NCBI RefSeq assembly: GCF_024758005.1
Contig: NZ_CP103288.1
Span: 496,001 to 560,000, forward strand
Direction of reading: 5' to 3'
Source: Pseudarthrobacter sp. NS4
GTDB lineage: Bacteria > Actinomycetota > Actinomycetes > Actinomycetales > Micrococcaceae
Length of the DNA: 64,000 nt
The notes under the pieces were generated by a model. That model was given only the letters and a program-made list of their open reading frames with translations, had not been told where the DNA came from and did not search any database. Positions 1 to 64,000 of the stretch are shown here, piece by piece. The position numbers and the translations under genes are program-made. Position 1 is the first letter of the stretch; every line of letters begins with the position of its first letter.

Positions 1-1521
1 GTTCCAGCCTTCGCCGACTTTGATGCGCCAGCCGAAGAGGCCGGTTCCGGTGCCGGGGTAGGTCCAGAGGGTGCCGTTGGTGTCGCGGGCGGTGAGGTCG
101 GCCATGCCGTCGCCGGTAAAGTCCCTTGCTGCCGCAGAGGGAGCCAACAATCGGGGGACTGTTCCGGTGTTGAGCAGGCGATTAGGGGTACCGGCTGAGG
201 TGTTTGTGATAAGACCGGAAATAGCCGCGGAGGTCAATTCGGTAGTTATCCCTGCCGGCGTCGATCCAGGCGTCAAGGACAAGGCAACGGCGGCAGCACC
301 TGCAGCGTGCGGAGACGCCATGGAGGTCCCGCTCATTGTGGCTATCGCCGTCGTCGAGGTGTGGACAGCGGACTGAATGCCGACGCCGGGCGCGTACAGG
401 TCCACACAGCTCCCGTGATTTGAGAACGATGCCTGTCGATCCGAGGAATCGCTCGCTGCGACAGTCAGGGCTTCAGGCACCCGCGCCGGGGAAGCGTTGC
501 AGGCGTCGATCGCGGCGTTGCCGGCAGCCACGACAGCTGTAACGCCGTCGCTGATGACTCCCCGGACAGCAGCGTCCAACACAGCGCTGACGGGACCGCC
601 AAGGCTGAGGTTGACCACGGCGGGTGTTCCTTCAGCATGGTGGGACGCTATCCAGTCAAGGCCAGCGATGACGTCGGAGTAGAAGCCCGAGCCGTCGCAG
701 GCGAGGGCACGCACGGGAATGATGGTGGCCGCTTTGGCTACCCCATAGGACTTTCCGGCGATGGTTCCGGCCACATGGGTGCCGTGGCCGTTGCAGTCGC
801 TGCTGCCCCGGCCGTCGACAATTGCAGTCCAGCCCGCAGTTACCCGGCCACCGAAATCAGTATGGGCAGCCAACACGCCAGTGTCGATAACGTACACATT
901 CACGCCCGATCCGGTGGCTGGTGGCGTGAAGGTGCCAGAGAACGGGAGTGACTCCTGGTCAATTCTGTCCAGGCCCCACGGTGGCGACTGCTGGGTCTCG
1001 TATAGGGAAACGGGAGCGTCGAGTTCGATGGCGGACACCCGGGCAGAGTGGGCCAGGGAGGCAGCCTGTTCTTTGGTGGCGGTGATGACCGCTGCCTGTA
1101 CCGCTGCGGAGAAGGTCCTTTCCACGCCAACCCCCTGTGAGCGTAGGGACTTGGCCTCCTCAGCTACGCTGGCACCTTTATGGAAGCTGACCAGGTACCG
1201 GCTACTGTCACCGGCCAAGGGGGCGGCAGTTGGGGCTGTGCCCTTACCAGCGGTCTCTTTCGGTGCCTCTATTACGGGAATCAGCGGTCCAGGTGCGAGA
1301 ACCTCGGCAGAGGGGGCAGACGCGGGGATAGGCGCCGGCGCCGGTGTCTGGGACGTGCCGGAGACAGACGGGAGCACTTTGTCGTTTCCTCCGGGCCAGA
1401 GGAGCGGATCGACCGCCACCGTCGGGGTGCTTGCCATAGCCGGAGGGGCCATGAGCGTAACAGCAGCCGTCACAACCAGTACGACGCCAATCGAGCACTC
1501 GAGGCGTTTCCGTAATGACAT
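1..1521 (-). CDS. Secreted subtilisin-like serine protease (S8) with C-terminal FG-GAP/VCBS repeat, 3' partial
   Basis: The frame is open over 507 codons and runs off the left edge. An ATG at 1521 follows AGGAGG at the right spacing. Residues 1-30 form a signal peptide (MSLRKRLE..., hydrophobic core, then PAMA-STP). A Pro/Ala-rich linker and an inhibitor-I9-like propeptide follow. The catalytic domain shows the full triad: Asp213 in VIDTG, His246 in [10 protein letters not shown] and Ser400 in [11 protein letters not shown]. From about residue 467, [10 protein letters not shown] starts an FG-GAP/VCBS repeat, common at the C-terminus of secreted actinobacterial hydrolases. The protein is probably exported and self-processed to degrade extracellular protein. 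It stands alone; the upstream 2 kb is decayed sequence. Substrate unknown. Confidence 0.93.
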
Positions 1522-1818
1522 GTGTCCTCCTATCGACCGACGGCCGAGCTTGAACAAGTGGATGTTTATGCAGAAGAAGCTGGCCGTCGCGGCAACACAC
1601 TTTCTCCAAATGGTAAATATGCCGCGACTGGGAGCGGCGACCGCTGTCCGTCCCGCAGAAAAGAGCGGCCCGGACTCCCTTGCGGAAATACTGCTGTGAC
1701 CTGCAGTGTTAGGGGCGGCTGTTACAGACGAGCGGCCGGCGCCATACCGCGGACCTTGGTGAACAGCCCATTGATAGTAATTTCTATCGAATGGCTTGTG
1801 GCTGAGATCAATTGCCGT

Positions 1819-1907
1819 GCCCTTCAAAACGTGGCTGGGAAGCTTTTGAATTGGCGAGGTACCTCGCCAATAACTTCAAAATATCGCGTGTTATGCAGTT
1901 GAAGGGC
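1819..1907. repeat. Nested inverted repeat with a perfect 22-nt palindromic core
   Basis: The core at 1850-1871 is a perfect palindrome centred on GGTACC, with half-site ATTGGCGAGGT. Two further arm pairs flank it in the same nesting order: TTTGAA (1845-1850) with TTCAAA (1875-1880), and GCCCTTCAA (1819-1827) with TTGAAGGGC (1899-1907). The DNA could form a long interrupted hairpin. A repressor operator, a recombination site or the footprint of a small mobile element are all possible; nothing nearby decides between them. Confidence 0.75.
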
Positions 1908-2082
1908 GATCCTGTGTAAAACCTGCAGAATCCCTGCGGAGACAGGGAATCGCATGTGCAAAACATGCACCAGCGTTGAGGTTTCAAACAGCACAAGAGC
2001 AAACACCCGGCGCCCTTCTTTCGGTCTGATGGCGCAGCGAAGGTGTGTGGGAGGCGCCAGCGCTACCCGTTCGGGCCTCCGT

Positions 2083-2240
2083 TATGTCTTCCAGACGGCG
2101 GCCGACCCGGCCAAGGTCCGGGGATTCGGCGTGTCGGATTGTCACTGCGAAGTCGGGGCCGATGAAGACGTGCAGTTCGCCGAATTCCACCTTTTTCGAC
2201 GTCGTCCAGGTACCGGGCGGGCCGCAGGACTGTTTGGCGG
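2083..2240 (-). pseudogene. Fragment of a CorA-family magnesium transporter
   Basis: Minus-strand translation gives VLRPARYLDDVEK and, one frame over, VEFGELHVFIGPDFAVTIRH followed by AESPDLGRV. These look like adjoining parts of the N-terminal cytosolic domain of actinobacterial CorA. The frame change falls in an A-run near 2192, where one extra base would explain it. No CorA sequence was recognised on either side, and the C-terminal GMN membrane motif is absent. It is therefore an internal remnant of about 50 codons. The match is from memory of the family, not a search. Confidence 0.6.
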
Positions 2241-2243
2241 CTC

Positions 2244-2468
2244 ATGACACTGATTTGGTCTGGCCCCGATACGCTGGATGCCCGTTGGTGGGACAACGCC
2301 AAGGCAGAGGACATCGTCCGCGTCCACCAAACCGCCACGGCATGGAAGGGCCAGGACCTCATGGCGCGCTCTGCGGCCGACGCCATCCGCGAGCAGGTAC
2401 AGCACGCTACGGGATCGACGTCGAAGCCCGAACGACGGGTGTGGGGCACGGCCGCCGGCCTAGGTTAG
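2244..2468 (+). pseudogene. Fragment of an unidentified small protein, probably frameshifted
   Basis: The 74-codon frame begins MTLIWSGPDTLDARWWDN and continues to AADAIREQV, a protein-like, charged and helical sequence. After about 2395 the protein-like reading moves to another frame (ARYGIDVEARTTG), so a frameshift is likely. It starts directly beside the CorA fragment on the opposite strand. The family is not recognised, and it may equally be a chance frame. Confidence 0.3.
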
Positions 2469-2912
2469 CCGATTGGATGACCTTCGCTGCATGTGGTTTC
2501 TCCTGGCAGGAGGTCGTGGCCCTGAATGCAGGTAGCCGACGGAGGGGGCGGAGTATCGTGTGCCAGGAAGAACAGGCTGCTGTTGCCTTGGGCTATTGCA
2601 GCGTCCGCACGCTTAAGCCAGGTGGAGCGGCGAACGCCCAGCTTCGATTCATCGCCATGTGCACGGCGGGTGTCTCTAAATGGATTCCTGACCACGGCTA
2701 ACCGCGACCTTCCCGCGCTACCGTCGCTGCCCACGCAGTGATCTCCGGTACACCGAGTATAGGGCCGCACCCCTTCTGGAGACAGAGACAGACACAGGCC
2801 GCAAGCCTCCGGCGCCACCGCCGCCGAGCACCTACGTCGGGGGCAGCCCCGAGGGGCTCGGGCTCCAAGAGATTGCCGTCCAATACGACGGCATTCGTGT
2901 CAACCTCTTCGC

Positions 2913-3197
2913 TCAGCGGATCGGGGCGCGGGTCGCCGTGATCTTAAACGCTGCCCGCCCGGCTAGTGCACCTCCACTTGCCACTCCTCTGCGGACCAGG
3001 GTGTCCTTGTAGAACGCGTCCACCGCATCCCCTGGCGTGAGTTCATAGTAGGAGTCAACGAGGATGCGCTCATTGCTTGTACGACTTGTCCCTCCAAATT
3101 TTCCGATATGTTCCCCGGCTCCGATTGTGCCTTCGCGAGGTTGCTCGATGCGGCGGAAGAAATTGACCACGGCTGCCCCAGTTAGCCCAGTGTTCAT
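2913..3197 (-). pseudogene. Truncated paralogue of the small protein encoded at 10175
   Basis: Within this 94-codon frame, about 2985-3077 encodes VDSYYELTPGDAVDAFYKDT followed by LVRRG. This closely parallels ALVPGDAVEAFYGSTLVHRG in the 82-residue protein at 10175. The similarity stops after RRG, and the second half (GLCWILD, LLDMSELEIVR in the paralogue) is missing. The N-terminal 40 residues do not match either. This is probably a 3'-truncated gene copy. The two copies bracket the exopolysaccharide locus in opposite orientation. Confidence 0.55.
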
Positions 3198-3523
3198 GCT
3201 CTGGACGAGCTGCAGTTTCCGGCTTGTTTCCGGTAGGAATTCTCAGTAGTAATTTCCTCGCAACGCGAGTAGGGACTCGTAAAAAAGACGGGTAGTGGCA
3301 AGGACGATTAGGGTACCGGGGGCTCTGGCGGGGGATAAATGCTTTCACGCATGCTCGTTATAAGGCTCATTGCAGAGTCGGCAGCAGTGAGCGGCCAAGG
3401 CACCTTCAGCAGGTGAACTGATGCTGGGGGCGCCTTTGTCGGCTCCTGTGCGGTGATGACAAGCGCCGCCTTCCCCTGGCCCGGCAGGTCCCTCACTGAC
3501 ATCCACCCCAGCGAAGGAAGCCC

Positions 3524-4804
3524 ATGCCCACCCTTCTCCTTGACTTCAACGATGCCCTGCAGGGCTTCAACCGAAGCAACATCAGTGAACTTTACGCAGA
3601 ATTCGCCCCCTACTTTCCGCTCGCGGTGGCGGGTGTGATCGTTTGGGGGCTCTGGCTTTACCGCTTCATCCTCTCGCACCGGGCGCGCCCCATTGTCACG
3701 GAGTTCCGGGCTTCCACGTCGGTGATCGTGCCGTCCTTCCACGAGGATCCGGAGATCCTGATGAGCGCGCTGGAGTCTTGGCGGCAACAGAAGCCGGACG
3801 AAATCATCATTGTTTTGGACGTCGAGGACCTTGACGCCTACCAGCGCATCACGGCGCTGGGTGATGACTCGATCCGGCCCGTCCTGTTTCACCACATGGG
3901 CAAGAGATCCGCGCTGGGTGTGGGGATGCGGATGGCCAGGCACGAGATTCTTGTCCTCACGGACTCGGACACCTGGTGGCAGCCGGGCCTGCTGGTTAAC
4001 GTCCAGATGCCCTTCAAAGACCCCGCGGTTGGGGCAGTTGGCACCCACCAGAACGTGTACCAACGGGATACGAGCATCTGGCGCCGTATCGCGGACTGGC
4101 TGGTTAATGTCCGGTACCTGGACTACGTGCCTGCCATGGGCAGGGTGGGAGCCGTTCCGTGCATTTCCGGGCGTACTGCTGTCTACCGTCGAAGTGCGGT
4201 GATGGGCGTCATCGAGCACTTGGAAAACGAGTTCTTCATGGGCCGTCGCTGCATTTCAGGTGACGACGGGCGGCTTACCTGGCTGGTGCTGGCCTCCGGC
4301 TACAAGACGGTCCATCAGTCCTCCGCACGGGCGCTGTCCATGTTCCCGTCCAGCTTCCGGGCGTTCATGAAGCAGCGCATCCGCTGGAGCCGGAACTCAT
4401 ACCGGTGCTACCTGACTGCCATTGCCAAGGGGTGGCTGTGGCGGGTCCCGTTCGTGACCAAGGTGACTGTACTGCAAATCCTGCTGACGCCGGTCACCAT
4501 GGGCCTGACCCTCGTCTATCTGATCTTCCACCGCTTGGATCCCACCCCGCTGGGTTTCGGTGCAGCCCTCTGTTGGCTTCTGCTCGGCCGGGGCATCCGC
4601 GGCGCGTCCCATCTGCGCCGGCATCCGAAGGACCTCCTGATCCTCCCGGTCCTGGCAGTCACTGTGATCCTTGTGGCCCTGCCCATCAAGATGTACGCCT
4701 TCGCCACGATGAATAAGCAGGGCTGGCTTACCCGCCATGCGAACCAAATGGGCGGGGACGGACAGGGCTCCCGCACGCTCAGCACCGGCGAGGTGACAGC
4801 ATGA
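3524..4804 (+). CDS. Membrane glycosyltransferase family 2, NodC/hyaluronan-synthase-like
   Basis: This is a processive-type beta-glycosyltransferase of 426 residues. A first membrane segment lies at about 32-50. The GT-A domain starts at SVIVPSFHED and carries DSD (147-149, metal/UDP site), GDD (246-248) and KQRIRW (283-288, the acceptor-site Q/RxxRW motif of chitin, hyaluronan and NodC synthases). Three or more C-terminal membrane segments follow. GAAGGAAG precedes the ATG. The stop overlaps the next start (ATGA), so the gene heads an operon with two beta-helix proteins and a nucleotide-sugar dehydrogenase. I infer polymerisation and export of a uronic-acid-containing polysaccharide; the actual sugar donor cannot be read from the sequence. 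Confidence 0.85.
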   Translation: MPTLLLDFNDALQGFNRSNISELYAEFAPYFPLAVAGVIVWGLWLYRFILSHRARPIVTEFRASTSVIVPSFHEDPEILMSALESWRQQKPDEIIIVLDVEDLDAYQRITALGDDSIRPVLFHHMGKRSALGVGMRMARHEILVLTDSDTWWQPGLLVNVQMPFKDPAVGAVGTHQNVYQRDTSIWRRIADWLVNVRYLDYVPAMGRVGAVPCISGRTAVYRRSAVMGVIEHLENEFFMGRRCISGDDGRLTWLVLASGYKTVHQSSARALSMFPSSFRAFMKQRIRWSRNSYRCYLTAIAKGWLWRVPFVTKVTVLQILLTPVTMGLTLVYLIFHRLDPTPLGFGAALCWLLLGRGIRGASHLRRHPKDLLILPVLAVTVILVALPIKMYAFATMNKQGWLTRHANQMGGDGQGSRTLSTGEVTA

Positions 4805-6651
4805 GTATGACGCGGGTCATCCTGGCCGCCTGCCTCACCGCTGCACTGGGTACGGCCGGCTTCATCTACGGCGGGTCCATCCGGGATGGCTCCGCCGTCG
4901 ATGCCCTGGGCCGGAACGAGATAGCGGCCAACGGCGAGGTGCAGGGAGTTCTGTACCCCGGCAACCCTGCCAGCGAGGCACGGCTCGTGGAGCAGGAAGA
5001 CCAACGGCTTGTCTACGTCCGGACCATTGCTTCCGCAGCCCGCTGGCGGGTGGAAGGCCTCGAGGGGCCCTACCGGATCCGGACCGGGTCCAGCTACACC
5101 CTGGTCCTGCCGGCCCGGAGTGAGGCCTACTCGGTAGCTGACCTGCTGGCCCTGGCCCCCAATACCTTCCGGCTGCAGGACAACGGATCTTATTTGCTGT
5201 CCGAGAGCATCGCCGTCCTTGCCGGGGCCACCCTGTCACTCGCCTCACCGGATCCTGCCAAGCCGCTGAACCTTCGTTTGGAAAGCGGGGCGCAGACCTT
5301 CGTCTCGGTGGTAGCGCTGGGTGGATCCCTCACTCTGGGCGGGACTGAAACCGCCCGCGTGAGCGTCACCAGCTGGGACAGCACCAAGGCCGGGCCGGAC
5401 GGGAGCACAGTGGACGGCCGGGCGTATATCCGGGTGATTGGCGGGCACGCCTCGTTCACTTACGCAGAGGTCTCCGAGCTCGGCTTCTGGAGTGGGAACA
5501 CAGGAGGGCTGTCACTGACCGGAAGCGATGAGGTGGGTACCTTCGGCGGGCAACAGCCGACACCGGGGGAGACGGCGGCCGCCAGCGGTGGCGCCAGGCT
5601 CCTCCCGGAGGCAGAACTGGCAACCCTGACCGAAAAATCCGCCCTGGACTACAGTGTGGTCACCGCCGGCATCGACAACGTCCGGTTCCGGAACAACGCC
5701 TTCGGCCTCTTCGTCACCAACGCCCGTGACATCGCCATCAGGGACACCACCATCACGGGAAGCCTCGTGGATGGGCTGGTACTCCACCGGTACGTCACCA
5801 ACGCCACCATCACGGGCACCACCTCCTCCGGAAACGCCGTTGACGGATTCAGCATCGGAAGATCGACCAAAGGCGTCCGACTCGAAGGAATCAAGGCTGT
5901 GGCCAACGGACGCAACGGCATCTCCCTGGACGGCCGGCCCCTCGCGGACGGGCCTAACGCCGTCGGAACCGCGGTTGACGGCTACGGGAACAACACGGTC
6001 GCCGCCGGATCCTTCGAGGACAACGCCCGCTACGGGATCGAAGTCCTCGGAGGTTCGGGAATGACCCTTACTGGCAACAGACTTGAAGGCAACGAGGTAG
6101 GCATAGTGGCCGCCGACGGCGCCAAGGGAGTCGCCATCACGGGCAACACCCTGCTGGACCATGCAAGGCAGTCCATAGCGGTGCGCGATGCCGGTTCCAC
6201 CGCTGAGGTGAGCGGCAATACGATCACCGGGGGTGACACCGGCATCTACGTCCGGGATGCCAGCGCCGACGTCAGCGCCAATACGTTGGAGAGGATCTCC
6301 AACCACGGGATCACGCTCCTGGGCGAAGTCCCGGAAACCGGTGTTGCCGGCAACACCGTGAGCGGGAACGGCTCCACCGCGATCTGGGCGGAGGCGTCAA
6401 CAGGGTCGACGGTGGGCGAAAACGACACTTTGGGCTGGGTGCCTGCGTACACGGTGGAGCGGGTGGTCAAATCCGTGTTCCAGCCGCTGACCTTTGTCTG
6501 GTTCGTCCTGGCCGCGCTCCTGCTCATTACCGCCGTTGCCCGCGGCAGGAACGCCGAGCGGGTTATCCGCAGTCCCTACGCAGACCACGTCCCGCTGACC
6601 TCCCTCAGCAGGGGCGTCGTGTCGTACGAAGACGTGAGGCAGCCACGATGA
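4801..6651 (+). CDS. Membrane-anchored right-handed parallel beta-helix protein
   Basis: The 616-residue product has an N-terminal export signal or anchor (about 5-27) and a C-terminal membrane segment (VWFVLAALLLITAVA) before a short basic tail. Its long centre is a ladder of PbH1/NosD-type repeats rich in G-N and T-I-T steps, as in mannuronan C5-epimerases, periplasmic NosD proteins and polysaccharide lyases. The start overlaps the GT2 stop and its own stop overlaps the next beta-helix gene, so the three are translationally coupled. The likely role is modifying (epimerising or trimming) or guiding the nascent polymer outside the membrane. No catalytic residues can be assigned safely, so a purely structural role is possible. 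Confidence 0.8.
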   Translation: MSMTRVILAACLTAALGTAGFIYGGSIRDGSAVDALGRNEIAANGEVQGVLYPGNPASEARLVEQEDQRLVYVRTIASAARWRVEGLEGPYRIRTGSSYTLVLPARSEAYSVADLLALAPNTFRLQDNGSYLLSESIAVLAGATLSLASPDPAKPLNLRLESGAQTFVSVVALGGSLTLGGTETARVSVTSWDSTKAGPDGSTVDGRAYIRVIGGHASFTYAEVSELGFWSGNTGGLSLTGSDEVGTFGGQQPTPGETAAASGGARLLPEAELATLTEKSALDYSVVTAGIDNVRFRNNAFGLFVTNARDIAIRDTTITGSLVDGLVLHRYVTNATITGTTSSGNAVDGFSIGRSTKGVRLEGIKAVANGRNGISLDGRPLADGPNAVGTAVDGYGNNTVAAGSFEDNARYGIEVLGGSGMTLTGNRLEGNEVGIVAADGAKGVAITGNTLLDHARQSIAVRDAGSTAEVSGNTITGGDTGIYVRDASADVSANTLERISNHGITLLGEVPETGVAGNTVSGNGSTAIWAEASTGSTVGENDTLGWVPAYTVERVVKSVFQPLTFVWFVLAALLLITAVARGRNAERVIRSPYADHVPLTSLSRGVVSYEDVRQPR

Positions 6652-7730
6652 CCGGCCGCAGAATGATGCCCGCCGTTGGCATAGCCTTCGCCGCCGTCCT
6701 CCTGGTAGCAGTCGTCGGAATTTTCGCCGTGATCAGCTTCCAGGCCGCCGCACCGGAAAGGAAGGCGCCCCCGGAAGGACCAGCCGTGACGCAACCCGGC
6801 GGGGAATCTCCGCCGGCTGCCGGCGGCCCTCAACCTGTTCCCGCGGACTGCCCTGCCGACACCATCACGGTCACGACTGCAGCCGAACTCACTGCAGCGC
6901 TGGCATCGCCGGAGCCGGGCGCGGTGATCATGCTGGCCGACGGCGTCTACCGCGGGAATTTCCGGGCACCGGGAGCAGGGACCGCCGAGAAGCCCATCAC
7001 CCTGTGCGGAGGTTCCGGAGCAGCCCTGGACGGCGGGGGCCCGGAGGAAGGCTACGTTCTGCACCTGGACCAGGCGTCCTACTGGATGGTGCAGGGCTTT
7101 ACCGTCCGCAACGGCCAAAAAGGCGTCATGTTGGACGAGACCACCAACTCGGTGATTCAAGGCCTGAGGGTCGAAAGCACCGGGGATGAAGCGATCCATC
7201 TGCGACGATTCAGCTCGGACAACAAAGTCATCGGCAACACCATCAGCGGAACCGGGCTGAGGAAAGCCAAATTCGGTGAAGGAATCTACATCGGAACAGC
7301 CGAAAGCAACTGGTGCGACATCAGTTCCTGTGAACCGGACAAAAGTGACCGGAACGAAATCCGCGCAAACACCGTCTCGGGCACGACGGCCGAAAGCGTC
7401 GACATTAAGGAGGGAACATCTGATGGCAGCCTGGTCGGCAACACCTTTGACGGTGCATCCATCACAGAAGCTGACTCCTGGGTGGACGTCAAGGGCAGGG
7501 GCTGGCGGATAGAAGAAAACACCGGCAGGAACTCACCTCTGGACGGGTTCCAGACCCACGAAATTCTTGATGGCTGGGGCACTGAAAACGTCTTCCGCAA
7601 CAACGTGGCCGAAGTCAACGGACCCGGTCTTGGTTACTCACTCAAACCGGTGCGCGACAACGTCGTCGACTGCAGCAACACAGCCTCCCAAGCGGAACAG
7701 GGACTTTCCAACGCACCCTGTACCGGCTAA
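6648..7730 (+). CDS. Secreted or anchored beta-helix protein, polysaccharide-lyase-like
   Basis: This 360-residue protein starts in an ATGA overlap with the preceding gene. It has an N-terminal membrane segment (about 7-30) and a Pro/Gly-rich linker. A beta-helix domain begins with ITVTTAAELTAALASPEPG and ADGVYRGNF, the opening typical of chondroitinase-B/PL6-like and pectate-lyase-like beta-helix proteins. Later rungs include SGTTAESVDIKEG and DGFQTHEILDGWG. Together with the upstream beta-helix protein it probably acts on the polymer made by the GT2, as lyase, epimerase or scaffold. No lyase activity is proven by a motif I can name. Confidence 0.78.
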   Translation: MTGRRMMPAVGIAFAAVLLVAVVGIFAVISFQAAAPERKAPPEGPAVTQPGGESPPAAGGPQPVPADCPADTITVTTAAELTAALASPEPGAVIMLADGVYRGNFRAPGAGTAEKPITLCGGSGAALDGGGPEEGYVLHLDQASYWMVQGFTVRNGQKGVMLDETTNSVIQGLRVESTGDEAIHLRRFSSDNKVIGNTISGTGLRKAKFGEGIYIGTAESNWCDISSCEPDKSDRNEIRANTVSGTTAESVDIKEGTSDGSLVGNTFDGASITEADSWVDVKGRGWRIEENTGRNSPLDGFQTHEILDGWGTENVFRNNVAEVNGPGLGYSLKPVRDNVVDCSNTASQAEQGLSNAPCTG

Positions 7731-7795
7731 AGGAGAAAACGCCGGCAATCCGGCGGACTGCTCACTCCCTCACTAGAGACGGAATCGAGAAAACA

Positions 7796-9202
7796 ATGAA
7801 CAACCTTCCTCCCCTCAGCGCGCCCAAAATCACGGTCATTGGAACCGGATACCTCGGTGCAACCCACGCCATTTGCATGGCCGTCATGGGTTTCGACGTC
7901 TTGGGATACGACGTTGACCACCGCAAAATCGGCCAGCTCCAAGCCGGGGTGGTGCCGTTCTACGAACCGGGCCTGCCCGAAAAGCTCCAGGAGGCCCTGA
8001 CCTCCGGACGGCTCAGATTCACCACCGATTTGGATGAGGTGGCACAGTTCGGGGATGTTCACTTCATCTGCGTAGGGACGCCGCAGGCTCCCAATTCATC
8101 GGCCGCCAACCTGACCTACGTAGAGTCCGCCTTCACGGAACTGGCGGCCAGGATTACCCACAAGTCCCTGTTGGTAGGCAAATCGACGGTGCCCATCGGC
8201 ACCGCCGCCAGGCTGGCCGGTATGGTGGCGGACATCTCGCCCTTGGGACCAGCGCTGGAAGTGGCCTGGAATCCGGAGTTCCTGCGGGAAGGGTTCGCGG
8301 TGCAGGACACCCTGCACCCTGACCGGCTGGTGTTCGGCGTGGCATCAGCCTGGTCCGAATCGATGCTCCGGCGTGCCTTCGAGCCCCTGCTCACAGAGGG
8401 TACCCCGCTGATCGTCGCCGACATGCCCACAGCCGAACTGGTCAAGGTAGCAGCGAACTCCTTCCTGGCCACCAAAATTTCCTTCATCAACGCCATGGCC
8501 GAAGTCTGCGAAGCCACCTCCGCCGACGTCAGCGTGCTCGCTGCTGCACTGAGCCTGGACGACAGAATCGGACCCCGGTTCCTCAAGCCCGGCCTGGGAT
8601 TCGGAGGCGGCTGCCTGCCAAAGGACATCCGCGCCTTCAAACACCGCGCTGAGCAGCTCGGAGTGGGACAAGCAGTCAGCTTCCTGGGGGAGGTGGACTC
8701 CATCAACAACCGCCGGCGCATCCGCACCGTGGACCTGATCCGGGAACTTGCAGGGGGAAGCCTTGCAGGGGTCAAAGTGGCCGCCTTAGGCGCAGCCTTC
8801 AAGCCCAATTCCGACGACGTGCGGGACGCACCCGCTTTGGACGTAGCGCGCATGCTCTACCTGGAAGGAGCCGCCGTTACTGTCTACGACCCCGAAGCCA
8901 ACACCAATGCCCACCGCCTCTATCCGGACCTGAACTACGTGGATTCCCTGGCCACCGCAGCTGAGGGAGCGGACGTCGTGGCCCTCCTTACCGAATGGGA
9001 TGAGTTCCGCTCAGCGGACCCGGATTACCTGGGCGGATTGGTAAACCACCGGCGCATCGTGGATGGACGGCACGCCCTGGACGCGGGCCGCTACATCTCC
9101 AGCGGATGGGAATACCGGGCCCTCGGCCGGCCCTACCAAGCCAAAGCCGCCGCTCCAAGCGCGGTGCCGCAGCGGGACACAACCCCAAATCTTGCACTCT
9201 AG
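7796..9202 (+). CDS. UDP-glucose/GDP-mannose 6-dehydrogenase family protein
   Basis: At 468 residues this is a normal length for an NAD-dependent nucleotide-sugar dehydrogenase, which oxidises the C6 alcohol to a carboxylate (UDP-glucuronate or GDP-mannuronate). The Rossmann motif ITVIGTGYLGA lies at 12-22, and the catalytic cysteine is Cys273 in GFGGGCLPKD. The C-terminal binding domain (KVAALGAAFKPNSDDVRDAP) is complete. It sits 65 bp after the beta-helix gene and would supply the uronic acid donor for the GT2. Sequence alone does not separate UDP-glucose from GDP-mannose specificity; UDP-glucose is the usual actinobacterial substrate. A 14-bp hairpin follows. Confidence 0.9.
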   Translation: MNNLPPLSAPKITVIGTGYLGATHAICMAVMGFDVLGYDVDHRKIGQLQAGVVPFYEPGLPEKLQEALTSGRLRFTTDLDEVAQFGDVHFICVGTPQAPNSSAANLTYVESAFTELAARITHKSLLVGKSTVPIGTAARLAGMVADISPLGPALEVAWNPEFLREGFAVQDTLHPDRLVFGVASAWSESMLRRAFEPLLTEGTPLIVADMPTAELVKVAANSFLATKISFINAMAEVCEATSADVSVLAAALSLDDRIGPRFLKPGLGFGGGCLPKDIRAFKHRAEQLGVGQAVSFLGEVDSINNRRRIRTVDLIRELAGGSLAGVKVAALGAAFKPNSDDVRDAPALDVARMLYLEGAAVTVYDPEANTNAHRLYPDLNYVDSLATAAEGADVVALLTEWDEFRSADPDYLGGLVNHRRIVDGRHALDAGRYISSGWEYRALGRPYQAKAAAPSAVPQRDTTPNLAL

Positions 9203-9221
9203 GTCCCGGCCCTCCCACGTC

Positions 9222-9260
9222 ATTGGCGCCCGCAGCACCCCCAGCGCTGCGGGCGCCAAT
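9222..9260 (+). terminator. Perfect 14-bp hairpin after the dehydrogenase gene
   Basis: ATTGGCGCCCGCAG (9222-9235) pairs perfectly with CTGCGGGCGCCAAT (9247-9260) across an 11-nt loop. It lies between the dehydrogenase and the Hpt gene. No T-run follows, so it may be a weak terminator or an RNA-stabilising element that lowers expression of the Hpt gene. Confidence 0.7.
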
Positions 9261-9303
9261 CCAGCAGCGAACCCGGAAAACCTCCTGACGGAAGGACCGA
9301 ACC

Positions 9304-9705
9304 ATGGCGAAGCCTGATGCCAAACGCCTGCCCCTTCTGGACGAATCCGTACTCAAGAGGCTCTCCGCCAATCCGGATGACGGCGGAGTCTGGAAAGTCT
9401 TCATACATAACTTCCTCGCACACCTGCCCAAGAGAATTGAAGAACTGCGCTGGGCCCTCAGCACCGGGGACCTGACCAAAGCACTGGATGCGGTCCACAG
9501 CCTCAAGACCTCCAGCCAAATGGTGGGCGCCGAACAGCTCGCCGACCTTGCGTCAAAACTGGAGCTGTCTATTCGTGATGATTCAACCCGTGCAGAACCC
9601 GCAGTCACCCTTCCCCGACTGGCAGCGGCACACCTCAGGGGTATCAAGCACCGCAGCCAGCGGACCACTGAGCTCCTGCACGCTCAGCTACGGTCCGGAA
9701 TCTGA
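9304..9705 (+). CDS. Hpt (histidine phosphotransfer) domain protein
   Basis: The 133-residue protein is mainly one Hpt four-helix domain. The phospho-acceptor is His65 in DAVHSLKTSSQMVG, matching the Hpt core H-x-LK-[GT]-[ST]. GGAAGGA precedes the ATG. It has no kinase or receiver domain of its own, and no phosphorelay partner is visible in this window. Its position 3' of the polysaccharide genes, separated by a hairpin, suggests a role in controlling or sensing polymer production. That link rests on proximity only. Confidence 0.82.
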   Translation: MAKPDAKRLPLLDESVLKRLSANPDDGGVWKVFIHNFLAHLPKRIEELRWALSTGDLTKALDAVHSLKTSSQMVGAEQLADLASKLELSIRDDSTRAEPAVTLPRLAAAHLRGIKHRSQRTTELLHAQLRSGI

Positions 9706-10174
9706 CTCCCCGTGTCGATGTCCGGAAACGAGTGTCCGGCATAACTCTTTTCGAAACGCCTGCCATTAATACGAATGACAGTCACCTTTGCGGGCGGGAA
9801 GACACCTAACGAACTTGGCTCTTGTTCCTGATGCCTAACAAGGGTGAGGTAGTCATTTTAGGTATTCAGTCTGATGGGATCGGATAGAAGGCGCGGGCGC
9901 TGCACCCGGCTGGCAACAAGTTGCCGAACAGGCGTGACACACGGCTTCGGCTAGCCCCGCTCATGATCGGCGGAGGCGTCCCTCAATACCGCGGTGGCAG
10001 GGCCTTTCCCTCCTTTCGGCCGGTAGCACTCGTGCAGCGGCCGGAAAGCAAGGGGAACTCTTTTGGTCTTGGTGGTTCTGTAAGGGACGCATCATTCAGG
10101 AGACACCCTCAGGTAACCTTGCGCTGACACACTAAGGGGGCAAACCCATCGCGAAAGTCGAGAAAGGTCAGGTT
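9706..10174 (+). other. Non-coding leader region upstream of the small protein at 10175
   Basis: No convincing gene is present. Near the right end GGGGGCAAACCCATCGCGAA (about 10136-10155) recalls the GGGCAAACC...CGAAAG part of class I cyclic-di-GMP (GEMM) riboswitches, but the following ACGCAAAGCC element is not evident. GGTCA (10166-10170) could pair with TGACC (10176-10180), which would bury the ATG at 10175. A structured, possibly degenerate regulatory leader is plausible. The rest of the stretch shows nothing recognisable. Confidence 0.3.
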
Positions 10175-10423
10175 ATGACCAGCACTAATGGCGCTGTTAT
10201 TCCCTCGTGCCAAGCGCTCGTACCGGGAGATGCAGTCGAAGCCTTCTATGGGAGCACGTTGGTCCATCGCGGGCCGGTGACGGACACGGCCCCGGACTAC
10301 GGACTGTGCTGGATCCTGGACACTTTAACGGGAAGCAGGTGCCTTCTGGACATGTCCGAACTTGAAATCGTTCGGCTGCCAACGCACTACCGCGAAGTCT
10401 TGGTAGGGGCACCTCGGCAATAG
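10175..10423 (+). CDS. Small conserved protein of unknown function (82 aa)
   Basis: The product has no membrane segment and no known motif. Its core reads LVPGDAVEAFYGSTLVHRGP, then GLCWILDTLTGSRCLLDMSE, resembling a compact beta-rich fold. AGAAAGG lies upstream of the ATG, but that start may be folded into a hairpin. A truncated relative sits on the minus strand at 2913-3197, which supports a real, duplicated gene family. I recall similar short proteins in Arthrobacter genomes but know of no assigned function. It lies between the polysaccharide operon and a degraded stretch. Confidence 0.6.
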   Translation: MTSTNGAVIPSCQALVPGDAVEAFYGSTLVHRGPVTDTAPDYGLCWILDTLTGSRCLLDMSELEIVRLPTHYREVLVGAPRQ

Positions 10424-11095
10424 GAGACGGTAGGCCCCGGCGCTTCACATGCCGAATCTGGACCAGGACGACCTGGTCCTGCGGAAGTATTGGAACCAGC
10501 TGATTCAGAGTTTCGTCTGGGGGATCAACGCTGGCGTCTTTAGCTGTTTGTGGACTGCTATGCAGCCGAGTACCCGAACAGCTTCCCCAACTGGGACTCC
10601 TTGTCTCCCCAACTAAGGATGACTACCGATTTTGACGCCCCTACTTGCGATACATAGTTGCGACCATCAATGGCCAGCCCCCACCTAAATGAGATCTGAG
10701 AGGGTCCGCCCTTCCAGGGTGAAAGCCGTATACGAGAACGGGTACATCTGTCCAATAGCTTTCTCCCCGGCGCCGTTGCTGACTACGAACGCCCGTGACG
10801 TCAGCCCGACTAAAAGCACCAGCAAGGTGCCATCCCTACACTTGCGCTGTGATCTAGGTAAGTGCACGCAACAAAAACGAGTACTCATCACTGCTAATTT
10901 ATCCCCCTGCAGGCATTACTCTGCAGGCTACGGCAAAGTTGTGGCGGCTGAGTTGCTGGGCCAAGGACCTGACCATATCCCTATGCGTGCTGGTGTGGCG
11001 CTCCGGGAGGATGGAGTTCCACTGGCCGATTTCATCTCCCTGCGACGAAGCAAGGGGTGAGGCAGTTGTCTATCTCTATCCAGCTCCAAAGTACG
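10424..11095. other. Degraded region with short open frames
   Basis: No intact gene is evident. A 55-codon frame at 10449-10616 (plus) begins MPNLDQDDLVLRKYWNQLIQ; protein-like reading continues in another frame (YAAEYPNSFPNWDSLSP), which suggests a frameshifted remnant. A second plus frame ends near 11060 with HYSAGYGKVVAAELLGQG and LREDGVPLADF. Neither is recognised. Base composition is lower in GC than the flanking operons. The truncated glycosyltransferase follows. Confidence 0.4.
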
Positions 11096-11395
11096 ATGGC
11101 CACGCGGAAAGTAGCGCTAGGGAGAGTGTCCGTAAGTTTGGTTATACCAACCCTCAATGAGGCACAAAACATTGCTTGGGTCCTTCGGGGTATGAGCACT
11201 GGCCCGCGCGGACTCTCCGGGGCGCGCAACACCCGGGTTGATATGGCTGAGGGTGCTTTACCTCTGCTGGCGACCGTACGGAGTACCTGCCTGGCAGTGG
11301 TAAGTCCGCCCGCTACTTGCCCTACTGGACCGGGTTCTTGCTTTTATGACTACCGTCTGATGGTCCGGGGGTTAGCTCATGCGCCCAGCGGCTAA
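11096..11395 (+). pseudogene. N-terminal remnant of a family 2 glycosyltransferase
   Basis: From the ATG at 11096, residues 11-33 read VSVSLVIPTLNEAQNIAWVL then RGM, the classical first strand and helix of a GT2 nucleotide-sugar-binding domain. Directly after this the similarity ends: no DxD motif or acceptor domain follows, and the frame stops after about 99 codons, inside the next gene's start. The bulk of a polyprenyl-phosphate or polysaccharide glycosyltransferase seems deleted. The flippase that follows is intact. Confidence 0.65.
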
Positions 11396-12686
11396 AGTGC
11401 TCTCTCTTGGGGGCAACACGATCTGGTTGACCGGAGCCCGTGTGGTGCCGATGGTAACGGGTCTTCTGTTTTGGGCCCTGGCTGCAATTCTCTTGGCCCC
11501 GGCCGAGCTCGGTTTAGCTTCCGCGGTCGTGGCGGCGGCGCTGCTGACAGTTCAAATAGGGATGCTTGGCGTCGGCCCGGCCATACTGACCCTCCTGCCC
11601 GCCGAAACCGATGGGCGTCGGCTGATAACCACAAGCCTGCTCACTGTAGGGCTCTCATCACTTATAGTCGCGACCGGGCTGGTCATAATAACGCGCGCCC
11701 TCGGTCCTGGGGTCGGCCAAGCCTGGGATGATCCATCAGCGGCGGTGGCGTTTTTGGCTGCCGCTTTTTTCGCTACCACGGCTTACCAACTTGACCATAT
11801 CCAATCTGCGCAAAGCCAAGCCCATTTGGCGTTGATGCGCAGTTTCCTCCAGAGTCTCGTCCAGTTGGCGGTTCTGGCTATTTCCCTGGCCGGCGGATAC
11901 CGCACTCTGAACACCGTTGTCACCGCGGTCGCCACCGGAGCCGCAGCCAGCGTACTTCTTGGACTGCTGCAGGTGTACCGTGGCCTTGGTCCCAGGCGGA
12001 AAAAAGCCCTGCAGTTTCGGGAAATCCTGAACCTGCTTCGCCCCGCACTCCGGAATTATCCCCTTATGCTCTCTGACCGCGCGCCAGGCTACCTGTTGCC
12101 TCTCATCATCGCCGCTACACTCAGCGCCTCAGCCACTGCGGCCTGGTACGTGGTCTGGATGCTGGCAACAGCAGTCTTTTTCGTTCCGCAGTCCGCCGGC
12201 TATTCTCTGCAGACTAAGCTCGCCGCCCCCGGCCATCATCCGGGGCTGGTTGTACGGGCGCTTCGAATCAGCCTCCTACTCACCCTTGCGGCCGGGGGAG
12301 TCCTGCTTGGAGCCAGCCGCTTTATCCTGCAATTGCTCGGCTCTCAGTACGCCCCGCATTGGGTTTTATTTCTCATACTGGTCCCGGCATTGGTCCTGAA
12401 TTGTGTGACGCAGATTTACTACGGCGTTTGCCGGGCCCGCGGGCACCAGGCGGAAGCAACCGCCGTTGCAGTCCTGGCAGCAGCCATCGCAGTAGTGCCT
12501 GCCACCGCCGCAGCCCATCTCTACGCGCTACCCGGAGTGTCGGTGCTGTGGCTTGCAGCCCAATTAGCAGCAGCACTCGTTGCTGCCTGGCGCCTGCGGG
12601 ATATTCATGCCCGAGCAGAAAGTCCAAAAGCAAACCAAATCCCTGCGCGTACAGTCAGCAACCCGGACGAATTGGACGCAGCCTGA
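11379..12686 (+). CDS. Polysaccharide flippase (Wzx/MVF-like membrane protein)
   Basis: The 435-residue protein has about twelve hydrophobic helices and no soluble domain. N-terminal MRPAAKVLSLGGNTIWLTGA and the alternating membrane pattern fit the oligosaccharide flippase (MOP superfamily) that moves lipid-linked repeat units across the membrane. GGGGG lies about 7 nt before the ATG, and the start overlaps the end of the truncated glycosyltransferase. It probably belongs to a once larger polysaccharide locus. With its partner transferase broken, present function is uncertain. Confidence 0.75.
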   Translation: MRPAAKVLSLGGNTIWLTGARVVPMVTGLLFWALAAILLAPAELGLASAVVAAALLTVQIGMLGVGPAILTLLPAETDGRRLITTSLLTVGLSSLIVATGLVIITRALGPGVGQAWDDPSAAVAFLAAAFFATTAYQLDHIQSAQSQAHLALMRSFLQSLVQLAVLAISLAGGYRTLNTVVTAVATGAAASVLLGLLQVYRGLGPRRKKALQFREILNLLRPALRNYPLMLSDRAPGYLLPLIIAATLSASATAAWYVVWMLATAVFFVPQSAGYSLQTKLAAPGHHPGLVVRALRISLLLTLAAGGVLLGASRFILQLLGSQYAPHWVLFLILVPALVLNCVTQIYYGVCRARGHQAEATAVAVLAAAIAVVPATAAAHLYALPGVSVLWLAAQLAAALVAAWRLRDIHARAESPKANQIPARTVSNPDELDAA

Positions 12687-12883
12687 TTCGAAGGCGATGC
12701 CCCGTCCTTCAAAACTCCGACAGTGGTGTGTAGCAAGCAACAAGGGCAAGAAAACTTGGCCCGCCGGTCCCCAACGCGAACACGGATTGAAGTGGCTGCC
12801 GACTGCAGAGTGGAAAATGCGCCGGCAGTTTCCGCGAGGTTGTCGGGGGATTTTTTGTGTGCGCGAGCAGGGACAATAGGCCC

Positions 12884-13906
12884 ATGGCAAAAAGCAGCAA
12901 GGGCAGGATGCCACGTCTCGAAGACGTGGCAGACATCGCGGGCGTCTCCCACCAGACCGTCTCCCGCGTGGTCAACAACCATCCCAACGTCAGCAAGGCA
13001 ACCCGCGAAAAAGTGGAGGCGGCCATTGCGGAGCTTGGGTACCGGCGGAACACGGCAGCCCGGAGCCTCGTGACCCGGCGCTCGCAAACCATTGGGGTGC
13101 TGGCCAGCGAACTGTCCCAGTACGGCCCGGCCAACACCCTCCTGGGCGTGGAACAGGCCGCCCGCGACGCCGGATACTTTGTCAGCATCGCCGCGCTGCG
13201 CGAGGTTAGCCGGGACGCGATAGCCGACGCCGTCAGCCACTTTATGGACCAGGCTGTGGATGGGATCGCGGTGCTGGTGCCGCACTCGGACACCCTGCTG
13301 GTTTTGGATGACATGCAGCTTTCAGTCCCTGTGGTGGCGGTGGGATCCCTCGGCAACAACAATGTCAGCGGGGCCATGGTGGACCAGCGCCGTGGCGCCC
13401 GGCTCGCCGTCGAACACCTCATCGGGCAGGGGCACCGGCAGATCGGGCACGTGGCGGGCCCGCCCGACTGGACGGACGGCGCGGAGCGTGCCGAAGGATG
13501 GCGGGAGGCCCTCAGCCAGGCGGGACTTCCGGACGGCCTGCTCGTGGAGGGTGACTGGAGCGCCGGCAGCGGCTACGACATCGGCCGCACGCTCGGGGCC
13601 CAGCGCAGCGCAACCGCGGTGTTCGTCGGCAACGACCAGATGGCGCTGGGCCTGCTCCGGGCGTTCGCCGAGGCGGGCGTCCGGGTGCCCGACGACGTCT
13701 CCGTGGTGGGCTTCGACGACCAGCCGGAATCGGCCTACTTCACCCCGCCGCTCACCACCGTCCGCCAGGACTTCGAGGAACTCGGCCGCCGCTGCATGGA
13801 CATAATGCTGAAGGAAATCGAGGCCGGTGCCGCCGTCAGCTCCATCGTTGTCACCCCGGAACTGGTACTCCGGGCAAGCACCGCACCCCCTGCCGGGGCC
13901 AAGTAG
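12884..13906 (+). CDS. LacI-family transcriptional regulator, probable arabinose operon repressor
   Basis: The 340-residue product has an N-terminal LacI helix-turn-helix (LEDVADIAGVSHQTVSRVVN), hinge (YRRNTAARSLV) and a periplasmic-binding-protein-like sensor domain, ending GFDDQPESAYFTPPLTTVRQ. The start was placed at the ATG at 12884 rather than a GTG nine codons upstream, because the HTH then begins at the usual distance. It lies 0.95 kb upstream of araB, whose promoter carries a LacI-type operator (TTGTTAGC-GCTCACAA). Control of araBDA is the simplest reading; the effector is unknown. Confidence 0.85.
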   Translation: MAKSSKGRMPRLEDVADIAGVSHQTVSRVVNNHPNVSKATREKVEAAIAELGYRRNTAARSLVTRRSQTIGVLASELSQYGPANTLLGVEQAARDAGYFVSIAALREVSRDAIADAVSHFMDQAVDGIAVLVPHSDTLLVLDDMQLSVPVVAVGSLGNNNVSGAMVDQRRGARLAVEHLIGQGHRQIGHVAGPPDWTDGAERAEGWREALSQAGLPDGLLVEGDWSAGSGYDIGRTLGAQRSATAVFVGNDQMALGLLRAFAEAGVRVPDDVSVVGFDDQPESAYFTPPLTTVRQDFEELGRRCMDIMLKEIEAGAAVSSIVVTPELVLRASTAPPAGAK

Positions 13907-14189
13907 CTGGACCAGCTCTTCCTGCACAACCCGGCGAAAAAATCAGCAAAAAGAATTTCCATGAATCTGCGTCCAACTCCGGGCCTGCAGGCTGCTTCTG
14001 GACGGTGAACTGCCCCATTGTGGATGTCTCGGACGAACCCGTGGACGGCAACCCCGCCCACTCAAGCGTGAGCATCGTCAGGGGAACGCTTACTTCCTGA
14101 CAGGAGTGATTCCCGGCGGGGCCGGTTCCCGACTGGCCGCGCCTCGGTGCGGTGATGATTCCCTGGCAGCAGTCAGTCAACGGCGGTGA

Positions 14190-14720
14190 TCAGTCCTTGC
14201 CCGTTCGTTCCCTGGGCCGTCCCGGGAAGGCCTTGTTCAACTTCCCGAGCTTGTTCCACTGCGTAACCACGGCCATGGTCACCAGGGCAGCGCCCATGTG
14301 CAGGTGCAGCATCAGGTGCAGGGTGTGCGGGGCGCCAGACACCCCCGGCTCCGCAGGAGGCACGTCCGGGGCTCCACCGTGCCCGTGCCCGGGCAACGCG
14401 ACGCCATTGGAGACAGAGAACGCGGCGAAGGCCAGGTGCAGGAGCTGCTGCGCCAGGCCGGCCACCACCAGGACTGCCCAGGCCGGAAGCTGCCGTGGCC
14501 CAACTATGGATGCGGCCATGCCGAGCAGCGCTGCCAGCGCCAGGACGATCAGGACCGCCGGGGACTGCCCGCCCGACGCCGTGTGCGCGGCCCAAGCGAG
14601 CCCAGTGGCAAGGGGGCCGCTGAGCCAGACCAGGGAGCCGTTCCCCGTCCGCAATGCATTCCGGCCGTCGTGCATGGGTTCCCCTGTCGCTTGGAGTCCA
14701 GTCTCCCTCGTCTTACCCAT
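14190..14720 (-). CDS. Histidine-rich integral membrane protein of unknown function
   Basis: The frame encodes up to 176 residues with four predicted membrane helices. Histidines cluster in a loop (LPGHGHGGAPD) and in the last helix (HTLHLMLHLHMGAALV), suggesting metal or haem binding. A shorter start at MHDGRNALRTG (about 14675) is possible, and I cannot choose firmly. It is transcribed away from araB and convergently with the LacI gene. No family is recognised. Positioned amid arabinose genes, it looks unrelated to them. Confidence 0.65.
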   Translation of the reverse strand: MGKTRETGLQATGEPMHDGRNALRTGNGSLVWLSGPLATGLAWAAHTASGGQSPAVLIVLALAALLGMAASIVGPRQLPAWAVLVVAGLAQQLLHLAFAAFSVSNGVALPGHGHGGAPDVPPAEPGVSGAPHTLHLMLHLHMGAALVTMAVVTQWNKLGKLNKAFPGRPRERTGKD

Positions 14721-14779
14721 TCCTGCGACGCATCTGCAGGCATTCGGGCCATGGCGATCCCACCCTCTGCGTGAATCTG

Positions 14780-14808
14780 TTGACTTCCCGCTTGTTAGCG
14801 CTCACAAT
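14780..14808 (+). promoter_or_regulatory. araBDA promoter with overlapping LacI-type operator
   Basis: TTGACT (14780-14785) and CACAAT (14803-14808) are separated by 17 bp, a good sigma-70-type promoter. A near-perfect palindrome TTGTTAGC-GCTCACAA (14792-14807, one mismatch, CG centre) overlaps the -10 box, as for a LacI-family repressor. araB begins 47 bp downstream. The neighbouring LacI gene at 12884 is the likely ligand-responsive repressor. Confidence 0.75.
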
Positions 14809-14854
14809 TGTTACCAGGCCGCGATGTGGCGGCAGCTAATGGAGGAACATTCTT

Positions 14855-16591
14855 ATGAACGCAGTGGACGGCTCGGACGTCTTTGTCATCGGTGTGGACT
14901 ACGGAACGCTCTCCGGCCGCGCTGTGGTGGTGCGGGTACGGGACGGCAAGGAGCTGGGCAGCGGCGTCTTCGACTACCCGCACGCCGTGGTCACGGAAGC
15001 CCTGCCCCGGGACGTAGCAGGCGGTGCAGAGGGAAAAAGCGTCCGGCTTCCCGGCGAATGGACACTCCAGGTGCCGAACGACTATCGGGATGTCCTTCGT
15101 CATGCCGTTCCCGCCGCCATCGCGGACGCTGGGATCGACCCCGCCGCCGTCGTCGGAATTGCCACGGACTTCACCGCCTGCACCATGGTCCCGGTGAAAG
15201 CGGACGGCACCCCGCTGAACGAACTGCCCGGATTTGAAAACCGGCCGCACGCCTACGTCAAGCTCTGGCGCCACCACGCAGCCCAGCCGCAGGCTGACCG
15301 GATCAACCAGTTGGCCGCCGAACGCGGCGAGGACTGGCTCCCCCGCTATGGCGGGCTGATCTCCTCCGAATGGGAATTCGCCAAGGGCCTGCAGCTGCTG
15401 GAGGAGGACCCGGAAGCCTACGCCGAGATGGACCATTGGGTGGAGGCCGCGGACTGGATCGTGTGGCAGCTCTGCGGCCAGTACGTCCGCAACGCCTGCA
15501 CTGCAGGCTACAAGGGGATCTACCAGGATGGGCGCTACCCGTCGGAGGATTTCCTTGCCGCCCTGAACCCGCAGTTCAAGGACTTCGTCAGCAGCAAGCT
15601 GGAGCACACCATTGGCCGCCTCGGCGACGCCGCCGGCTACCTCACGGCAGAAGCTGCCGAATGGACGGGGCTGCCGGAGGGCATCGCCGTGGCCGTGGGT
15701 AACGTGGACGCACATGTCACCGCTCCAGCGGCAAGGGCTGTGGACCCCGGCCAGCTGGTGGCGATCATGGGCACCTCCACCTGCCATGTCATGAACGGCA
15801 CCGAGCTCCGGGAAGTTCCCGGCATGTGCGGCGTAGTGGACGGCGGCATTTTCGAAGGACTCTGGGGCTACGAGGCCGGGCAGTCCGGCGTAGGCGACAT
15901 CTTCGGCTGGTTCACCAAGTACGGCATCCCCCCCGAATACCACCAGGCCGCAAAGGCCGCGGGCCTGGGGATCCACGAATACCTCACTGAACTTGCCTCC
16001 TCCCAGGCCATCGGCGAACATGGCCTGATCGCCCTGGACTGGCACTCCGGCAACCGCTCGGTGCTGGTGGACCACGAATTGTCCGGCATCGTGGTGGGCC
16101 AGACCCTCGCCACCAGGCCCGAGGACACCTACCGTGCCCTGCTCGAGGCCACCGCGTTCGGTACCCGCACCATCGTGGACGCCTTCCGGAACGCAGGCGT
16201 TCCGGTCAAGGAGTTCATCGTTGCCGGCGGGCTGCTCAAGAACAAGCTCCTGATGCAGATCTACGCGGATGCCACCGGGCTGCAGTTGTCCACCATCGGC
16301 TCGGCGCAGGGCCCGGCCCTCGGTTCGGCCATCCATGCCGCCGTTGCCGCCGGGAAGTACGCAGACATCCGGAAAGCCGCCGCGGCCATGGGCTCAGAGC
16401 CCGGGGATGTCTACACCCCCATCCCCGAAAATGCGGCAGCCTACGAGGAACTTTTCCAGGAATACCGGACCCTGCACGATTACTTCGGGCGGGGCAGCAA
16501 TGACGTGATGCTCCGGCTCAAAGCCATCCAGGGCAGGGCCGCCGGCTCCCTCCTGGGGTCCGCTGCGGTGTCCGGGGAGGTATCCGCATGA
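14855..16591 (+). CDS. araB: Ribulokinase
   Basis: This 578-residue FGGY-family kinase phosphorylates L-ribulose to L-ribulose-5-phosphate, step two of L-arabinose breakdown. The N-terminal phosphate-binding motif GVDYGTLSGRAVVV is the ribulokinase form. The second actin-like domain contains IMGTSTCHVM and the C-terminal VAGGLLKNKLLMQIYAD. GGAGGAAC precedes the ATG. It is the first gene of an araB-araD-araA operon whose araD start overlaps its stop. A 513-codon open frame on the opposite strand is a high-GC shadow. Confidence 0.97.
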   Translation: MNAVDGSDVFVIGVDYGTLSGRAVVVRVRDGKELGSGVFDYPHAVVTEALPRDVAGGAEGKSVRLPGEWTLQVPNDYRDVLRHAVPAAIADAGIDPAAVVGIATDFTACTMVPVKADGTPLNELPGFENRPHAYVKLWRHHAAQPQADRINQLAAERGEDWLPRYGGLISSEWEFAKGLQLLEEDPEAYAEMDHWVEAADWIVWQLCGQYVRNACTAGYKGIYQDGRYPSEDFLAALNPQFKDFVSSKLEHTIGRLGDAAGYLTAEAAEWTGLPEGIAVAVGNVDAHVTAPAARAVDPGQLVAIMGTSTCHVMNGTELREVPGMCGVVDGGIFEGLWGYEAGQSGVGDIFGWFTKYGIPPEYHQAAKAAGLGIHEYLTELASSQAIGEHGLIALDWHSGNRSVLVDHELSGIVVGQTLATRPEDTYRALLEATAFGTRTIVDAFRNAGVPVKEFIVAGGLLKNKLLMQIYADATGLQLSTIGSAQGPALGSAIHAAVAAGKYADIRKAAAAMGSEPGDVYTPIPENAAAYEELFQEYRTLHDYFGRGSNDVMLRLKAIQGRAAGSLLGSAAVSGEVSA

Positions 16592-17283
16592 GCGCCGGAA
16601 TCCTCGGGACCATCGCCCGCATCCGGGAAGAGGTCTGCGCCCTGCATGCCGAGCTGACCCGCTACGAACTGGTGGTATGGACCGCAGGCAACGTCTCCGC
16701 CCGGGTCCCCGGCAAGGACCTGATGGTCATCAAGCCTTCCGGGGTCTCCTACGACTCCCTGACGCCGGAGCAGATGGTGGTCACCGACCTCTACGGCGTT
16801 CCGGTGGCGGGCAATGAGGAAGGTGAGTGGGGCAATCCGGCGCTGTCACCGTCGTCGGACACCGCAGCACATGCCTACGTCTACCGGCACATGCCCGAAG
16901 TGGGCGGGGTGGTGCACACGCACTCGACGTATGCCACCGCCTGGGCCGCCCGCGGTGAAGCCATACCGTGCGTGCTCACCATGATGAGCGACGAATTCGG
17001 CGGCTCCATCCCGGTGGGGCCCTTCGCCCTGATCGGCGACGATTCGATCGGCCACGGCATCGTGGAGACGCTCAAGAGCTCGAACTCGCCGGCGGTCCTG
17101 ATGCAGAACCACGGACCGTTCACCATCGGCAAGGATGCCAAATCCGCCGTGAAGGCGGCAGTGATGTGCGAGGAAGTGGCACGCACCGTCCACATTTCGC
17201 GGCAGCTGGGCGAACCCGTGCCCATCGACCAGGGCCACATTGACTCCCTCTACGCCCGCTACCAGAACGTCTACGGCCAATGA
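16588..17283 (+). CDS. araD: L-ribulose-5-phosphate 4-epimerase
   Basis: The 231-residue class II aldolase-fold protein converts L-ribulose-5-phosphate to D-xylulose-5-phosphate, feeding the pentose phosphate pathway. The metal ligands are visible in [11 protein letters not shown], with the partner region [18 protein letters not shown] and [13 protein letters not shown] are standard family motifs. The ATG lies in an ATGA overlap with araB, so the two are translationally coupled. araA follows after 37 bp. Confidence 0.97.
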
Positions 17284-17320
17284 TTCACGCCGTCAGCCCG
17301 CATACTTCCCAGGAGAACCC

Positions 17321-18841
17321 ATGAGCAGCGCAGCAAACACCTCCCTCGACGGCTACGAGGTCTGGTTCCTCACCGGCAGCCAGCACTTGTACGGCGAGGA
17401 CGTCCTCAAGCAGGTGGCCGCCCAGTCGCAGGAAATCGCCAACCAGCTGAACGCTTCGTCTTCAGTACCGGTGCGGATTGTCTGGAAGCCGGTCCTGACG
17501 GATTCGGACGCGATCCGCCGCACGGCCCTCGAGGCCAACTCAAACGATTCCGTCATTGGCGTCACGGCCTGGATGCACACCTTCAGCCCGGCCAAAATGT
17601 GGATCCAGGGCCTGGACCTGCTCCGCAAGCCGCTCCTGCACCTGCACACCCAGGCCAACGTGGAACTGCCCTGGGCGGACATCGACTTCGACTTCATGAA
17701 CCTTAACCAGGCCGCCCACGGCGACCGGGAGTTCGGCTACATCCAGTCCCGGCTCGGCATCGCCCGCAAGACAGTGGTGGGGCACGTTTCCAACCCCGAG
17801 GTGGCCCGCCAGGTGGGCTCGTGGCAGCGCGCCGCCGCCGGTTGGGCCGCCATCCGTACGCTGAAGCTGACCCGGTTCGGCGACAACATGCGCAACGTGG
17901 CCGTCACGGAAGGCGACAAGACCGAGGCCGAGCTGCGCTTCGGCGTCGCGGTCAACACCTGGTCCGTGAACGAGCTCGCCGACGCCGTGCACGGGGCCGC
18001 AGAGTCCGACGTCGACGCGCTGGTTGCCGAATACCAGGACCTTTACGACGTAGTTCCGGAGCTCCGTCAAGGTGCCGCGCGCCACGATTCACTGCGCTAC
18101 GGTGCCAGGATCGAACTGGGCCTGCGCAGCTTCCTGGAAGCCAACGGATCCGCCGCCTTCACCACATCCTTCGAGGACCTGGGCGCCCTCCGCCAGCTCC
18201 CCGGCCTGGCCGTCCAGCGGCTCATGGCCGCCGGCTACGGCTTCGGAGCCGAGGGTGACTGGAAGACCGCCATCCTGGTCCGCGCCGCCAAGGTGATGGG
18301 TGCTGGACTGCCCGGTGGCGCATCGCTGATGGAGGACTACACGTATCACCTTGAACCAGGGGCCGAAAAGATCCTGGGCGCCCACATGCTGGAGGTCTGC
18401 CCGTCGCTGACGGTCATGAAACCCCGCCTGGAAATCCACCCGCTGGGCATCGGCGGCAAGGAAGACCCGGTCCGCCTGGTATTCGACGCCGACGCCTCCC
18501 CGGGCGTCGTGGTGGCCCTGTCCGACATGCGGGACCGTTTCCGCCTGGTGGCCAACGCCGTTGACGTGGTTCCGCTGGACCAGCCGCTGCCGAACCTGCC
18601 CGTGGCACGCGCGCTGTGGCAGCCCAAGCCGGACTTCGCCACCTCGGCTGCGGCCTGGCTGACGGCCGGAGCCGCTCACCACACCGTATTGTCCACGCAG
18701 GTGGGCATGGACGTGTTCGAGGACTTCGCGGAGATCGCCAAAACCGAACTGCTCACCATCGACGACGGGACCACCATCCGCCAGTTCAAGAAGGACCTGA
18801 ACTGGAACGCCGCGTACTACAAGCTTGCCGGCGGGATCTAG
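17321..18841 (+). CDS. araA: L-arabinose isomerase
   Basis: This enzyme isomerises L-arabinose to L-ribulose, the first pathway step. The start was placed at the ATG at 17321 behind AGGAGAACCC, giving 506 residues beginning [20 protein letters not shown]; an upstream in-frame start would overlap araD. The N-terminal block ([11 protein letters not shown]), the [17 protein letters not shown] region and the full-length C-terminus match AraA. A strong hairpin terminator follows the stop by 25 bp and closes the araBDA operon. Confidence 0.97.
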
Positions 18842-18866
18842 CCTGCGCCGCTGAGCAAGCCATGAA

Positions 18867-18908
18867 GCAAACAGGCTCCGGGGGCAGAAGCCACCGGAGC
18901 CTGTTTGC
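18867..18908. terminator. Bidirectional terminator between araA and the GAF-ANTAR gene
   Basis: GCAAACAGGCTCCGG (18867-18881) pairs perfectly with CCGGAGCCTGTTTGC (18894-18908): 15 bp with a 12-nt loop. It sits between two convergent genes, ending araA on the plus strand and the regulator gene on the minus strand. Confidence 0.85.
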
Positions 18909-18914
18909 TGCGTC

Positions 18915-19889
18915 CTAGTGCCCGAAGTGCGCCCGCGGGGGGCCCTCCGGAAGCTTTTCCAAGATGTCCTCAGCGATCCGGCGCACCTTGATGTTCCGGT
19001 GGCTGGATGCCTTGGCGAGGATGGAAAAAGCCTCATGGTACGAGCACCTGTTCTGTGCCATGATCACGCCGCAGGCAACATTGATGGATGTGCGGCTGTC
19101 CAGCGCCGAGCGCAGGTCCGAGGCCATGGACCTGGCGGTGTGCAGATCGATGGCTATTTGCAGGCTCTTGGCCGCCAGACCGGCGAAAGCGCGTGCTTCC
19201 GCGATGACCTGGAGCGGGAAGGCCTTTGCATCCTGGGTAAAGAATGCCAGGGCTGCTGGTGTTTTCCGGGCGGCGCCACCACCGTTGGTGTCACCGTGCC
19301 TGGCCTCCGTGTTGCCGGTATTGCCGCCGCCGGTATTGCCGGCCAGCAGCAGCCGTACTCCCAGGACGCTGCCGAACCCTGCCTCCTGCAGCCGGGCGCA
19401 GTAGCGCGGCCACCGGAAGTCCCCATTGCGCTGGAGTACTGACACCGGCTGGTCGCCGCTGAGCACTTCGCTGACTGGTCCTTCTGCCGCCAGGTGTTCC
19501 CATTCCAGCAGCCGCACCACCTTCTCAGAGGTGCCGGTGATGGCGGGTGGCTTTTTTATCTGGTGTACCAACACGCCGCATTCGATTTGGAGTTCCCCCG
19601 TGCGGACTACGGACTGCGCAGAGGCGACCACGAGCCGGTTGAGGGATTCATCCAAAGAGTCCGCGCCTGTGACCAGATCCAGCAGGAGGGCCTGCTTGCT
19701 GCTCTCTTGGGGCGCTCCCAGTCCGGTGATGCCGGATGCAGTGCGGCGGCTCTTGCTCCTTGGCGGAACAAGAGGGCCGGCGACGGCTGGGGGAGAGGCC
19801 TTGGTCTCAAAGGCCTCCTCGTCGCCGGCCCCGCTCAATGCCCGTGTCCGTCGGACCGGGAAGCCTGAGCTTGTCTGTCGTGCCTGCAT
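18915..19889 (-). CDS. GAF and ANTAR domain regulator
   Basis: The 324-residue protein has a GAF-like sensor (about 60-240) and a C-terminal ANTAR domain (about 250-310: ALDSRTSINVACGVIMAQNR, then AFSILAKASSHRN). ANTAR proteins bind RNA hairpins and prevent early termination. A Gly/Asn/Thr-rich insertion (AGNTGGGNTGNTEARHGD) interrupts the sensor and is encoded over a 12-nt direct repeat (19315-19326 and 19330-19341). The ATG at 19889 was chosen; a GTG at 19901 is possible. No cognate histidine kinase is adjacent. It is convergent with araA. The RNA target is unknown. Confidence 0.85.
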   Translation of the reverse strand: MQARQTSSGFPVRRTRALSGAGDEEAFETKASPPAVAGPLVPPRSKSRRTASGITGLGAPQESSKQALLLDLVTGADSLDESLNRLVVASAQSVVRTGELQIECGVLVHQIKKPPAITGTSEKVVRLLEWEHLAAEGPVSEVLSGDQPVSVLQRNGDFRWPRYCARLQEAGFGSVLGVRLLLAGNTGGGNTGNTEARHGDTNGGGAARKTPAALAFFTQDAKAFPLQVIAEARAFAGLAAKSLQIAIDLHTARSMASDLRSALDSRTSINVACGVIMAQNRCSYHEAFSILAKASSHRNIKVRRIAEDILEKLPEGPPRAHFGH

Positions 19890-20123
19890 TGTTAGTCTCA
19901 CACCCCCTCGTGAGCCAAGTGCCGCGAGCGGAACACGTCTTGTCTCTGAGGAAAACCTAATTGTGCGCGGCCCGCCGCGGAACGCGTATCTGGTACTCGT
20001 TTTTGAGATTAGGTAGTACTTAGGCCAGGCCCCGGTTCCGCGCTCTTATATTGCCGCTGGTGAGGGGTGCGGACGTCGCCGGCGGCTTCGCTCCACCACT
20101 CCCGGGCGTCCCTTTCCCTTCGC

Positions 20124-20170
20124 TTGACTCCAGGAGCACGAACGCCAACAATTACTTCTATAACGTTGTA
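20124..20170 (+). promoter_or_regulatory. Promoter and LacI-type operator of the arabinofuranosidase gene
   Basis: TTGACT (20124-20129) and AACAAT (20147-20152) stand 17 bp apart. Just downstream, TATAACGTTGTA (20159-20170) is an imperfect CG-centred palindrome of LacI type. A similar element, TGCAACGATGTA, precedes the LacI gene at 22507, so one repressor may control both. Confidence 0.6.
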
Positions 20171-20192
20171 AAAAAGAAACGAGGACGTTTTC

Positions 20193-21719
20193 GTGACCAC
20201 AGCAGAATCAGCCGCGGCGAAGATCACCATGGATCCCGCCTTTACGGTGGGACCTGTCCGGCGGCGCACTTTCGGTGCCTTTGTGGAACACCTGGGACGC
20301 TGTGTGTACACCGGCATCTTCGAACCCGGGCACCCCAAGGCCGACGAGGACGGCTTCCGCAAGGACGTCCTGGAACTGACCCGCGAACTTGGCGTTTCCA
20401 CGGTGCGCTATCCCGGCGGCAACTTCGTATCCGGCTACCGCTGGGAGGACGGCGTGGGTCCGGCGGACAAGCGCCCGGTCCGGCTGGACCTGGCCTGGCA
20501 CTCCAGCGACCCCAACCTGGTGGGGGTGGACGAGTTTGCCAAGTGGTCGGCCAAAGCCGGCATAGAAACCATGATGGCGGTCAACCTGGGCACGCGGGGA
20601 ACCCAGGAGGCGCTGGACCTCCTGGAATACTGCAACATCGACGGCGGAACGGCCTTTTCCGACCAGCGCAGGGCCAACGGTGCGGAGAACGGCTACGGCA
20701 TCAAGATGTGGTGCCTGGGCAACGAGATGGACGGGCCGTGGCAGATCGGCCACAAAAACGCGCAGGAGTACGGCCGGTTGGCGGCGGACACCGCCCGCGG
20801 CATGCGGATGATTGAACCGGACCTCGAACTCGTGGCCTGCGGCAGCTCCGGCCCCACCATGAGCACCTTCGGCGAATGGGAGCGGGTTGTCCTCTCCGAG
20901 ACCTATGAGCTGGTGGACCTGATCTCGGCCCACCAGTACTTCGAGGACTTCGGAGACCTCCAGGAACACCTCTCCGCCGGCCACCGGATGCAGGCGTTCA
21001 TCCACGACATCGTGAGCCACATCGACCATGTGAAGTCGGTAAAGAAGTCCACCAAACAGGTGGACATTTCCTTTGACGAGTGGAACGTCTGGCACATGAG
21101 CCGCGACGAATCCAGGCCCCCAACAGGCAAGGACTGGCCGGTGGCCCCCGTCCTGCTGGAGGACACCTACACGGTGGCGGACGCGGTCGTCGTCGGAGAT
21201 CTCCTGATCACCCTGCTCCGCAACACGGACCGGGTCCACTCCGCCAGCCTGGCGCAGCTGGTGAACGTCATCGCCCCCATCATGACCGAGCCCGGGGGGC
21301 GCGCCTGGAAGCAGACCACCTTCCACCCCTTCGCGCTGACCTCCCGGCACGCGTCCGGAACAGTGCTGCAGCTCGCCGTCGAATCCCCGCTGGTCAGCGG
21401 CGGCAAGACCGCCGGCTTCGCCGCGGTGTCCGCCGTCGCAACGTACGACGCAGCGAAGGGCGAGGCCGTGGTGTTCGCCGTCAACCGCTCGACCACGGAC
21501 GCGCTTGGGCTCGACGCCGTGGTGTCCGGGCTGGGCAAAGTGCGCGTCATCGAGGCCGTCACCTACGCCAACAAGGACCCGTACTGGCAGGCGACCGCCG
21601 ATGATTCCACCTCAGTGCTGCCCACGGAGAACGTCACGGCAAAGGCCGACGGCGGGCGCCTCACCGCGGAACTCCCGGCCGTGTCCTGGTCCATGATCCG
21701 GCTGGCCGTCAGGGTGTAG
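20193..21719 (+). CDS. Alpha-L-arabinofuranosidase, GH51
   Basis: The 508-residue intracellular enzyme (no signal peptide) releases L-arabinose from arabino-oligosaccharides. A GTG at 20193 follows GAGGACG. The general acid/base is Glu178 in WCLGNEMDGP and the nucleophile is Glu296 in SFDEWNVWH. The N-terminal block FGAFVEHLGRCVYTGIFEPG is standard for GH51, and a C-terminal beta domain completes it. It feeds arabinose to the nearby araBDA operon. A promoter, a LacI-type operator and a downstream terminator make it a single-gene unit. Confidence 0.95.
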   Translation: MTTAESAAAKITMDPAFTVGPVRRRTFGAFVEHLGRCVYTGIFEPGHPKADEDGFRKDVLELTRELGVSTVRYPGGNFVSGYRWEDGVGPADKRPVRLDLAWHSSDPNLVGVDEFAKWSAKAGIETMMAVNLGTRGTQEALDLLEYCNIDGGTAFSDQRRANGAENGYGIKMWCLGNEMDGPWQIGHKNAQEYGRLAADTARGMRMIEPDLELVACGSSGPTMSTFGEWERVVLSETYELVDLISAHQYFEDFGDLQEHLSAGHRMQAFIHDIVSHIDHVKSVKKSTKQVDISFDEWNVWHMSRDESRPPTGKDWPVAPVLLEDTYTVADAVVVGDLLITLLRNTDRVHSASLAQLVNVIAPIMTEPGGRAWKQTTFHPFALTSRHASGTVLQLAVESPLVSGGKTAGFAAVSAVATYDAAKGEAVVFAVNRSTTDALGLDAVVSGLGKVRVIEAVTYANKDPYWQATADDSTSVLPTENVTAKADGGRLTAELPAVSWSMIRLAVRV

Positions 21720-21748
21720 TCCGGCAGTTTTCGCCGGAAGGTGCGGCA

Positions 21749-21782
21749 GCCGGGCGCGGAAGCAATGTTTCCGGCGCCCGGC
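21749..21782 (+). terminator. Terminator after the arabinofuranosidase gene
   Basis: GCCGGGCGC-GGAA (21749-21761) pairs with TTCC-GGCGCCCGGC (21769-21782) over a short loop, 30 bp after the stop. No long T-run follows, as is usual in high-GC actinobacteria. Confidence 0.7.
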
Positions 21783-21817
21783 TGACGCGCCTGCCAACCT
21801 CTGGGAGGATGGACCGC

Positions 21818-22399
21818 ATGGAACTGCACATCACGGGGGATCCCGCCGCGGACAAGTTGCTAAGCGAGGACGACTTCGCCCTGTTGACCGGCATGCTGCT
21901 GGACCAGCAGGTGACCATGGAGTCGGCGTTCGCCGGGCCCGAAAAGATCAGGACCCGGACCGGGTCCATGAAACCTGAAGCCATTGCAGCCCACGATCCG
22001 CAGGCCTTCGTGGAAATGTTCAAGGAACGGCCGGCCGTCCACCGTTTTCCCGGCTCCATGGCCGCCCGTGTGCAGGCACTTGCCGAAGCCGTGCAGAACG
22101 AGTGGGACGGCGAAGCCGCGGCCATCTGGACCAAGGGTGAACCCGACGGTGCCGAGGTGCTCCGCCGGCTGAAGGCGCTGCCCGGGTTCGGCGAGCAAAA
22201 GGCCAGGATTTTCCTGGCCCTGCTGGGCAAGCAGCGCGGCCTGCAGGCGCCCGGCTGGCGTGAAGCGGCCGGACACTACGGCGAGGAGGGCGCCTACCTG
22301 TCCGTCGCGGACATCGTGGACCCCGAATCCCTGGTCAAGGTGCGCGCCAGCAAGCAGGCCGCCAAGGCCGCAGCGAAAGCGGCAAAGGCCAAGGACTGA
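21818..22399 (+). CDS. HhH-GPD-type base-excision repair protein
   Basis: This is a 193-residue protein of the small actinobacterial HhH-GPD group. The opening ADKLLSEDDFALLTGMLLDQ and the helix-hairpin-helix LKALPGFGEQKARIFLALLG are visible. The Ala/Lys-rich tail (KQAAKAAAKAAKAKD) is typical of DNA-binding proteins here. The ATG at 21818 was chosen because GGGAGG lies 9 nt upstream; the in-frame ATG at 21809 would touch that site. The expected role is recognition or removal of damaged bases. The substrate lesion is unknown. It is unrelated to its sugar-gene neighbours. Confidence 0.8.
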   Translation: MELHITGDPAADKLLSEDDFALLTGMLLDQQVTMESAFAGPEKIRTRTGSMKPEAIAAHDPQAFVEMFKERPAVHRFPGSMAARVQALAEAVQNEWDGEAAAIWTKGEPDGAEVLRRLKALPGFGEQKARIFLALLGKQRGLQAPGWREAAGHYGEEGAYLSVADIVDPESLVKVRASKQAAKAAAKAAKAKD

Positions 22400-22462
22400 C
22401 CCTCCCGCGAACCCGGGGCGGCCCTGCCTGGGATCGCCAGATGCTGTGCGGACGCCGTTTTC

Positions 22463-22474
22463 TGCAACGATGTA
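22463..22474 (+). promoter_or_regulatory. Candidate LacI-type operator before the LacI gene at 22507
   Basis: TGCAACGATGTA shares AACG-N-TGTA with TATAACGTTGTA upstream of the GH51 gene. It is an imperfect CG-centred palindrome 33 bp before the start codon, consistent with autoregulation. Confidence 0.4.
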
Positions 22475-22506
22475 TCCCAGGAACTGGCGGAATACACGAA
22501 GGAGCC

Positions 22507-23514
22507 ATGATGGCGGTCACCATGAACGACGTTGCGAAGGCGGCGGGGGTGTCGCTCAAGACAGTCTCCAACGTCCTGAATGACTACGAGTTCATCCGCC
22601 CTGCCACCAAGCAGCGGGTCCAGGACGCCATCGCGGAACTGGGATACGAAGCCAACCTCACCGCGCGGAGCCTGCGGTCCGGGAAAACCTCCATGCTGGG
22701 TTTGGTCTTGTCCGATCTTTCCGCGCCGTACTACGCGGAGCTTGCCTCCAAGCTGATGAAAGAGGCTTCCCAGCGGGGCTACCGGGTCCTGGTGGAGCAG
22801 TCCGACGCCGAAGGCAGTGTGGAACTGAACGCCCTGCAGGGACCGTTCCGGCAGCTCACCGACGGCCTGCTGTTCACCCCGCTGGCCATTGACGCGGATG
22901 CGATCGCTGCCAAGGTGGGCAAGAAACCCCTGGTGATGCTCGGCGAACACATCATGGATTCCCGGTTTGACCTGGTCACCATGAAAAACGGTGAAGCGGC
23001 CGCTGCCGTCACCGAACACCTGCTGGGAAGCGGACGCCGCCGCATTGCCGTGCTCGGCGCCCATCCCGAAGAGTCGGCGGGCAGTGCCGGCCTGCGGCTA
23101 AACGGCTACCGGAGTGCGCTGCAGCAGGCAGGGATCCTGTTCGATCCATCCCTGATCGCACCGGCAGAGTGGCGCCGGGACGCCGGAGCCAGCGCAGTGG
23201 CCGGGCTGGTGGAAAGCGGCGTCCGGTTTGACGCCGTGTTTGGCCTGAACGACGTGCTGGCGCTCGGAGCCATGCACGAACTGCTGATCCGTGGGGTCAG
23301 GGTTCCGCAGGACGTTGCCGTGGCAGGCTTCGATGACATCGACGAAGCGCGGTTCGCGTCTCCATCGCTCACCACCGTGTCGCCCGGAATGGACGAGATC
23401 GCGGAACGCTCAATCAGCCTGCTGCTGGACAGGATCGCCGGAAATGAGACAGCCGAACGGGGAGTCCACGTAGAGGCCGGGTTCCAGCTGAAGATCCGGG
23501 AGTCCGCGCCCTGA
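22507..23514 (+). CDS. LacI-family transcriptional regulator
   Basis: The 335-residue protein has an N-terminal HTH (MNDVAKAAGVSLKTVSNVLN), hinge (YEANLTARSLRSGKT) and sensor domain ending AGFDDIDEARFASPSLTTVS. The start follows GAAGGAGCC. It lies 0.8 kb beyond the GH51 gene, with one unrelated repair gene between. Similar operator-like elements precede both, so repression of arabinofuranosidase in response to arabinose or arabino-oligosaccharide is likely but inferred. Confidence 0.88.
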   Translation: MMAVTMNDVAKAAGVSLKTVSNVLNDYEFIRPATKQRVQDAIAELGYEANLTARSLRSGKTSMLGLVLSDLSAPYYAELASKLMKEASQRGYRVLVEQSDAEGSVELNALQGPFRQLTDGLLFTPLAIDADAIAAKVGKKPLVMLGEHIMDSRFDLVTMKNGEAAAAVTEHLLGSGRRRIAVLGAHPEESAGSAGLRLNGYRSALQQAGILFDPSLIAPAEWRRDAGASAVAGLVESGVRFDAVFGLNDVLALGAMHELLIRGVRVPQDVAVAGFDDIDEARFASPSLTTVSPGMDEIAERSISLLLDRIAGNETAERGVHVEAGFQLKIRESAP

Positions 23515-23591
23515 CTTTCCCCCGCCAGGTTTCGCCCGTCGCATTGGCGGGTAAGGTTTCGGCACCGGTTCAACAACGGAAAGGTGCCTCC

Positions 23592-24143
23592 ATGATTGCT
23601 CTCTTTGTCATCGACATGCAGAACGCGTACTTCGAAGCACCGGAACTGGCTGCCCAGCAGGAGAGGCTCGTCAGTTCCTGCAACAGGCTGTTGGAAGCCT
23701 TCACTTCCAACGGCCACAAGGCGCTGCTGGTAGGCACCGAGCACGAGCGCGACAAGTCGACCTGGACTCTGAACATGCTCGACGACGACCAGGGTTTCAT
23801 TTTCCGGGGCAGCAAGCAGGCCGAGGCAGTTCCGGGCCTCGCCACCGACGGCCTGCCCCAGCTCAACAAGACCCGGGACAGCGCCTTCATCGGGACTAAT
23901 CTGCTGTCCCGGCTGCGGAACTGGGGCGCCGACGAAGTGGTGCTGGCCGGCGTCTCCACCCACAACTGCATAGCCCAGACCGGGGCGGACGCCTTCGCCC
24001 ACAACATCCGGGTCACCTACGCCCAGGACGCCATGGCATCGGAGGACAACAAGGACGCGGCGGACATGCTCCGCATCCTCTCCACCACGTACCGCCAGAA
24101 CGTCCAGTCCAGCGACGAGATCCTGGAACGGCTGCGCCGCTAG
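23592..24143 (+). CDS. Isochorismatase-family cysteine hydrolase
   Basis: The 183-residue protein has the complete isochorismatase-like triad: Asp8 in VIDMQNAY, Lys93 in LNKTRDSAF and Cys126 in VSTHNCIAQT. The cis-peptide region before the cysteine (LAGVSTHNC) is conserved. GGAAAGG precedes the ATG at 23592, preferred over an in-frame start 48 nt upstream. Members hydrolyse amides such as nicotinamide, ureidoacrylate or N-carbamoyl compounds; the substrate here cannot be told. No pathway partner is adjacent. Confidence 0.88.
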   Translation: MIALFVIDMQNAYFEAPELAAQQERLVSSCNRLLEAFTSNGHKALLVGTEHERDKSTWTLNMLDDDQGFIFRGSKQAEAVPGLATDGLPQLNKTRDSAFIGTNLLSRLRNWGADEVVLAGVSTHNCIAQTGADAFAHNIRVTYAQDAMASEDNKDAADMLRILSTTYRQNVQSSDEILERLRR

Positions 24144-24316
24144 CAGCCCACTACATCCCTGAAACGCTGACCGTCTGGCTCGGATGGATCGACCTGGTCG
24201 AGGCCAGCCTGCTGCCCGTGGCGCTGCTGCTGGCGGTCTGGGGCGCGGCGGCGCTGCGGTGGCGTGCGCCCGCTTCGTCCCGGTTCCGTCAGCTCAGGCG
24301 GCCATCCGGCCCTTGA
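24143..24316 (+). pseudogene. C-terminal tail of a membrane protein without a start
   Basis: A plus-strand frame reads AAHYIPETLTVWLGWIDLVE, then ASLLPVALLLAVWGAAALRW and a basic tail before TGA at 24314. It looks like the last membrane helix and cytosolic tail of a larger protein, but no start codon or upstream body exists in this frame. It overlaps the end of the convergent hexapeptide-repeat gene. Probably a remnant; chance cannot be excluded. Confidence 0.35.
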
Positions 24317-24746
24317 TCCTGCGGTGCGGCCGGTTCTTTGCTCCCGCATGTTCCGCCGCACGCGGGCCCGCCAGGACCTGCCCGCCGTCGGGCACGGTGC
24401 TGTCCGCATGGAGGTGAACCCCGTGCTCGATCAGGACGCCGGAACCGATGCGCGAGTGACTGCCAATATGCGCACGGTTTCCGATGACCGTTGCCCGGCC
24501 GATGCGCACGCCGTCACCCACTACCGTCCGGTCACCGAGCTCCGCGTCACGGTCGATCCAGCTGCCGTGCCCGATCCTGCACCCCGCACCGATACGGGCA
24601 CCATGCTCCACATACGTCATGGCGCCAATACGGGCGCTTTCAGCCACCACAGCCCCGGGCGCTACCAGTCCACCGCCGTTGGCGTGCCGCGCATAGCGGG
24701 TCACCTTTCCGGCGTCGTCTTCAACTGATACAAACTTCCCGTTCAT
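24294..24746 (-). CDS. Left-handed beta-helix (hexapeptide repeat) protein
   Basis: The 150-residue product is dominated by hexapeptide repeats ([LIV]-G-x4), for example IGAGCRIGHGSWIDRDAEL and VGDGVRIGRATVIGNRAHIG, forming about six coils of a trimeric left-handed beta-helix. The family includes acyltransferases and gamma-carbonic-anhydrase-like proteins. No acetyltransferase catalytic His or CoA loop can be assigned, so function is open. GAGGGATCGA precedes the ATG. A 14-bp palindrome lies 12 bp upstream of the start, suggesting repressor control. Confidence 0.75.
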   Translation of the reverse strand: MNGKFVSVEDDAGKVTRYARHANGGGLVAPGAVVAESARIGAMTYVEHGARIGAGCRIGHGSWIDRDAELGDRTVVGDGVRIGRATVIGNRAHIGSHSRIGSGVLIEHGVHLHADSTVPDGGQVLAGPRAAEHAGAKNRPHRRIKGRMAA

Positions 24747-24758
24747 TCGATCCCTCGT

Positions 24759-24772
24759 TTACCGCGCGGTAA
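24759..24772. promoter_or_regulatory. Perfect palindrome, candidate TetR-type operator
   Basis: TTACCGCGCGGTAA is a perfect 14-bp palindrome, followed at once by another half-site (TTACCGC, 24774-24780). It lies 13-26 bp upstream of the start of the hexapeptide-repeat gene. The form is typical of TetR-family operators. No tetR gene lies in this window. Confidence 0.6.
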
Positions 24773-24841
24773 CTTACCGCACAGTCAGTTAACGGTTGAG
24801 AACTCAAAGGGATTCCCGCGCGGCGCCGATCAGTCTGTCCC

Positions 24842-27142
24842 CTACGGCGAGTCCTCTCCCGGCTGCACGCCTTCATCCTGTTCAGGGGCGGCATTTTCCT
24901 CTGTCAGCAGCAAGGCGGTCCCTTGATAGGCAGGCAGTTCGAGGAAGAAGCTGTGCAGGTCGTCAACCTGGCCCACTGCATCACCTGTGAACAGGTCGTG
25001 CACTGCGGCGCCGGGCGGCAGGTGGCTGGACTGGATGCTGCCGGCAATGTCCTGGTCGGAGAAGTTCAGCACTGTAACCTCGAGCGCGCCGCTTCCCAAC
25101 TGGTTGACCATGACCAGCAGGCCACGGTTGGATACGTCCGGCACATCCAGCAGGGCGCCTGTAGCTATGCCATGTTCTTCGCGAACAGTCAGGATCTGCT
25201 GGAGCCGCCTTGCGTAAGAGTTCGGGTTCTGCAGCTGGTCAGGGAGCGGCCCGTACAGGCTGCGTGCCCGGGGCATACCGGAGGAGGAGCTCTCCGCGTC
25301 CGGGCTGGTGCCCATGATGTCGTGTGCCCCACGGTTGATCCAGCGGGTGTCGCCCTGTGCGGTCAGCTCCTCAACGGTCTTCCGGTCCAGTGCAGTAATG
25401 CCGGCAAGGTCCCAGCCCGAAAGTGCAAAGACCCCGGGCTGCAGGGCGTTGTACATCGAGAGAAGGATGTGCACGTCCAGGATCTGTGCCTCCTCTTCAG
25501 GAGTGACCGCGTCAGGGTCCTGCATTCCCAGGGCGGCCATAATGAAGCTGACCGAGGTGCAGGCGATCCCGTTGGTGGTGAACACCGCGTTGTAGGGGGC
25601 GTTCTCCCCGGTCAGGCGATCCCGCATCGTTTGCTGGACCTGTTCGGCGAGCTGGGCGCCTGTGAGTTCCTGCCCGTTGAACTCGAAGATCTCATCCCGG
25701 TGCCCGGCAGCAAAGTGCATCAGCTCGTAGGTTAGCTCGTCATGGTTTTGCAGTGCGTGAACCAGTGACGCCTGGTCAACCCCGATTTCCATCGACAGGC
25801 GGAGCGTCAGCCGCAGCAACTCCGTATCGGCGGTAACCAGTGCGTAATGGTATGCGGGCCGCGTGATGAAGTCGTAGGAAAGGTCAGGGCCCGCTTCCGA
25901 GGTCGCTTTGATGTCGTCGATGGTCAGGTTGAGTTCCTGGAAGGAGAACCCGCCAACCTTGCGGATCATGGATCCAATGAGCTGATTGGCAGCCTCGGAC
26001 AGAGGATGCCCCTCTGACCAGCCGGGCTGCTCTTCAGCGCTCTTTTCCACTCCGAGGAAGCCGTTGGCATCGAGCCGGAGCGCGCCGGTGCCGAGGTCAA
26101 CCAGGGAATGCAGAGCGTCTCCGACTACAAGGCGCATCCCGGCGAAGGTGGGATCCAGCCAGTTGATGGAGGGCTGGCCTGCCTTGAAGTAGTGGAGGTA
26201 GACCCAGCGGCGGGTTTGCCCTGTGGTGTCAACGATCGGCCGGGTTGCGCTCCAGTTCGTTTCCTTGACGCCGGGCTCATAGAAAATGACCCGCTGCAGC
26301 CGGCCGATGATGTATCCGGCCTTCTGCAGGGCCTGTTCAGAGTCGGGACTCAGGTTTACTGAGTCGTGCCCTTCGGGGACGTCCGGCAGCAGGTGCCAGT
26401 CCTCCTCAGGGATATCGATCATGTGGTAGATCCCGGGGTAGTCCCGGAAATTCATCTCGGCAAGGCGGAAGTCGGCTCCCTTGCCGGTGTGGCCGGGAAC
26501 GATGTCATCGATGATGGTTCCGCCGTGGTCTGCCGCCACCTGGCACATCGAGCGGAACTCGTCCTCCGTGCCGAACACCGGGTCAATCGCCATGCTGATC
26601 CGGTCGAAGTGCCCGTCCACGCTGGGCGTCTGGGTCCAGCCGCTGATGCCTCCCGCCAGTTTGACGGGACCGGTGTGGATGGCGCGGATACCTATCTGGC
26701 TGAAGGCTTCCCACATGTCGGGATCGCCCAGCGCAGAGAGGAAGGACTGGCTGGACCTGGTGATGAAGGACAGGGGATACGCGGTAAACCATACGGGTGC
26801 ACGCTCGACGGCGGCCCGCGGGTTGGGATGTGCGTAGGAGTTCTGCCACATGCTGGCTTGCCCTGACAGTTGCCGGGCCAGTGTGTTGGCATCTCCCAGC
26901 ATTGCCTGGTTCCGCAGCCACTCGACGTAGGCCGCATTGCGCCCGTCGAATTCGAACGATGGCCTGGTGGCAAAGTACTGGCGCCGGCGAGCCGTCGGCC
27001 TCAGTGCCTTGGGCCGGGCCGGATAAAGGTGCTCGTCGAAATTGACGTCCGGCTCCACTGACGGTTCAGCGGCTGCTTCTTCATCTTCGCCGGCAACGGT
27101 GTCCACTTCATAAATACCGTCGCTGGTACTCGGTTCCCGCAT
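24842..27142 (-). CDS. Divergent GH13 family protein, trehalose-synthase-like
   Basis: At 766 residues this is an alpha-amylase-superfamily (GH13) protein. The catalytic triad is present: Asp358 in [10 protein letters not shown], Glu403 in FSFQELNLT and Asp468 in [10 protein letters not shown]. Spacing and the NHDE motif recall trehalose synthase (maltose glucosylmutase). However, the N-terminal 70 residues are acidic and unlike TreS, and [20 protein letters not shown] replaces the usual substrate-binding block. AGAGGA precedes the start. It probably rearranges or hydrolyses an alpha-glucoside. Neither treY/treZ nor a maltokinase gene is nearby. Confidence 0.8.
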
Positions 27143-27539
27143 AGATTCCTCTTCCTACCGGTTGTTCCCGCGGTCCCAAGGCATACTGCCTGGTCACCCT
27201 GCCCAATGTTCTCGTACCCGGGGGCGCCAAGACTATTCGGGCGAACTACGAAACTACCAAGTAGCGGCTAGGACACAAGGGTGGCCGCGGTCGTGTCCAT
27301 ATGCGCGAGGATGGTTTCGGGGCCAGGGCCGTGTCGCCGGTGGCGATGGCGTCGACGATCTCCCTGTCGCGGCCCACGCTCATGGTGCTGACGCCATGCA
27401 GGATTCCCCGGCCCTCTGGCTTGCTGCGGGAAGCTGTGCTGCAAGATGGCCTCCGCCCAGCTGGCAGTGCGGCAGCCGGCTTCGCGGCAGTGATTGATCA
27501 TGGCTGTGCTTCCCAGTGGCCCGTTCCTACACTGGGGTG
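27143..27539. other. Intergenic stretch with a regulator remnant
   Basis: The interval between the GH13 start and the SRPBCC gene carries no intact gene. Its middle holds the FCD-domain remnant listed separately. The first 100 bases are presumably the GH13 promoter; I see no clear -35/-10 pair. Confidence 0.4.
27268..27410 (-). pseudogene. C-terminal remnant of a GntR/FadR-family regulator (FCD domain)
   Basis: Minus-strand translation gives VGRDREIVDAIATGD and, after a one-base frame change near 27330, ETILAHMDTTAATLVS followed by a stop at 27268. Together they match the end of an FCD ligand-binding domain (H-x-EIVDAI-x-GD...A-x2-I-x2-HM). No winged-helix DNA-binding part was found upstream. 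It is the frameshifted tail of a deleted regulator gene. Confidence 0.6.
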
Positions 27540-27980
27540 ATGATCACAGTCACCGGAAGCGTGGAAACCAAACTGTCCGCAGAGAAAGCTTTTGCTTTCA
27601 TGAGGGAGTTCGAGAACACCAGCAAGTGGGACCCCAACACTCCCGTGATGGACAAGCTGACGCCAGGCCCGGTTGCGGTGGGCCACCGGTACCACGCGGA
27701 GTCGGAATTCCGCGGGAAGCGGCAGACCCTCGAATATGAGGTGATCGAGCTGACGGAGGACCACATTAAGCTGCGCGGGGAAAACAAGACCGTCACAGCC
27801 TTCGACTCCGTTGACGTGAGCCCTTCCGATACGGGATCACTGGTCAAGTACACGGCGGAGTTCAGCATCAAGGGACCCGCCAAGATCATTCAGCCGCTGC
27901 TGAAGCCTGCCTTCATGCAGCTCCGGGACCCGGCCCTGAACGGAATCCGGGACACGCTCAACTCCCAGCCTGCAGGCTGA
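27540..27980 (+). CDS. SRPBCC-family protein
   Basis: The 146-residue protein has the START/Bet v1-like opening MITVTGSVETKLSAEKAFAF and a final amphipathic helix (KPAFMQLRDPALNGIRDTLN). These proteins bind hydrophobic ligands in a deep pocket. The ATG at 27540 was chosen over a GTG eight codons upstream because the fold begins there; GGGGTG is the nearest ribosome site. Its end overlaps the convergent carboxylesterase by 23 bp. Ligand unknown. Confidence 0.8.
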   Translation: MITVTGSVETKLSAEKAFAFMREFENTSKWDPNTPVMDKLTPGPVAVGHRYHAESEFRGKRQTLEYEVIELTEDHIKLRGENKTVTAFDSVDVSPSDTGSLVKYTAEFSIKGPAKIIQPLLKPAFMQLRDPALNGIRDTLNSQPAG

Positions 27981-29538
27981 CCTGGTTTTCGGCGAAGAAC
28001 TCCCTGATCTCCCGACGCGGGTCCGCCTCCACCCGTGTCACCAGGTCAAGGATCATCGTGTTGCGCTCCTGCCCGTACTCCGGCCACTCGAGCCCGGGAC
28101 GGCCCGGCGTTCCGGTATGCGCGAATGACGCCCAGGCGCCGCTCATGGTGTCGCTGAGGGCTTGCGGAGCCTTGCCGCGCGTCAGGAAGGCAGCCTCCGG
28201 TGAGTCCAGGTGACGGAAGACGAAGGGGACGTCCAGCGAATGGCATGAACCGAGCTTTCCGCCCATTGCAGGGCTGGGCCAGGTGAAAAGGTAGGAGAAG
28301 TTCCGGCCCGGGGACCCCTGGCGGCTTGACTGTTCGCGGGCGGCCAGCAGGTTGTTGCTCGGCTGACGGTAGACGGAATCGGCAACGGCAGCTTCCAGCA
28401 GCTCCTTGCCGGCTGCTTCCCGCGGCAGGGCAGCTTTCCGCGACAGGATTTGGGCGAGGGCGCCGGCGTAACCCGTTGTGCGCTCCGGTGGGATCCCGGC
28501 AGCGGCGAGCACGGAAGCGGCGCGCTCCGCGTAGTCGGGATCCGCGGGGTTGGGCGGCCGCATTTCCACCGCGAAGGACCCTTCGTTGAGGTTGGTCCCT
28601 ATCAGCAGGTCCACGGCGCCGTTCTGCCCCTGTTGTACCGCATCGAGCGGCGGCCGCGGCAGTGAGGGTGTTCCGGCCGTCGGTTGGAACGGGAGGGGCA
28701 CGGCGAAGGTCTCCTGGCCGATGTCCTGCACCAGCATTTCCTGCGCTTCCAGCAGCCGGTCCACCGGCAGGGTGAGGATGTCCGCCGCGGAGGACGTGTC
28801 CAGCCCGCACAGGGCGAGGAACTTCCGGGAGATGCGGGCAGAGCCTTCAGCCGTGCGGCAGCGTTCGGCGGTGCCGCTTTGCATGATGGCCCGGCGGAAG
28901 AGGCCTTCCGACGCCGGCATGCCCAGCAGGGTGCCGATGGCTGCCGCCCCGGCCGACTCGCCAAACAAGGTGACGTTATGCGGGTCCCCGCCGAACGCGT
29001 CGATGGTGCCCCGCACCCAGCGCAGTGCTTCGATCTGGTCCAGCAGGGCGAGGTTGGAGGAGTCCTGGTAGCCTGCGCCCAGTAGGTCCGCCAGGTGCAG
29101 GAAGCCGAGGGCTCCCAGCCTGTAGTTGATGGCTACCACCACCGCGCCGGACGCGGCGGCGAGGCCCGCGCCGTCGTACATGCCGTCACTGTTGGAGCCG
29201 CTGAGGTACGCGCCGCCGTGGATCCACACCATCACGGGCCTGGCGGACCCGTCCGTGCCCGGCGTCCAGATGTTGAGGTTGAGGCAGCCCTCCTCGCTCG
29301 AGACCCGTGGCTTTGCCCCCGGCGGTGCCGGCGACTCCGGGTTCTGCGGCGCCGCGGGGCCGGGCCGGGTGCAGTCGAGTACCCCGGTCCAGGGCGTCGT
29401 CGGGGCGGGCGGACGGAATCGGCGTTCCCGCACCGGCGGCTTCGCATACGGGATGCCGAGGAAGCGGTGAACGGCGGTGCCGTCCACCGTCAAGGTGCTG
29501 CCGCGGAAGGAACCGCCGTGACTGGAGGCGAGCTTCAT
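27958..29538 (-). CDS. Type-B carboxylesterase
   Basis: The protein is about 526 residues from MKLASSHGG; a start at 29562 would add eight residues, and neither has a clear ribosome site. The nucleophile is in TLFGESAGAAA, the oxyanion hole in VMVWIHGGAYLSG, and the histidine is probably in LGSCHSLDVPFVF. The early FLGIPYAKPPVRERRF and EDCLNLNIW-like (EEGCLNLNIW) blocks are diagnostic of the family. There is no signal peptide, so it hydrolyses esters in the cytoplasm. It is not within the phenolic island but could supplement it. Confidence 0.9.
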   Translation of the reverse strand: MKLASSHGGSFRGSTLTVDGTAVHRFLGIPYAKPPVRERRFRPPAPTTPWTGVLDCTRPGPAAPQNPESPAPPGAKPRVSSEEGCLNLNIWTPGTDGSARPVMVWIHGGAYLSGSNSDGMYDGAGLAAASGAVVVAINYRLGALGFLHLADLLGAGYQDSSNLALLDQIEALRWVRGTIDAFGGDPHNVTLFGESAGAAAIGTLLGMPASEGLFRRAIMQSGTAERCRTAEGSARISRKFLALCGLDTSSAADILTLPVDRLLEAQEMLVQDIGQETFAVPLPFQPTAGTPSLPRPPLDAVQQGQNGAVDLLIGTNLNEGSFAVEMRPPNPADPDYAERAASVLAAAGIPPERTTGYAGALAQILSRKAALPREAAGKELLEAAVADSVYRQPSNNLLAAREQSSRQGSPGRNFSYLFTWPSPAMGGKLGSCHSLDVPFVFRHLDSPEAAFLTRGKAPQALSDTMSGAWASFAHTGTPGRPGLEWPEYGQERNTMILDLVTRVEADPRREIREFFAENQVSLQAGS

Positions 29539-29639
29539 GGTTGACACGTTACGGGCTTTCAATGGGTACGCTGGAACCCGTTCGGCAGTGGGCGGCCATG
29601 TTGTTATGGCTTTTCACATACGTCCGGGAGGGGAAATTC

Positions 29640-30392
29640 TTGGTTGAAGCTGACGTCTCAGATGCCAAAGTACTTGGCGATATTGCAGCTCACATGCAGG
29701 ACCTGGTCCTCGAAAATCCTGATGTAGAGCAGTTCCTGCAGGAACTTGCCGGATATGCGGCGGCCAGGCTTAGCCGAGCCGGCCAGGAAGTCTTCTGTGG
29801 CATCACCCTGACCCGGCGCAAGAAGCCCGCCTTGATGGCCGGCAGCAACCCCTGCCCACGGTTGGTTGACCAGTTGGAAAACAGATTCGGCGACGGGCCC
29901 GGAATAACGGCCATGCGGACCATGGCAACTGTCCTGGTCCCGGATTTGCAGCGGGAAGAACGCTGGCCGGAGTATGTCCAGGCGGTCGGGCGGCAGGGAC
30001 TCCGTTCCGTCCTGAGCATCCCGCTGCTCCTTGAAGGCGAAGACCGCGGGGTTCTTACTCTGTCCTGCAGGCGGCGTGGGGCCTTCACCGGGGAAGGCAT
30101 CGCCAGTGCCGAGGCCTTTACCGAACAGGCATCCAAGGGGCTCAGGCTTGCCCTGCGGATGGCCCAGCTCCAGGACGCCAAGGACGGCATGAGTGCAGCA
30201 ATGCAGTCGCGCACCGTCATCGACCTGGCCAGCGGCGCCATCATGGCGCAGAACCGGTGCAGCCAGGCTGCCGCCTTCAAGGTCCTGCGGGAGGCGTCCA
30301 ACACCAGGAACATGAAACTACGGGACGTCGCGGCCGTCGTGATCTCCTCCGTGGCGGGCGTCTCGGACACCTTCACCTACTTCGACGAATAG
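29640..30392 (+). CDS. GAF and ANTAR domain regulator
   Basis: The product senses a ligand through an N-terminal GAF domain (about 20-180) and binds RNA through the C-terminal ANTAR domain (SRTVIDLASGAIMAQNRCSQ, then AFKVLREASNTRN). I place the start at TTG 29640 because GGGAGGGG lies 6 nt upstream, giving 250 residues; an ATG at 29562 without a good site would abut the divergent esterase. It is a second such protein besides the one at 18915. Neither an aromatic nor a nitrogen target operon is evident next to it. Confidence 0.8.
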   Translation: MVEADVSDAKVLGDIAAHMQDLVLENPDVEQFLQELAGYAAARLSRAGQEVFCGITLTRRKKPALMAGSNPCPRLVDQLENRFGDGPGITAMRTMATVLVPDLQREERWPEYVQAVGRQGLRSVLSIPLLLEGEDRGVLTLSCRRRGAFTGEGIASAEAFTEQASKGLRLALRMAQLQDAKDGMSAAMQSRTVIDLASGAIMAQNRCSQAAAFKVLREASNTRNMKLRDVAAVVISSVAGVSDTFTYFDE

Positions 30393-30667
30393 GGATCCTG
30401 GGGCTCCGCGTGGAGGCGGATCAGCGGAGAATCACTGAAAGGTGCCCGGACGGCCAGGTTCGCTGCCACGCAGTGCTCGTTGACAGCCTGGGCCAGGGCG
30501 TCCCGGTCCTTCTCCGGAAGAGTTTCCGCCCCCGAGCTGTAATCCCTGATCTCCTGTTCGGAAGCTTCACCGCCCAGGGCAACGTAGTCCAGCCACAGCT
30601 CGGCGAGGTCAAGGCTGTGCCTCTTGATGACCGCACCGGTCAGGGCCTGCTGGTCCAGTTCATCCAT
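30377..30667 (-). CDS. Small conserved acidic protein of unknown function (96 aa)
   Basis: The 96-residue frame starts MDELDQQALTGAVIKRHSLD and is rich in acidic and helical residues, without membrane segments. No family is recognised. It overlaps the 3' end of the convergent GAF-ANTAR gene by 16 bp, which argues for real coding compaction. A hairpin lies just upstream of its start. CCAGGACGG is the nearest weak ribosome site. Confidence 0.6.
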   Translation of the reverse strand: MDELDQQALTGAVIKRHSLDLAELWLDYVALGGEASEQEIRDYSSGAETLPEKDRDALAQAVNEHCVAANLAVRAPFSDSPLIRLHAEPQDPYSSK

Positions 30668-30680
30668 GATCCCGTCCTGG

Positions 30681-30706
30681 CCTTGGGAGAATTTTTTCTC
30701 CCAAGG
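30681..30706 (-). terminator. Hairpin between the GH1 gene and the small protein gene
   Basis: CCTTGGGAGA (30681-30690) pairs perfectly with TCTCCCAAGG (30697-30706) around an A/T loop. On the minus strand it follows the GH1 stop by 42 bp and precedes the 96-aa gene, so it probably terminates GH1 transcription. Confidence 0.6.
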
Positions 30707-30747
30707 GCTTCGGAGCGGGCGGCCGGATGGATGGCCTTACATACTTC

Positions 30748-32013
30748 CTAGGCGGGCTGTGCCACCTGCTGCCGGGCGTGCTCCCGTGCGAGGCTTCCCA
30801 GCCACCGCGCACTTTCCTTCGGAGTGCGTTCCTGGGTGCTGCGGTCCACGGCGATCAGGCCGAATTTGGGCCGGTAGCCGAAGATCCACTCGAAGTTGTC
30901 GAACGCCGTCCAGGCGATGTAGCCGCGGACATCGATGCCGTCGGCCAGGCAGGAGGCTACGCAGTCCACGGCGGTCTGGAGGAATTTCACCCGCTGGGTG
31001 TCGTCCTCGGTGGCCAGTCCGTTTTCGGTCACCATCACCGGGATGCCGGCAATCCGATGGGCTTCCCGGATGGTTGCCTCGAGGGCCTGCGGGTAGATTT
31101 CCTCGCCGGATTGAGTGAGGACCGCCCCGGCGGGTGCCGGGGCAAGGCCGTCCGGGCCGTAGACGGTGCGGCCGTAGGTCTGGATTCCCACAAAGTCGTC
31201 ACCGCGGGAGGCCTCCAGGAACCGGACGTTGACGTCGCGGCGCGCGCGTTCAGCGCGCTCTTCACCGCCGTCAGCGAATTGGATGTCGGTGTTCGCCAGG
31301 GTCCAGCCCACCAGGAGTTCCGGGCGGCGGGCTTTGATGGCGGCGGTGGCTGCCCGGTGGGCTGCGAGCTTTACCTCGAACGCGGCCTCCGTGGAGCAGA
31401 ACTGGAAGGGGGCAATCGTGCTGGCATCCACGCCCAGTCGTTCGGCGGCTGCCGCCCACATTGGCACGGAGCCGCGGCTTTCCGGGGCCTCGCCGCCGAT
31501 GCCGAAGGACTCCAGCAGCCACGGCAGGTTGGGTTCATTCAACGTACAGGCGACGCCGATGAGGTCGCCCAGGTGCGCCATCACCCGGTCGCAGTAGCGG
31601 GCAAAGAGTTCCGGGGTCCGGGAGCTTTCCCAGCCACCGGACTGCAGCAGCCAGAGGGGGGACGTGAAGTGGTGGAAGGTCACCACCGGTGTAAGCCCGT
31701 GTTCACGGCAGGTTTCCAGCATCCGCTTGTAATGGTTGAGCCCGGCTGTGGAGAACTCACCCTCGGCAGGTTCGATGCGCGCCCACTCGAGGGAGAAGCG
31801 GTAGCTGGTGAAGCCGAGGCTGGCAATCAGCGCGATGTCCTCGCGGTACCGGTGGTAGTGGTCCAGGGCGTCTCCGGAGGGTTCCGAGAAGATCGTTCCG
31901 GGCAAGTGCTCCAGGAACCAGGTGTCGCTGTTGACGTTGTTGCCTTCCACCTGGTGTCCGGCGCTGGCCACACCCCACAGGAAGTCGGCCGGGAAGGAAG
32001 GGGAGAGTGTCAT
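30748..32013 (-). CDS. Beta-glucosidase family GH1
   Basis: The 421-residue cytoplasmic glycosidase starts at the ATG at 32013 behind AAAGGA. It opens with FPADFLWGVASAGHQVEGNN. The acid/base Glu is in CTLNEPNLPW and the nucleophile in PVMVTENGLATEDD. FGYRPKFGLIAVDR near the end is typical GH1. No phospho-sugar-binding signature was identified, so a plain beta-glucosidase or beta-galactosidase is likely. It is divergent from the ABC importer across a shared IclR-like operator. In the island it would remove the inner glucose left after rhamnosidase action. Confidence 0.92.
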   Translation of the reverse strand: MTLSPSFPADFLWGVASAGHQVEGNNVNSDTWFLEHLPGTIFSEPSGDALDHYHRYREDIALIASLGFTSYRFSLEWARIEPAEGEFSTAGLNHYKRMLETCREHGLTPVVTFHHFTSPLWLLQSGGWESSRTPELFARYCDRVMAHLGDLIGVACTLNEPNLPWLLESFGIGGEAPESRGSVPMWAAAAERLGVDASTIAPFQFCSTEAAFEVKLAAHRAATAAIKARRPELLVGWTLANTDIQFADGGEERAERARRDVNVRFLEASRGDDFVGIQTYGRTVYGPDGLAPAPAGAVLTQSGEEIYPQALEATIREAHRIAGIPVMVTENGLATEDDTQRVKFLQTAVDCVASCLADGIDVRGYIAWTAFDNFEWIFGYRPKFGLIAVDRSTQERTPKESARWLGSLAREHARQQVAQPA

Positions 32014-32107
32014 GAGAGTCCTTTCAGTGCAACGCCGGCAGCCCGGCGTCGGGCTTCGTTGCCTGATACTCATCCTGTCGTCCAAAGTGACCAGCACCAC
32101 AGAAGTA

Positions 32108-32122
32108 TTTCAACCAATGAAA
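32108..32122. promoter_or_regulatory. IclR-type operator, site 1 (between GH1 and the importer)
   Basis: TTTCA-ACCAA-TGAAA is a perfect inverted repeat (arms extend to TATTTCA and TGAAATA). It sits about 100 bp from both divergent starts (32013 and 32227). The same layout recurs at 42987, 52964 and 59074. Confidence 0.7.
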
Positions 32123-32226
32123 TATCCATGTCTGCCCAAAACCCGATCACAGCATTCTTGAGGGAGCCGGCCATCCGTCTGGCCCCAATCTCTCCGTTGT
32201 CACATCAGAATGCAAAGGCGCACTAT

Positions 32227-33783
32227 ATGAAACTTCTGAACTCCACTGCCCGTGCGAGCTCCGCCGTTCTGGCCGGAGCGCTACTGCTGGGATCGTTGAC
32301 TGCTTGCGGCGGCGGGTCCGGCCAGGCGGCCGCCAAAGTGGACACCAGCACGCTCACGCTTGCCATCGACAGCGACTCCGCATCGTTCGGCTTCGACCCG
32401 TTGCGCGTCTCGGCTGCACAGCGGCAGTTCTTCGAAGGCCTCTACGAAAGCCTCATGACCCTGCAGGCGGATGGATCGGCGGGTCCAGGCCTGGCCAAGG
32501 AGTTCAGCTACAACGCGGACAACACCGTCCTGACGCTCACCCTCAAGGACGACGTAACGTTTACGGACGGGTCCAAACTCGATGCCGAGCTGGTCAAGGC
32601 AAACCTCGACCGCCGCTCCGATCCCGCGCTGAGCGCCTACTCCGCCGTGGCCAAGGGCGGAGCCCAGGAGATCACCTCCGTGGACGTGGTCAGCCCCACC
32701 CAGGTGGCGTTGACATTCGCCAAGCCACAGCCTGGCTTCGAGAAGAACCTGGCCTCCACCACCGGCATGATCGTGGGTAAGAACGGTGTGACCGATTCGG
32801 CCAGCCTCGCCGCCACACCCGCAGGTTCCGGTCCCTACATCCTCGATCCCGCCACCGTGAAGGGCAACAAGTATGTCCTGGTGAAGAACGACAAGAGCCC
32901 GGAAGCCCCGAAGTACGCCTTCGATAAGGTCATCTTCAGCGTCGTCCTCGACCCGCAGGCCCGGGCGAACGCCCTGGTTTCAGGCCAGGCCGACGTGGCG
33001 ATGCTGACCTCGAACACCGTTGACTTCGCCAAGTCCAAGGGCGTGGGCGTGTCCCAGATCGGCGGCACCGTCAACACCATGGTCTCCTTTGACAAGATCG
33101 GCAAGACCGCCCCGGCATTCGCGGAAGAAAAGGTCCGCCAGGCGTTCCAGTACGCCATCAACCGTCAGGCCCTGGTTGATGCACTTCACAAGGGCGACAT
33201 CCCGGCCTGGAACGCCCTGCCGAAGGACTCTGCAGGCTTTACCAAGGAGCTGGAGACCAAGTTCGCCTACAACCCGGACAAGGCCAAGGCCCTGCTGGCC
33301 GAAGCAGGCTACCCGGACGGCTTCGAATTCACTATCGTCGCCGGAGCCCAGACCCAGACGGACCTGCAGGCAGTCCAGAAGGACCTCGCCGCCGTCGGAA
33401 TCACCATGAACATCAAGATGGCCGCCTCCACAGATGAAGCCTTCGCCGCCGTCGCCACCACGCCCCTGGGCTACGCGCCGCTCAGCTGGGACAACCCGGT
33501 CGGATTCATGTACGGTGCCGTCCTCAACGGTTTCACTAACGTGCAAAAGGCCACCGACGAGCAGCTCAGCGCCGCCACCGGCGAACTGGCGGCGGCCAAG
33601 GATGATGCTGCCGTCAAGGCCGCGGCCACCAAGCTGAACACCCGGCTGGTGGAATCCGGCTGGATGATCCCGCTGTATGAAGCACTCGTGAACCAGGGCT
33701 ACAACACCAAGAAGGTGGCCCCGGTGGAGTTCGCCGGGACCAACGCCTACCCGCTCCTCTCGTCCTACAAGCCGGCCAGCTAA
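32227..33783 (+). CDS. Family 5 solute-binding lipoprotein of a Dpp/Opp-type ABC importer
   Basis: The 518-residue extracellular binding protein begins at the ATG at 32227 (AAAGG 10 nt before). The long open frame upstream on this strand is a shadow of the GH1 gene. A lipobox LTAC at about residue 25 ends the signal peptide. The family 5 pattern is clear: PLRVSAAQRQFFEGLYESL, LTLKDDVTFTDGSKLDAELV and VRQAFQYAINRQALVDALHK. It captures the substrate for the permeases that follow. Family 5 proteins bind peptides but also beta-glucosides and oligosaccharides. With a GH1 and two GH78 genes in the island, a phenolic or rhamnose-containing glycoside is the likely ligand. Confidence 0.92.
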   Translation: MKLLNSTARASSAVLAGALLLGSLTACGGGSGQAAAKVDTSTLTLAIDSDSASFGFDPLRVSAAQRQFFEGLYESLMTLQADGSAGPGLAKEFSYNADNTVLTLTLKDDVTFTDGSKLDAELVKANLDRRSDPALSAYSAVAKGGAQEITSVDVVSPTQVALTFAKPQPGFEKNLASTTGMIVGKNGVTDSASLAATPAGSGPYILDPATVKGNKYVLVKNDKSPEAPKYAFDKVIFSVVLDPQARANALVSGQADVAMLTSNTVDFAKSKGVGVSQIGGTVNTMVSFDKIGKTAPAFAEEKVRQAFQYAINRQALVDALHKGDIPAWNALPKDSAGFTKELETKFAYNPDKAKALLAEAGYPDGFEFTIVAGAQTQTDLQAVQKDLAAVGITMNIKMAASTDEAFAAVATTPLGYAPLSWDNPVGFMYGAVLNGFTNVQKATDEQLSAATGELAAAKDDAAVKAAATKLNTRLVESGWMIPLYEALVNQGYNTKKVAPVEFAGTNAYPLLSSYKPAS

Positions 33784-33791
33784 TTCCCGCA

Positions 33792-33839
33792 CCTGCCGGG
33801 CGGGCTTTCCTCACCAAACAGGAGGGCAAGCCCGGCAGG
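33792..33839 (+). other. Intercistronic hairpin after the binding-protein gene
   Basis: CCTGCCGGGC (33792-33801) pairs with GCCCGGCAGG in the right arm (33828-33839), extended through a bulge by GGCTT/AAG and CCTC/GAGG. Such stems after a binding-protein gene usually protect its mRNA and lower expression of the downstream permease genes. Confidence 0.55.
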
Positions 33840-33860
33840 GCCTGACCGATGGAGGTCACC

Positions 33861-34802
33861 ATGGCACTATTCATCACCAAGCGCCTGCTGATGGCGCTGG
33901 CCACCGTGCTGGTGGTTGCGGTGCTGGCATTCATGCTGGTGCACGCAATGCCCGGCAGCCCCGGAGCCGTGTCCCTCGGGGCCGGTGCCACCCCGGAAGC
34001 GATTGACGAAGTTAACCACCGCCTGGGCTGGAACGATCCCCTCGTGGTCCAGTTCTTCAGCTGGCTCGGCGCCGCAGTCCAGGGGGATTTCGGAATTTCG
34101 CTCATTGACGGCCGGTCGGTCAGCGCGGACCTGGCGGGCAGGCTCCCTGTCACTGCGTCCCTCGCTGCAGGAGCCACCTTGCTCAGCGCTGTCCTCGGCA
34201 TTGCGCTGGGCGTCACCGCAGCCGTCCGCGGCGGCATGGTGGACCGCATCATCGGCGGTGTCTGTGGGATGGCAGTTGCACTCCCGGCCTTCTGGATCGG
34301 CATCATTTTTGTCTACTTCCTGGCCGTCCAGTCCCCCGTCTTTCCCGCGACCGGCTACGTCCCGTTCGAGGTTTCGCCCCAGGATTGGGCGCTGTCCCTG
34401 GCGCTGCCCGTGATCACCCTGGCCGTGGGCGGAGCGGCGTTCATTGCCCGCCAAACCAGGGCCTCCATGCTCGAGGCACTGCAGCAGGAACACATCCGGA
34501 CGCTCCGGGCCACGGCTACCCCCACCTGGAAGATCCTGTACGTCCATGCCCTGCGTTATGCCAGCCTGCCCATCGTGGCCGGCATCGCGCTGCAGTTCAT
34601 TCAGCTTTTCGGCGGTTCAGTCATCGCGGAGCAGTTGTTCGCCATGCCGGGCCTGGGCCAGGCGGTCCAGACCTCCGTCAGCACCCATGACGCCCCGTCC
34701 GTGCAGGGCGTGGTGGTGATCGCCACCGTGGTGGTGGTCGCCGTGAACCTGGTGCTGGAACTCGCCACCAAGTTCCTCGACCCGAAGTTGCGTGCCTCAT
34801 GA
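33861..34802 (+). CDS. ABC importer permease (DppB/OppB type)
   Basis: The 313-residue inner-membrane permease has the DppB-type N-terminus (FITKRLLMALATVLVVAVLA, then FMLVHAMPGSP) and about six helices. The EAA coupling loop is RTLRATATPTWKILYVHALR. The start at 33861 follows TGGAGG. Its stop overlaps the start of the next gene (ATGA), a sign of coupled translation in the importer operon. Confidence 0.93.
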   Translation: MALFITKRLLMALATVLVVAVLAFMLVHAMPGSPGAVSLGAGATPEAIDEVNHRLGWNDPLVVQFFSWLGAAVQGDFGISLIDGRSVSADLAGRLPVTASLAAGATLLSAVLGIALGVTAAVRGGMVDRIIGGVCGMAVALPAFWIGIIFVYFLAVQSPVFPATGYVPFEVSPQDWALSLALPVITLAVGGAAFIARQTRASMLEALQQEHIRTLRATATPTWKILYVHALRYASLPIVAGIALQFIQLFGGSVIAEQLFAMPGLGQAVQTSVSTHDAPSVQGVVVIATVVVVAVNLVLELATKFLDPKLRAS

Positions 34803-36862
34803 TTCCCAACGTTGCCCCCGCACCAGCAGATTCAGCGGAGCCGACGGCGGCTGCCGTCCCTCCGAAGGCCACGCGCCAAAGCACGGCAAAGAAATTCACC
34901 GGCAACAAACTGTTCGCCTCACCTGCAAGCATCGCCGGCGTGATCTGGCTGGCCGCGATCGTCATTGCGTCCTTGACTGCGCCGCTGTGGCTGCCCTACA
35001 AGACCGAGGACCAGGATTTCACCGCCGTCCTGTCCGGACCCACCGCCGCCCACTGGCTCGGCACCGACGAACTCGGCCGTGACATCCTTAGCCGCATCTT
35101 CGCTTCCGCAGCCGGCACGCTGGGAACGTCCATGATCACGGTGATTGTCGCCGTCGGGCTCGGCACCATCCTGGCGATGCTGGCGGCGGCCGCCGGGGAA
35201 CGCGTGGAGAACGCCATCAGCCGCGTCACCGAAATCATGATGTCGCTGCCCGGCACCGTCATCATCCTCGCCGTCATCGGCGCCGTGGGAACGAACATCC
35301 CGCTGATCATGGCCATCCTCGGCGTGCTGATCTCCGCCGGTATGTACCGGGTCATGCTGGGCCAGGCCAAGTCCCTGCAGTCCCAGCTGTACGTGGACGC
35401 AGCCAAGGTGGACGGCGTCAGCACGGCCGGCATCAGCCTCCGGCATGTCCTGCCCGGGCTGACGAACACCATCGTGGTGCAGTCGGCCCTGATCTTCGCC
35501 GTCGGCATGCTGATCCAGGCCGGCCTGGCGTTCATCGGTTTTGGCCCGCCCATCCCGGAACCGAGCTGGGGCGGCATGATCCAAGGCGCATCCCAGAACG
35601 TTTATAACGCGCCCTGGTTGATGGTTCCCACCGGCGCCGTGCTGGCGCTGACAGTCCTGGCCGCCAACGCCATCGGCAACGCCCTCGGCAAGGCGCCCAA
35701 CGCCACCGCCTCACACCTGCCCTCCACCGCCGCCCGGCGGCAGCGCGCCAAAGCGGTGGCCGCGATCGCCGCGGCTGCTCCGGCTGGAAAGGACGAGGCG
35801 GCTAAGGACACGCTCAGCGTCCGCAACCTCACCGTGGGCGTTGACAACGGCGTCCGCCTGGTCACCGATGTTTCCTTCGACGTCGAACCCGGCACCGTGC
35901 TGGGCCTGGTGGGCGAATCCGGCTGCGGCAAAACGATGACCGCACTGTCCCTCCTGGGGCTTCTGCCGTCCGGAGTATCCGTGACCGGCGGGCAGATCCT
36001 CTGGAACGGCAAGAACCTGGCCGCGGCAACGGACAAGGACATGGAAGGCATCCGCGGACGCGACATAGCGCTCATCTCGCAGGAGCCCATGCGCGCCCTG
36101 GACCCCATGTTCACCGTCGGCTACCAACTCACCGCCACCATCCGCCGGCTCCGGGGAATGGGCAAGGCTGAAGCGAAGGCCGAAGCCCTAAGCCTGCTGG
36201 AAAAAGTGGGCATCGTGGACGCCGCGCGGATCCTCAAGACCTACCCGCACCAGATCAGCGGCGGCATGGCCCAGCGCGTTGCCATCGCCCTGGCGCTTTC
36301 CGGCCGCCCCCGGCTGCTCGTGGCAGACGAACCCACCACAGCCCTGGACGTCACCGTGCAGGCGGAGATCCTTTCCCTGCTGCGCGGCCTGGTGAGGGAT
36401 ACCGGGATGTCGGTGGTCATGGTCACCCACGATCTTGGCGTGGTGGCCGACCTCTGCGACCAGGTGGCCGTGATGTATGCCGGCCAGGTTGTTGAAAACG
36501 GCCGGACGGACAGCATCCTGGACAACCCCCGCCACCCCTACACCCTTGCCCTGCTGGCAGCGGACCCGCACGCCAACCACGCGGCGGACATGCCGGAGCG
36601 GCTGGCCACCATCAACGGCCAGGTTCCCCAGCCCAAGGACTGGCCCACCAGCTGCCGCTTCGCCGCCCGCTGCCAGTTCGCCGGCTCTGCGTGCATGGTC
36701 CCCATCCCGCTGCTTCCCTCCGGAACCGGTGACGGCCTGGTGCGCTGCATAAAAGCGGATGAACTTGCCGTCGAAGGGCTGGACTGGGTGGCCACCGACG
36801 TCCCCAGCCACCACGTTCTGAACCTGGTTGAAACCAGGGCTGTCGAAAAGGATCACGCATGA
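34799..36862 (+). CDS. Fused ABC importer permease-ATPase (DppC-DppD type)
   Basis: At 687 residues, the first 300 form a DppC-type permease (HWLGTDELGRDILSRIFASA; EAA loop AAKVDGVSTAGISLRHVLPG). The rest is an OppD-type ATPase: Walker A GESGCGKT, Q-loop ISQEPM, signature ISGGMAQR, Walker B LLVADEPTTALD and the H-loop VTHDLG. An Ala-rich linker (about 300-325) joins them. The oligopeptide-binding tail has the usual cysteines (CRFAARCQFAGSAC). Such fusions occur in actinobacteria; here the protein supplies both TM2 and NBD1. It overlaps both neighbours by ATGA. Confidence 0.92.
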   Translation: MIPNVAPAPADSAEPTAAAVPPKATRQSTAKKFTGNKLFASPASIAGVIWLAAIVIASLTAPLWLPYKTEDQDFTAVLSGPTAAHWLGTDELGRDILSRIFASAAGTLGTSMITVIVAVGLGTILAMLAAAAGERVENAISRVTEIMMSLPGTVIILAVIGAVGTNIPLIMAILGVLISAGMYRVMLGQAKSLQSQLYVDAAKVDGVSTAGISLRHVLPGLTNTIVVQSALIFAVGMLIQAGLAFIGFGPPIPEPSWGGMIQGASQNVYNAPWLMVPTGAVLALTVLAANAIGNALGKAPNATASHLPSTAARRQRAKAVAAIAAAAPAGKDEAAKDTLSVRNLTVGVDNGVRLVTDVSFDVEPGTVLGLVGESGCGKTMTALSLLGLLPSGVSVTGGQILWNGKNLAAATDKDMEGIRGRDIALISQEPMRALDPMFTVGYQLTATIRRLRGMGKAEAKAEALSLLEKVGIVDAARILKTYPHQISGGMAQRVAIALALSGRPRLLVADEPTTALDVTVQAEILSLLRGLVRDTGMSVVMVTHDLGVVADLCDQVAVMYAGQVVENGRTDSILDNPRHPYTLALLAADPHANHAADMPERLATINGQVPQPKDWPTSCRFAARCQFAGSACMVPIPLLPSGTGDGLVRCIKADELAVEGLDWVATDVPSHHVLNLVETRAVEKDHA

Positions 36863-37869
36863 GCACCGCAACTTCGGTCCGTCCGGAAGCACCGCTGCCG
36901 GATGCTGCCCAGCCGCTGCTGGAGGTCAAGGACCTGGTGGTCCGCTACGGACGCGGACGCAAGGCAGCCGCAGCTCCCGCCGCCGTCGACGGCGTGAGCT
37001 TCAGCATCGCCCCCGGCGAAACAGTGGGCCTGGTGGGGGAGTCCGGCTCCGGCAAATCAACCATCGGCAAAGCCATCCTGGGATTGCAGAAAGTCTCCCG
37101 TGGCTCCATCACCTACCAGGGCAAGGACATCACGTCCGCCGGCGCATCCCAGCGCAGGGTCCTGGGCGGAGAGCTGCGGGCCGTCTTCCAGGACCCCAAC
37201 TCCTCCCTGAACCCCCGGAACACAGTGGGTTCTTCGCTGGCAGAGCCCCTCCGGCTCCGCGGCGTGAAACCGGGCGAGGCGCGGCAGCGGGCCGAGGACA
37301 TGCTGGAACGCGTGGGCCTCCCGCGTGAGGCCGTGGACCGGTACCCCAGCCAGTTCTCCGGCGGCCAGCGCCAGCGCATCTCCGTGGCGCGGGCCCTCAT
37401 CTGCGACCCCAAGCTGGTGGTTTGCGATGAAGCCGTGAGCGCCCTGGACCTCTCCACCCAAGCGCAGGTGCTGAACCTCCTGGCCGACCTGCGCGACGAG
37501 CGCGGCCTGGGCTACCTGTTCATCGCCCACGACATCGCCGTGGTCCAGTTCCTCGCCCAGCGCGTCGTCGTCCTCTACCGAGGGCAGGTGATGGAAAGCG
37601 GACCCGCCGCCGCCGTCACCGAGAACCCCAGGCACCCGTTCACCCGGGCCCTCGTTGCAGCGTCCCCCGTGCTGCGGCCCTCCGAGCAGGCTGCGCGCCG
37701 GCAGGCCCGGGAATCCCTGGGCGTTCGGACGGGAGCGGCGGCAACCCCTGGTCCCGGAGGATGCCCCTTCCGGCTTCGTTGCCCGTTGGCCACCGACCTC
37801 TGCCGTGACGAACGCCCCGCCCTCAGGCAGGTAGGCGGCTCCGACGTCGCCTGCCACTACGCTTCATAA
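36859..37869 (+). CDS. ABC importer ATPase (OppF/DppF type)
   Basis: The 336-residue second ATPase has Walker A GESGSGKST, signature FSGGQRQRI, Walker B LVVCDEAVSALDLS and a cysteine-bearing OppF tail (CPFRLRCPLATDLC). It pairs with the ATPase domain of the fused protein to power the importer. The start lies in an ATGA overlap. It is the last importer gene; the MBL-fold gene follows after 67 bp. Confidence 0.94.
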   Translation: MSTATSVRPEAPLPDAAQPLLEVKDLVVRYGRGRKAAAAPAAVDGVSFSIAPGETVGLVGESGSGKSTIGKAILGLQKVSRGSITYQGKDITSAGASQRRVLGGELRAVFQDPNSSLNPRNTVGSSLAEPLRLRGVKPGEARQRAEDMLERVGLPREAVDRYPSQFSGGQRQRISVARALICDPKLVVCDEAVSALDLSTQAQVLNLLADLRDERGLGYLFIAHDIAVVQFLAQRVVVLYRGQVMESGPAAAVTENPRHPFTRALVAASPVLRPSEQAARRQARESLGVRTGAAATPGPGGCPFRLRCPLATDLCRDERPALRQVGGSDVACHYAS

Positions 37870-37936
37870 CCACCTTGGTCCTCCGCATTATCGGGGGCAG
37901 CACGTCTACATCTCAACACCAGAATCGGAGCCATCC

Positions 37937-38860
37937 ATGGAAGAGCAGCAACGGCAGATGCCGGGTCAATCCGGCGATCGGATTGTGATGCTGGGAGTAA
38001 ACGGCGGGCCGGTCATCAGTCCCCACGAAGCCAAGCCGGCCCTGGCGCTGGTGGTCAACGACGCAGTCTATTTGGTGGACTGCGGGTTGGACACATCCCG
38101 CCAACTGGTCCATGCAGGACTGGGATTCGCCGGAGTCAGGGAGGTCTTCATAACGCACCACCATCTCGACCACACCTCCGGGTTGCCGGCACTTCTGCTT
38201 CATGGCTGGACAGCCCGCCCGCCGCTTCCAGGAGTGAACATTTGGGGGCCCCCCGGAACAAAGCTGCAGGCGACAAACCTCCTGGCCGGCTTTGAACAAG
38301 AGATTGGCCTCTTCCAAACCGGTGACGGTTTCGGGGCCTTCCCCGCAGCTGAAGGCCATGACGTGGAGGTGCCCCTGGACGGCAGCATCCTCCGGGTCAT
38401 GGAAGATGACAATGTCCTGGTTGACGCCACCAGAGTGTTCCACGGACCGGAAGTCGCCAACGCCTACGCCTACAGGTTCACCGTCAAGCACACAGGCAAG
38501 GTGGTCGTCTTTTCCGGTGACACTGCCGCCCCGGACGCAAACCTTGCCGTGATTGCCAAAGGGTGCGACGTGCTCGTCCATGAAACGCAGGACAACAGCG
38601 CGATCGAACGCATCGCCGCCGGGCTGCCCCGCCACAGGGGAGAGCACCTGAAGAAGCACCTCTTTGAAGCGCACTCAAGCGTCCTTGACCTTCCCGCCGT
38701 TGCCAAGGCTGCCGGAGCCAAAAAGCTCGTCCTCAGCCACTACACTCCCGTGGCGCACCCGCCGGTTGTCTGGCTCGCCATGGCCACGCCCGTAGCCGAA
38801 GCCATCGGGTACACCGGAGAGATCGTGGCCCCCAGGGCCCTCGACGTTATACCGCTTTAG
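37937..38860 (+). CDS. Metallo-beta-lactamase-fold hydrolase
   Basis: The 307-residue cytoplasmic protein carries ITHHHLDHTSG, the H-x-H-x-DH zinc motif, and a later VFSGDTAAPD and HYTP histidine region as in RNase Z/lactonase-like MBL proteins. GGAG precedes the ATG. It lies inside the importer-rhamnosidase transcription unit, so it may hydrolyse a lactone or ester formed from imported phenolic glycosides. Substrate is inferred from location only. Confidence 0.85.
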   Translation: MEEQQRQMPGQSGDRIVMLGVNGGPVISPHEAKPALALVVNDAVYLVDCGLDTSRQLVHAGLGFAGVREVFITHHHLDHTSGLPALLLHGWTARPPLPGVNIWGPPGTKLQATNLLAGFEQEIGLFQTGDGFGAFPAAEGHDVEVPLDGSILRVMEDDNVLVDATRVFHGPEVANAYAYRFTVKHTGKVVVFSGDTAAPDANLAVIAKGCDVLVHETQDNSAIERIAAGLPRHRGEHLKKHLFEAHSSVLDLPAVAKAAGAKKLVLSHYTPVAHPPVVWLAMATPVAEAIGYTGEIVAPRALDVIPL

Positions 38861-38932
38861 CGGGGGCTGCCTGTCTGACCGAATGCCGGTCCACCCTGAC
38901 CTGACCCGATACACAGAACGGAATACCACCAC

Positions 38933-41233
38933 ATGCCACTGGCACCCTGGCAAGCAGCCATGATCACCCCCGATGAAGACTTCGACGGCGCCCCGCGGCT
39001 CCGAAAGGAGCTCCGGCTTGAGGAGGGCCACGGCGGCGTGGTGAAGGCGACCCTGCGTGCAACGGCCTATGGTGTCTACGAGGCCTTCATCAACGGCGCG
39101 CCGGTGGGCGATGACGTCCTCAGCCCTGGTTGGAGCTCCTATGAGTGGCGGCTCCGCTACCGCAGTTACGACGTCACTGCCCTCATTGAACCGTCCACCG
39201 TGATCGGCGTGGAGCTGGGCAATGGCTGGTACCGCGGACGCTTGGCGTGGCACGGCATGTCCAACCTCTACGGGAAGAAGTTGGGATTCTTCGGCCAACT
39301 GGACATCGAGTTCCAGGACGGACATGTCCAGTCTGTCGCTTCGGATTCCTCCTGGCAGTCCGGCCCCTCCTCCACCATCGCCAACGACCTTTACGACGGG
39401 CAGACCATCGACGCCCGCCGGAACCAGCCCGGCTGGGCACAGCCTAACTTCGACGCCGGCGCGTCTGCTGGCAGCGAGTGGGCAGGAGTGCACACGCTGG
39501 AGTTCGACGCCGGCCGTCTGGCTGAGCCGGTGGGCCCGCCGGTGGTGCGCACGGACGTGCTCAAGCCCGTGCGAATTTTCACCTCGCCAAGCGGCACGGC
39601 GCTGGTGGACTTCGGCCAGAACCTGGTGGGCTGGCTGCGCTTCACGGTCCAGGGCGAGGCAGGGGCCGTGATCACCCTGCGGCATGCCGAGGTACTCGAA
39701 GACGGCGAGCTGGGCGTCCGGCCGCTGCGGTCCGCCAAGGCCACGGACACCTTTATCCTGTCGGGTGGCGAGGACTTCTTCGAACCGAGCAAGACGTTCC
39801 ACGGCTTCCGCTACGCCGAAATCTCCGGCTGGCCCGGCCCGCTCACCGAGGATTCGCTGGAGGCGGTGGTGGTCCATTCGGACCTGGAGCGAACCGGCAC
39901 CTTCGAATGCTCGAACGAGCTGGTGAACCAGTTGCACCGCAACATCGTCTGGGGCCTTCGGGGCAACTTCCTGGACCTGCCGACCGACTGCCCGCAGCGC
40001 GATGAAAGGCTGGGCTGGACCGGCGACATCGCGGTCTTTGCGCCCACCGCGGCGTTCCTTTACGACGTCAAGGGCTTCCTGCAGGACTGGCTACTGGACC
40101 TTGCTGCTGAGCAGAAAGCGGCCGACGGGCTGGTGCCCATCACCGTCCCTGACGCCCTGAAGTACTGCCCGCAGCCGCCTGAGTTCCCGGAGCCGGAGTC
40201 GTCAGCGCTGTGGAGCGAAGCCTCCGTCTGGGTGCCGTGGGCGCTGTGGGAGGCCTACGGCGATGACACGGTGCTGAAGAACCAGTACGAATCCATGACT
40301 TCGCACACCCGCCGGGTGGAAGGCCTGCTCTCACCCGCCGGACTGTGGGACACGGGCTTCCAGTTCGGTGACTGGCTGGACCCGGACGCCGATCCGGACA
40401 AGCCCTGGGACGCAAAGGCGGACACCGGCGTTGTGGCCACCACCTGCATGTTCCGCACCGCCTCCATCACCGCCCAAACGGCGCGCCTGCTGGGACAGGA
40501 AAACGACGCAGAGTACTTCGAGCAACTGGCGGCACGGGTCCAGGCCTCGTTCCTGGAGCACTATGTCGCCGTTGACGGCACCATCCGCAGCGACTGCACC
40601 ACCGTGTACGCGCTCGCGATCGCCTTCGGCATCCTCCCCAGCCCCGAGCACGTCACCTTCGCCGGGGAACGTCTCGCGGAGCTGGTCCGGAACAACAACT
40701 ACCGCGTGTCCACGGGCTTCGCGGGCACCCCGTTCATCACCGGCGCCCTTACGGATACCGGCCACAGCGGGGAGGCCTACCGCCTGCTCCTCGAACAAGA
40801 CTGCCCGTCCTGGCTCTACCCCGTGACCATGGGCGCCACCACCGTGTGGGAGCGCTGGGACTCGATGCTCCCGGACGGCACCATCAACCCGGGGGAGATG
40901 ACCAGCTTCAACCACTACGCCCTGGGCGCCGTGGCAGACTGGCTGCACAGGAGTGTCGGCGGCATCAGTCCGCTGGCGCCGGGTTACAGCAATGTCCGGA
41001 TCGCACCTGTCCCGGGTGAGGGCATTGATTGGGCCAAAACCGAGCTGAAGACTCCGCACGGAACTGTTCGGGTGGAATGGAAGCTCGACGCCGGTGCCCT
41101 CCACCTCGAGGCGACGGTACCTAAGGGGGTGGAGGCCGACGTCGTACTTCCGGACGGTGAACGCCGGAGCGTTGGAGGCGGCACTCACTTTTTCACCTCG
41201 CCCGCCGGGCTCGCTGTTTCGACAGGGGTGTAG
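38933..41233 (+). CDS. Alpha-L-rhamnosidase GH78 (first copy)
   Basis: The 766-residue protein lacks a signal peptide. It has the N-terminal beta domain (VYEAFINGAPVGDDVLSPGW, with NGWYRGRLAW), the GH78 catalytic signature PTDCPQRDERLGWTGD and the C-terminal beta domain (GYSNVRIAPVPG). It removes terminal alpha-L-rhamnose, for instance from rutinose or neohesperidose units. It shares a transcription unit with the importer and differs clearly from the second GH78 gene at 43075, so the two may prefer different linkages. No rhamnose catabolic gene lies in the window. Confidence 0.93.
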   Translation: MPLAPWQAAMITPDEDFDGAPRLRKELRLEEGHGGVVKATLRATAYGVYEAFINGAPVGDDVLSPGWSSYEWRLRYRSYDVTALIEPSTVIGVELGNGWYRGRLAWHGMSNLYGKKLGFFGQLDIEFQDGHVQSVASDSSWQSGPSSTIANDLYDGQTIDARRNQPGWAQPNFDAGASAGSEWAGVHTLEFDAGRLAEPVGPPVVRTDVLKPVRIFTSPSGTALVDFGQNLVGWLRFTVQGEAGAVITLRHAEVLEDGELGVRPLRSAKATDTFILSGGEDFFEPSKTFHGFRYAEISGWPGPLTEDSLEAVVVHSDLERTGTFECSNELVNQLHRNIVWGLRGNFLDLPTDCPQRDERLGWTGDIAVFAPTAAFLYDVKGFLQDWLLDLAAEQKAADGLVPITVPDALKYCPQPPEFPEPESSALWSEASVWVPWALWEAYGDDTVLKNQYESMTSHTRRVEGLLSPAGLWDTGFQFGDWLDPDADPDKPWDAKADTGVVATTCMFRTASITAQTARLLGQENDAEYFEQLAARVQASFLEHYVAVDGTIRSDCTTVYALAIAFGILPSPEHVTFAGERLAELVRNNNYRVSTGFAGTPFITGALTDTGHSGEAYRLLLEQDCPSWLYPVTMGATTVWERWDSMLPDGTINPGEMTSFNHYALGAVADWLHRSVGGISPLAPGYSNVRIAPVPGEGIDWAKTELKTPHGTVRVEWKLDAGALHLEATVPKGVEADVVLPDGERRSVGGGTHFFTSPAGLAVSTGV

Positions 41234-41238
41234 GCGCC

Positions 41239-42078
41239 TTGACACTAATCCCTCACGCATCCGAAGAACTGCTCGTTGTGGATAACGACTTTGGTGGCGA
41301 CCCTGACGGGCTCGTTGCCCTGGCACATATCCTTCTGCGTTGCGGCCCGGAATTGACCGTCCTGGTGACCACGTCGCCGCTGGATCCGGGACTGGCCGCA
41401 GCAGCGGGCGCGGACCCCGGAAAAACAGCTTCCCGCGGGCGTGAACTGGCTGGGACCCTCCTCAAGCTGATGGGGCGCCAGGACATCCGCGTGGTCACGG
41501 GCGCGGAGGCCGCCGGGGTCACCGCGGGGCAGAGCAGCGCTGCAGCACACGCCATTGCCGGGGAGTCCACTGGCTTTGAACGGACCACGATTCTCTGCGG
41601 GGGACCACTGACAAACATCGCGGCTGCGCTTCGGCTGGACTCATCGCTTGCGGACAGGGCAACCCTGGTGTGGGTGGGCGGCACGCTGGCGGAGGCGGGG
41701 CGCGGCGAATACAACTCCGGCACCGACCTCAAAGCTGCCATGGAGGTCCTGGCCTCGGGGATCCCTCTTGTCCGGGTCCCCTGCGAGGAATACGCACGAA
41801 TGACCGTTGCTGTCGATGCAGTCAAGAATGACCTCGCTGCCGCATCCCCGGTTGGCTCCTGGCTGGCGGAGCGCCTGCTCGACGTTCCGCCCTTCGTGCA
41901 GCTGGGCGCTTCGCTGACTCTCGGTGACAGCGTCCTGGTGCCTTTTGCGCCAGGCCTCGACACGCTGACCAGGCAGGTTGCACCAGGAACGGTAGTCCAC
42001 AACCAAGTCGATAGTGACGGGTTGTGGGACAACCTGGTCCACCAGCTCGTGGCGCAGGGTAGCGGGCGCGCTGTGTGA
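41239..42078 (+). CDS. Inosine-uridine nucleoside hydrolase-like protein
   Basis: The 279-residue product starts at TTG 41239, five bases after the rhamnosidase stop, with GGGGTG upstream. The N-terminal VVDNDFGGDPDGLVALAHIL corresponds to the calcium-binding D-x-D-x3-DD motif of nucleoside hydrolases, with Pro replacing one acidic position. LCGGPLTNIAAALR is the second diagnostic block. Members cleave N-ribosides. In a glycoside island it may instead cleave another glycosyl bond; this is only a suggestion. It overlaps nothing and converges on iclR. Confidence 0.8.
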   Translation: MTLIPHASEELLVVDNDFGGDPDGLVALAHILLRCGPELTVLVTTSPLDPGLAAAAGADPGKTASRGRELAGTLLKLMGRQDIRVVTGAEAAGVTAGQSSAAAHAIAGESTGFERTTILCGGPLTNIAAALRLDSSLADRATLVWVGGTLAEAGRGEYNSGTDLKAAMEVLASGIPLVRVPCEEYARMTVAVDAVKNDLAAASPVGSWLAERLLDVPPFVQLGASLTLGDSVLVPFAPGLDTLTRQVAPGTVVHNQVDSDGLWDNLVHQLVAQGSGRAV

Positions 42079-42083
42079 ATGCG

Positions 42084-42914
42084 TCAGCCCTGGGAGTGGG
42101 TGCGTACGTCCGGGCTGACCGCGGCCTGGTGGCCCAGGCTGCGGGACACGGCCCTGGCGGCGGCCCGGACCGCGGGGGCCAGGACATTGGGGGGAGTGGA
42201 ACCGTCCGGAACCACGATCGACAAGGCGGCTGCCACCGTTCCCTGCGCATCGAAAATGGGCGAGGCGACGGACACGGTCCGGGATGGCGCGGTGCGGCGG
42301 ATCATGGCGATGCCGGTACGCCGCACGTCCGAAAGGGTCCTCCGGACCTGGCCCTCGGGCATGTTGACCACCCCGGGTTCATTCTCCGGAGCTTTTGCCA
42401 GGATGGTTTCCTGGAACTGCTGGTCGGCGCCCGCCAGCAGTACCAGCCCGACGGCGGTGGACCGCAGGGGTGCCCGGCCGCCCACCCGGTACGCCACCTC
42501 GGTGGCGTCCTTGGCGGACAGCCGCTCGATCAGCACCGCTTCCTCGTTGTCCCGCACGGCCAACAGGACGTGGTGGCGGGTGACTTCGAACAGATCCTCC
42601 AGATATGGCAGCGCGATCTCGCGCACGCCGTGCCCCCGCGGGGAGAGTGAGGCGACTTCCCACAACCTGACCCCCACGACGTACCGCCCGTCGTCGAGCC
42701 TTTCCAAGGCGCCCCAGGCGACGAGCCGGGCGATCAGCCGCAATGCGGTGGGGGCGGGCATGTCCGCGTAGCGCGCCAGTTCGGAAAGCGTCAGCGCCCT
42801 GCGCCGGTCCGAGAAAACCGCCAGCAGGCTCAAGGCCCGGTCGATGACCGGCTCGCCCTGCTTGGGGCGCTTGCCGCGTGTGGGAGGAGTTTCCGTTTCG
42901 GAAGGGACGGTCAT
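42084..42914 (-). CDS. IclR-family transcriptional regulator
   Basis: The 276-residue regulator starts at the ATG at 42914 behind AGGAACACC; an in-frame ATG at 42950 is less likely. It has an N-terminal winged helix (LSLLAVFSDRRRALTLSELA, then ADMPAPTALRLIARL) and a C-terminal IclR effector domain (VAYRVGGRAPLRSTAVG; APSRTVSVASPIFD). It is divergent from the second GH78 gene, with an inverted repeat TTCCA-GTCAA-TGAAA midway. Similar repeats stand before three other island operons, so it is the best candidate for the island's regulator. The effector is probably a flavonoid, a phenolic acid or a sugar. Confidence 0.9.
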   Translation of the reverse strand: MTVPSETETPPTRGKRPKQGEPVIDRALSLLAVFSDRRRALTLSELARYADMPAPTALRLIARLVAWGALERLDDGRYVVGVRLWEVASLSPRGHGVREIALPYLEDLFEVTRHHVLLAVRDNEEAVLIERLSAKDATEVAYRVGGRAPLRSTAVGLVLLAGADQQFQETILAKAPENEPGVVNMPEGQVRRTLSDVRRTGIAMIRRTAPSRTVSVASPIFDAQGTVAAALSIVVPDGSTPPNVLAPAVRAAARAVSRSLGHQAAVSPDVRTHSQG

Positions 42915-42986
42915 GGCAGGTGTTCCTAGCGCTGTTGATGGAGGAGCCACGCGGAAAAGGCCGCAGTGAGCTGCCCCACAATACTA

Positions 42987-43001
42987 TTCCAGTCAATGAA
43001 A
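42987..43001. promoter_or_regulatory. IclR-type operator, site 2 (between iclR and GH78)
   Basis: TTCCA-GTCAA-TGAAA lies 73 bp from each divergent start (42914 and 43075). It matches site 1 in 12 of 15 positions and would allow autoregulation together with control of the rhamnosidase-esterase operon. Confidence 0.7.
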
Positions 43002-43074
43002 GTTAGGTGTGGGGCAAGGCTGCCGGGAAACGAAGCTGGAACCGTCAGCTACCACAGGTTCAGGAGCCCGCCAC

Positions 43075-45766
43075 ATGACTGCCCCCATCCGGCTTCGCAC
43101 AGAACATCTCCCCGAGGCCATGGGCTTGACGAACGTCCGGCCACGCCTGAGCTGGACCCCGACCGCCCGCCGGGGCAACGGCCCAGGTGGCGTATCAGAT
43201 CACTGCCACCAACGGGTGGGACACCGGGCGCGTCCCCTCCGCCTCCGTCCAGCCGGTGCCGTACTCAGGTCCTGCCCTGCAGTCGCGGAGCCGCTTCGAA
43301 TGGCGGGTCCGCACCTGGAACATCCTCGCAGACGGCACCGAAGGCGCAAGCGCCTGGTCGGAGCCGATGGCCGTGGAGCTTGGACTCCTGCACGCCTCTG
43401 ACTGGGCCGGCCAGTGGATCGGCCCGGAGGAGGGAGAAACTCCTCCGCCCGGACACCGCCCCGGCTACGCCCTTTCCAAGACCTTCTCCCTCGAAGGGGC
43501 CCCGGACCTGGTCCGCACCTATGCCACCGCCCACGGCATCTACGAGCTGTTCTTCAACGGCCGGCGCGTCGGAAACCAGGAGCTCACGCCGGGATCCACC
43601 AGCTACCACACCACCCTTCAGGTCCAGGCGTATGACGTCACGTCCCTGCTGCGCGCCGGCACCAACACCTTCACGGCGGTCCTCACCGACGGCTGGTACC
43701 GGGGAACATTCGGATACACGCGCGACGCCGACATGTACGGGACGCAGACCGCATTCCTCGCCCAGCTCGAGCTGGAGTCCGCGGCTGGCCGGACGGTAAT
43801 AGGGACCGACGCGTCCTGGCTTGTTTCACCCACCGAGATTGTGGCGGCAGACCTTATGGCCGGACAGCGGATGGACTTCCGGTTGCCGGGTGGTCCCGCC
43901 GATGGCGGCGCGCCCAACCCGCGGCCCGCCGTCGTCCGCGAAGGCCCGTATGACAGCCTGGCGGGGCCAATGGCACGGCCCACCCGTGTGGTCCAGGAGC
44001 TTGCCCCGGTGTCCATCTACGGCCTGCCCGACGGCAACCAGGTGGTGGATTTTGGCCAGAACATCCACGGCTGGGTACGGCTCAGCAGGCTGGGAGCGCC
44101 GGGTGAAACAGTGACAGTGGCGTATGGCGAGGCGCTGGGCGCAGACGGCGACGTCACCCGCGATCACCTGCGCCCGCACGACTTCCGGACGCCGGGCGCA
44201 TTCCTTGACGCAGGGCAGGTGGACTCCGTCATTTCCTCGGGTGCCCCCGGGGAAGCGTTTGAGCCCCGGCACACCACACACGGCTTCCGCTATATCTCGG
44301 TACAAGGCCTCCACGCGGACCTGCAGCCGGAAGACATCACCGCCTGCCTGGTGCAGACCGACCTGGAAGTCATCGGTTCCTTCACCTGCAGCGATGACCG
44401 GCTGAACCGGCTCCACCACATCGTGGAGTGGAGCTTCCGGGATAACTCCTGTGAGGTCCCCACCGACTGCCCGCAGCGCGAGAAGGCAGGCTGGACCGGG
44501 GACTGGCAGCTGTTCGTCCCCACCGCGGCCTATCTCTTCGACGTCACAGGGTTCTCGCGCAAATGGCTGCGCGATGTCCGCTCGGACCAGTGGGACAACG
44601 GGGTGATTGCCAACCTTTCGCCGTCGCCCGGCCCCGCCGCCACATCCGCCGACTTTATGGCCTTCACCAATGGTTCCGCTGGATGGGGCGACGCCATCGT
44701 GATGGTGCCCTGGGAGCTGTACCTGGCCACGGGTGACAGGGAAATCCTGGCGGAGAACTGGGACGCCATGAACCGCTGGCTCGGCTTTGTCCGCTCCAGC
44801 GCCGAATCCCAACGGCATCCTTCCCGCGTCATGGCCGGCCAGGACGCGGCCGCGCACGAGAAGTACCTGTGGGACACCGGGTTCCACTGGGGCGAATGGA
44901 TGGAACCGGACGGACCTCCGCCCAATCTGTTGGCCGCCCGCGAGGCCGACCACGGAATTGTTGCCACCGCCTTCTACCGGAACACGGCGGCGCTGATGGC
45001 ACGTATCGCCCGCGTCCTGGGCCTCCGTGCGGAGGCCAGGGACCTGGCCGGACTTTCGGCCAACATCCGGCAGGCATGGGAAACCGAATACCTCGATTCC
45101 GCCGGACGGGTTACCCAGCCCAGCCAGGCTAACTGCGTGCGTGCACTCGCTTTCGACCTGGTCAGTCCCGGGCAACGTTCCTCCGTCACTGCACAGCTGG
45201 TGTGTCTGATACGTGGGGCGGACACCCATCTGGCCACCGGATTCCTGGCCACTCCCTACCTGCTGCCCGTCCTTGCAGACAACGGCGAACTGGATCTGGC
45301 GTACGAGCTTCTGATGCAGGATACGGAACCGTCATGGCTGGTGATGGTGGACCGCGGGGCCACCACCATGTGGGAGCTATGGAACGGAGTGGACGGCGAC
45401 GGCAATCCGCACCAGTCGCTCAACCATTACAGCAAGGGCGCCGTGGTGTCCTTCCTGCACCGCTACACCGCCGGGCTCCGGCAGGCGCCGGGCGCCGCCG
45501 GGTACGAACGGATCGTCATCGAGCCGCGCCCCGGAGCAGGATTGACGTCAGCCAGCACCTCCCACTACGGCCCGCAAGGCCTGATTGAGGTGCAGTGGAC
45601 AACGGACGACGGCGTGCTGACGCTTAGCGCCGCCGTCCCGCCCGGCACCAGCGCGGAGGTGAGGCTGCCCGGGCAGCCGGCCCTCGTCGTCGGCCCCGGT
45701 CCCCATACCTTTGTTGCCGACATCGGCGGCGCCCGGAAAGCTGCGCTTGTGAGGAGCACACTATGA
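43075..45766 (+). CDS. Alpha-L-rhamnosidase GH78 (second copy), frameshift near the N-terminus
   Basis: The ATG at 43075 follows AGGAG at good spacing and encodes [20 protein letters not shown] and [10 protein letters not shown], a proper GH78 start. The rest ([18 protein letters not shown] onward, open to 45766) is one frame over. A single extra base in the C/G-rich tract at about 43165-43170 explains this. The main body (859 codons from GTG 43187) is complete, with [20 protein letters not shown] and the final beta domain. Either a sequencing error or a real mutation is possible; a start at 43187 lacks a ribosome site. The stop overlaps the next gene (ATGA). Confidence 0.85.
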
Positions 45767-46755
45767 CAGTGGATGAAGCAACCGAAGTACTCGACCCCTC
45801 CCGCGCCGATACTGCCCGGCCAGGCGGCGTGGACGTTCCGCCGTTCCCCGTCTTCGACGCCCCGGGGAAACCGGACCACGTCTCGGACATCTCGGCGGTA
45901 CACCGCGAGCTGACCTATGCCCGGGCCATCGGGTTCCGGCCGCTGAAGATGGACATCTGGCTGCCCCGCAAGGCGTCAGGCCCGGTTCCGCTGGTGCTCT
46001 GGGTCCACGGCGGTGCGTTCCAGTTGGGGGACCGGCGTGAACTGCCGCCCACCTTCGCCCCGGATTCGGTGTTCCGCCTGCTCAACGAGGCCGGCATCGC
46101 GTGTGCCACTGCCGACTACCGGCATTCGCTCGAGGCACCCTTCCCGGCCCAGCTGCATGACCTCAAGGCCGCGGTCCGCTACCTCCGGGAATTCGCGGAA
46201 CCCCTTGGTGTGGACCCCGGCCGTTTCGGGGCGTGGGGTGAGTCCGCCGGCGGCCATCTTGTAGCGATGCTGGGACTGACGGGGGACCGCGGGGACCTGG
46301 ACGGGGGACTCGGCGCGCAGGGGCACCCAAGTGCCATCAGCGCCGTCGTTGATTTCTATGGTGTCTCCTCACTCGTCGATATTCCGCCCATGGACACGCC
46401 GGACGGACTGTTCCCGCCGGCGTTGACGGCGGCAGTTCCGGCAGGGATGTCGATGCAGCCCAATCACATGCTGGTGGGCGGCTCGAATGACCCGTCCCTG
46501 CTCGCCGCCGCCAGCCCGGTCAGCTATGTCAGCGCCGGGGCGCCGCCGTTCCTGCTGGTCCATGGCGACCGTGACGGACTGGCGCCGCATGCCCAGACCG
46601 ATCTCTTGGCTGCGGCGCTCGCTGCTGCCGGGGTGGAGCATGAAGTGGTGACCATCAAAGGCGGCGACCACTGCTTCTTTGGAGCGGAGGACCAGCTGGA
46701 CGCCATCCTTGCCGGTGCCGTTTCCTACTTCTCCCGGAAGCTGGGGCAGCCGTGA
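45763..46755 (+). CDS. Alpha/beta hydrolase (esterase, BD-FAE/HSL-like)
   Basis: The 330-residue protein has the oxyanion motif [12 protein letters not shown], the nucleophile elbow [15 protein letters not shown], the acid in [12 protein letters not shown] and a C-terminal GGDHCFF histidine. No signal peptide is seen. The start overlaps the GH78 stop and its own stop overlaps the next hydrolase (GTGA). The form fits feruloyl, acetyl or depside-type ester cleavage. In a quercetin-type pathway it could split the depside released by the dioxygenase; that is a proposal from context. Confidence 0.88.
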
Positions 46756-47708
46756 CGTCCCGGCAAACGGAACGCTCCACTCCCGTGTCCGGGAACGGGC
46801 CGGCGCCTGACGCGGGCTTCGCCGAATACCTGGCTTCGCCGGAAGGCCCGCTGTCCCTCCATGCCGACGCCGTCCGCTCCCCGGGCCCGGATGTTCCCAT
46901 CCGCACCGTCTCCGCTGACGGCCGGCACGGTCCCGTCAGGATCCGGATCTACGGCGAGGCGGGTTCAACTGGCAGCCCGGGGCTGGTCTGGCTCCATGGC
47001 GGCGGATTCGTCAGCGGGGGCCTGGACATCCTCGAATCCGACTACCTGGCCCGGGTGCTGGCCGACGGCGGGACTCCGGTGCTTTCCGTCGATTACCGGC
47101 TGGCCCGTGACGGTGTCTCTTTTCCCGTACCGCATGATGACGCCCTCACGGGATGGTTCTGGGCCCGGCAGAATGCCGGGGCGCTTGGCCTGGATCCGGA
47201 GCTTCTTTGCCTCGGCGGGGCAGGTGCCGGCGGCAACCTTGCGGTGGGTGCTGCCCTGTACCTGATCGACGCAGGAAAACCGCTCCCGGCCAAGCTCCTG
47301 CTGGCCTACCCGTTCCTGCACGCCGAACTTCCGCCGCCGGCCAAGGGCCTGGATGAGGAAGTGATGGCGGGGCTGCCGCGGCATTTGCGGTTCACCCTGG
47401 AGGACTGCGTGCGGATTGCCGAGAACTACGTGGGCGGACCGGTGAGCATGGCCTCGTCCTACGCGATGCCCGGCTACGCCGACCCCACCGGCCTTCCGCC
47501 CACAGCGCTGATCGCCTGCGAGTACGACGACGCCCGCGGCTCAACCGAGCTTTTTGCCTCTTCTTTGGAGCGTGCCGGCGTGCCGGTGACGTACTTCCTC
47601 GCCGACGGCGGGGTGCACGGGCACCTGAACCATACGGCCGGCCTTCCGGAAGGGCGGCCCGCGCTGGACTTCCTGGCCCGTGAGTTGGCCTCGGTCCGCG
47701 TGCGGTGA
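46752..47708 (+). CDS. Alpha/beta hydrolase fold protein lacking the catalytic serine
   Basis: The 318-residue HSL-like protein has the oxyanion motif [11 protein letters not shown] and conserved partner residues ([12 protein letters not shown] for the acid, GVHGHLNH for the histidine). The nucleophile elbow reads [11 protein letters not shown] where relatives have GG[AD]SAGGNLA: the serine is Gly158 (codon GGT, 47223-47225), one base from AGT. A second serine that could substitute is not evident. It may be inactive, act as a binding or partner subunit, or reflect an error. It starts at a GTG overlapping the previous gene and ends the operon. Confidence 0.82.
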
Positions 47709-47791
47709 AAAAGCGTTAGGCGTCCTTGTGCCGTGGATGTAGGACCCTGGCACAGGGCATACCCTCGGCATCGGGCTAAACTGGACCGATC

Positions 47792-48625
47792 ATGACTGGT
47801 GCCCGTCTCCGTCTGCTGGCCTGGCTCGTCGCCCTGGCAGGATTCCTCGCGGCCTGTGCGCCCGCGGTCGGCCTCGACGGGACCGTCACCGGGCAACCGG
47901 TCCCGGTCTCCTCTGCCCCTTCAGGGGCGGCAGGCGCCGCTCCCGCCCCTCAGCAGGCCGCGGCACCCACCCCGACACCGGTCCCTGCACCACCGCAGGT
48001 TCCCGCGCCACCCCCAGTGCCACAGCCGTTCGCCCTCAACCTCTACCGGGAGGGGGATTTCGTTCCGCAGTACACCTTCGACTGGTGTGTTGCGGCGAGC
48101 ATCCAGATCGCGCACAACCTCATCGACGACACAGGGGGCGGCACGTGGACCGAAAGCGGCCACCAGGGCGAGCTGTGGGAGATGGCCCGGGCACGGTCGT
48201 CCAACTCCTTCAACGGTGCCAACCCGCTCGGTTGGGCGCAGGTGCTGACGGAGGTCGGAATGGGGCCCTACGCCGTCGTCAGCGTCCCCGACTACCAGGA
48301 TGCGCTGCGGACGGCGGCGCGGGCCATCTCCGAGACGGGCCGCCCGGTGGGACTGGTGATGTGGAGCGGCCGGCACGCGTGGGTGATGAGCGGGTTCGAA
48401 TCGCTCGGCGATCCCGCCCAGTTCCAGGAGTTCCTGGTTACCGGCATCCGTGTACAGGACCCGCTCTACCCGCACGGCAGCGGGCAGTGGGGCCCGTCGC
48501 CCGAGCCCAACAGCCTGCTCAGCCCCGAGCAGCTGGCGACGCAGTTCGTGGTCCGCGAGCCGCGGCGCTGGAGCAGCGAACTTCCGGCGGGCTACCTGCT
48601 GGTGCTGCCGGTCGCCCGAGGCTGA
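47792..48625 (+). CDS. Lipoprotein with C39-like cysteine-peptidase domain
   Basis: The 277-residue protein has a lipoprotein signal peptide (Cys22 in FLAACAPAV) and a Pro/Ala-rich linker up to about residue 78. A C39/papain-like domain contains Cys99 in YTFDWCVAASIQIAHN, His195 in WSGRHAWVMSGF and Asp223 in RVQDPLYPHG, a plausible catalytic triad. It would face the outside of the membrane. It follows the esterase operon by 83 bp with its own spacing and shows no tie to glycoside metabolism. Peptidase activity is unproven. Confidence 0.75.
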   Translation: MTGARLRLLAWLVALAGFLAACAPAVGLDGTVTGQPVPVSSAPSGAAGAAPAPQQAAAPTPTPVPAPPQVPAPPPVPQPFALNLYREGDFVPQYTFDWCVAASIQIAHNLIDDTGGGTWTESGHQGELWEMARARSSNSFNGANPLGWAQVLTEVGMGPYAVVSVPDYQDALRTAARAISETGRPVGLVMWSGRHAWVMSGFESLGDPAQFQEFLVTGIRVQDPLYPHGSGQWGPSPEPNSLLSPEQLATQFVVREPRRWSSELPAGYLLVLPVARG

Positions 48626-48649
48626 CCAGGCCTTTCCGGCCCGGTGACG

Positions 48650-49996
48650 TCATCCAGTGGTGGCCGTAGACGCAGAGTCATGGCTTGCAGGGGACCCAAT
48701 CTCTTTGTAGGGGCGCAGCCGGAGCAGGGCCACGGCCGCGAGGAGGACCACCAGGGCCACGCCGATGTAGAGCTGCGTGGGATTCCATCCGCTGTCGAGC
48801 AGGGCGCCGACTGCGATGGGAGCGAGGATGGCACCGGCCCGTCCAACGCCGATACCCCAGCCCACACCCGTAGTGCGGATACCGGGCTCGTAGGTCATGG
48901 GAGCCACCGTGTAGAGACCGGCGATGCAGCCGTTGACGAGCATCCCGACGATCACGCCGGAGGAGAACGCCAGGAGCGGCAGGGAGGTGGTGGTGATGAA
49001 CAGGACGAGCGTCACCGCGGAGAGCACGGTGAAGGCCATCAGGGTCAGCCGCGCATCCCACCGCGTGGTGAGTGCGCCGTAAAGCAGCGAGCCAAAGGTG
49101 CCGCCCATGGTGAGCATAAGCCCGCCGATGATGCCCTGCTGCTCGGTCATCCCCGATTCAACGAGCAGGCGGGGCGTCCAGGAGTTGGCGAAGTAGAAGC
49201 CGAACATGATTACGAAAAAGGAGATCCACAGCAGGATGCTGGCCGTGCGGTACCGGGGACTCAGGAGCGTGGCCACACTGCCCTGCTGCTTGCCCGTGCT
49301 GACGGGGGCGGGCCCGAGCTCGACGTCGCCCTCGAGGCGCAGGCGCCGGGCGATGCGCTGGAGCTGCCCGACGGCGTTATGTGGCCGCCGGGCGCGGAGG
49401 TAGTCCACTGACTCGGGCATGAGCGCGACGACGAGGGCGATCGCTACGAGGGTCAGCAGGCCGCCGGTGAGGAACACGGAGCGCCACCCGAAGGCGGGGA
49501 TGAGCTGGGTCGCACCCATGCCGCCGAGAGTGGCGCCCACGCCGTAGCCGGCGGTGAAGATGCTGATGGCCATGCCGCGGCGCCGCACACTGGCGTACTC
49601 GCTCGTGATCACGGTCGCGGAGGCGAGGATGCCGCCCACACCCAGGCCGGTGACCACCCGCCACAGGCCGAGCTCGAACGCTGAGTTTGCCGTGGTGGAC
49701 AGGAACAGTCCGAGGGCGTTGATCGCCAGCGCCACGATGAGGATCCTGCGCCGGCCGTAGCGGTCCGCGAAGGGTCCGAGGACGAGCGACCCAACGGCCA
49801 TGCCGATGAGCCCCGAGCTGAGCAGCCAGCCGAGCTGGGCGCCGGAGAGCCCGAACTCCTTGGTCACCGACGTCGCCGTGAAGGCCATAGCCAGCACGTC
49901 GTAGCCGTCAAGGGCGTTGAGGAAGGTGGTCACCGCGATGATGAGCCACTGGTACGACGACATCCTGGATGCGTCGATTTGGTGTCTGATGTCCAT
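48650..49996 (-). CDS. Aromatic acid:H+ symporter, AAHS family MFS (VanK/PcaK-like)
   Basis: The 448-residue transporter has twelve membrane helices and the AAHS DGxD motif in helix 1 (FLNALDGYDVLAMAF). The MFS loop motif GPFADRYGRRRILI follows helix 2. It lies 13 bp after the reductase gene, in the order vanA-vanB-transporter, as for vanABK in other actinobacteria. It probably takes up vanillate, protocatechuate or related acids. There is no binding-site evidence to distinguish them. Confidence 0.9.
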   Translation of the reverse strand: MDIRHQIDASRMSSYQWLIIAVTTFLNALDGYDVLAMAFTATSVTKEFGLSGAQLGWLLSSGLIGMAVGSLVLGPFADRYGRRRILIVALAINALGLFLSTTANSAFELGLWRVVTGLGVGGILASATVITSEYASVRRRGMAISIFTAGYGVGATLGGMGATQLIPAFGWRSVFLTGGLLTLVAIALVVALMPESVDYLRARRPHNAVGQLQRIARRLRLEGDVELGPAPVSTGKQQGSVATLLSPRYRTASILLWISFFVIMFGFYFANSWTPRLLVESGMTEQQGIIGGLMLTMGGTFGSLLYGALTTRWDARLTLMAFTVLSAVTLVLFITTTSLPLLAFSSGVIVGMLVNGCIAGLYTVAPMTYEPGIRTTGVGWGIGVGRAGAILAPIAVGALLDSGWNPTQLYIGVALVVLLAAVALLRLRPYKEIGSPASHDSASTATTG

Positions 49997-50009
49997 GGTC
50001 TAATGCCTC

Positions 50010-51011
50010 TCAGGGGACGTCGATGGTGAGGACAGCGGAACCGGGCACCGGGACTGTGCCCGGCCCGGCGGCGACCGCGCGGGAGACGCAGCAGCACATC
50101 CTGGTGTTGGGCTCCTTCTGCCGGTCGGAGTAGAAAACGTCGCGGTGGTCGATCCGCCCGGAGAGCTCGAGGACCTTGACCTGGCACAGGCCGCACTCGC
50201 CCTTGCGGCAGTCGGACATCATGTCGACGCCCGCCCGCTCGAGGGCATCGAGCACGGATTCATCGGAGCCCACACAGGTCTCCACGCCCAGGCGCGGGAT
50301 CCGGACCGTGAATGGTTCGGCCTCGTACCAGCCGCTGTTGCCGAAGGTCTCGTAGCGCAGGTTTGTAGGGTCCAGTTCCCTCTCGACCCAGGCCCGGCGG
50401 ACGGCGTCCATGAGCCGGATGGGCCCGCACATGTAGAGCTCGGCGCCCCCGGGGACCGAGCCCACGAGGGTGCGGACGTCGAGGGAGGTGCCCTCCGCGT
50501 CGACGTGCACCTCGAGGCGGTCCCCGTGGAGGGCGGCGAGGTCGTCGAGGTAGGCCATCGCCTCGCGTGAGCGGGCCACGTAGACGAGGCGGTAGTCAGC
50601 ACCGAGGCGGTGCAGCAGGGCGGCCATCCCGGCGATCGCGGTGATGCCGATTCCGCCGGCGAGCAGGACGTAGGAGGGCGCACCGATCCGCAGCGGGAAG
50701 TTCTGCATCGGTTGGGTGATCTCCAGGAGCTGCCCGGGCCGGAGCGAGTGCATGAACACGGAGCCTCCCCGGGACGTGGGGGTCCGAAAGACGCTGAGGG
50801 CGAGGTGCGTGCCGTCCTCGGCGGCGTCGACTACGGAGTAGGAGCGGACCTGCTTCTCGCCGCCGACGCTGGTGCGGACGTCAACGTGTTCGCCCGGCCG
50901 GACGGAGCACGGGCGCTCCGGGCGCAGGACGATGCGGCGGATGTTCTCGGCGACGTCGGCCACGGAGTCGACGACGGCCCGCCGCCAGGCGATATTGTGG
51001 GAATCGGCCAC
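50010..51011 (-). CDS. vanB: Vanillate O-demethylase reductase-type flavin/[2Fe-2S] protein
   Basis: The 333-residue protein passes electrons from NAD(P)H to the Rieske oxygenase. The GTG at 51011 follows AGGAG. It has a flavin-binding domain (RSYSVVDAAEDG), an NAD domain (YVLLAGGIGITAIAGMAALL) and a C-terminal plant-type ferredoxin with SDCRKGECGLCQVKV plus the later cysteine in RMCCCVS. It begins 17 bp after the oxygenase gene, so the two form one operon. Assignment to vanillate rests on the partner's VanA-like sequence. Confidence 0.92.
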   Translation of the reverse strand: MADSHNIAWRRAVVDSVADVAENIRRIVLRPERPCSVRPGEHVDVRTSVGGEKQVRSYSVVDAAEDGTHLALSVFRTPTSRGGSVFMHSLRPGQLLEITQPMQNFPLRIGAPSYVLLAGGIGITAIAGMAALLHRLGADYRLVYVARSREAMAYLDDLAALHGDRLEVHVDAEGTSLDVRTLVGSVPGGAELYMCGPIRLMDAVRRAWVERELDPTNLRYETFGNSGWYEAEPFTVRIPRLGVETCVGSDESVLDALERAGVDMMSDCRKGECGLCQVKVLELSGRIDHRDVFYSDRQKEPNTRMCCCVSRAVAAGPGTVPVPGSAVLTIDVP

Positions 51012-51028
51012 GGTAGGTCTCCTCGTGC

Positions 51029-52132
51029 TCAGGCGGTCGGCAGGGCGGCGAGGCGGCCCTCGGCCTCGAGGGCGCGCTCCAGGAGCCGGCGTACCCACAT
51101 CCCGCCCATGTCGATGTTGAGGTTGTAGAACTCGTAGTCCGGGTTGGCGTCGATCGCCTCCTGCTGCGCCAGGAGCATAGCCTCGTCCTCGCCGAAGACC
51201 CCGTGCACTCCGTCGCGCAGCTGCGTGGTGATGAGCTGGCTCTCAAGCCGGTAGTTGCGCATGAATGCCCAGAAGTAGTGGCAGGAGCGCTCGGTCTCCG
51301 GGGTGATCGTGTTCATTACGTAGCCGTTCACTCCCCGGGACCGGTCTCCCTCGGGCGCCCCGGTCCCGGCCTCGGCGACCCCGACATCAATGCAGATGGT
51401 GGACGGGAAGTAGTAGTGGATGATCTGCCAGCGGTCCACCTTGCCCTCAAAGCCGGGAAACTTGTCACGCATGTTCTTCCGCCAGAACGGCGGGGCGTCG
51501 ATGTTGTGCATCCAGCGGGTCACGGTTACGGAGGTCTCGTCGTGGGTCACCTCGAACTCGGACTCGGACAGCTCCTCTTGCCCAATTGAGGAGCTGTGCA
51601 CGAACTCCTCGTGGGTGAGATCCATGAGGTTGTCGAGGACCAGCTGGTAGTTGCACGGGGCATGGATGGTCTCGCCGTCTCCGGCCCACTCAGGGCTGTC
51701 CAGCTGGTGCATGTCCGGCACGAGGGACGGGTCGGCCTTTGTCGGGTCACCGAGCCACACCCACACGTAGCGGTGACGTTCCACCACCGGGAAGGATGGC
51801 ACCGTGGCCGATGGGTTGAGGGTCTCCTGGGCCGGCATGGAGGTGCAGCGGCCGGCGGCATTGTAGCGCAGGCCGTGGTAGGGGCACTGGATCTCGTCGC
51901 GGCCCACAAGCTTGCCTTGGGACAGCGGGGCTAGGCGATGCCAGCAGGCGTCGGCGAGCGCGACGGCGCGGCCGTCCTGGGACCGGTACAGGGCCAGGGG
52001 CCGGCCCGCGACGGTGCGGGCAAGGATTCCCTTGGCAGTGATTTCGTGGTCCCACCCCGCCACGAACCAGGCGTTGAGCGGGGAGGGCAGAAGCTTGGCG
52101 GTGGTGGTGGTCTTCGTCGCGGAGACGGTCAT
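51029..52132 (-). CDS. vanA: Vanillate O-demethylase oxygenase-type Rieske protein
   Basis: The 367-residue oxygenase has the Rieske cluster ligands in ACWHRLAPLSQG and CPYHGLRYN. The mononuclear iron site is DNLMDLTHEEFVHSSSIG, nearly identical in form to VanA. VanA converts vanillate to protocatechuate and formaldehyde. Placed in a flavonoid-type island, it may demethylate methoxylated B-ring acids such as vanillate or isovanillate. Two palindromes and a PadR-family gene lie upstream, so expression is probably derepressed by a phenolic acid. Confidence 0.92.
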   Translation of the reverse strand: MTVSATKTTTTAKLLPSPLNAWFVAGWDHEITAKGILARTVAGRPLALYRSQDGRAVALADACWHRLAPLSQGKLVGRDEIQCPYHGLRYNAAGRCTSMPAQETLNPSATVPSFPVVERHRYVWVWLGDPTKADPSLVPDMHQLDSPEWAGDGETIHAPCNYQLVLDNLMDLTHEEFVHSSSIGQEELSESEFEVTHDETSVTVTRWMHNIDAPPFWRKNMRDKFPGFEGKVDRWQIIHYYFPSTICIDVGVAEAGTGAPEGDRSRGVNGYVMNTITPETERSCHYFWAFMRNYRLESQLITTQLRDGVHGVFGEDEAMLLAQQEAIDANPDYEFYNLNIDMGGMWVRRLLERALEAEGRLAALPTA

Positions 52133-52176
52133 GGTGCAATCCTTCGCTGGGCGGCCGGAGAGAGCAGCTACTGATA

Positions 52177-52228
52177 ACTATCGACATAGTGTTTTAGTGA
52201 CTCACAGCACACAATATCTATGTAGATA
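52177..52228. promoter_or_regulatory. Two PadR-type operator palindromes in the vanA-padR intergenic region
   Basis: ACTAT-CGAC-ATAGT (52177-52190) and TATCTA-TG-TAGATA (52215-52228) are both perfect inverted repeats with a shared TATC-N-A-N2-TAG pattern, about 38 bp apart. They lie between vanA and the PadR gene, fitting autoregulation plus control of vanAB. Confidence 0.65.
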
Positions 52229-52296
52229 GTGAGTTGCAACTCTTTCCCGGAGCTAGGCTAAGAATGGCGATGCGCCGCAGATTTGAAAGGACCCCC

Positions 52297-52905
52297 GTGA
52301 CCCTCCGCTCGGCACTGCTGGCCCTGCTGTCCTCGGGCCCGCTGACCGGCTACGACCTGGCCAAGCAGTTCAGCTCCTCCGTGGGCCATGTCTGGCACGC
52401 TCCCGACTCGCAGATCTACCCTGAGTTGAGGAAGATGCACGCCGAGGGCCTGCTGTCGAGCCGGCCCGTGCCGTGGGGCACCCGCGGAGCCACCAAGACC
52501 GAGTATGCCCTCACGCCTGCAGGCGAGGCGGCTCTGCGGCAGTGGCAGGCTCAGCCGTTGACCTACGTCCAGGACCGGGACCCTGCCCGGCTCAGGGCCG
52601 CCTATTTCGAGTGGGCGCCCCCGGGTGCGGCAGTTGCGCAGCTGCGGGCGCACATCGCCCACTATGAGGAGCAGCGCCGCCAAAGCCTTCAGATGATCGA
52701 GTCGCTCGAAACGCGCACCCATCCCACTCTTGCCCGGCGCCTCAACCGGTATCCCGAAGAGGAACGGGAGCAGATCGTCGGCTTCAAGATCTTTGCCTAC
52801 CAAGGCCAGCTTGCCCATGCCGAACAGGAGATCGCCTGGGCGAAGCGCGGCCTGCAGCTGCTGGAGGAGCTGGAAAAATCAGGAAAACCCAATCCGGTGA
52901 GGTAG
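52297..52905 (+). CDS. PadR-family transcriptional regulator (VanR-like)
   Basis: The 202-residue regulator starts at GTG 52297 behind GAAAGGA. The N-terminal winged helix reads LLALLSSGPLTGYDLAKQFS, followed by HVWHAPDSQIYPELRKMHAE and the wing TEYALTPAGEAALRQW, the PadR pattern. A C-terminal helical dimerisation domain completes it. It is divergent from vanAB-transporter. PadR-type VanR repressors of vanABK are known in corynebacteria; the same role is likely here. Confidence 0.88.
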   Translation: MTLRSALLALLSSGPLTGYDLAKQFSSSVGHVWHAPDSQIYPELRKMHAEGLLSSRPVPWGTRGATKTEYALTPAGEAALRQWQAQPLTYVQDRDPARLRAAYFEWAPPGAAVAQLRAHIAHYEEQRRQSLQMIESLETRTHPTLARRLNRYPEEEREQIVGFKIFAYQGQLAHAEQEIAWAKRGLQLLEELEKSGKPNPVR

Positions 52906-52963
52906 GCCTCAACCAGATCCGGCGCTCCCCGCACGCGCTCCTGACCACTCCCACCCGAACCCT

Positions 52964-52978
52964 TTTCATTCAGTGAAA
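52964..52978. promoter_or_regulatory. IclR-type operator, site 3 (before the esterase-monooxygenase operon)
   Basis: TTTCA-TTCAG-TGAAA, perfect 5-bp arms and a 5-bp spacer, lies 118 bp before the ATG at 53096. It shares arms and the internal CA with the sites at 32108, 42987 and 59074. Confidence 0.6.
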
Positions 52979-53095
52979 CCGGCCGCGCACGCGGGTACCG
53001 GCATGTCCGACAGTTGACTCAGGACGCAGCCATGAACAAGGGCTGCGGACAGCACAAACACGGGACAGAACGGCGCGGTACACATGGAGTCAACG

Positions 53096-53965
53096 ATGAC
53101 GGCAGGGCGGATCCTTCAAGGGATAGAGTTCGCACGCCCCGAGGGTTCGAGCCCGCTGCTGCTGGACCTCTACCTGCCCGGCGGCGCGTCCGACGGCGGC
53201 ACCTTTCCCGCCGTGATCCATTTCCACGGCGGCGGATGGCGGACCGGCGGGCGTTCGTCCCTGGGGCCCACTGTGGACGGTTTCGGCCTCAGCCCCATTG
53301 AGCAGCTGATGGACGCAGGCTTTGTGGTTGCCTCCGCCGACTACCGCCTCAGCAGTGTTGCCACCTTCCCGGCCCAGCTGCTTGATGCCAAAGCTGCTGT
53401 CGGCTGGCTCAGGGCGCACGCCGCTGAATACAACCTGGACCCGCGCCGCATCTACGCATGGGGCGATTCGGCCGGCGGCCACCTCGCAAGCCTTGTGGGA
53501 CTCACTGCCGGGGCAAAGGAATTCGGGGCACCGGGCAGGCACGCTGACGATGCCGTCGCGGCAGTGGCTGCCTGGTACCCGCCCACGGACCTGAACAGGA
53601 TGGGCGAACAGGCCCGGCCCGACGCCGTCGCCCGCGCCGATGATCCCGGCTCCCGGGAAGCGCTGCTGATCGGTGCCCAACCCGCGGACGCTCCGGACAA
53701 AGCCGCCGCGGCGAGCCCCAGCTCTTACGTCCACACCGCCGCGCCGCCCTTCTTTCTCGCCCACGGGACGGCCGACCGCTTTGTCCCCGTGGCGCAGTCA
53801 ACCGCACTCGCCGAAGCGCTGGAATGTGCCGGCGCCGCCGTCGAACTCCTCCTGCTGGAAGGCGCGGACCACATGTGGTCCCTCCCGGACAAGAGCCAGG
53901 CTGCCGCACAGCAGGCCACCGCGGCCACCATCGATTTTTTCCGCCGCCAGGCGCAAAACCACTGA
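53096..53965 (+). CDS. Alpha/beta hydrolase (BD-FAE-like esterase)
   Basis: The 289-residue esterase has VIHFHGGGWRTGG (oxyanion hole), AWGDSAGGHLASLVG (nucleophile), FLAHGTADRFVP (acid) and ADHMWSL (histidine). The ATG at 53096 is preferred since GGAG lies 6 nt before it; an in-frame ATG at 53084 lacks a site. It is first in an operon with FAH, FAD monooxygenase and DUF3500 genes. This makes it the best candidate for hydrolysing the depside or a feruloyl-type ester in the phenolic pathway. Confidence 0.88.
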   Translation: MTAGRILQGIEFARPEGSSPLLLDLYLPGGASDGGTFPAVIHFHGGGWRTGGRSSLGPTVDGFGLSPIEQLMDAGFVVASADYRLSSVATFPAQLLDAKAAVGWLRAHAAEYNLDPRRIYAWGDSAGGHLASLVGLTAGAKEFGAPGRHADDAVAAVAAWYPPTDLNRMGEQARPDAVARADDPGSREALLIGAQPADAPDKAAAASPSSYVHTAAPPFFLAHGTADRFVPVAQSTALAEALECAGAAVELLLLEGADHMWSLPDKSQAAAQQATAATIDFFRRQAQNH

Positions 53966-54017
53966 CCCGGAATCCGGCACCCCCGATGTGGTGCCGGACA
54001 GACCCGAAAGGCTCCAC

Positions 54018-54884
54018 ATGCAGTTCATCGGCATCAACCACCTTGGCGAATCCTGGGCAGCGGCCCTGGTGGATTCGCGCGTCGTCCCGCTCGCACCGGT
54101 TTCGGACTTCTGGGCCGACGCCGCCGGCTGGCAAGACAAGTCTGTCTCGCTGGTGTCCGCCGCGGCCGACGGCGGCACGCCGCTTGAGCGCGCCCACGTC
54201 ACCGAAGTGCCGCTCGTCCCCGCCTCGGCACGGGTCATCTGTGTGGGGCTGAACTACAAGGCCCATGCAGCCGAGGGCAGTTACAAGGACCAGGAGCTTC
54301 CGCCCTACCCAACCCTGTTCGGGCGCTGGACTGCATCCTTGTCCGTGGGCAACGTCCCCGTCCCTGTCCCGGCAGGGGAGGCAGGCCTGGACTGGGAAGG
54401 CGAAGTGGCCGCCTACATAGGCCGGCGGCTGGAATCGGCGGACGAGGCAACCGCGGCCGACGCAGTCTTCGGCTATTCCACCTTCAACGACATCACCTCC
54501 CGCACCGCCCAGAAGCTCACCTCGCAGTGGACGCCGGGCAAAAACGGCGACTTCAGCGGCCCGCTCGGACCGCTGGTGACCCGCGACGAGGTGGGCGACC
54601 TGCGTGACGGCCTCCAGGTGCGTACCCGCGTCAACGGCGTGGAGGCCCAGAACGGCAACACCCGGGACATGATTTTCTCCGTTCCGGCCATCATCTCGCT
54701 GATCAGCCAGACCTTCACGCTGCACCCGGGCGACCTCATTGCCACCGGCACCCCCGAAGGCGTCGGCTATGCCCGCACCCCGCAGTGGCTGCTCCAGCCG
54801 GGCGACGTTGTCGAGGTGGAAATCGACAAGCTCGGCACCCTCACCACGCCGGTAGGCGACGTATCGCTCCGGAGCCGTGCCTGA
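54018..54884 (+). CDS. Fumarylacetoacetate hydrolase family protein
   Basis: The 288-residue protein has the FAH fold core: ICVGLNYKAHAAEG, the metal ligands in GLDWEGEVAAYIGR, GYSTFNDITSRTAQ and GDLIATGTPEGVGY. Relatives hydrolyse or decarboxylate acylpyruvates and ring-cleavage products such as maleylpyruvate or fumarylpyruvate. AAAGG precedes the ATG. It overlaps the monooxygenase start (TGATG). It could process the product formed after hydroxylation and cleavage of the aromatic ring, but no ring-cleavage enzyme is next to it. Confidence 0.9.
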   Translation: MQFIGINHLGESWAAALVDSRVVPLAPVSDFWADAAGWQDKSVSLVSAAADGGTPLERAHVTEVPLVPASARVICVGLNYKAHAAEGSYKDQELPPYPTLFGRWTASLSVGNVPVPVPAGEAGLDWEGEVAAYIGRRLESADEATAADAVFGYSTFNDITSRTAQKLTSQWTPGKNGDFSGPLGPLVTRDEVGDLRDGLQVRTRVNGVEAQNGNTRDMIFSVPAIISLISQTFTLHPGDLIATGTPEGVGYARTPQWLLQPGDVVEVEIDKLGTLTTPVGDVSLRSRA

Positions 54885-56638
54885 TGGCCACCTTCCACGA
54901 CACCCCTGCCGGCGGGATCCCGGAGGAGGCCCGCATCCTCATCTCCGGCGGCGGCCCCAGCGGATTGTTCCTGGCCCTGGACCTCGCTTCCCACGGTATC
55001 CCCAGCACCGTCATTGAGCCCCGCACCACCGTGGACCACACCCGCCCGCGGGCCAAGACCACCAACGCCCGCACCATGACCCACCTGCACCGGCTCGGAC
55101 TCGCGGACGCGCTCCGGAGGGCCTCGCCGCTCCCGGTGGACTACGCACAGGACGTCATCTTCTGCACCGCCCTCACAGGGCCCGCCGCGCATGAGCTGCG
55201 GCGCTTCCGGAACGCCTTCCAGCTGAACCCCGGCCGGTACGGTCCGCAGCCCGAATGCGGGCAGCAGGTCCCGCAGCCGGTCCTGGAAGAGGTGCTCCGC
55301 GACGCAGCGGCAGGCAATCGGCTGGTCACCTTCCTTACCGGCTGGTCAGTAACAGAGGTTTCAGGCGGGCAAGCCCCTTACGCCATCACGGTCTCCAACC
55401 CCTCGGACGAACGCCGGACCATCACCACGGATTTCGTGATCGGGGCCGACGGCGGATCCTCCGCCGTGCGGCGCAGCCTGGGGATCAGGCTGGAAGGTGG
55501 CTCCGCGGCGCTGTCCAACATCAGCATCCTCTTCCGTTCCAGCCAACTTGCCTCGGCCGTGACGCTGGACCCCGCGGTCCAGTACTGGGTGGTGGGGCAG
55601 GACGCGGCAGGGATGGTGGGCCCGATGGACCTTAAGGACACCTGGTGGGCCATTGTGCAGGGGGTGGACCCGGACAGGGAAGTGGGCCAGGAGGAGGCCG
55701 GCGCCATGGTGCGGTCCCTGGTGGGTTCGGACGTCGACATCGACGTGCTCGCCACGGACCCGTGGACCGCCCGTATGCTGCTGGCTCCCGAATACAGCCG
55801 CGGCAATATCTTCCTGGTGGGCGACGCTGCCCATCTCAACCCGCCATGGGGCGGCCACGGCTTCAACACCTGCATAGGCGACGCCGCCAACCTGGCATGG
55901 AAGCTCGCTGCCGTCATCAAGGGATGGGGCGGGCCCTCGCTTCTGGCCAGCTACGGGGACGAGCGCAGGCCGGTGGCCGCCCGCACCATCCGGGACGCTG
56001 CGGCCAACGGCAAGGCCCTGGCCTACCATTTCGCCGACCCCGGCCTCACTTCAGAAGGCGCCGCAGGTGAAGCGGCCCGGCAGGCGGCACACCGGGCGCT
56101 CGCCGTGAAGCAAAGCGAGTTCGATTCCCTGGGCCTGGTTCTCGGTTATGCCTACGCTGATTCGTCCGTGGTGGTGCCCGACGGCTCGCCCGTTCCCGCT
56201 GAGGACCCCATCCGCTATATTCCCAGCGCCAGCCCGGGCGCCCTGTTGCCCCACGTGTGGCTGGAAGATGCCACCTCGGTCTATGGCCGGCTGGGCCAGG
56301 GCTTCACCCTGCTGGTAGATGCCGGCGCGCTGGGCCGGGTGCCGGAAGCCGAGGGTTTTGCAGCGGTTCTGGAGGCTGGTGCCCGGCAGGGCATCCCGGT
56401 GACCATTGCCGCCGTCGGACCCGCAGACGACGGCACTCCGCTGTCCGAAGTGTGGGGAACGGAAGCTGTGCTGGTCCGCCCGGACCAGCATGTGGCCTGG
56501 CGCGGCAGCTCCCCCGGGGCTGCCGCCGCAGCACTGTCCATCGCCGCCGGCTGGCCGGCATCCCAACAGCCGCCATCCCAGGATCCGGCATCCCAAGACC
56601 AGTTCAGGAGTACCCGTGTCGACGCTGTCATTCCGTGA
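54884..56638 (+). CDS. FAD-dependent aromatic monooxygenase (PheA/TfdB/MhpA type)
   Basis: The 584-residue flavoprotein has the dinucleotide-binding GGGPSGLFLALDLASHG, the DG motif GADGGSSAVRRSLGI and the GD motif FLVGDAAHLNPPWGGHGFNT. A thioredoxin-like C-terminal domain, typical of phenol hydroxylase-like enzymes, follows. It overlaps both neighbours. It should hydroxylate a phenolic ring with NAD(P)H. Candidate substrates are phloroglucinol carboxylate, phloroglucinol, or the flavonoid A-ring itself; the sequence does not decide. Confidence 0.9.
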   Translation: MATFHDTPAGGIPEEARILISGGGPSGLFLALDLASHGIPSTVIEPRTTVDHTRPRAKTTNARTMTHLHRLGLADALRRASPLPVDYAQDVIFCTALTGPAAHELRRFRNAFQLNPGRYGPQPECGQQVPQPVLEEVLRDAAAGNRLVTFLTGWSVTEVSGGQAPYAITVSNPSDERRTITTDFVIGADGGSSAVRRSLGIRLEGGSAALSNISILFRSSQLASAVTLDPAVQYWVVGQDAAGMVGPMDLKDTWWAIVQGVDPDREVGQEEAGAMVRSLVGSDVDIDVLATDPWTARMLLAPEYSRGNIFLVGDAAHLNPPWGGHGFNTCIGDAANLAWKLAAVIKGWGGPSLLASYGDERRPVAARTIRDAAANGKALAYHFADPGLTSEGAAGEAARQAAHRALAVKQSEFDSLGLVLGYAYADSSVVVPDGSPVPAEDPIRYIPSASPGALLPHVWLEDATSVYGRLGQGFTLLVDAGALGRVPEAEGFAAVLEAGARQGIPVTIAAVGPADDGTPLSEVWGTEAVLVRPDQHVAWRGSSPGAAAAALSIAAGWPASQQPPSQDPASQDQFRSTRVDAVIP

Positions 56639-57854
56639 CTTCCTTTTTGCCCCGGACCACCCGCGGGTGGCGGAAATCCGCGGCCTGAATGCCCGTGAAT
56701 ACGCTGAAGCAGCGAAAACCGATTCCTTCGCGGGGCCCATGATCGAGGGCTGGACAAAGCTGTATCCGCAGGCTTTCACCGGCATCACCAGCGACGGTGT
56801 CCGCCGCGAGGGCCTGTATCCGCTCACCGCCGCACGTCCCGGTGAGGAGGCGCCGACCGCGGAAATGGTGGCGGCAGCGGGCAAGCTCCTCGGTGCGGTT
56901 ACCGCCGAGCAGAAGCGCAGGCTTTGCTACGCCGTGGATGCGCCGGAGTGGCAGAGCTGGGCCAACCCTGAGTTCATGCAGCACGACACCGGGCTCCGGC
57001 TGGATGAAATGGATCCGCCGGTCCGCGACGCCGCGCTCGCATTGGTGGAGGCTGGCCTGAGCGCCGAGGGCTACGAACTGGTGCGGAACCTGATGCGGAT
57101 CAACGGTTTCCTCGGAGATCTGGTGGAGCTGCCGCTGCTGATGAACGAGTTCAGCTACAACGTGGCCCTTTATGGCGAGCCGTCGGAGACTGAGCCGTGG
57201 GGGTGGCAGATCTTTGGCCACCACGCCGCGCTGAACTGCCTGGTGGCCGGGACGCAGCTGGTGATCTCGCCCGTGTTCATGGGTGCCGAACCGGACATGA
57301 TCGACGACGGCCCGCACAAGGGCGTCAAGGTGTTCAAGGAGCGCATTGGGCTGGCCCGGCAGCTGATGGCTGCGCTCCCGGAGGACCTTCGGGCGCAGGC
57401 TACGGTATACCGGGAGATGGTGGACCCGGCCATGCCGGAGGGCCGGATCCACCCGGGCGACGAACGCCACCTCGGGGGCTGCTTCCAGGACAACCGCGTG
57501 ATCCCGTACGAGGGCATCCGGGTAGCTGACATGCCGGCAGAAGCCCGCGTGGTGCTGGACGCCGTGGTGGACGACTTTATTGCCTATCTCCCGGACGGCC
57601 CAAGGGCTGCCCGCCGCCGGGAGATCCAGGAGCGCTACACTGAAAGCTTCTTCAGCTGGATAGGCGGCTGGAAAGGTGAAGAGGCGTTCTACTTCCGGCT
57701 GCAGAGCCCGGTGGTGGTACTGGAACTCGACCATCACACCGGCGTGTTCCTGAGCAACGACGAGCCCGCACCGTTCCACATGCACACTGTGGTCCGCACC
57801 CCCAACGGCAACGACTATGGCCGTGAACTTGTGAAGCAGGCCTGGAACAGCTGA
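56616..57854 (+). CDS. DUF3500 domain protein
   Basis: The protein is 412 residues from GTG 56616, which follows AGGAG and overlaps the monooxygenase end by 23 bp. It matches DUF3500 in form: LLMNEFSYNVALYGEPSETE, then PWGWQIFGHHAALNCLVAGT, and VVLELDHHTGVF near the end, with several conserved His and Trp. The family has no established biochemical role that I know. Translational coupling to an FAD monooxygenase, FAH protein and esterase in a phenolic island suggests an enzyme acting on a pathway intermediate, perhaps metal-dependent. Confidence 0.88.
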   Translation: MSTLSFRDFLFAPDHPRVAEIRGLNAREYAEAAKTDSFAGPMIEGWTKLYPQAFTGITSDGVRREGLYPLTAARPGEEAPTAEMVAAAGKLLGAVTAEQKRRLCYAVDAPEWQSWANPEFMQHDTGLRLDEMDPPVRDAALALVEAGLSAEGYELVRNLMRINGFLGDLVELPLLMNEFSYNVALYGEPSETEPWGWQIFGHHAALNCLVAGTQLVISPVFMGAEPDMIDDGPHKGVKVFKERIGLARQLMAALPEDLRAQATVYREMVDPAMPEGRIHPGDERHLGGCFQDNRVIPYEGIRVADMPAEARVVLDAVVDDFIAYLPDGPRAARRREIQERYTESFFSWIGGWKGEEAFYFRLQSPVVVLELDHHTGVFLSNDEPAPFHMHTVVRTPNGNDYGRELVKQAWNS

Positions 57855-57866
57855 TCCCGTGGCGAC

Positions 57867-57902
57867 AAGAAGGCCCGGACTTTTGAAAGTCCGGGCCTTC
57901 TT
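57867..57902. terminator. Bidirectional terminator between DUF3500 and quercetinase genes
   Basis: AAGAAGGCCCGGACT (57867-57881) pairs perfectly with AGTCCGGGCCTTCTT (57888-57902), loop TTTGAA. TTGTTG follows. It separates the two convergent island units. Confidence 0.88.
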
Positions 57903-57918
57903 GTTGCCGTGGAAAAAG

Positions 57919-58989
57919 CTAGGAGATTTCGAGTGCCGTCCGGCGCTGGGGCGGGGGGCCCACCACTGTCAGGTCCATTTCGGCCTGGGCCCGGCCGAAG
58001 CCTTCCATGTCCATGTAGGGCTCGCCGCCCTCGGTGTACATGTAGTCCTCGGTGGGCTTGTTGAAGTACTCGAAGAATCCGTTGAAGACCGACGGGGTCA
58101 GGAAGCCCACCATCTGGGTGTTGTGGGAATCCAGGGCGAAGGAGTGGATGGTGCCGGCAGGGGCGTGCACGAAGTCGCCCTTGGTCAGCAGCATTTCGCG
58201 TCCGTTGGCGTACATCCACATCCGGCCTTCGGTGACGAGGAAGTTCTCAGTGTGCTCCGAGTGGAAGTGCAGCGGGATATAGGGCGTCTTGGCTCCCTTG
58301 GTGTGCACTGCAAAGTAGTTTGAGCCGGTGTTGGCCGGCCGTGACAGGTAGGTGAACATGGTCTGGTAGCTGACCAGGCGCTCGCCTTCGTGGGCGCTGA
58401 GGAAGTAGGGGCTCTGCGTGGGCGGCAGGCCGGCGTCGCGCTTGAACGCGGGAGTGACCCGCTCCACGTCAGGGAAGGAGATGCCGAACTCGGCCCCCAC
58501 CTCAGCCTGCTCCTGCCGGCTTGCCGTGTGGCCGGCACGGACAGGCGGGACGTGGGAATCAATGGGCGTCCCCACCCGCTCGTAGTACGCCTCGCCGCCG
58601 CCGGGGGTCATCCAGTTCAGGAACCGGGTGTAAGGGCTGGCCATCCGGTAGGCGTGCGGGGTGCCCGGCGGGATCACAACCGAGTCTCCCGGCGTGAGGA
58701 TCCGGCTTTCACCGGGAAGCCAGACGTGCAGGATGCCATCAAAGACGTAGAGGGTCTTGTGTTCCACCTTGTGGCTGACGAACGGCGATTCCGCACCCAT
58801 GCCGCCGGAGATATAGGCCGCACTGAAGATGCCGCCGGTGTCCGCTGCCCGGGCAATCACCGTCACCAGCTGGCCGTTGATTTCGTAGCGTGCGCCCTCG
58901 CCGGACGCCATGTAATACGGGACCGCTTCGCCGGGCAGCACGTTGGCTGCCGGGAGCTGGGTGTTCATTTCCTCAACGCTGAGGGACAT
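57919..58989 (-). CDS. Quercetin 2,3-dioxygenase-like bicupin
   Basis: The 356-residue bicupin resembles bacterial quercetinases over both halves: PYYMASGEGARYEINGQLVT, IPPGTPHAYRMASPYTR and ALDSHNTQMVGFLTPSVFN. Quercetinase opens the flavonol heterocycle with O2, releasing CO and a depside. The C-terminal cupin has an intact metal site (His241, His243, Glu248, His282). The N-terminal one is altered: of the usual HxH...E only His73 and His112 remain, with Val71 and Lys78 at the other ligand positions. GAAGGAAACC precedes the ATG. An IclR-type operator lies 85 bp upstream. Other flavonols or a related cupin substrate are possible. Confidence 0.85.
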   Translation of the reverse strand: MSLSVEEMNTQLPAANVLPGEAVPYYMASGEGARYEINGQLVTVIARAADTGGIFSAAYISGGMGAESPFVSHKVEHKTLYVFDGILHVWLPGESRILTPGDSVVIPPGTPHAYRMASPYTRFLNWMTPGGGEAYYERVGTPIDSHVPPVRAGHTASRQEQAEVGAEFGISFPDVERVTPAFKRDAGLPPTQSPYFLSAHEGERLVSYQTMFTYLSRPANTGSNYFAVHTKGAKTPYIPLHFHSEHTENFLVTEGRMWMYANGREMLLTKGDFVHAPAGTIHSFALDSHNTQMVGFLTPSVFNGFFEYFNKPTEDYMYTEGGEPYMDMEGFGRAQAEMDLTVVGPPPQRRTALEIS

Positions 58990-59073
58990 GGTTTCCTTCT
59001 TTCCAGTCGGCCGGCACTTGCCGGAGCGTGACCTACATCATGGCTGGCGCAAGGGCGCCCCCACGACCGGAAA

Positions 59074-59088
59074 TTCCATTGGATGAAA
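59074..59088 (-). promoter_or_regulatory. IclR-type operator, site 4 (before the quercetinase gene)
   Basis: Read on the gene's strand this is TTTCA-TCCAA-TGGAA, differing from site 1 at two positions. It lies 85 bp upstream of the ATG at 58989. Confidence 0.65.
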
Positions 59089-59160
59089 CCAAATTCGTGC
59101 ATGCTGTGATTTTCCGGCGGAAGCGGCCCGGGACCCGCTTCCGCCCGACAGGTGCTCCCG

Positions 59161-59460
59161 TTAGGACTCGCACTCCCGGCAGTATTTGTTGCCGTCCTTT
59201 TCCCGGGCCAACTGGCTGCGGTGGTGAACCAGGAAGCAGGACATGCAGGTGAATTCGTCTGCCTGCACCGGCACCACCTGGATCTGGAGTTCCTCATTGG
59301 AGAGGTCGGCTCCGGGCAATTCAAAGCTGTCCGCGAGGTCCGTCTCGTCCACGTCGGGGGTGGCCTCCCGCCGGCCGGGCTTCTCGGTCTTTAGCTCCTC
59401 CAGGGCGACGTTCGGTTCTTCCTCCGGCGTCACCCGCGGGGCGTCATAGTCAACTGCCAT
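59161..59460 (-). CDS. DUF4193 protein
   Basis: The 99-residue protein starts MAVDYDAPRVTPEEEPNVAL at the ATG at 59460; a longer frame upstream is not needed. The acidic middle and the cysteine pairs CMSC and CREC (about 75-97) form a probable zinc site typical of DUF4193. Such proteins are widespread and conserved in actinobacteria and of unknown function. It appears to be a core gene, marking the right edge of the phenolic island. Confidence 0.9.
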   Translation of the reverse strand: MAVDYDAPRVTPEEEPNVALEELKTEKPGRREATPDVDETDLADSFELPGADLSNEELQIQVVPVQADEFTCMSCFLVHHRSQLAREKDGNKYCRECES

Positions 59461-59567
59461 TGGTGCGCTCTCCTGTCCGGCTGTTGGTGCCCAGATTGTT
59501 CTGAACAGAGCTGAAACCCGGGGTGGTCCCAAGATATTCCCGGAGCTTACAAGATACCCGCCGTTGG

Positions 59568-60548
59568 TCAAGACGCTTCGGGCAGCTCCTCCGGAGGCAG
59601 GGTTTCCAGTTCGGCCAGGGTTACCAGTTCATCCAGGGTTGGCGGATTGGCCCCCTGCCGGCGGACGGTGATGGCGGCAGCCCGGGAAGCGAGGATCCCC
59701 AGGTTCTCCACGGCTTCCCTGCCCAGGCCATCGGTGCCCCTGGTCAGCAGCCCGTAGATCAGGGCAGCCATGTAGGAATCACCGGCACCGATGGTGTCAG
59801 CCACCATGGACGGCAATGATGGGACATGCAGGGTGGCGGATCCGGTGGTTAGCAACGATCCTTCCGGCCCCCGCGTCACCACCGCGAGCTGGGCGCCCAG
59901 GCGGATAACGCGAGCGGCTGCATCCTCGACGCTGCGGCCCGGGTACAGCCAGGCAGCATCCTCATCACTTAGCTTCACCACGTCCGTCAGCGGGACCAGG
60001 TCCTCGAACAGGGCCAGCGCTTCGGTGTGGCTGCCCAGCAGCGCCGGGCGGATGTTGGGATCATAGGTGACCATGCACTCGCGGTGCGATTGCTCCAAAA
60101 GTCCCCGCACCGCCGTCGCACCCGGTGCCAGGAACGTGGCGATGGAACCCGTGTGGAGAATCCTTGGCAGGAACTGCGGCGCCACCGGCGCGAGCTCCCA
60201 TGCGATGTCGAAGTGGTAGTCGGCGGACCCGTCCGCCGCGATGGTGGCGGTGGCCGAGGCCGTGCGCCCGGCGGACCGTGACCCGGGCAGGAGTTCGACG
60301 CCGGCACGGGCCAGGTGCTCTTCGATCGCTTGTCCGCGGCTATCGGGGCCCAAGGAGGTGAGCAGTGCCGTCGGCACGCCGAGGCGGCCCAGGCCGTAGG
60401 CGACGTTGGCGGGGGAGCCGCCCGGATGTTCAATGGTGCCGTCAGGCGTGGTGACGACGTCCACCAGTGCTTCGCCGATGACCACGACGTCGGGCGTCAC
60501 CTGGGGGACACCTGTTCCGGGGGCGGGGCGTAAGGATTCTGGGCGCAT
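59568..60548 (-). CDS. PfkB-family sugar kinase, probable fructokinase
   Basis: The 326-residue kinase has the N-terminal DVVVIGEALVDVV and GGSPANVAYGLGRLG motif and the C-terminal PfkB signature MVADTIGAGDSYMAALIYG with the catalytic Asp. AAAGG precedes the ATG at 60548. It lies downstream of a fructose-type ABC transporter and probably phosphorylates the imported sugar. A hairpin between them may lower its expression. Ribokinase activity is the alternative. Confidence 0.9.
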   Translation of the reverse strand: MRPESLRPAPGTGVPQVTPDVVVIGEALVDVVTTPDGTIEHPGGSPANVAYGLGRLGVPTALLTSLGPDSRGQAIEEHLARAGVELLPGSRSAGRTASATATIAADGSADYHFDIAWELAPVAPQFLPRILHTGSIATFLAPGATAVRGLLEQSHRECMVTYDPNIRPALLGSHTEALALFEDLVPLTDVVKLSDEDAAWLYPGRSVEDAAARVIRLGAQLAVVTRGPEGSLLTTGSATLHVPSLPSMVADTIGAGDSYMAALIYGLLTRGTDGLGREAVENLGILASRAAAITVRRQGANPPTLDELVTLAELETLPPEELPEAS

Positions 60549-60569
60549 GGGGGAATGCCTTTCATGGAG

Positions 60570-60617
60570 CCGTCCGCGGGCCAGGCCACCCGGAAGGGTG
60601 TGCGGGCCCGCGGACGG
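60570..60617 (-). terminator. Hairpin between the ABC transporter and kinase genes
   Basis: CCGTCCGCGGGCC (60570-60582) pairs with GGCCCGCGGACGG (60605-60617), a 13-bp perfect stem. It lies 23 bp after the ATPase stop on the minus strand. It may be a terminator or a partial attenuator ahead of the kinase. Confidence 0.75.
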
Positions 60618-60640
60618 AGGATGGGGTTGGGGGATTACGG

Positions 60641-61435
60641 TCAGGCCGTTGCGGCACCTGTCATGATGGCTACCGCGTCCGTCATGGAGTGGGACTGCGG
60701 GGTGATTGTGGCCGCACATTTGCCGAGCCGCTGGATATGGATCCTGTCCGCCACGTCGAAGACATGCGGCATGTTGTGGCTGATCAGGATGACAGGCAGC
60801 CCGCGGTCGCGAAGGTCCCGGACCAGCTGCAGGACCTGGTTCGATTCACGTACGCCAAGTGCCGCCGTCGGTTCATCCAGCACCACCACCTTGGAACCGA
60901 AAGCCGCGGCGCGGGCCACGGCCACGGCCTGGCGCTGGCCGCCGGAGAGGTTCTCCACCGGCACCGTCACGTCCTGGAGGGTGGAAATGCCCAGCCGGGT
61001 GAGCTCCTCTTTTGCCTTGCGCCGCATCCCCTTGGTGTCCAGCACCCGGAAGATCTTCCCCAACGGGCCGGCCACCCGTTCCTCCCGCCCCAGGAACAGG
61101 TTGGACGCCACGTCCAGTGCAGGAGAAACGGCGAGGTTCTGGTACACGGTCTCGATGCCGTGGGCCCGGGCATCCTGTGGACGCTTGAAGTGCACCTGTT
61201 CGCCGGAAACCAGCAACTCGCCGGAATCCGGGATCTCGGCGCCGGTGAGGCATTTGATCAGGGTCGATTTGCCGGCCCCGTTGTCACCGATCACGGCCAG
61301 CACCTCACCGGGGTAGAGGTCCAGGCTCACGCCGTCCAGGCCCACCACCCTGCCGAAGGTCTTCACGAGGTTCCGTGCCTGCAGGATGGGTTGGCGGACG
61401 TTTGTGCCTGCCGGCTCCATGGAGGTGGCGGTCAT
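60641..61435 (-). CDS. frcA: Sugar ABC transporter ATPase (FrcA-like)
   Basis: The 264-residue single-domain ATPase has Walker A GDNGAGKST, Q-loop VYQNLAV, signature LSGGQRQAV, Walker B VVVLDEPTAAL and the ISHNM switch region. RbsA-type ATPases are usually double-length; a single domain is characteristic of FrcA-like systems. AAAGG precedes the ATG, which overlaps the permease stop (ATGA). It powers uptake of fructose or a similar monosaccharide. Confidence 0.88.
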   Translation of the reverse strand: MTATSMEPAGTNVRQPILQARNLVKTFGRVVGLDGVSLDLYPGEVLAVIGDNGAGKSTLIKCLTGAEIPDSGELLVSGEQVHFKRPQDARAHGIETVYQNLAVSPALDVASNLFLGREERVAGPLGKIFRVLDTKGMRRKAKEELTRLGISTLQDVTVPVENLSGGQRQAVAVARAAAFGSKVVVLDEPTAALGVRESNQVLQLVRDLRDRGLPVILISHNMPHVFDVADRIHIQRLGKCAATITPQSHSMTDAVAIMTGAATA

Positions 61436-62493
61436 GACTTCACCTTTCGGATCCACTGGTCGATGGACACAGCGAGGATGATAAGGACGCCCACAGCGAG
61501 GGTCTGGTACAGCACGTCCAGCCCTGCCAGGGAGAGTCCGTTGCGGAACACGCCCACAATCAGAGCCCCCAGCAGCGAACCCCAGATGGAGCCGCGGCCA
61601 CCAAAGAGGCTGGTGCCGCCAATCACGACGGCGGTGATCGAGTCGAGGTTCAGGTCCACGCCCGCGTTGGGGCTGGCGGCGTTCGTGCGGCCGATCTGGA
61701 TCCACGCGCCAACGGCCAGTACAGCGCCGGCAGCGAGGTAGACGCTCATGAGGACGCGGTTGACGGGGATGCCGGCGAGGCGGGCAGCTTCCTTGTCGTC
61801 ACCGACGGCGTAGACGTGGCGGCCCCAGGCGGTCTTGCCCAGGATGAACGCCACGGCAACGTAGAGCAGGAGCATCATCACCACGCCGGTGGAGATGCGG
61901 ACCGGTCCTACGGGGAAGGTGCTTCCGGTCCAGGTGAGCAGGTCCGGCATGCTGGAGCCGCGCACCGTGGAACCGCTCGAATACAGCAGGGTGAGGGCAA
62001 TGAAGATGTTCAGGGTTCCCAGTGTGACGATGAACGGCGGCAACCGGAACCTGGTGACCAGGAAGCCGTTCAGCGCGCCGGCGGCGAGGCCCACCGCCAG
62101 GCCCAGGAGGAGGGCGAGGGGGCCGGGGACGCCGCTGCCCACGGACAGTTGCGCCACCACCATGGACGCGAGGATCATGACGGCACCGACGGACAGGTCA
62201 ATGCCGGCGGTGAGGATGATCAGGGTCTGCGCTATGGCCAGGGTGCCAACCACGGACACCTGCTGCGTAATCAGCGACAGGTTTTCGAAGCGGAGGAACC
62301 TGTCGTTGAGGAGGCCGAACACCACGACGGCGACAATCAGGACGATCGCCGGGCTGAGGGCAGGGTAGCGGTGGAGGATGTTCCGGAGGCGGCTAAGCGG
62401 GGTTTGCCGGTCGAGGAATTCCCCGGCCAGGTCGGTGTGCCCTGCCGCGGGCGGTCCTGCGGTCTGTTGTTGGGTCACTGGTGCTCCTGACAT
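61432..62493 (-). CDS. frcC: Sugar ABC transporter permease (FrcC/RbsC-like)
   Basis: The 353-residue membrane protein has about nine helices and the BPD_transp_2 motifs ILTAGIDLSVGAVMILASMV, GALNGFLVTRFRLPPFIVTL and AVVIGGTSLFGGRGSIWGS. It follows the binding-protein gene by 15 bp and overlaps the ATPase gene. Partner of FrcB and FrcA in the importer. Confidence 0.9.
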   Translation of the reverse strand: MSGAPVTQQQTAGPPAAGHTDLAGEFLDRQTPLSRLRNILHRYPALSPAIVLIVAVVVFGLLNDRFLRFENLSLITQQVSVVGTLAIAQTLIILTAGIDLSVGAVMILASMVVAQLSVGSGVPGPLALLLGLAVGLAAGALNGFLVTRFRLPPFIVTLGTLNIFIALTLLYSSGSTVRGSSMPDLLTWTGSTFPVGPVRISTGVVMMLLLYVAVAFILGKTAWGRHVYAVGDDKEAARLAGIPVNRVLMSVYLAAGAVLAVGAWIQIGRTNAASPNAGVDLNLDSITAVVIGGTSLFGGRGSIWGSLLGALIVGVFRNGLSLAGLDVLYQTLAVGVLIILAVSIDQWIRKVKS

Positions 62494-62508
62494 TGGTGAT
62501 CGCCCTGC

Positions 62509-63624
62509 CTACTTGCCCCAGCAGATATCGCTGGCTTCGGTGGTGGTGATGCTCTCGACGCCTTCGGCCGGCTTGTCCGTTACGAGTTCCACGCCCGTGT
62601 TGAAGAAGTCCAGGCCCTCGGTGTTGGCCGGCTTCTTGCCTGTCCTGGCCAGTTCCACAATGGCCTTTACCCCCATTTCGGCCATCTTCACCGGATACTG
62701 CTGCGCAGTGGCCCCGATGACGCCGGACTTGACGTTGTCGACGCCGGCGCAGCCGCCGTCGACGGAAACGATCAGGACGTCCTTCTCCTTGCCGGCGGAC
62801 TTCAGGGCTTCGTAGGCGCCGGCCGCTGCGGGTTCGTTGATGGTGTACACCACGTTGATGTTGGGATTTTTGGAGAGCAGGGTTTCCATGCCGGTACGCC
62901 CGGCGTCCTCGGCTCCCTGCGAGGCCTGGCTGCCGACGATCTCGTACTCGCCGCCCTTGCCCCCGGTGTACTTGCCGGTCTTGGCTTCGTCCCCGTTCTT
63001 CTTCGCGTCTGCGGTGTCGATGCCCAGCCCGCTCAGGAAGCCCTGGTCACGGTTGTAGTCCACGGAGACCACCTTGTCGTCGAACAGGTCCAGCAGCGCG
63101 ATGGTTGCCTTCTTGCCGTCCAGTTGCGCTGCGGCCCACTTGCCGATCAGCTCGCCCGCAGCGAAGTTGTCCGTGGCGAAGGTGATGTCCGCGGCGTCCG
63201 CCGGGTCCGGCGGGGTGTCCAGGGCAATCACGAACAGGCCGGCGTCCTTGGCCTTCTGCAGTGCGTCGACGACGGAGGGGCCGTTGGGGGTGATCAGGAT
63301 GCCTTTGTCTCCCTTGGAGATGGCGTTCTCGATGGCCTGGATCTGCGTGTCCTCGTCGCCGTCGGCCTTTCCGGCCGCGAGCTTCAGGTCCACGCCGTCT
63401 GCCTCCGCTGCCTTCCTGGCGCCTTCCTGCATGGAGACGAAGAACGGGTTGGTGGTGGTCTTGACGATCAGGGAGACGCCCTCCTTTTCGTCGCCGGAGC
63501 CGTCGGTGCTGGAACCCGGGCTGGAGCTCCCGCCGCAGGCGGCCAGGCCAAGGGTGCCAAGTGTCAGTACTGCACCTGCGGCCATCAGGCGGCGGGCGAT
63601 GGAGCGGGAGGGAGTGGAACTCAT
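62509..63624 (-). CDS. frcB: Fructose/ribose-type sugar-binding lipoprotein (FrcB-like)
   Basis: The 371-residue protein has a lipobox LAAC near residue 30 and a family 2 periplasmic-binding fold: [60 protein letters not shown] and [20 protein letters not shown]. The last two blocks are close to FrcB fructose-binding proteins. CAGGAG precedes the ATG. It heads the operon and is divergent from a LacI gene, with shared operators between. Confidence 0.9.
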
Positions 63625-63673
63625 CTTTGAATCTCCTGTTTCTCAAGCGCTGGTTCTGAACAGCTACGTTTCA

Positions 63674-63687
63674 TGACAACGATGTCA
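63674..63687. promoter_or_regulatory. LacI-type operator 1 in the frcB-lacI intergenic region
   Basis: TGACAACGATGTCA is a CG-centred near-palindrome lying just downstream of the frcB -10 box. A second copy, identical over 13 bases, overlaps the start of the LacI gene at 63752. Confidence 0.75.
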
Positions 63688-63693
63688 GGCCTC

Positions 63694-63722
63694 ATGTAAT
63701 CAGCGTCACAATGTAGAGTCAA
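63694..63722 (-). promoter_or_regulatory. Promoter of the frcB operon
   Basis: On the minus strand TTGACT (63717-63722) and TTACAT (63694-63699) are 17 bp apart, 70 bp before the frcB start. Operator 1 lies immediately downstream, a typical repressing position. Confidence 0.6.
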
Positions 63723-63750
63723 TAGAAATTCGATGATGAAGGACTGACTC

Positions 63751-64000
63751 ATGACAACGATGTCCAATCGTTACCTGGCAGATCCGGGAAAAGGCCGTCC
63801 CACCATGCGGCACGTGGCGGCGCTGGCCGGGGTGGGAATCAAAACCGTTTCCCGGGTGATGAACGATGAGCCCGGAGTTTCCGAGGCCACCAGGCGGCGG
63901 GTCCTCGGGGCGTCGCAGCAGTTGAATTACCAGCTGGACATGGCCGCCGGGAGCCTGCGCCGGGCCGGGCGGCAGACCCTCTCCATCGGGCTGCTGCTGC
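63751..64000 (+). CDS. LacI-family regulator, 3' partial
   Basis: The first 83 codons are present; the gene runs off the right edge. GAAGGAC precedes the ATG at 63751. The HTH is TMRHVAALAGVGIKTVSRVM, followed by hinge residues YQLDMAAGSLRRAGR. It is divergent from frcBCA and probably represses it. Its own first codons contain a copy of the operator TGACAACGATGTC, so binding there would block its own transcription. Confidence 0.9.
   Translation, partial: MTTMSNRYLADPGKGRPTMRHVAALAGVGIKTVSRVMNDEPGVSEATRRRVLGASQQLNYQLDMAAGSLRRAGRQTLSIGLLL
63752..63765. promoter_or_regulatory. LacI-type operator 2 overlapping the LacI start codon
   Basis: TGACAACGATGTCC (63752-63765) repeats operator 1 except for the final base and lies within codons 1-5 of the LacI gene. 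The 15-base direct repeat CATGACAACGATGTC is shared with 63673. Confidence 0.7.

Follow-up and report, generated by a model that had tools for sequence, protein, structure and literature searches.

The closest described counterpart of the aromatic branch considered here is fungal. In Aspergillus nidulans, a DUF3500 protein is proposed to open the ring of 1,2,3,5-tetrahydroxybenzene (PMC12388069), and a 2026 paper states that this pathway 'currently seems restricted to fungi' and prints the family as DUF3550 with the identifier IPR021889. IPR021889 is the DUF3500 entry. Among the titles listed in our literature search, which was biased towards open-access papers and is weak evidence of absence, none dealt with a flavonol island of the kind described below in a bacterium or assigned genes to what becomes of the A-ring in aerobic bacteria. 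In the fungal pathway a short protein acts on 5-hydroxydienelactone, and the cluster reportedly includes a gene of the FAH type (Martins 2024). Leaves and root exudates are rich in flavonols and their rhamnoglucosides.

For the flavonol-cleaving step, the relevant known enzymes are the bicupin QdoI (YxaG) of B. subtilis and the monocupin QueD. For sugar removal they are the GH78 rhamnosidases and the GH1 glucosidase BGL167, which acts on a gentiobiose moiety of a substrate (PMC12369401). Here we have analysed a stretch of 64,000 nt from Pseudarthrobacter sp. NS4 (GCF_024758005.1, NZ_CP103288.1, positions 496,001 to 560,000), referred to as the window, which carries a candidate island for the use of flavonol glycosides.

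Results

The island spans 30748..59088 of the window. It consists of a block of GH1, importer, GH78, IclR and esterase genes, and of an operon encoding a BD-FAE esterase, an FAH-family protein, an FAD monooxygenase (FMO) and a DUF3500 protein, which faces a quercetinase gene. A second copy of the island is present in the same genome. Every family named in the initial annotation was recovered by Pfam at its position, with starts refined, and genes for an MBL-fold hydrolase, a nucleoside-hydrolase-like protein, a lipoprotein, an aromatic-acid-type MFS transporter and PadR were added.

The GH1 beta-glucosidase (30748..32013, minus strand; PF00232) has the TxNE and ENG motifs, and a crude signal check of the protein revealed no export signal. 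Its best PDB match is 4r27, the glucosidase BGL167 (E 1.4e-247), from which it differs in genome context and in the proposed flavonol substrate. On the plus strand, Pfam identified an importer made up of a family 5 solute-binding lipoprotein (SBP_bac_5; 32227..33783), an OppB-type permease (33849..34802), an OppC permease fused to an OppD ATPase (34799..36862) and an OppF ATPase (36859..37869). Also on this strand are an accessory MBL-fold hydrolase (37937..38860; Pfam), which among the compared island loci was found in L131 only, and an accessory nucleoside-hydrolase-like protein (41239..42078; PF01156, 51 bits). The two GH78 alpha-L-rhamnosidases, a (38933..41233) and b (43187..45766), both on the plus strand, each contain all four Pfam domains (N, concanavalin-like, 6-hairpin and C). 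They share this domain set with known GH78 rhamnosidases and differ from them in genome context and proposed flavonol substrate. The IclR protein (42084..42950, minus strand; Pfam) is the proposed island regulator. The block further includes BD-FAE-type esterase 1 (45763..46755, plus; PF20434) and an alpha/beta hydrolase of the Abhydrolase_3 family (46752..47708, plus; Pfam), in whose sequence a GxSxG motif was not found.

The segment 47792..52905 does not belong to the island. Pfam places in it a lipoprotein (at 47792), the MFS transporter (48650, minus), the reductase VanB (50010, minus), the Rieske/VanA_C oxygenase VanA (51029..52132, minus) and PadR (52234). Vanillate demethylase had been counted as a member of the set. 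We observed that neither VanA nor VanB has a match in the second copy of the island or in the other compared island loci, and that VanA, present in 20 of 150 genomes, occurs in 6/50 quercetinase-positive versus 14/100 quercetinase-negative ones (P 0.80). On these grounds vanAB, MFS and PadR are rejected as island members.

The bicupin (57919..58989, minus strand) matches quercetin 2,3-dioxygenase 2h0v with an E-value of 6.9e-62 and 37.6% identity over 303 aligned positions. It retains all four C-terminal ligands, the 3His-1Glu set of an intact cupin site, and is homologous to characterised quercetinases. From its sequence it looks like a quercetin 2,3-dioxygenase, and CO-releasing cleavage of flavonols is predicted. 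The N-terminal metal site is degenerate. The equivalents of His62 and Glu69, N-terminal ligands in QdoI, are V/A/I and K, respectively, in 56/56 close orthologs. This count was made after setting aside 11 loci whose alignments were short: seven monocupin loci, three from Brevibacterium (41%) and one that is fragmented. Both equivalents are lost in three Brevibacterium sequences as well. Because the N-terminal ligands are replaced, the bicupin was not assigned to the two-site type represented by QdoI, from which it also differs by its place in a catabolic island. In Geodermatophilaceae clusters the counterpart is of the other, monocupin type; the one of ten such proteins that was compared with PDB entries (L142) matches QueD (5fli, E 3.8e-45).

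The operon opposite the quercetinase gene lies on the plus strand. It encodes BD-FAE-type esterase 2 (53084..53965; PF20434), the proposed depside esterase; the FAH-family protein (54018..54884; PF01557), a putative hydrolase of the A-ring fission product; the FMO (54884..56638; PF01494 and PF21274, FAD_binding_3 family), a candidate decarboxylating 2,4,6-trihydroxybenzoate hydroxylase, whose start overlaps the FAH end in TGATG; and the DUF3500 protein (56616..57854; PF12006, 340.7 bits), the proposed ring-opening enzyme. The structure model of the latter has a pLDDT of 90.9, and neither Foldseek nor VIA-align gave a convincing match for its fold other than the sole solved homolog, a missing match that excludes nothing. 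The FMO, FAH and DUF3500 genes are best read as an A-ring branch, a separate conserved block that the initial annotation had overlooked.

We compared the best 80 DUF3500 loci from named genomes, 40 with quercetinase and 40 without it in the flank. A relative of FAH (at least 50% identity) accompanies DUF3500 in 78/80. The window-type FMO (at least 45%) is found in 40/40 quercetinase-bearing loci versus 12/40 of those without, and a BD-FAE2 relative (at least 30%) in 39/40 versus 6/40. Sets linked to quercetinase occur in Micrococcaceae, Brevibacterium and Geodermatophilaceae, with two quercetinase types. In one genome (G046) the FMO is gone and FAH and DUF3500 are truncated next to the quercetinase, and a divergent DUF3500-FAH-FMO set (59-66%) is present in the same island. 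The FAH protein scored 164.6 bits against the rhamnose-pathway hydrolase model NF053535 (cut-off 500). This reading is not favoured, because FAH accompanies DUF3500 in nearly all of the 80 loci, most of which have no GH78 match in the flank.

This set resembles that proposed for the fungal 1,2,3,5-tetrahydroxybenzene pathway (A. nidulans AN10530). DUF3500 and a monooxygenase occur in both, and an FAH-like gene is reported for the fungi, whereas the window set is bacterial and operonic, and is accompanied by genes for a quercetinase, an esterase and the uptake of glycosides. No fungal homolog appeared among the best 120 of 2830 DUF3500 matches (8000 candidates scored), in which all named organisms belong to Micrococcaceae.

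Next to its gene content, the island was judged by its distribution in 150 genomes of the genus. Quercetinase is present in 50 of them. With fragments counted, 48 carry quercetinase and DUF3500 together, two quercetinase alone and four DUF3500 alone. The pairing, which had been suggested as part of one set, thus exceeds chance (Fisher P 6e-32, calculated over genomes that are not independent). A DUF3500 match lies at most 600 bp from the quercetinase in 45/50 quercetinase-positive genomes. IclR matches (E at most 1e-80) were obtained in 47 of the 150 genomes and matches of the fused OppCD (E at most 1e-200) in 46, and all of these genomes (47/47 and 46/46) are quercetinase-positive. The 40 gene distances collected in the IclR comparison exclude G121 (about 2 kb) and six genomes in which the pair is split between contigs. 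Two genomes (G011 and G155) point to joint decay: they have only fragments of quercetinase and DUF3500, and neither IclR nor the importer reached its match threshold in them. The notion of 'core-only' islands devoid of glycosidases was overturned for the two extended loci, G006 and G035, where GH1, importer, GH78 and IclR are present, with other genes filling the ~20 kb between them and the core.

The four promoter regions of the island share the palindrome TTYCA-N5-TGRAA, and these are the only four perfect matches in the window: TTTCAACCAATGAAA (32108..32122), between GH1 and the importer, which is poorly retained in relatives; TTCCAGTCAATGAAA (42987..43001), between IclR and GH78b; TTTCATTCAGTGAAA (52964..52978), upstream of the A-ring operon; and TTCCATTGGATGAAA (59074..59088), upstream of the quercetinase. 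In promoters of orthologs with at least 70% identity and at least 85% length, the window itself left out, the palindrome is perfect in 40/41 BD-FAE2 loci (32/33 distinct sequences) and in 51/56 quercetinase loci, the other five having one mismatch; here, as in the ligand count and among the 80 DUF3500 loci, some loci are one genome under two handles, and the distinct upstream sequences number 33 and 46, respectively. The counts for IclR and GH78b are not independent because one promoter region is common to both. Upstream of the internal genes the palindrome is perfect in 0/37 FMO, 0/56 DUF3500 and 0/55 FAH stretches. The genome (4.44 Mb) has 23 perfect sites, of which seven are inside the two islands (P 4e-9, with island lengths set by hand). 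Seven identical repeat copies are among the 23, and P is 2e-10 with 16 sites. A search for 9-mers common to at least three of the island promoter stretches found none. The presence of the palindrome at the four promoter regions and in most orthologous promoters of close relatives therefore supports one regulon. The co-regulation suggested in the initial annotation is backed by this palindrome along with gene content and co-occurrence, and the island genes probably form one regulon, with IclR as the proposed binder of TTYCA-N5-TGRAA.

Discussion

The gene set, its conservation, its co-occurrence and the common palindrome are direct observations on the sequences. From them we infer the substrates and reactions of a pathway, A-ring chemistry included. 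The Opp-type importer would take up a rhamnosyl/glucosyl flavonol of the rutin type, and cytoplasmic GH78 and GH1 enzymes would strip rhamnose and glucose; these glycosidases are compatible with any rhamnosyl/glucosyl flavonol, rutin being one candidate. The cupin quercetinase would convert the aglycone to a depside and CO, and BD-FAE esterase 2 would cleave the depside to yield protocatechuate and 2,4,6-trihydroxybenzoate. Protocatechuate would probably pass to an intradiol dioxygenase encoded elsewhere; the genome has four PF00775 matches, a family match only. By our working, exchange of the carboxyl for a hydroxyl group yields 1,2,3,5-tetrahydroxybenzene from either 2,4,6-trihydroxybenzoate or gallate. 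The FMO may make this exchange on 2,4,6-trihydroxybenzoate, or may hydroxylate phloroglucinol derived from it. DUF3500 would then open the ring and FAH hydrolyse the product, with IclR governing the set through TTYCA-N5-TGRAA. The flavonol-glycoside reading of the initial annotation, namely uptake of a flavonol bearing rhamnose and glucose, hydrolytic removal of its sugars, opening by quercetinase and ester hydrolysis, is thus supported by gene content, co-occurrence and the common palindrome, whereas its vanillate demethylase is not part of the set. We put the probability that the island is a flavonol-glycoside catabolic regulon including an A-ring route via FMO, DUF3500 and FAH at roughly 70%.

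Part of the doubt concerns DUF3500 itself. Within the same flavonol island it could act once the ring is open, as a hydrolase or dehydratase of a lactone, for example, the ring being opened by the FMO or by a gene elsewhere. The sole solved homolog bears the title dehydratase ApmL, and the invariant GHH and HxH residues and the conserved Glu suit several chemistries. On the other hand, Pfam matched no other ring-cleavage family in the block besides the cupin, and the fungal work proposes a ring-opening role (PMC12388069, PMC13094099), so that we regard this alternative as possible but doubtful.

The A-ring block could also serve gallate, syringate or free 2,4,6-trihydroxybenzoate and merely adjoin a flavonol import module, as might be expected from the half of the best 80 DUF3500-FAH loci that have no quercetinase in the flank and often carry MFS transporters. 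This is unlikely given that quercetinase and the A-ring operon carry the same palindrome and that every quercetinase locus in that comparison has the window-type FMO. It is quite improbable that the island is devoted to rhamnosylated saponins or other aryl glycosides, with the quercetinase-like cupin acting on a non-flavonol. The gentiobiose-related activity of BGL167 and the degenerate N-terminal metal site of the cupin are consistent with such a role, but in Geodermatophilaceae the same genes are accompanied by a quercetinase of the QueD type, and the conserved set offers candidates for all depside and A-ring steps.

Beyond the flavonol-glycoside regulon of this island, we see even odds for a wider proposition, an actinobacterial central pathway through 1,2,3,5-tetrahydroxybenzene in which DUF3500 opens the ring, FAH hydrolyses the product and various aromatic acids enter by way of interchangeable FAD monooxygenases. 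It would have been joined, probably independently, to two quercetinase types in Micrococcaceae, Brevibacterium and Geodermatophilaceae, so that both rings of a flavonol could be degraded completely under aerobic conditions, with one operator for the entire set in Micrococcaceae.

The single intact site of the bicupin permits a clean test of which cupin catalyses. Should the proposed pathway hold, DUF3500, a widespread protein with no assigned function, would gain a role, and a route described as seemingly fungal would be bacterial too. The combination of importer, IclR, quercetinase and DUF3500 would then serve as a screen of rhizosphere genomes for complete flavonol use.

Gene layout and a second copy

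Pfam scans of the open frames found the gene families listed in the initial annotation at the places it had named, in a window (496001–560000) of one 4.44-Mb contig. In the first block (30748–47708), GH1 and an importer with a permease–ATPase fusion are divergently oriented; a GH78 protein, an IclR regulator divergent from a second GH78 (GH78b, 43187–45766) and two esterase-fold proteins complete it. In the second block (53084–58989), the quercetinase faces the esterase BD-FAE2 (53084–53965), an FAH protein, an FAD monooxygenase (FMO) and a DUF3500 protein. FAH and FMO are joined by a TGATG overlap, and the FMO and DUF3500 frames overlap by 23 bases. In a crude check, the enzymes carried no obvious export signal and the solute-binding protein (SBP) had a lipobox, so the sugars are probably stripped inside the cell.

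The junction between the Abhydrolase_3 protein (46752–47708) and BD-FAE2 is the variable part of the island, holding lipoprotein, MFS, vanAB and PadR genes in the window and ∼20 kb of other genes in the relatives G006 and G035. A carboxylesterase gene (27958–29562) lies just outside the island; a 62–66% homolog adjoins a second island of the same genome, and homologs at 65–69% are near the quercetinases of several relatives.

This second island, at 3.83–3.85 Mb, encodes a quercetinase and a DUF3500 protein 97% and 98% identical to those of the window; most of the others are 78–92% identical, and a nucleoside-hydrolase-like protein 34%. MBL, GH78b and vanAB were not found in it. DNA identity to its loci (L043/L044) was 93–100% over ∼55800 to 58600, compared with 66–88% in the windows on either side. 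The tract looks like gene conversion covering the FMO end, DUF3500 and quercetinase.

Co-occurrence in the genus

We searched 150 genus genomes, including Arthrobacter and Pseudarthrobacter, for quercetinase (E ≤ 1e-40), the IclR ortholog (E ≤ 1e-80) and the fused importer (E ≤ 1e-200). Counting fragments, quercetinase was matched in 50 genomes, DUF3500 in 52 and both in 48; G007, G008, G038 and G154 had DUF3500 only. In 45 of the 50 quercetinase-positive genomes a DUF3500 match came within 600 bp. Of the other five, G009 has a gap of 3.9 kb, G046 has a remnant adjoining the quercetinase, in G110 the contig ends, and the quercetinases of G121 and G153 (46–49% identity) occur without DUF3500. 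All 47 genomes with the IclR ortholog and all 46 with the importer were quercetinase-positive. IclR was missing from three quercetinase-positive genomes: G153, and G011 and G155, in which both quercetinase and DUF3500 are fragmentary. These three and G054, an assembly of 620 contigs, had no importer match. IclR and quercetinase were 7.4 to 44.5 kb apart in 40 same-contig pairs. As the genomes are akin, P values overstate their independence, and what counts is that the gene set is present together and lost together. The island is a real unit. Vanillate demethylase, which had been counted as a member, does not belong to it by this measure: VanA was present in 6/50 quercetinase-positive and 14/100 negative genomes, showing no association.

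A palindrome at the island promoters

A perfect palindrome found between GH1 and SBP was the basis for a pattern search; this one site is therefore no test of the pattern, and the other sites are. ATTTCA-N5-TGAAAT gave seven matches at ≤3 mismatches (4.6 expected); five had ≤2, including all four at the promoters of the island. TTYCA-N5-TGRAA matched the window four times (32108, 42987, 52964 and 59074), once per island promoter region. Genome-wide it had 23 sites, compared with 7 for the reversed control. The 23 include four in the window island, three in the second island (quercetinase, BD-FAE2 and IclR promoters) and seven in copies of one repeated sequence. Another separates an IclR paralog (66% identity) from an MFS transporter gene, a position in keeping with an operator of the IclR family. 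The repeat, TTCCACGTCGTGAAA, occurs at, for example, 95064, 1093896 and 1907989; six of its seven copies were read, and their common flank resembles, by eye, a transposase gene. The paralog, a third IclR (locus G000:C1:3953774-3956040), is divergent from the MFS gene, after which comes an amidohydrolase-family gene.

Among relatives, the perfect palindrome stands 5′ of BD-FAE2 in 40/41 loci, quercetinase in 51/56, IclR in 5/5, GH78b (which shares the IclR promoter) in 6/7, SBP in 1/2 and GH1 in 0/9, and was absent 5′ of FMO (0/37 stretches), DUF3500 (0/56) and FAH (0/55). The arms are constant and the spacers differ (12 among quercetinase promoters). The perfect site was absent from the G121 stretch and from the two Brevibacterium and six Geodermatophilaceae quercetinase loci examined. 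The pattern, present at all four promoter regions and kept at most relatives' BD-FAE2 and quercetinase promoters, argues that the island is probably co-regulated, as had been proposed.

Quercetinase and the putative A-ring block

The quercetinase is 37.6% identical to that of B. subtilis and, like it, has all four ligands in the C-terminal cupin (59/59 aligned rows). In the N-terminal cupin, unlike the B. subtilis enzyme, His62 is replaced by V/A/I and Glu69 by Lys in 56/56 close orthologs, and three Brevibacterium rows have lost further ligands; this lineage thus probably uses one metal site.

A GTDB genome scan with a DUF3500 alignment gave at least 566 relatives, of which the best 80 loci were used for neighbourhood counts. 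FAH (≥50%) was present in 78 of these 80 and quercetinase in 40 (24 Micrococcaceae, 6 Brevibacterium, 10 Geodermatophilaceae). Window-type FMO accompanied quercetinase in 40/40 loci and was present in 12/40 without it; the corresponding values for BD-FAE2 were 39/40 and 6/40, the sole exception, L165, being broken by a contig end. Brevibacterium loci have a different gene order and a bicupin; Geodermatophilaceae loci have other orders and a monocupin, and that of L142, the one of the ten set against the PDB, matches QueD (3.8e-45). On the DUF3500 tree, the bicupin label requires at least four changes on starred branches, and so does the monocupin label; contig-end losses, as in L145 and L211, account for part of these. 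L142 and L170 (Modestobacter) hold monocupin, GH1, Opp importer, IclR, BD-FAE, FAH, DUF3500 and FMO together in another order. A CoA-transferase family III gene adjoins DUF3500 in 12/80 loci by clustering (L178 and eleven others), with Pfam scans covering L178 and L114.

The G046 quercetinase has lost its neighbouring FMO and retains only truncated FAH and DUF3500 genes beside it, yet the island also holds, at a distance of ∼23 kb, a divergent DUF3500–FAH–FMO–MFS set (59–66% identity for the first three); the A-ring block (FAH, FMO, DUF3500) thus behaves like a single replaceable function. The IclR ortholog of this genome (G046:C1:1822576-1823430) has one in-frame TAA. Since G121 and G153 have quercetinase and no A-ring block, the former can exist without the latter. 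In G153 (L216, C2:155001-171000), the distant quercetinase adjoins BD-FAE, MFS, FAD monooxygenase, CoA-transferase III and an Amidohydro_2 protein, of a family that includes resorcylate decarboxylases; this set is possibly another A-ring route.

A candidate A-ring route

By established chemistry, quercetinase and an esterase would yield 2,4,6-trihydroxybenzoate. FMO would act on it first, followed by DUF3500 and then FAH, an order suggested by the supply of this acid and by its conversion to the tetrol of the fungal DUF3500 pathway: replacing its carboxyl with a hydroxyl gives 1,2,3,5-tetrahydroxybenzene, the same product as from gallate. Martins (2024) reportedly described a fungal cluster of a monooxygenase, an FAH-like gene and DUF3500, and is said to have named 2,4,6-trihydroxybenzoate as a related substrate. 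In A. nidulans, PhyA forms the tetrol from gallate and the DUF3500 protein is proposed to convert it to 5-hydroxydienelactone (PMC12388069); FAMeDB treats the route as a central pathway, at present apparently restricted to fungi (PMC13094099). For Rhodococcus qingshengii RL1, a published table gives neighbouring locus tags for a hydroxylase, an MFS transporter, a DUF3500 protein and an FCD-domain protein (PMC8416521), a set that resembles our quercetinase-free DUF3500 loci.

Gly-His-His and His-x-His are invariant in DUF3500. Its predicted model is confident (pLDDT 90.9) and has one clear match, the entry 9x86, whose title names the dehydratase ApmL from amipurimycin biosynthesis, so DUF3500 may have a non-oxygenase role. 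The route through FMO, DUF3500 and FAH is about as likely as not, or slightly more so.

The rutin-type reading of the island held up at the level of flavonol-glycoside use, which is very probably its function, given the conserved set and its joint presence and loss in the genus. Taken as a whole, with a probability of roughly 0.7, these familiar families make up an island for flavonol glycosides that is conserved and probably under common control, and that includes a candidate bacterial counterpart of the fungal central pathway.
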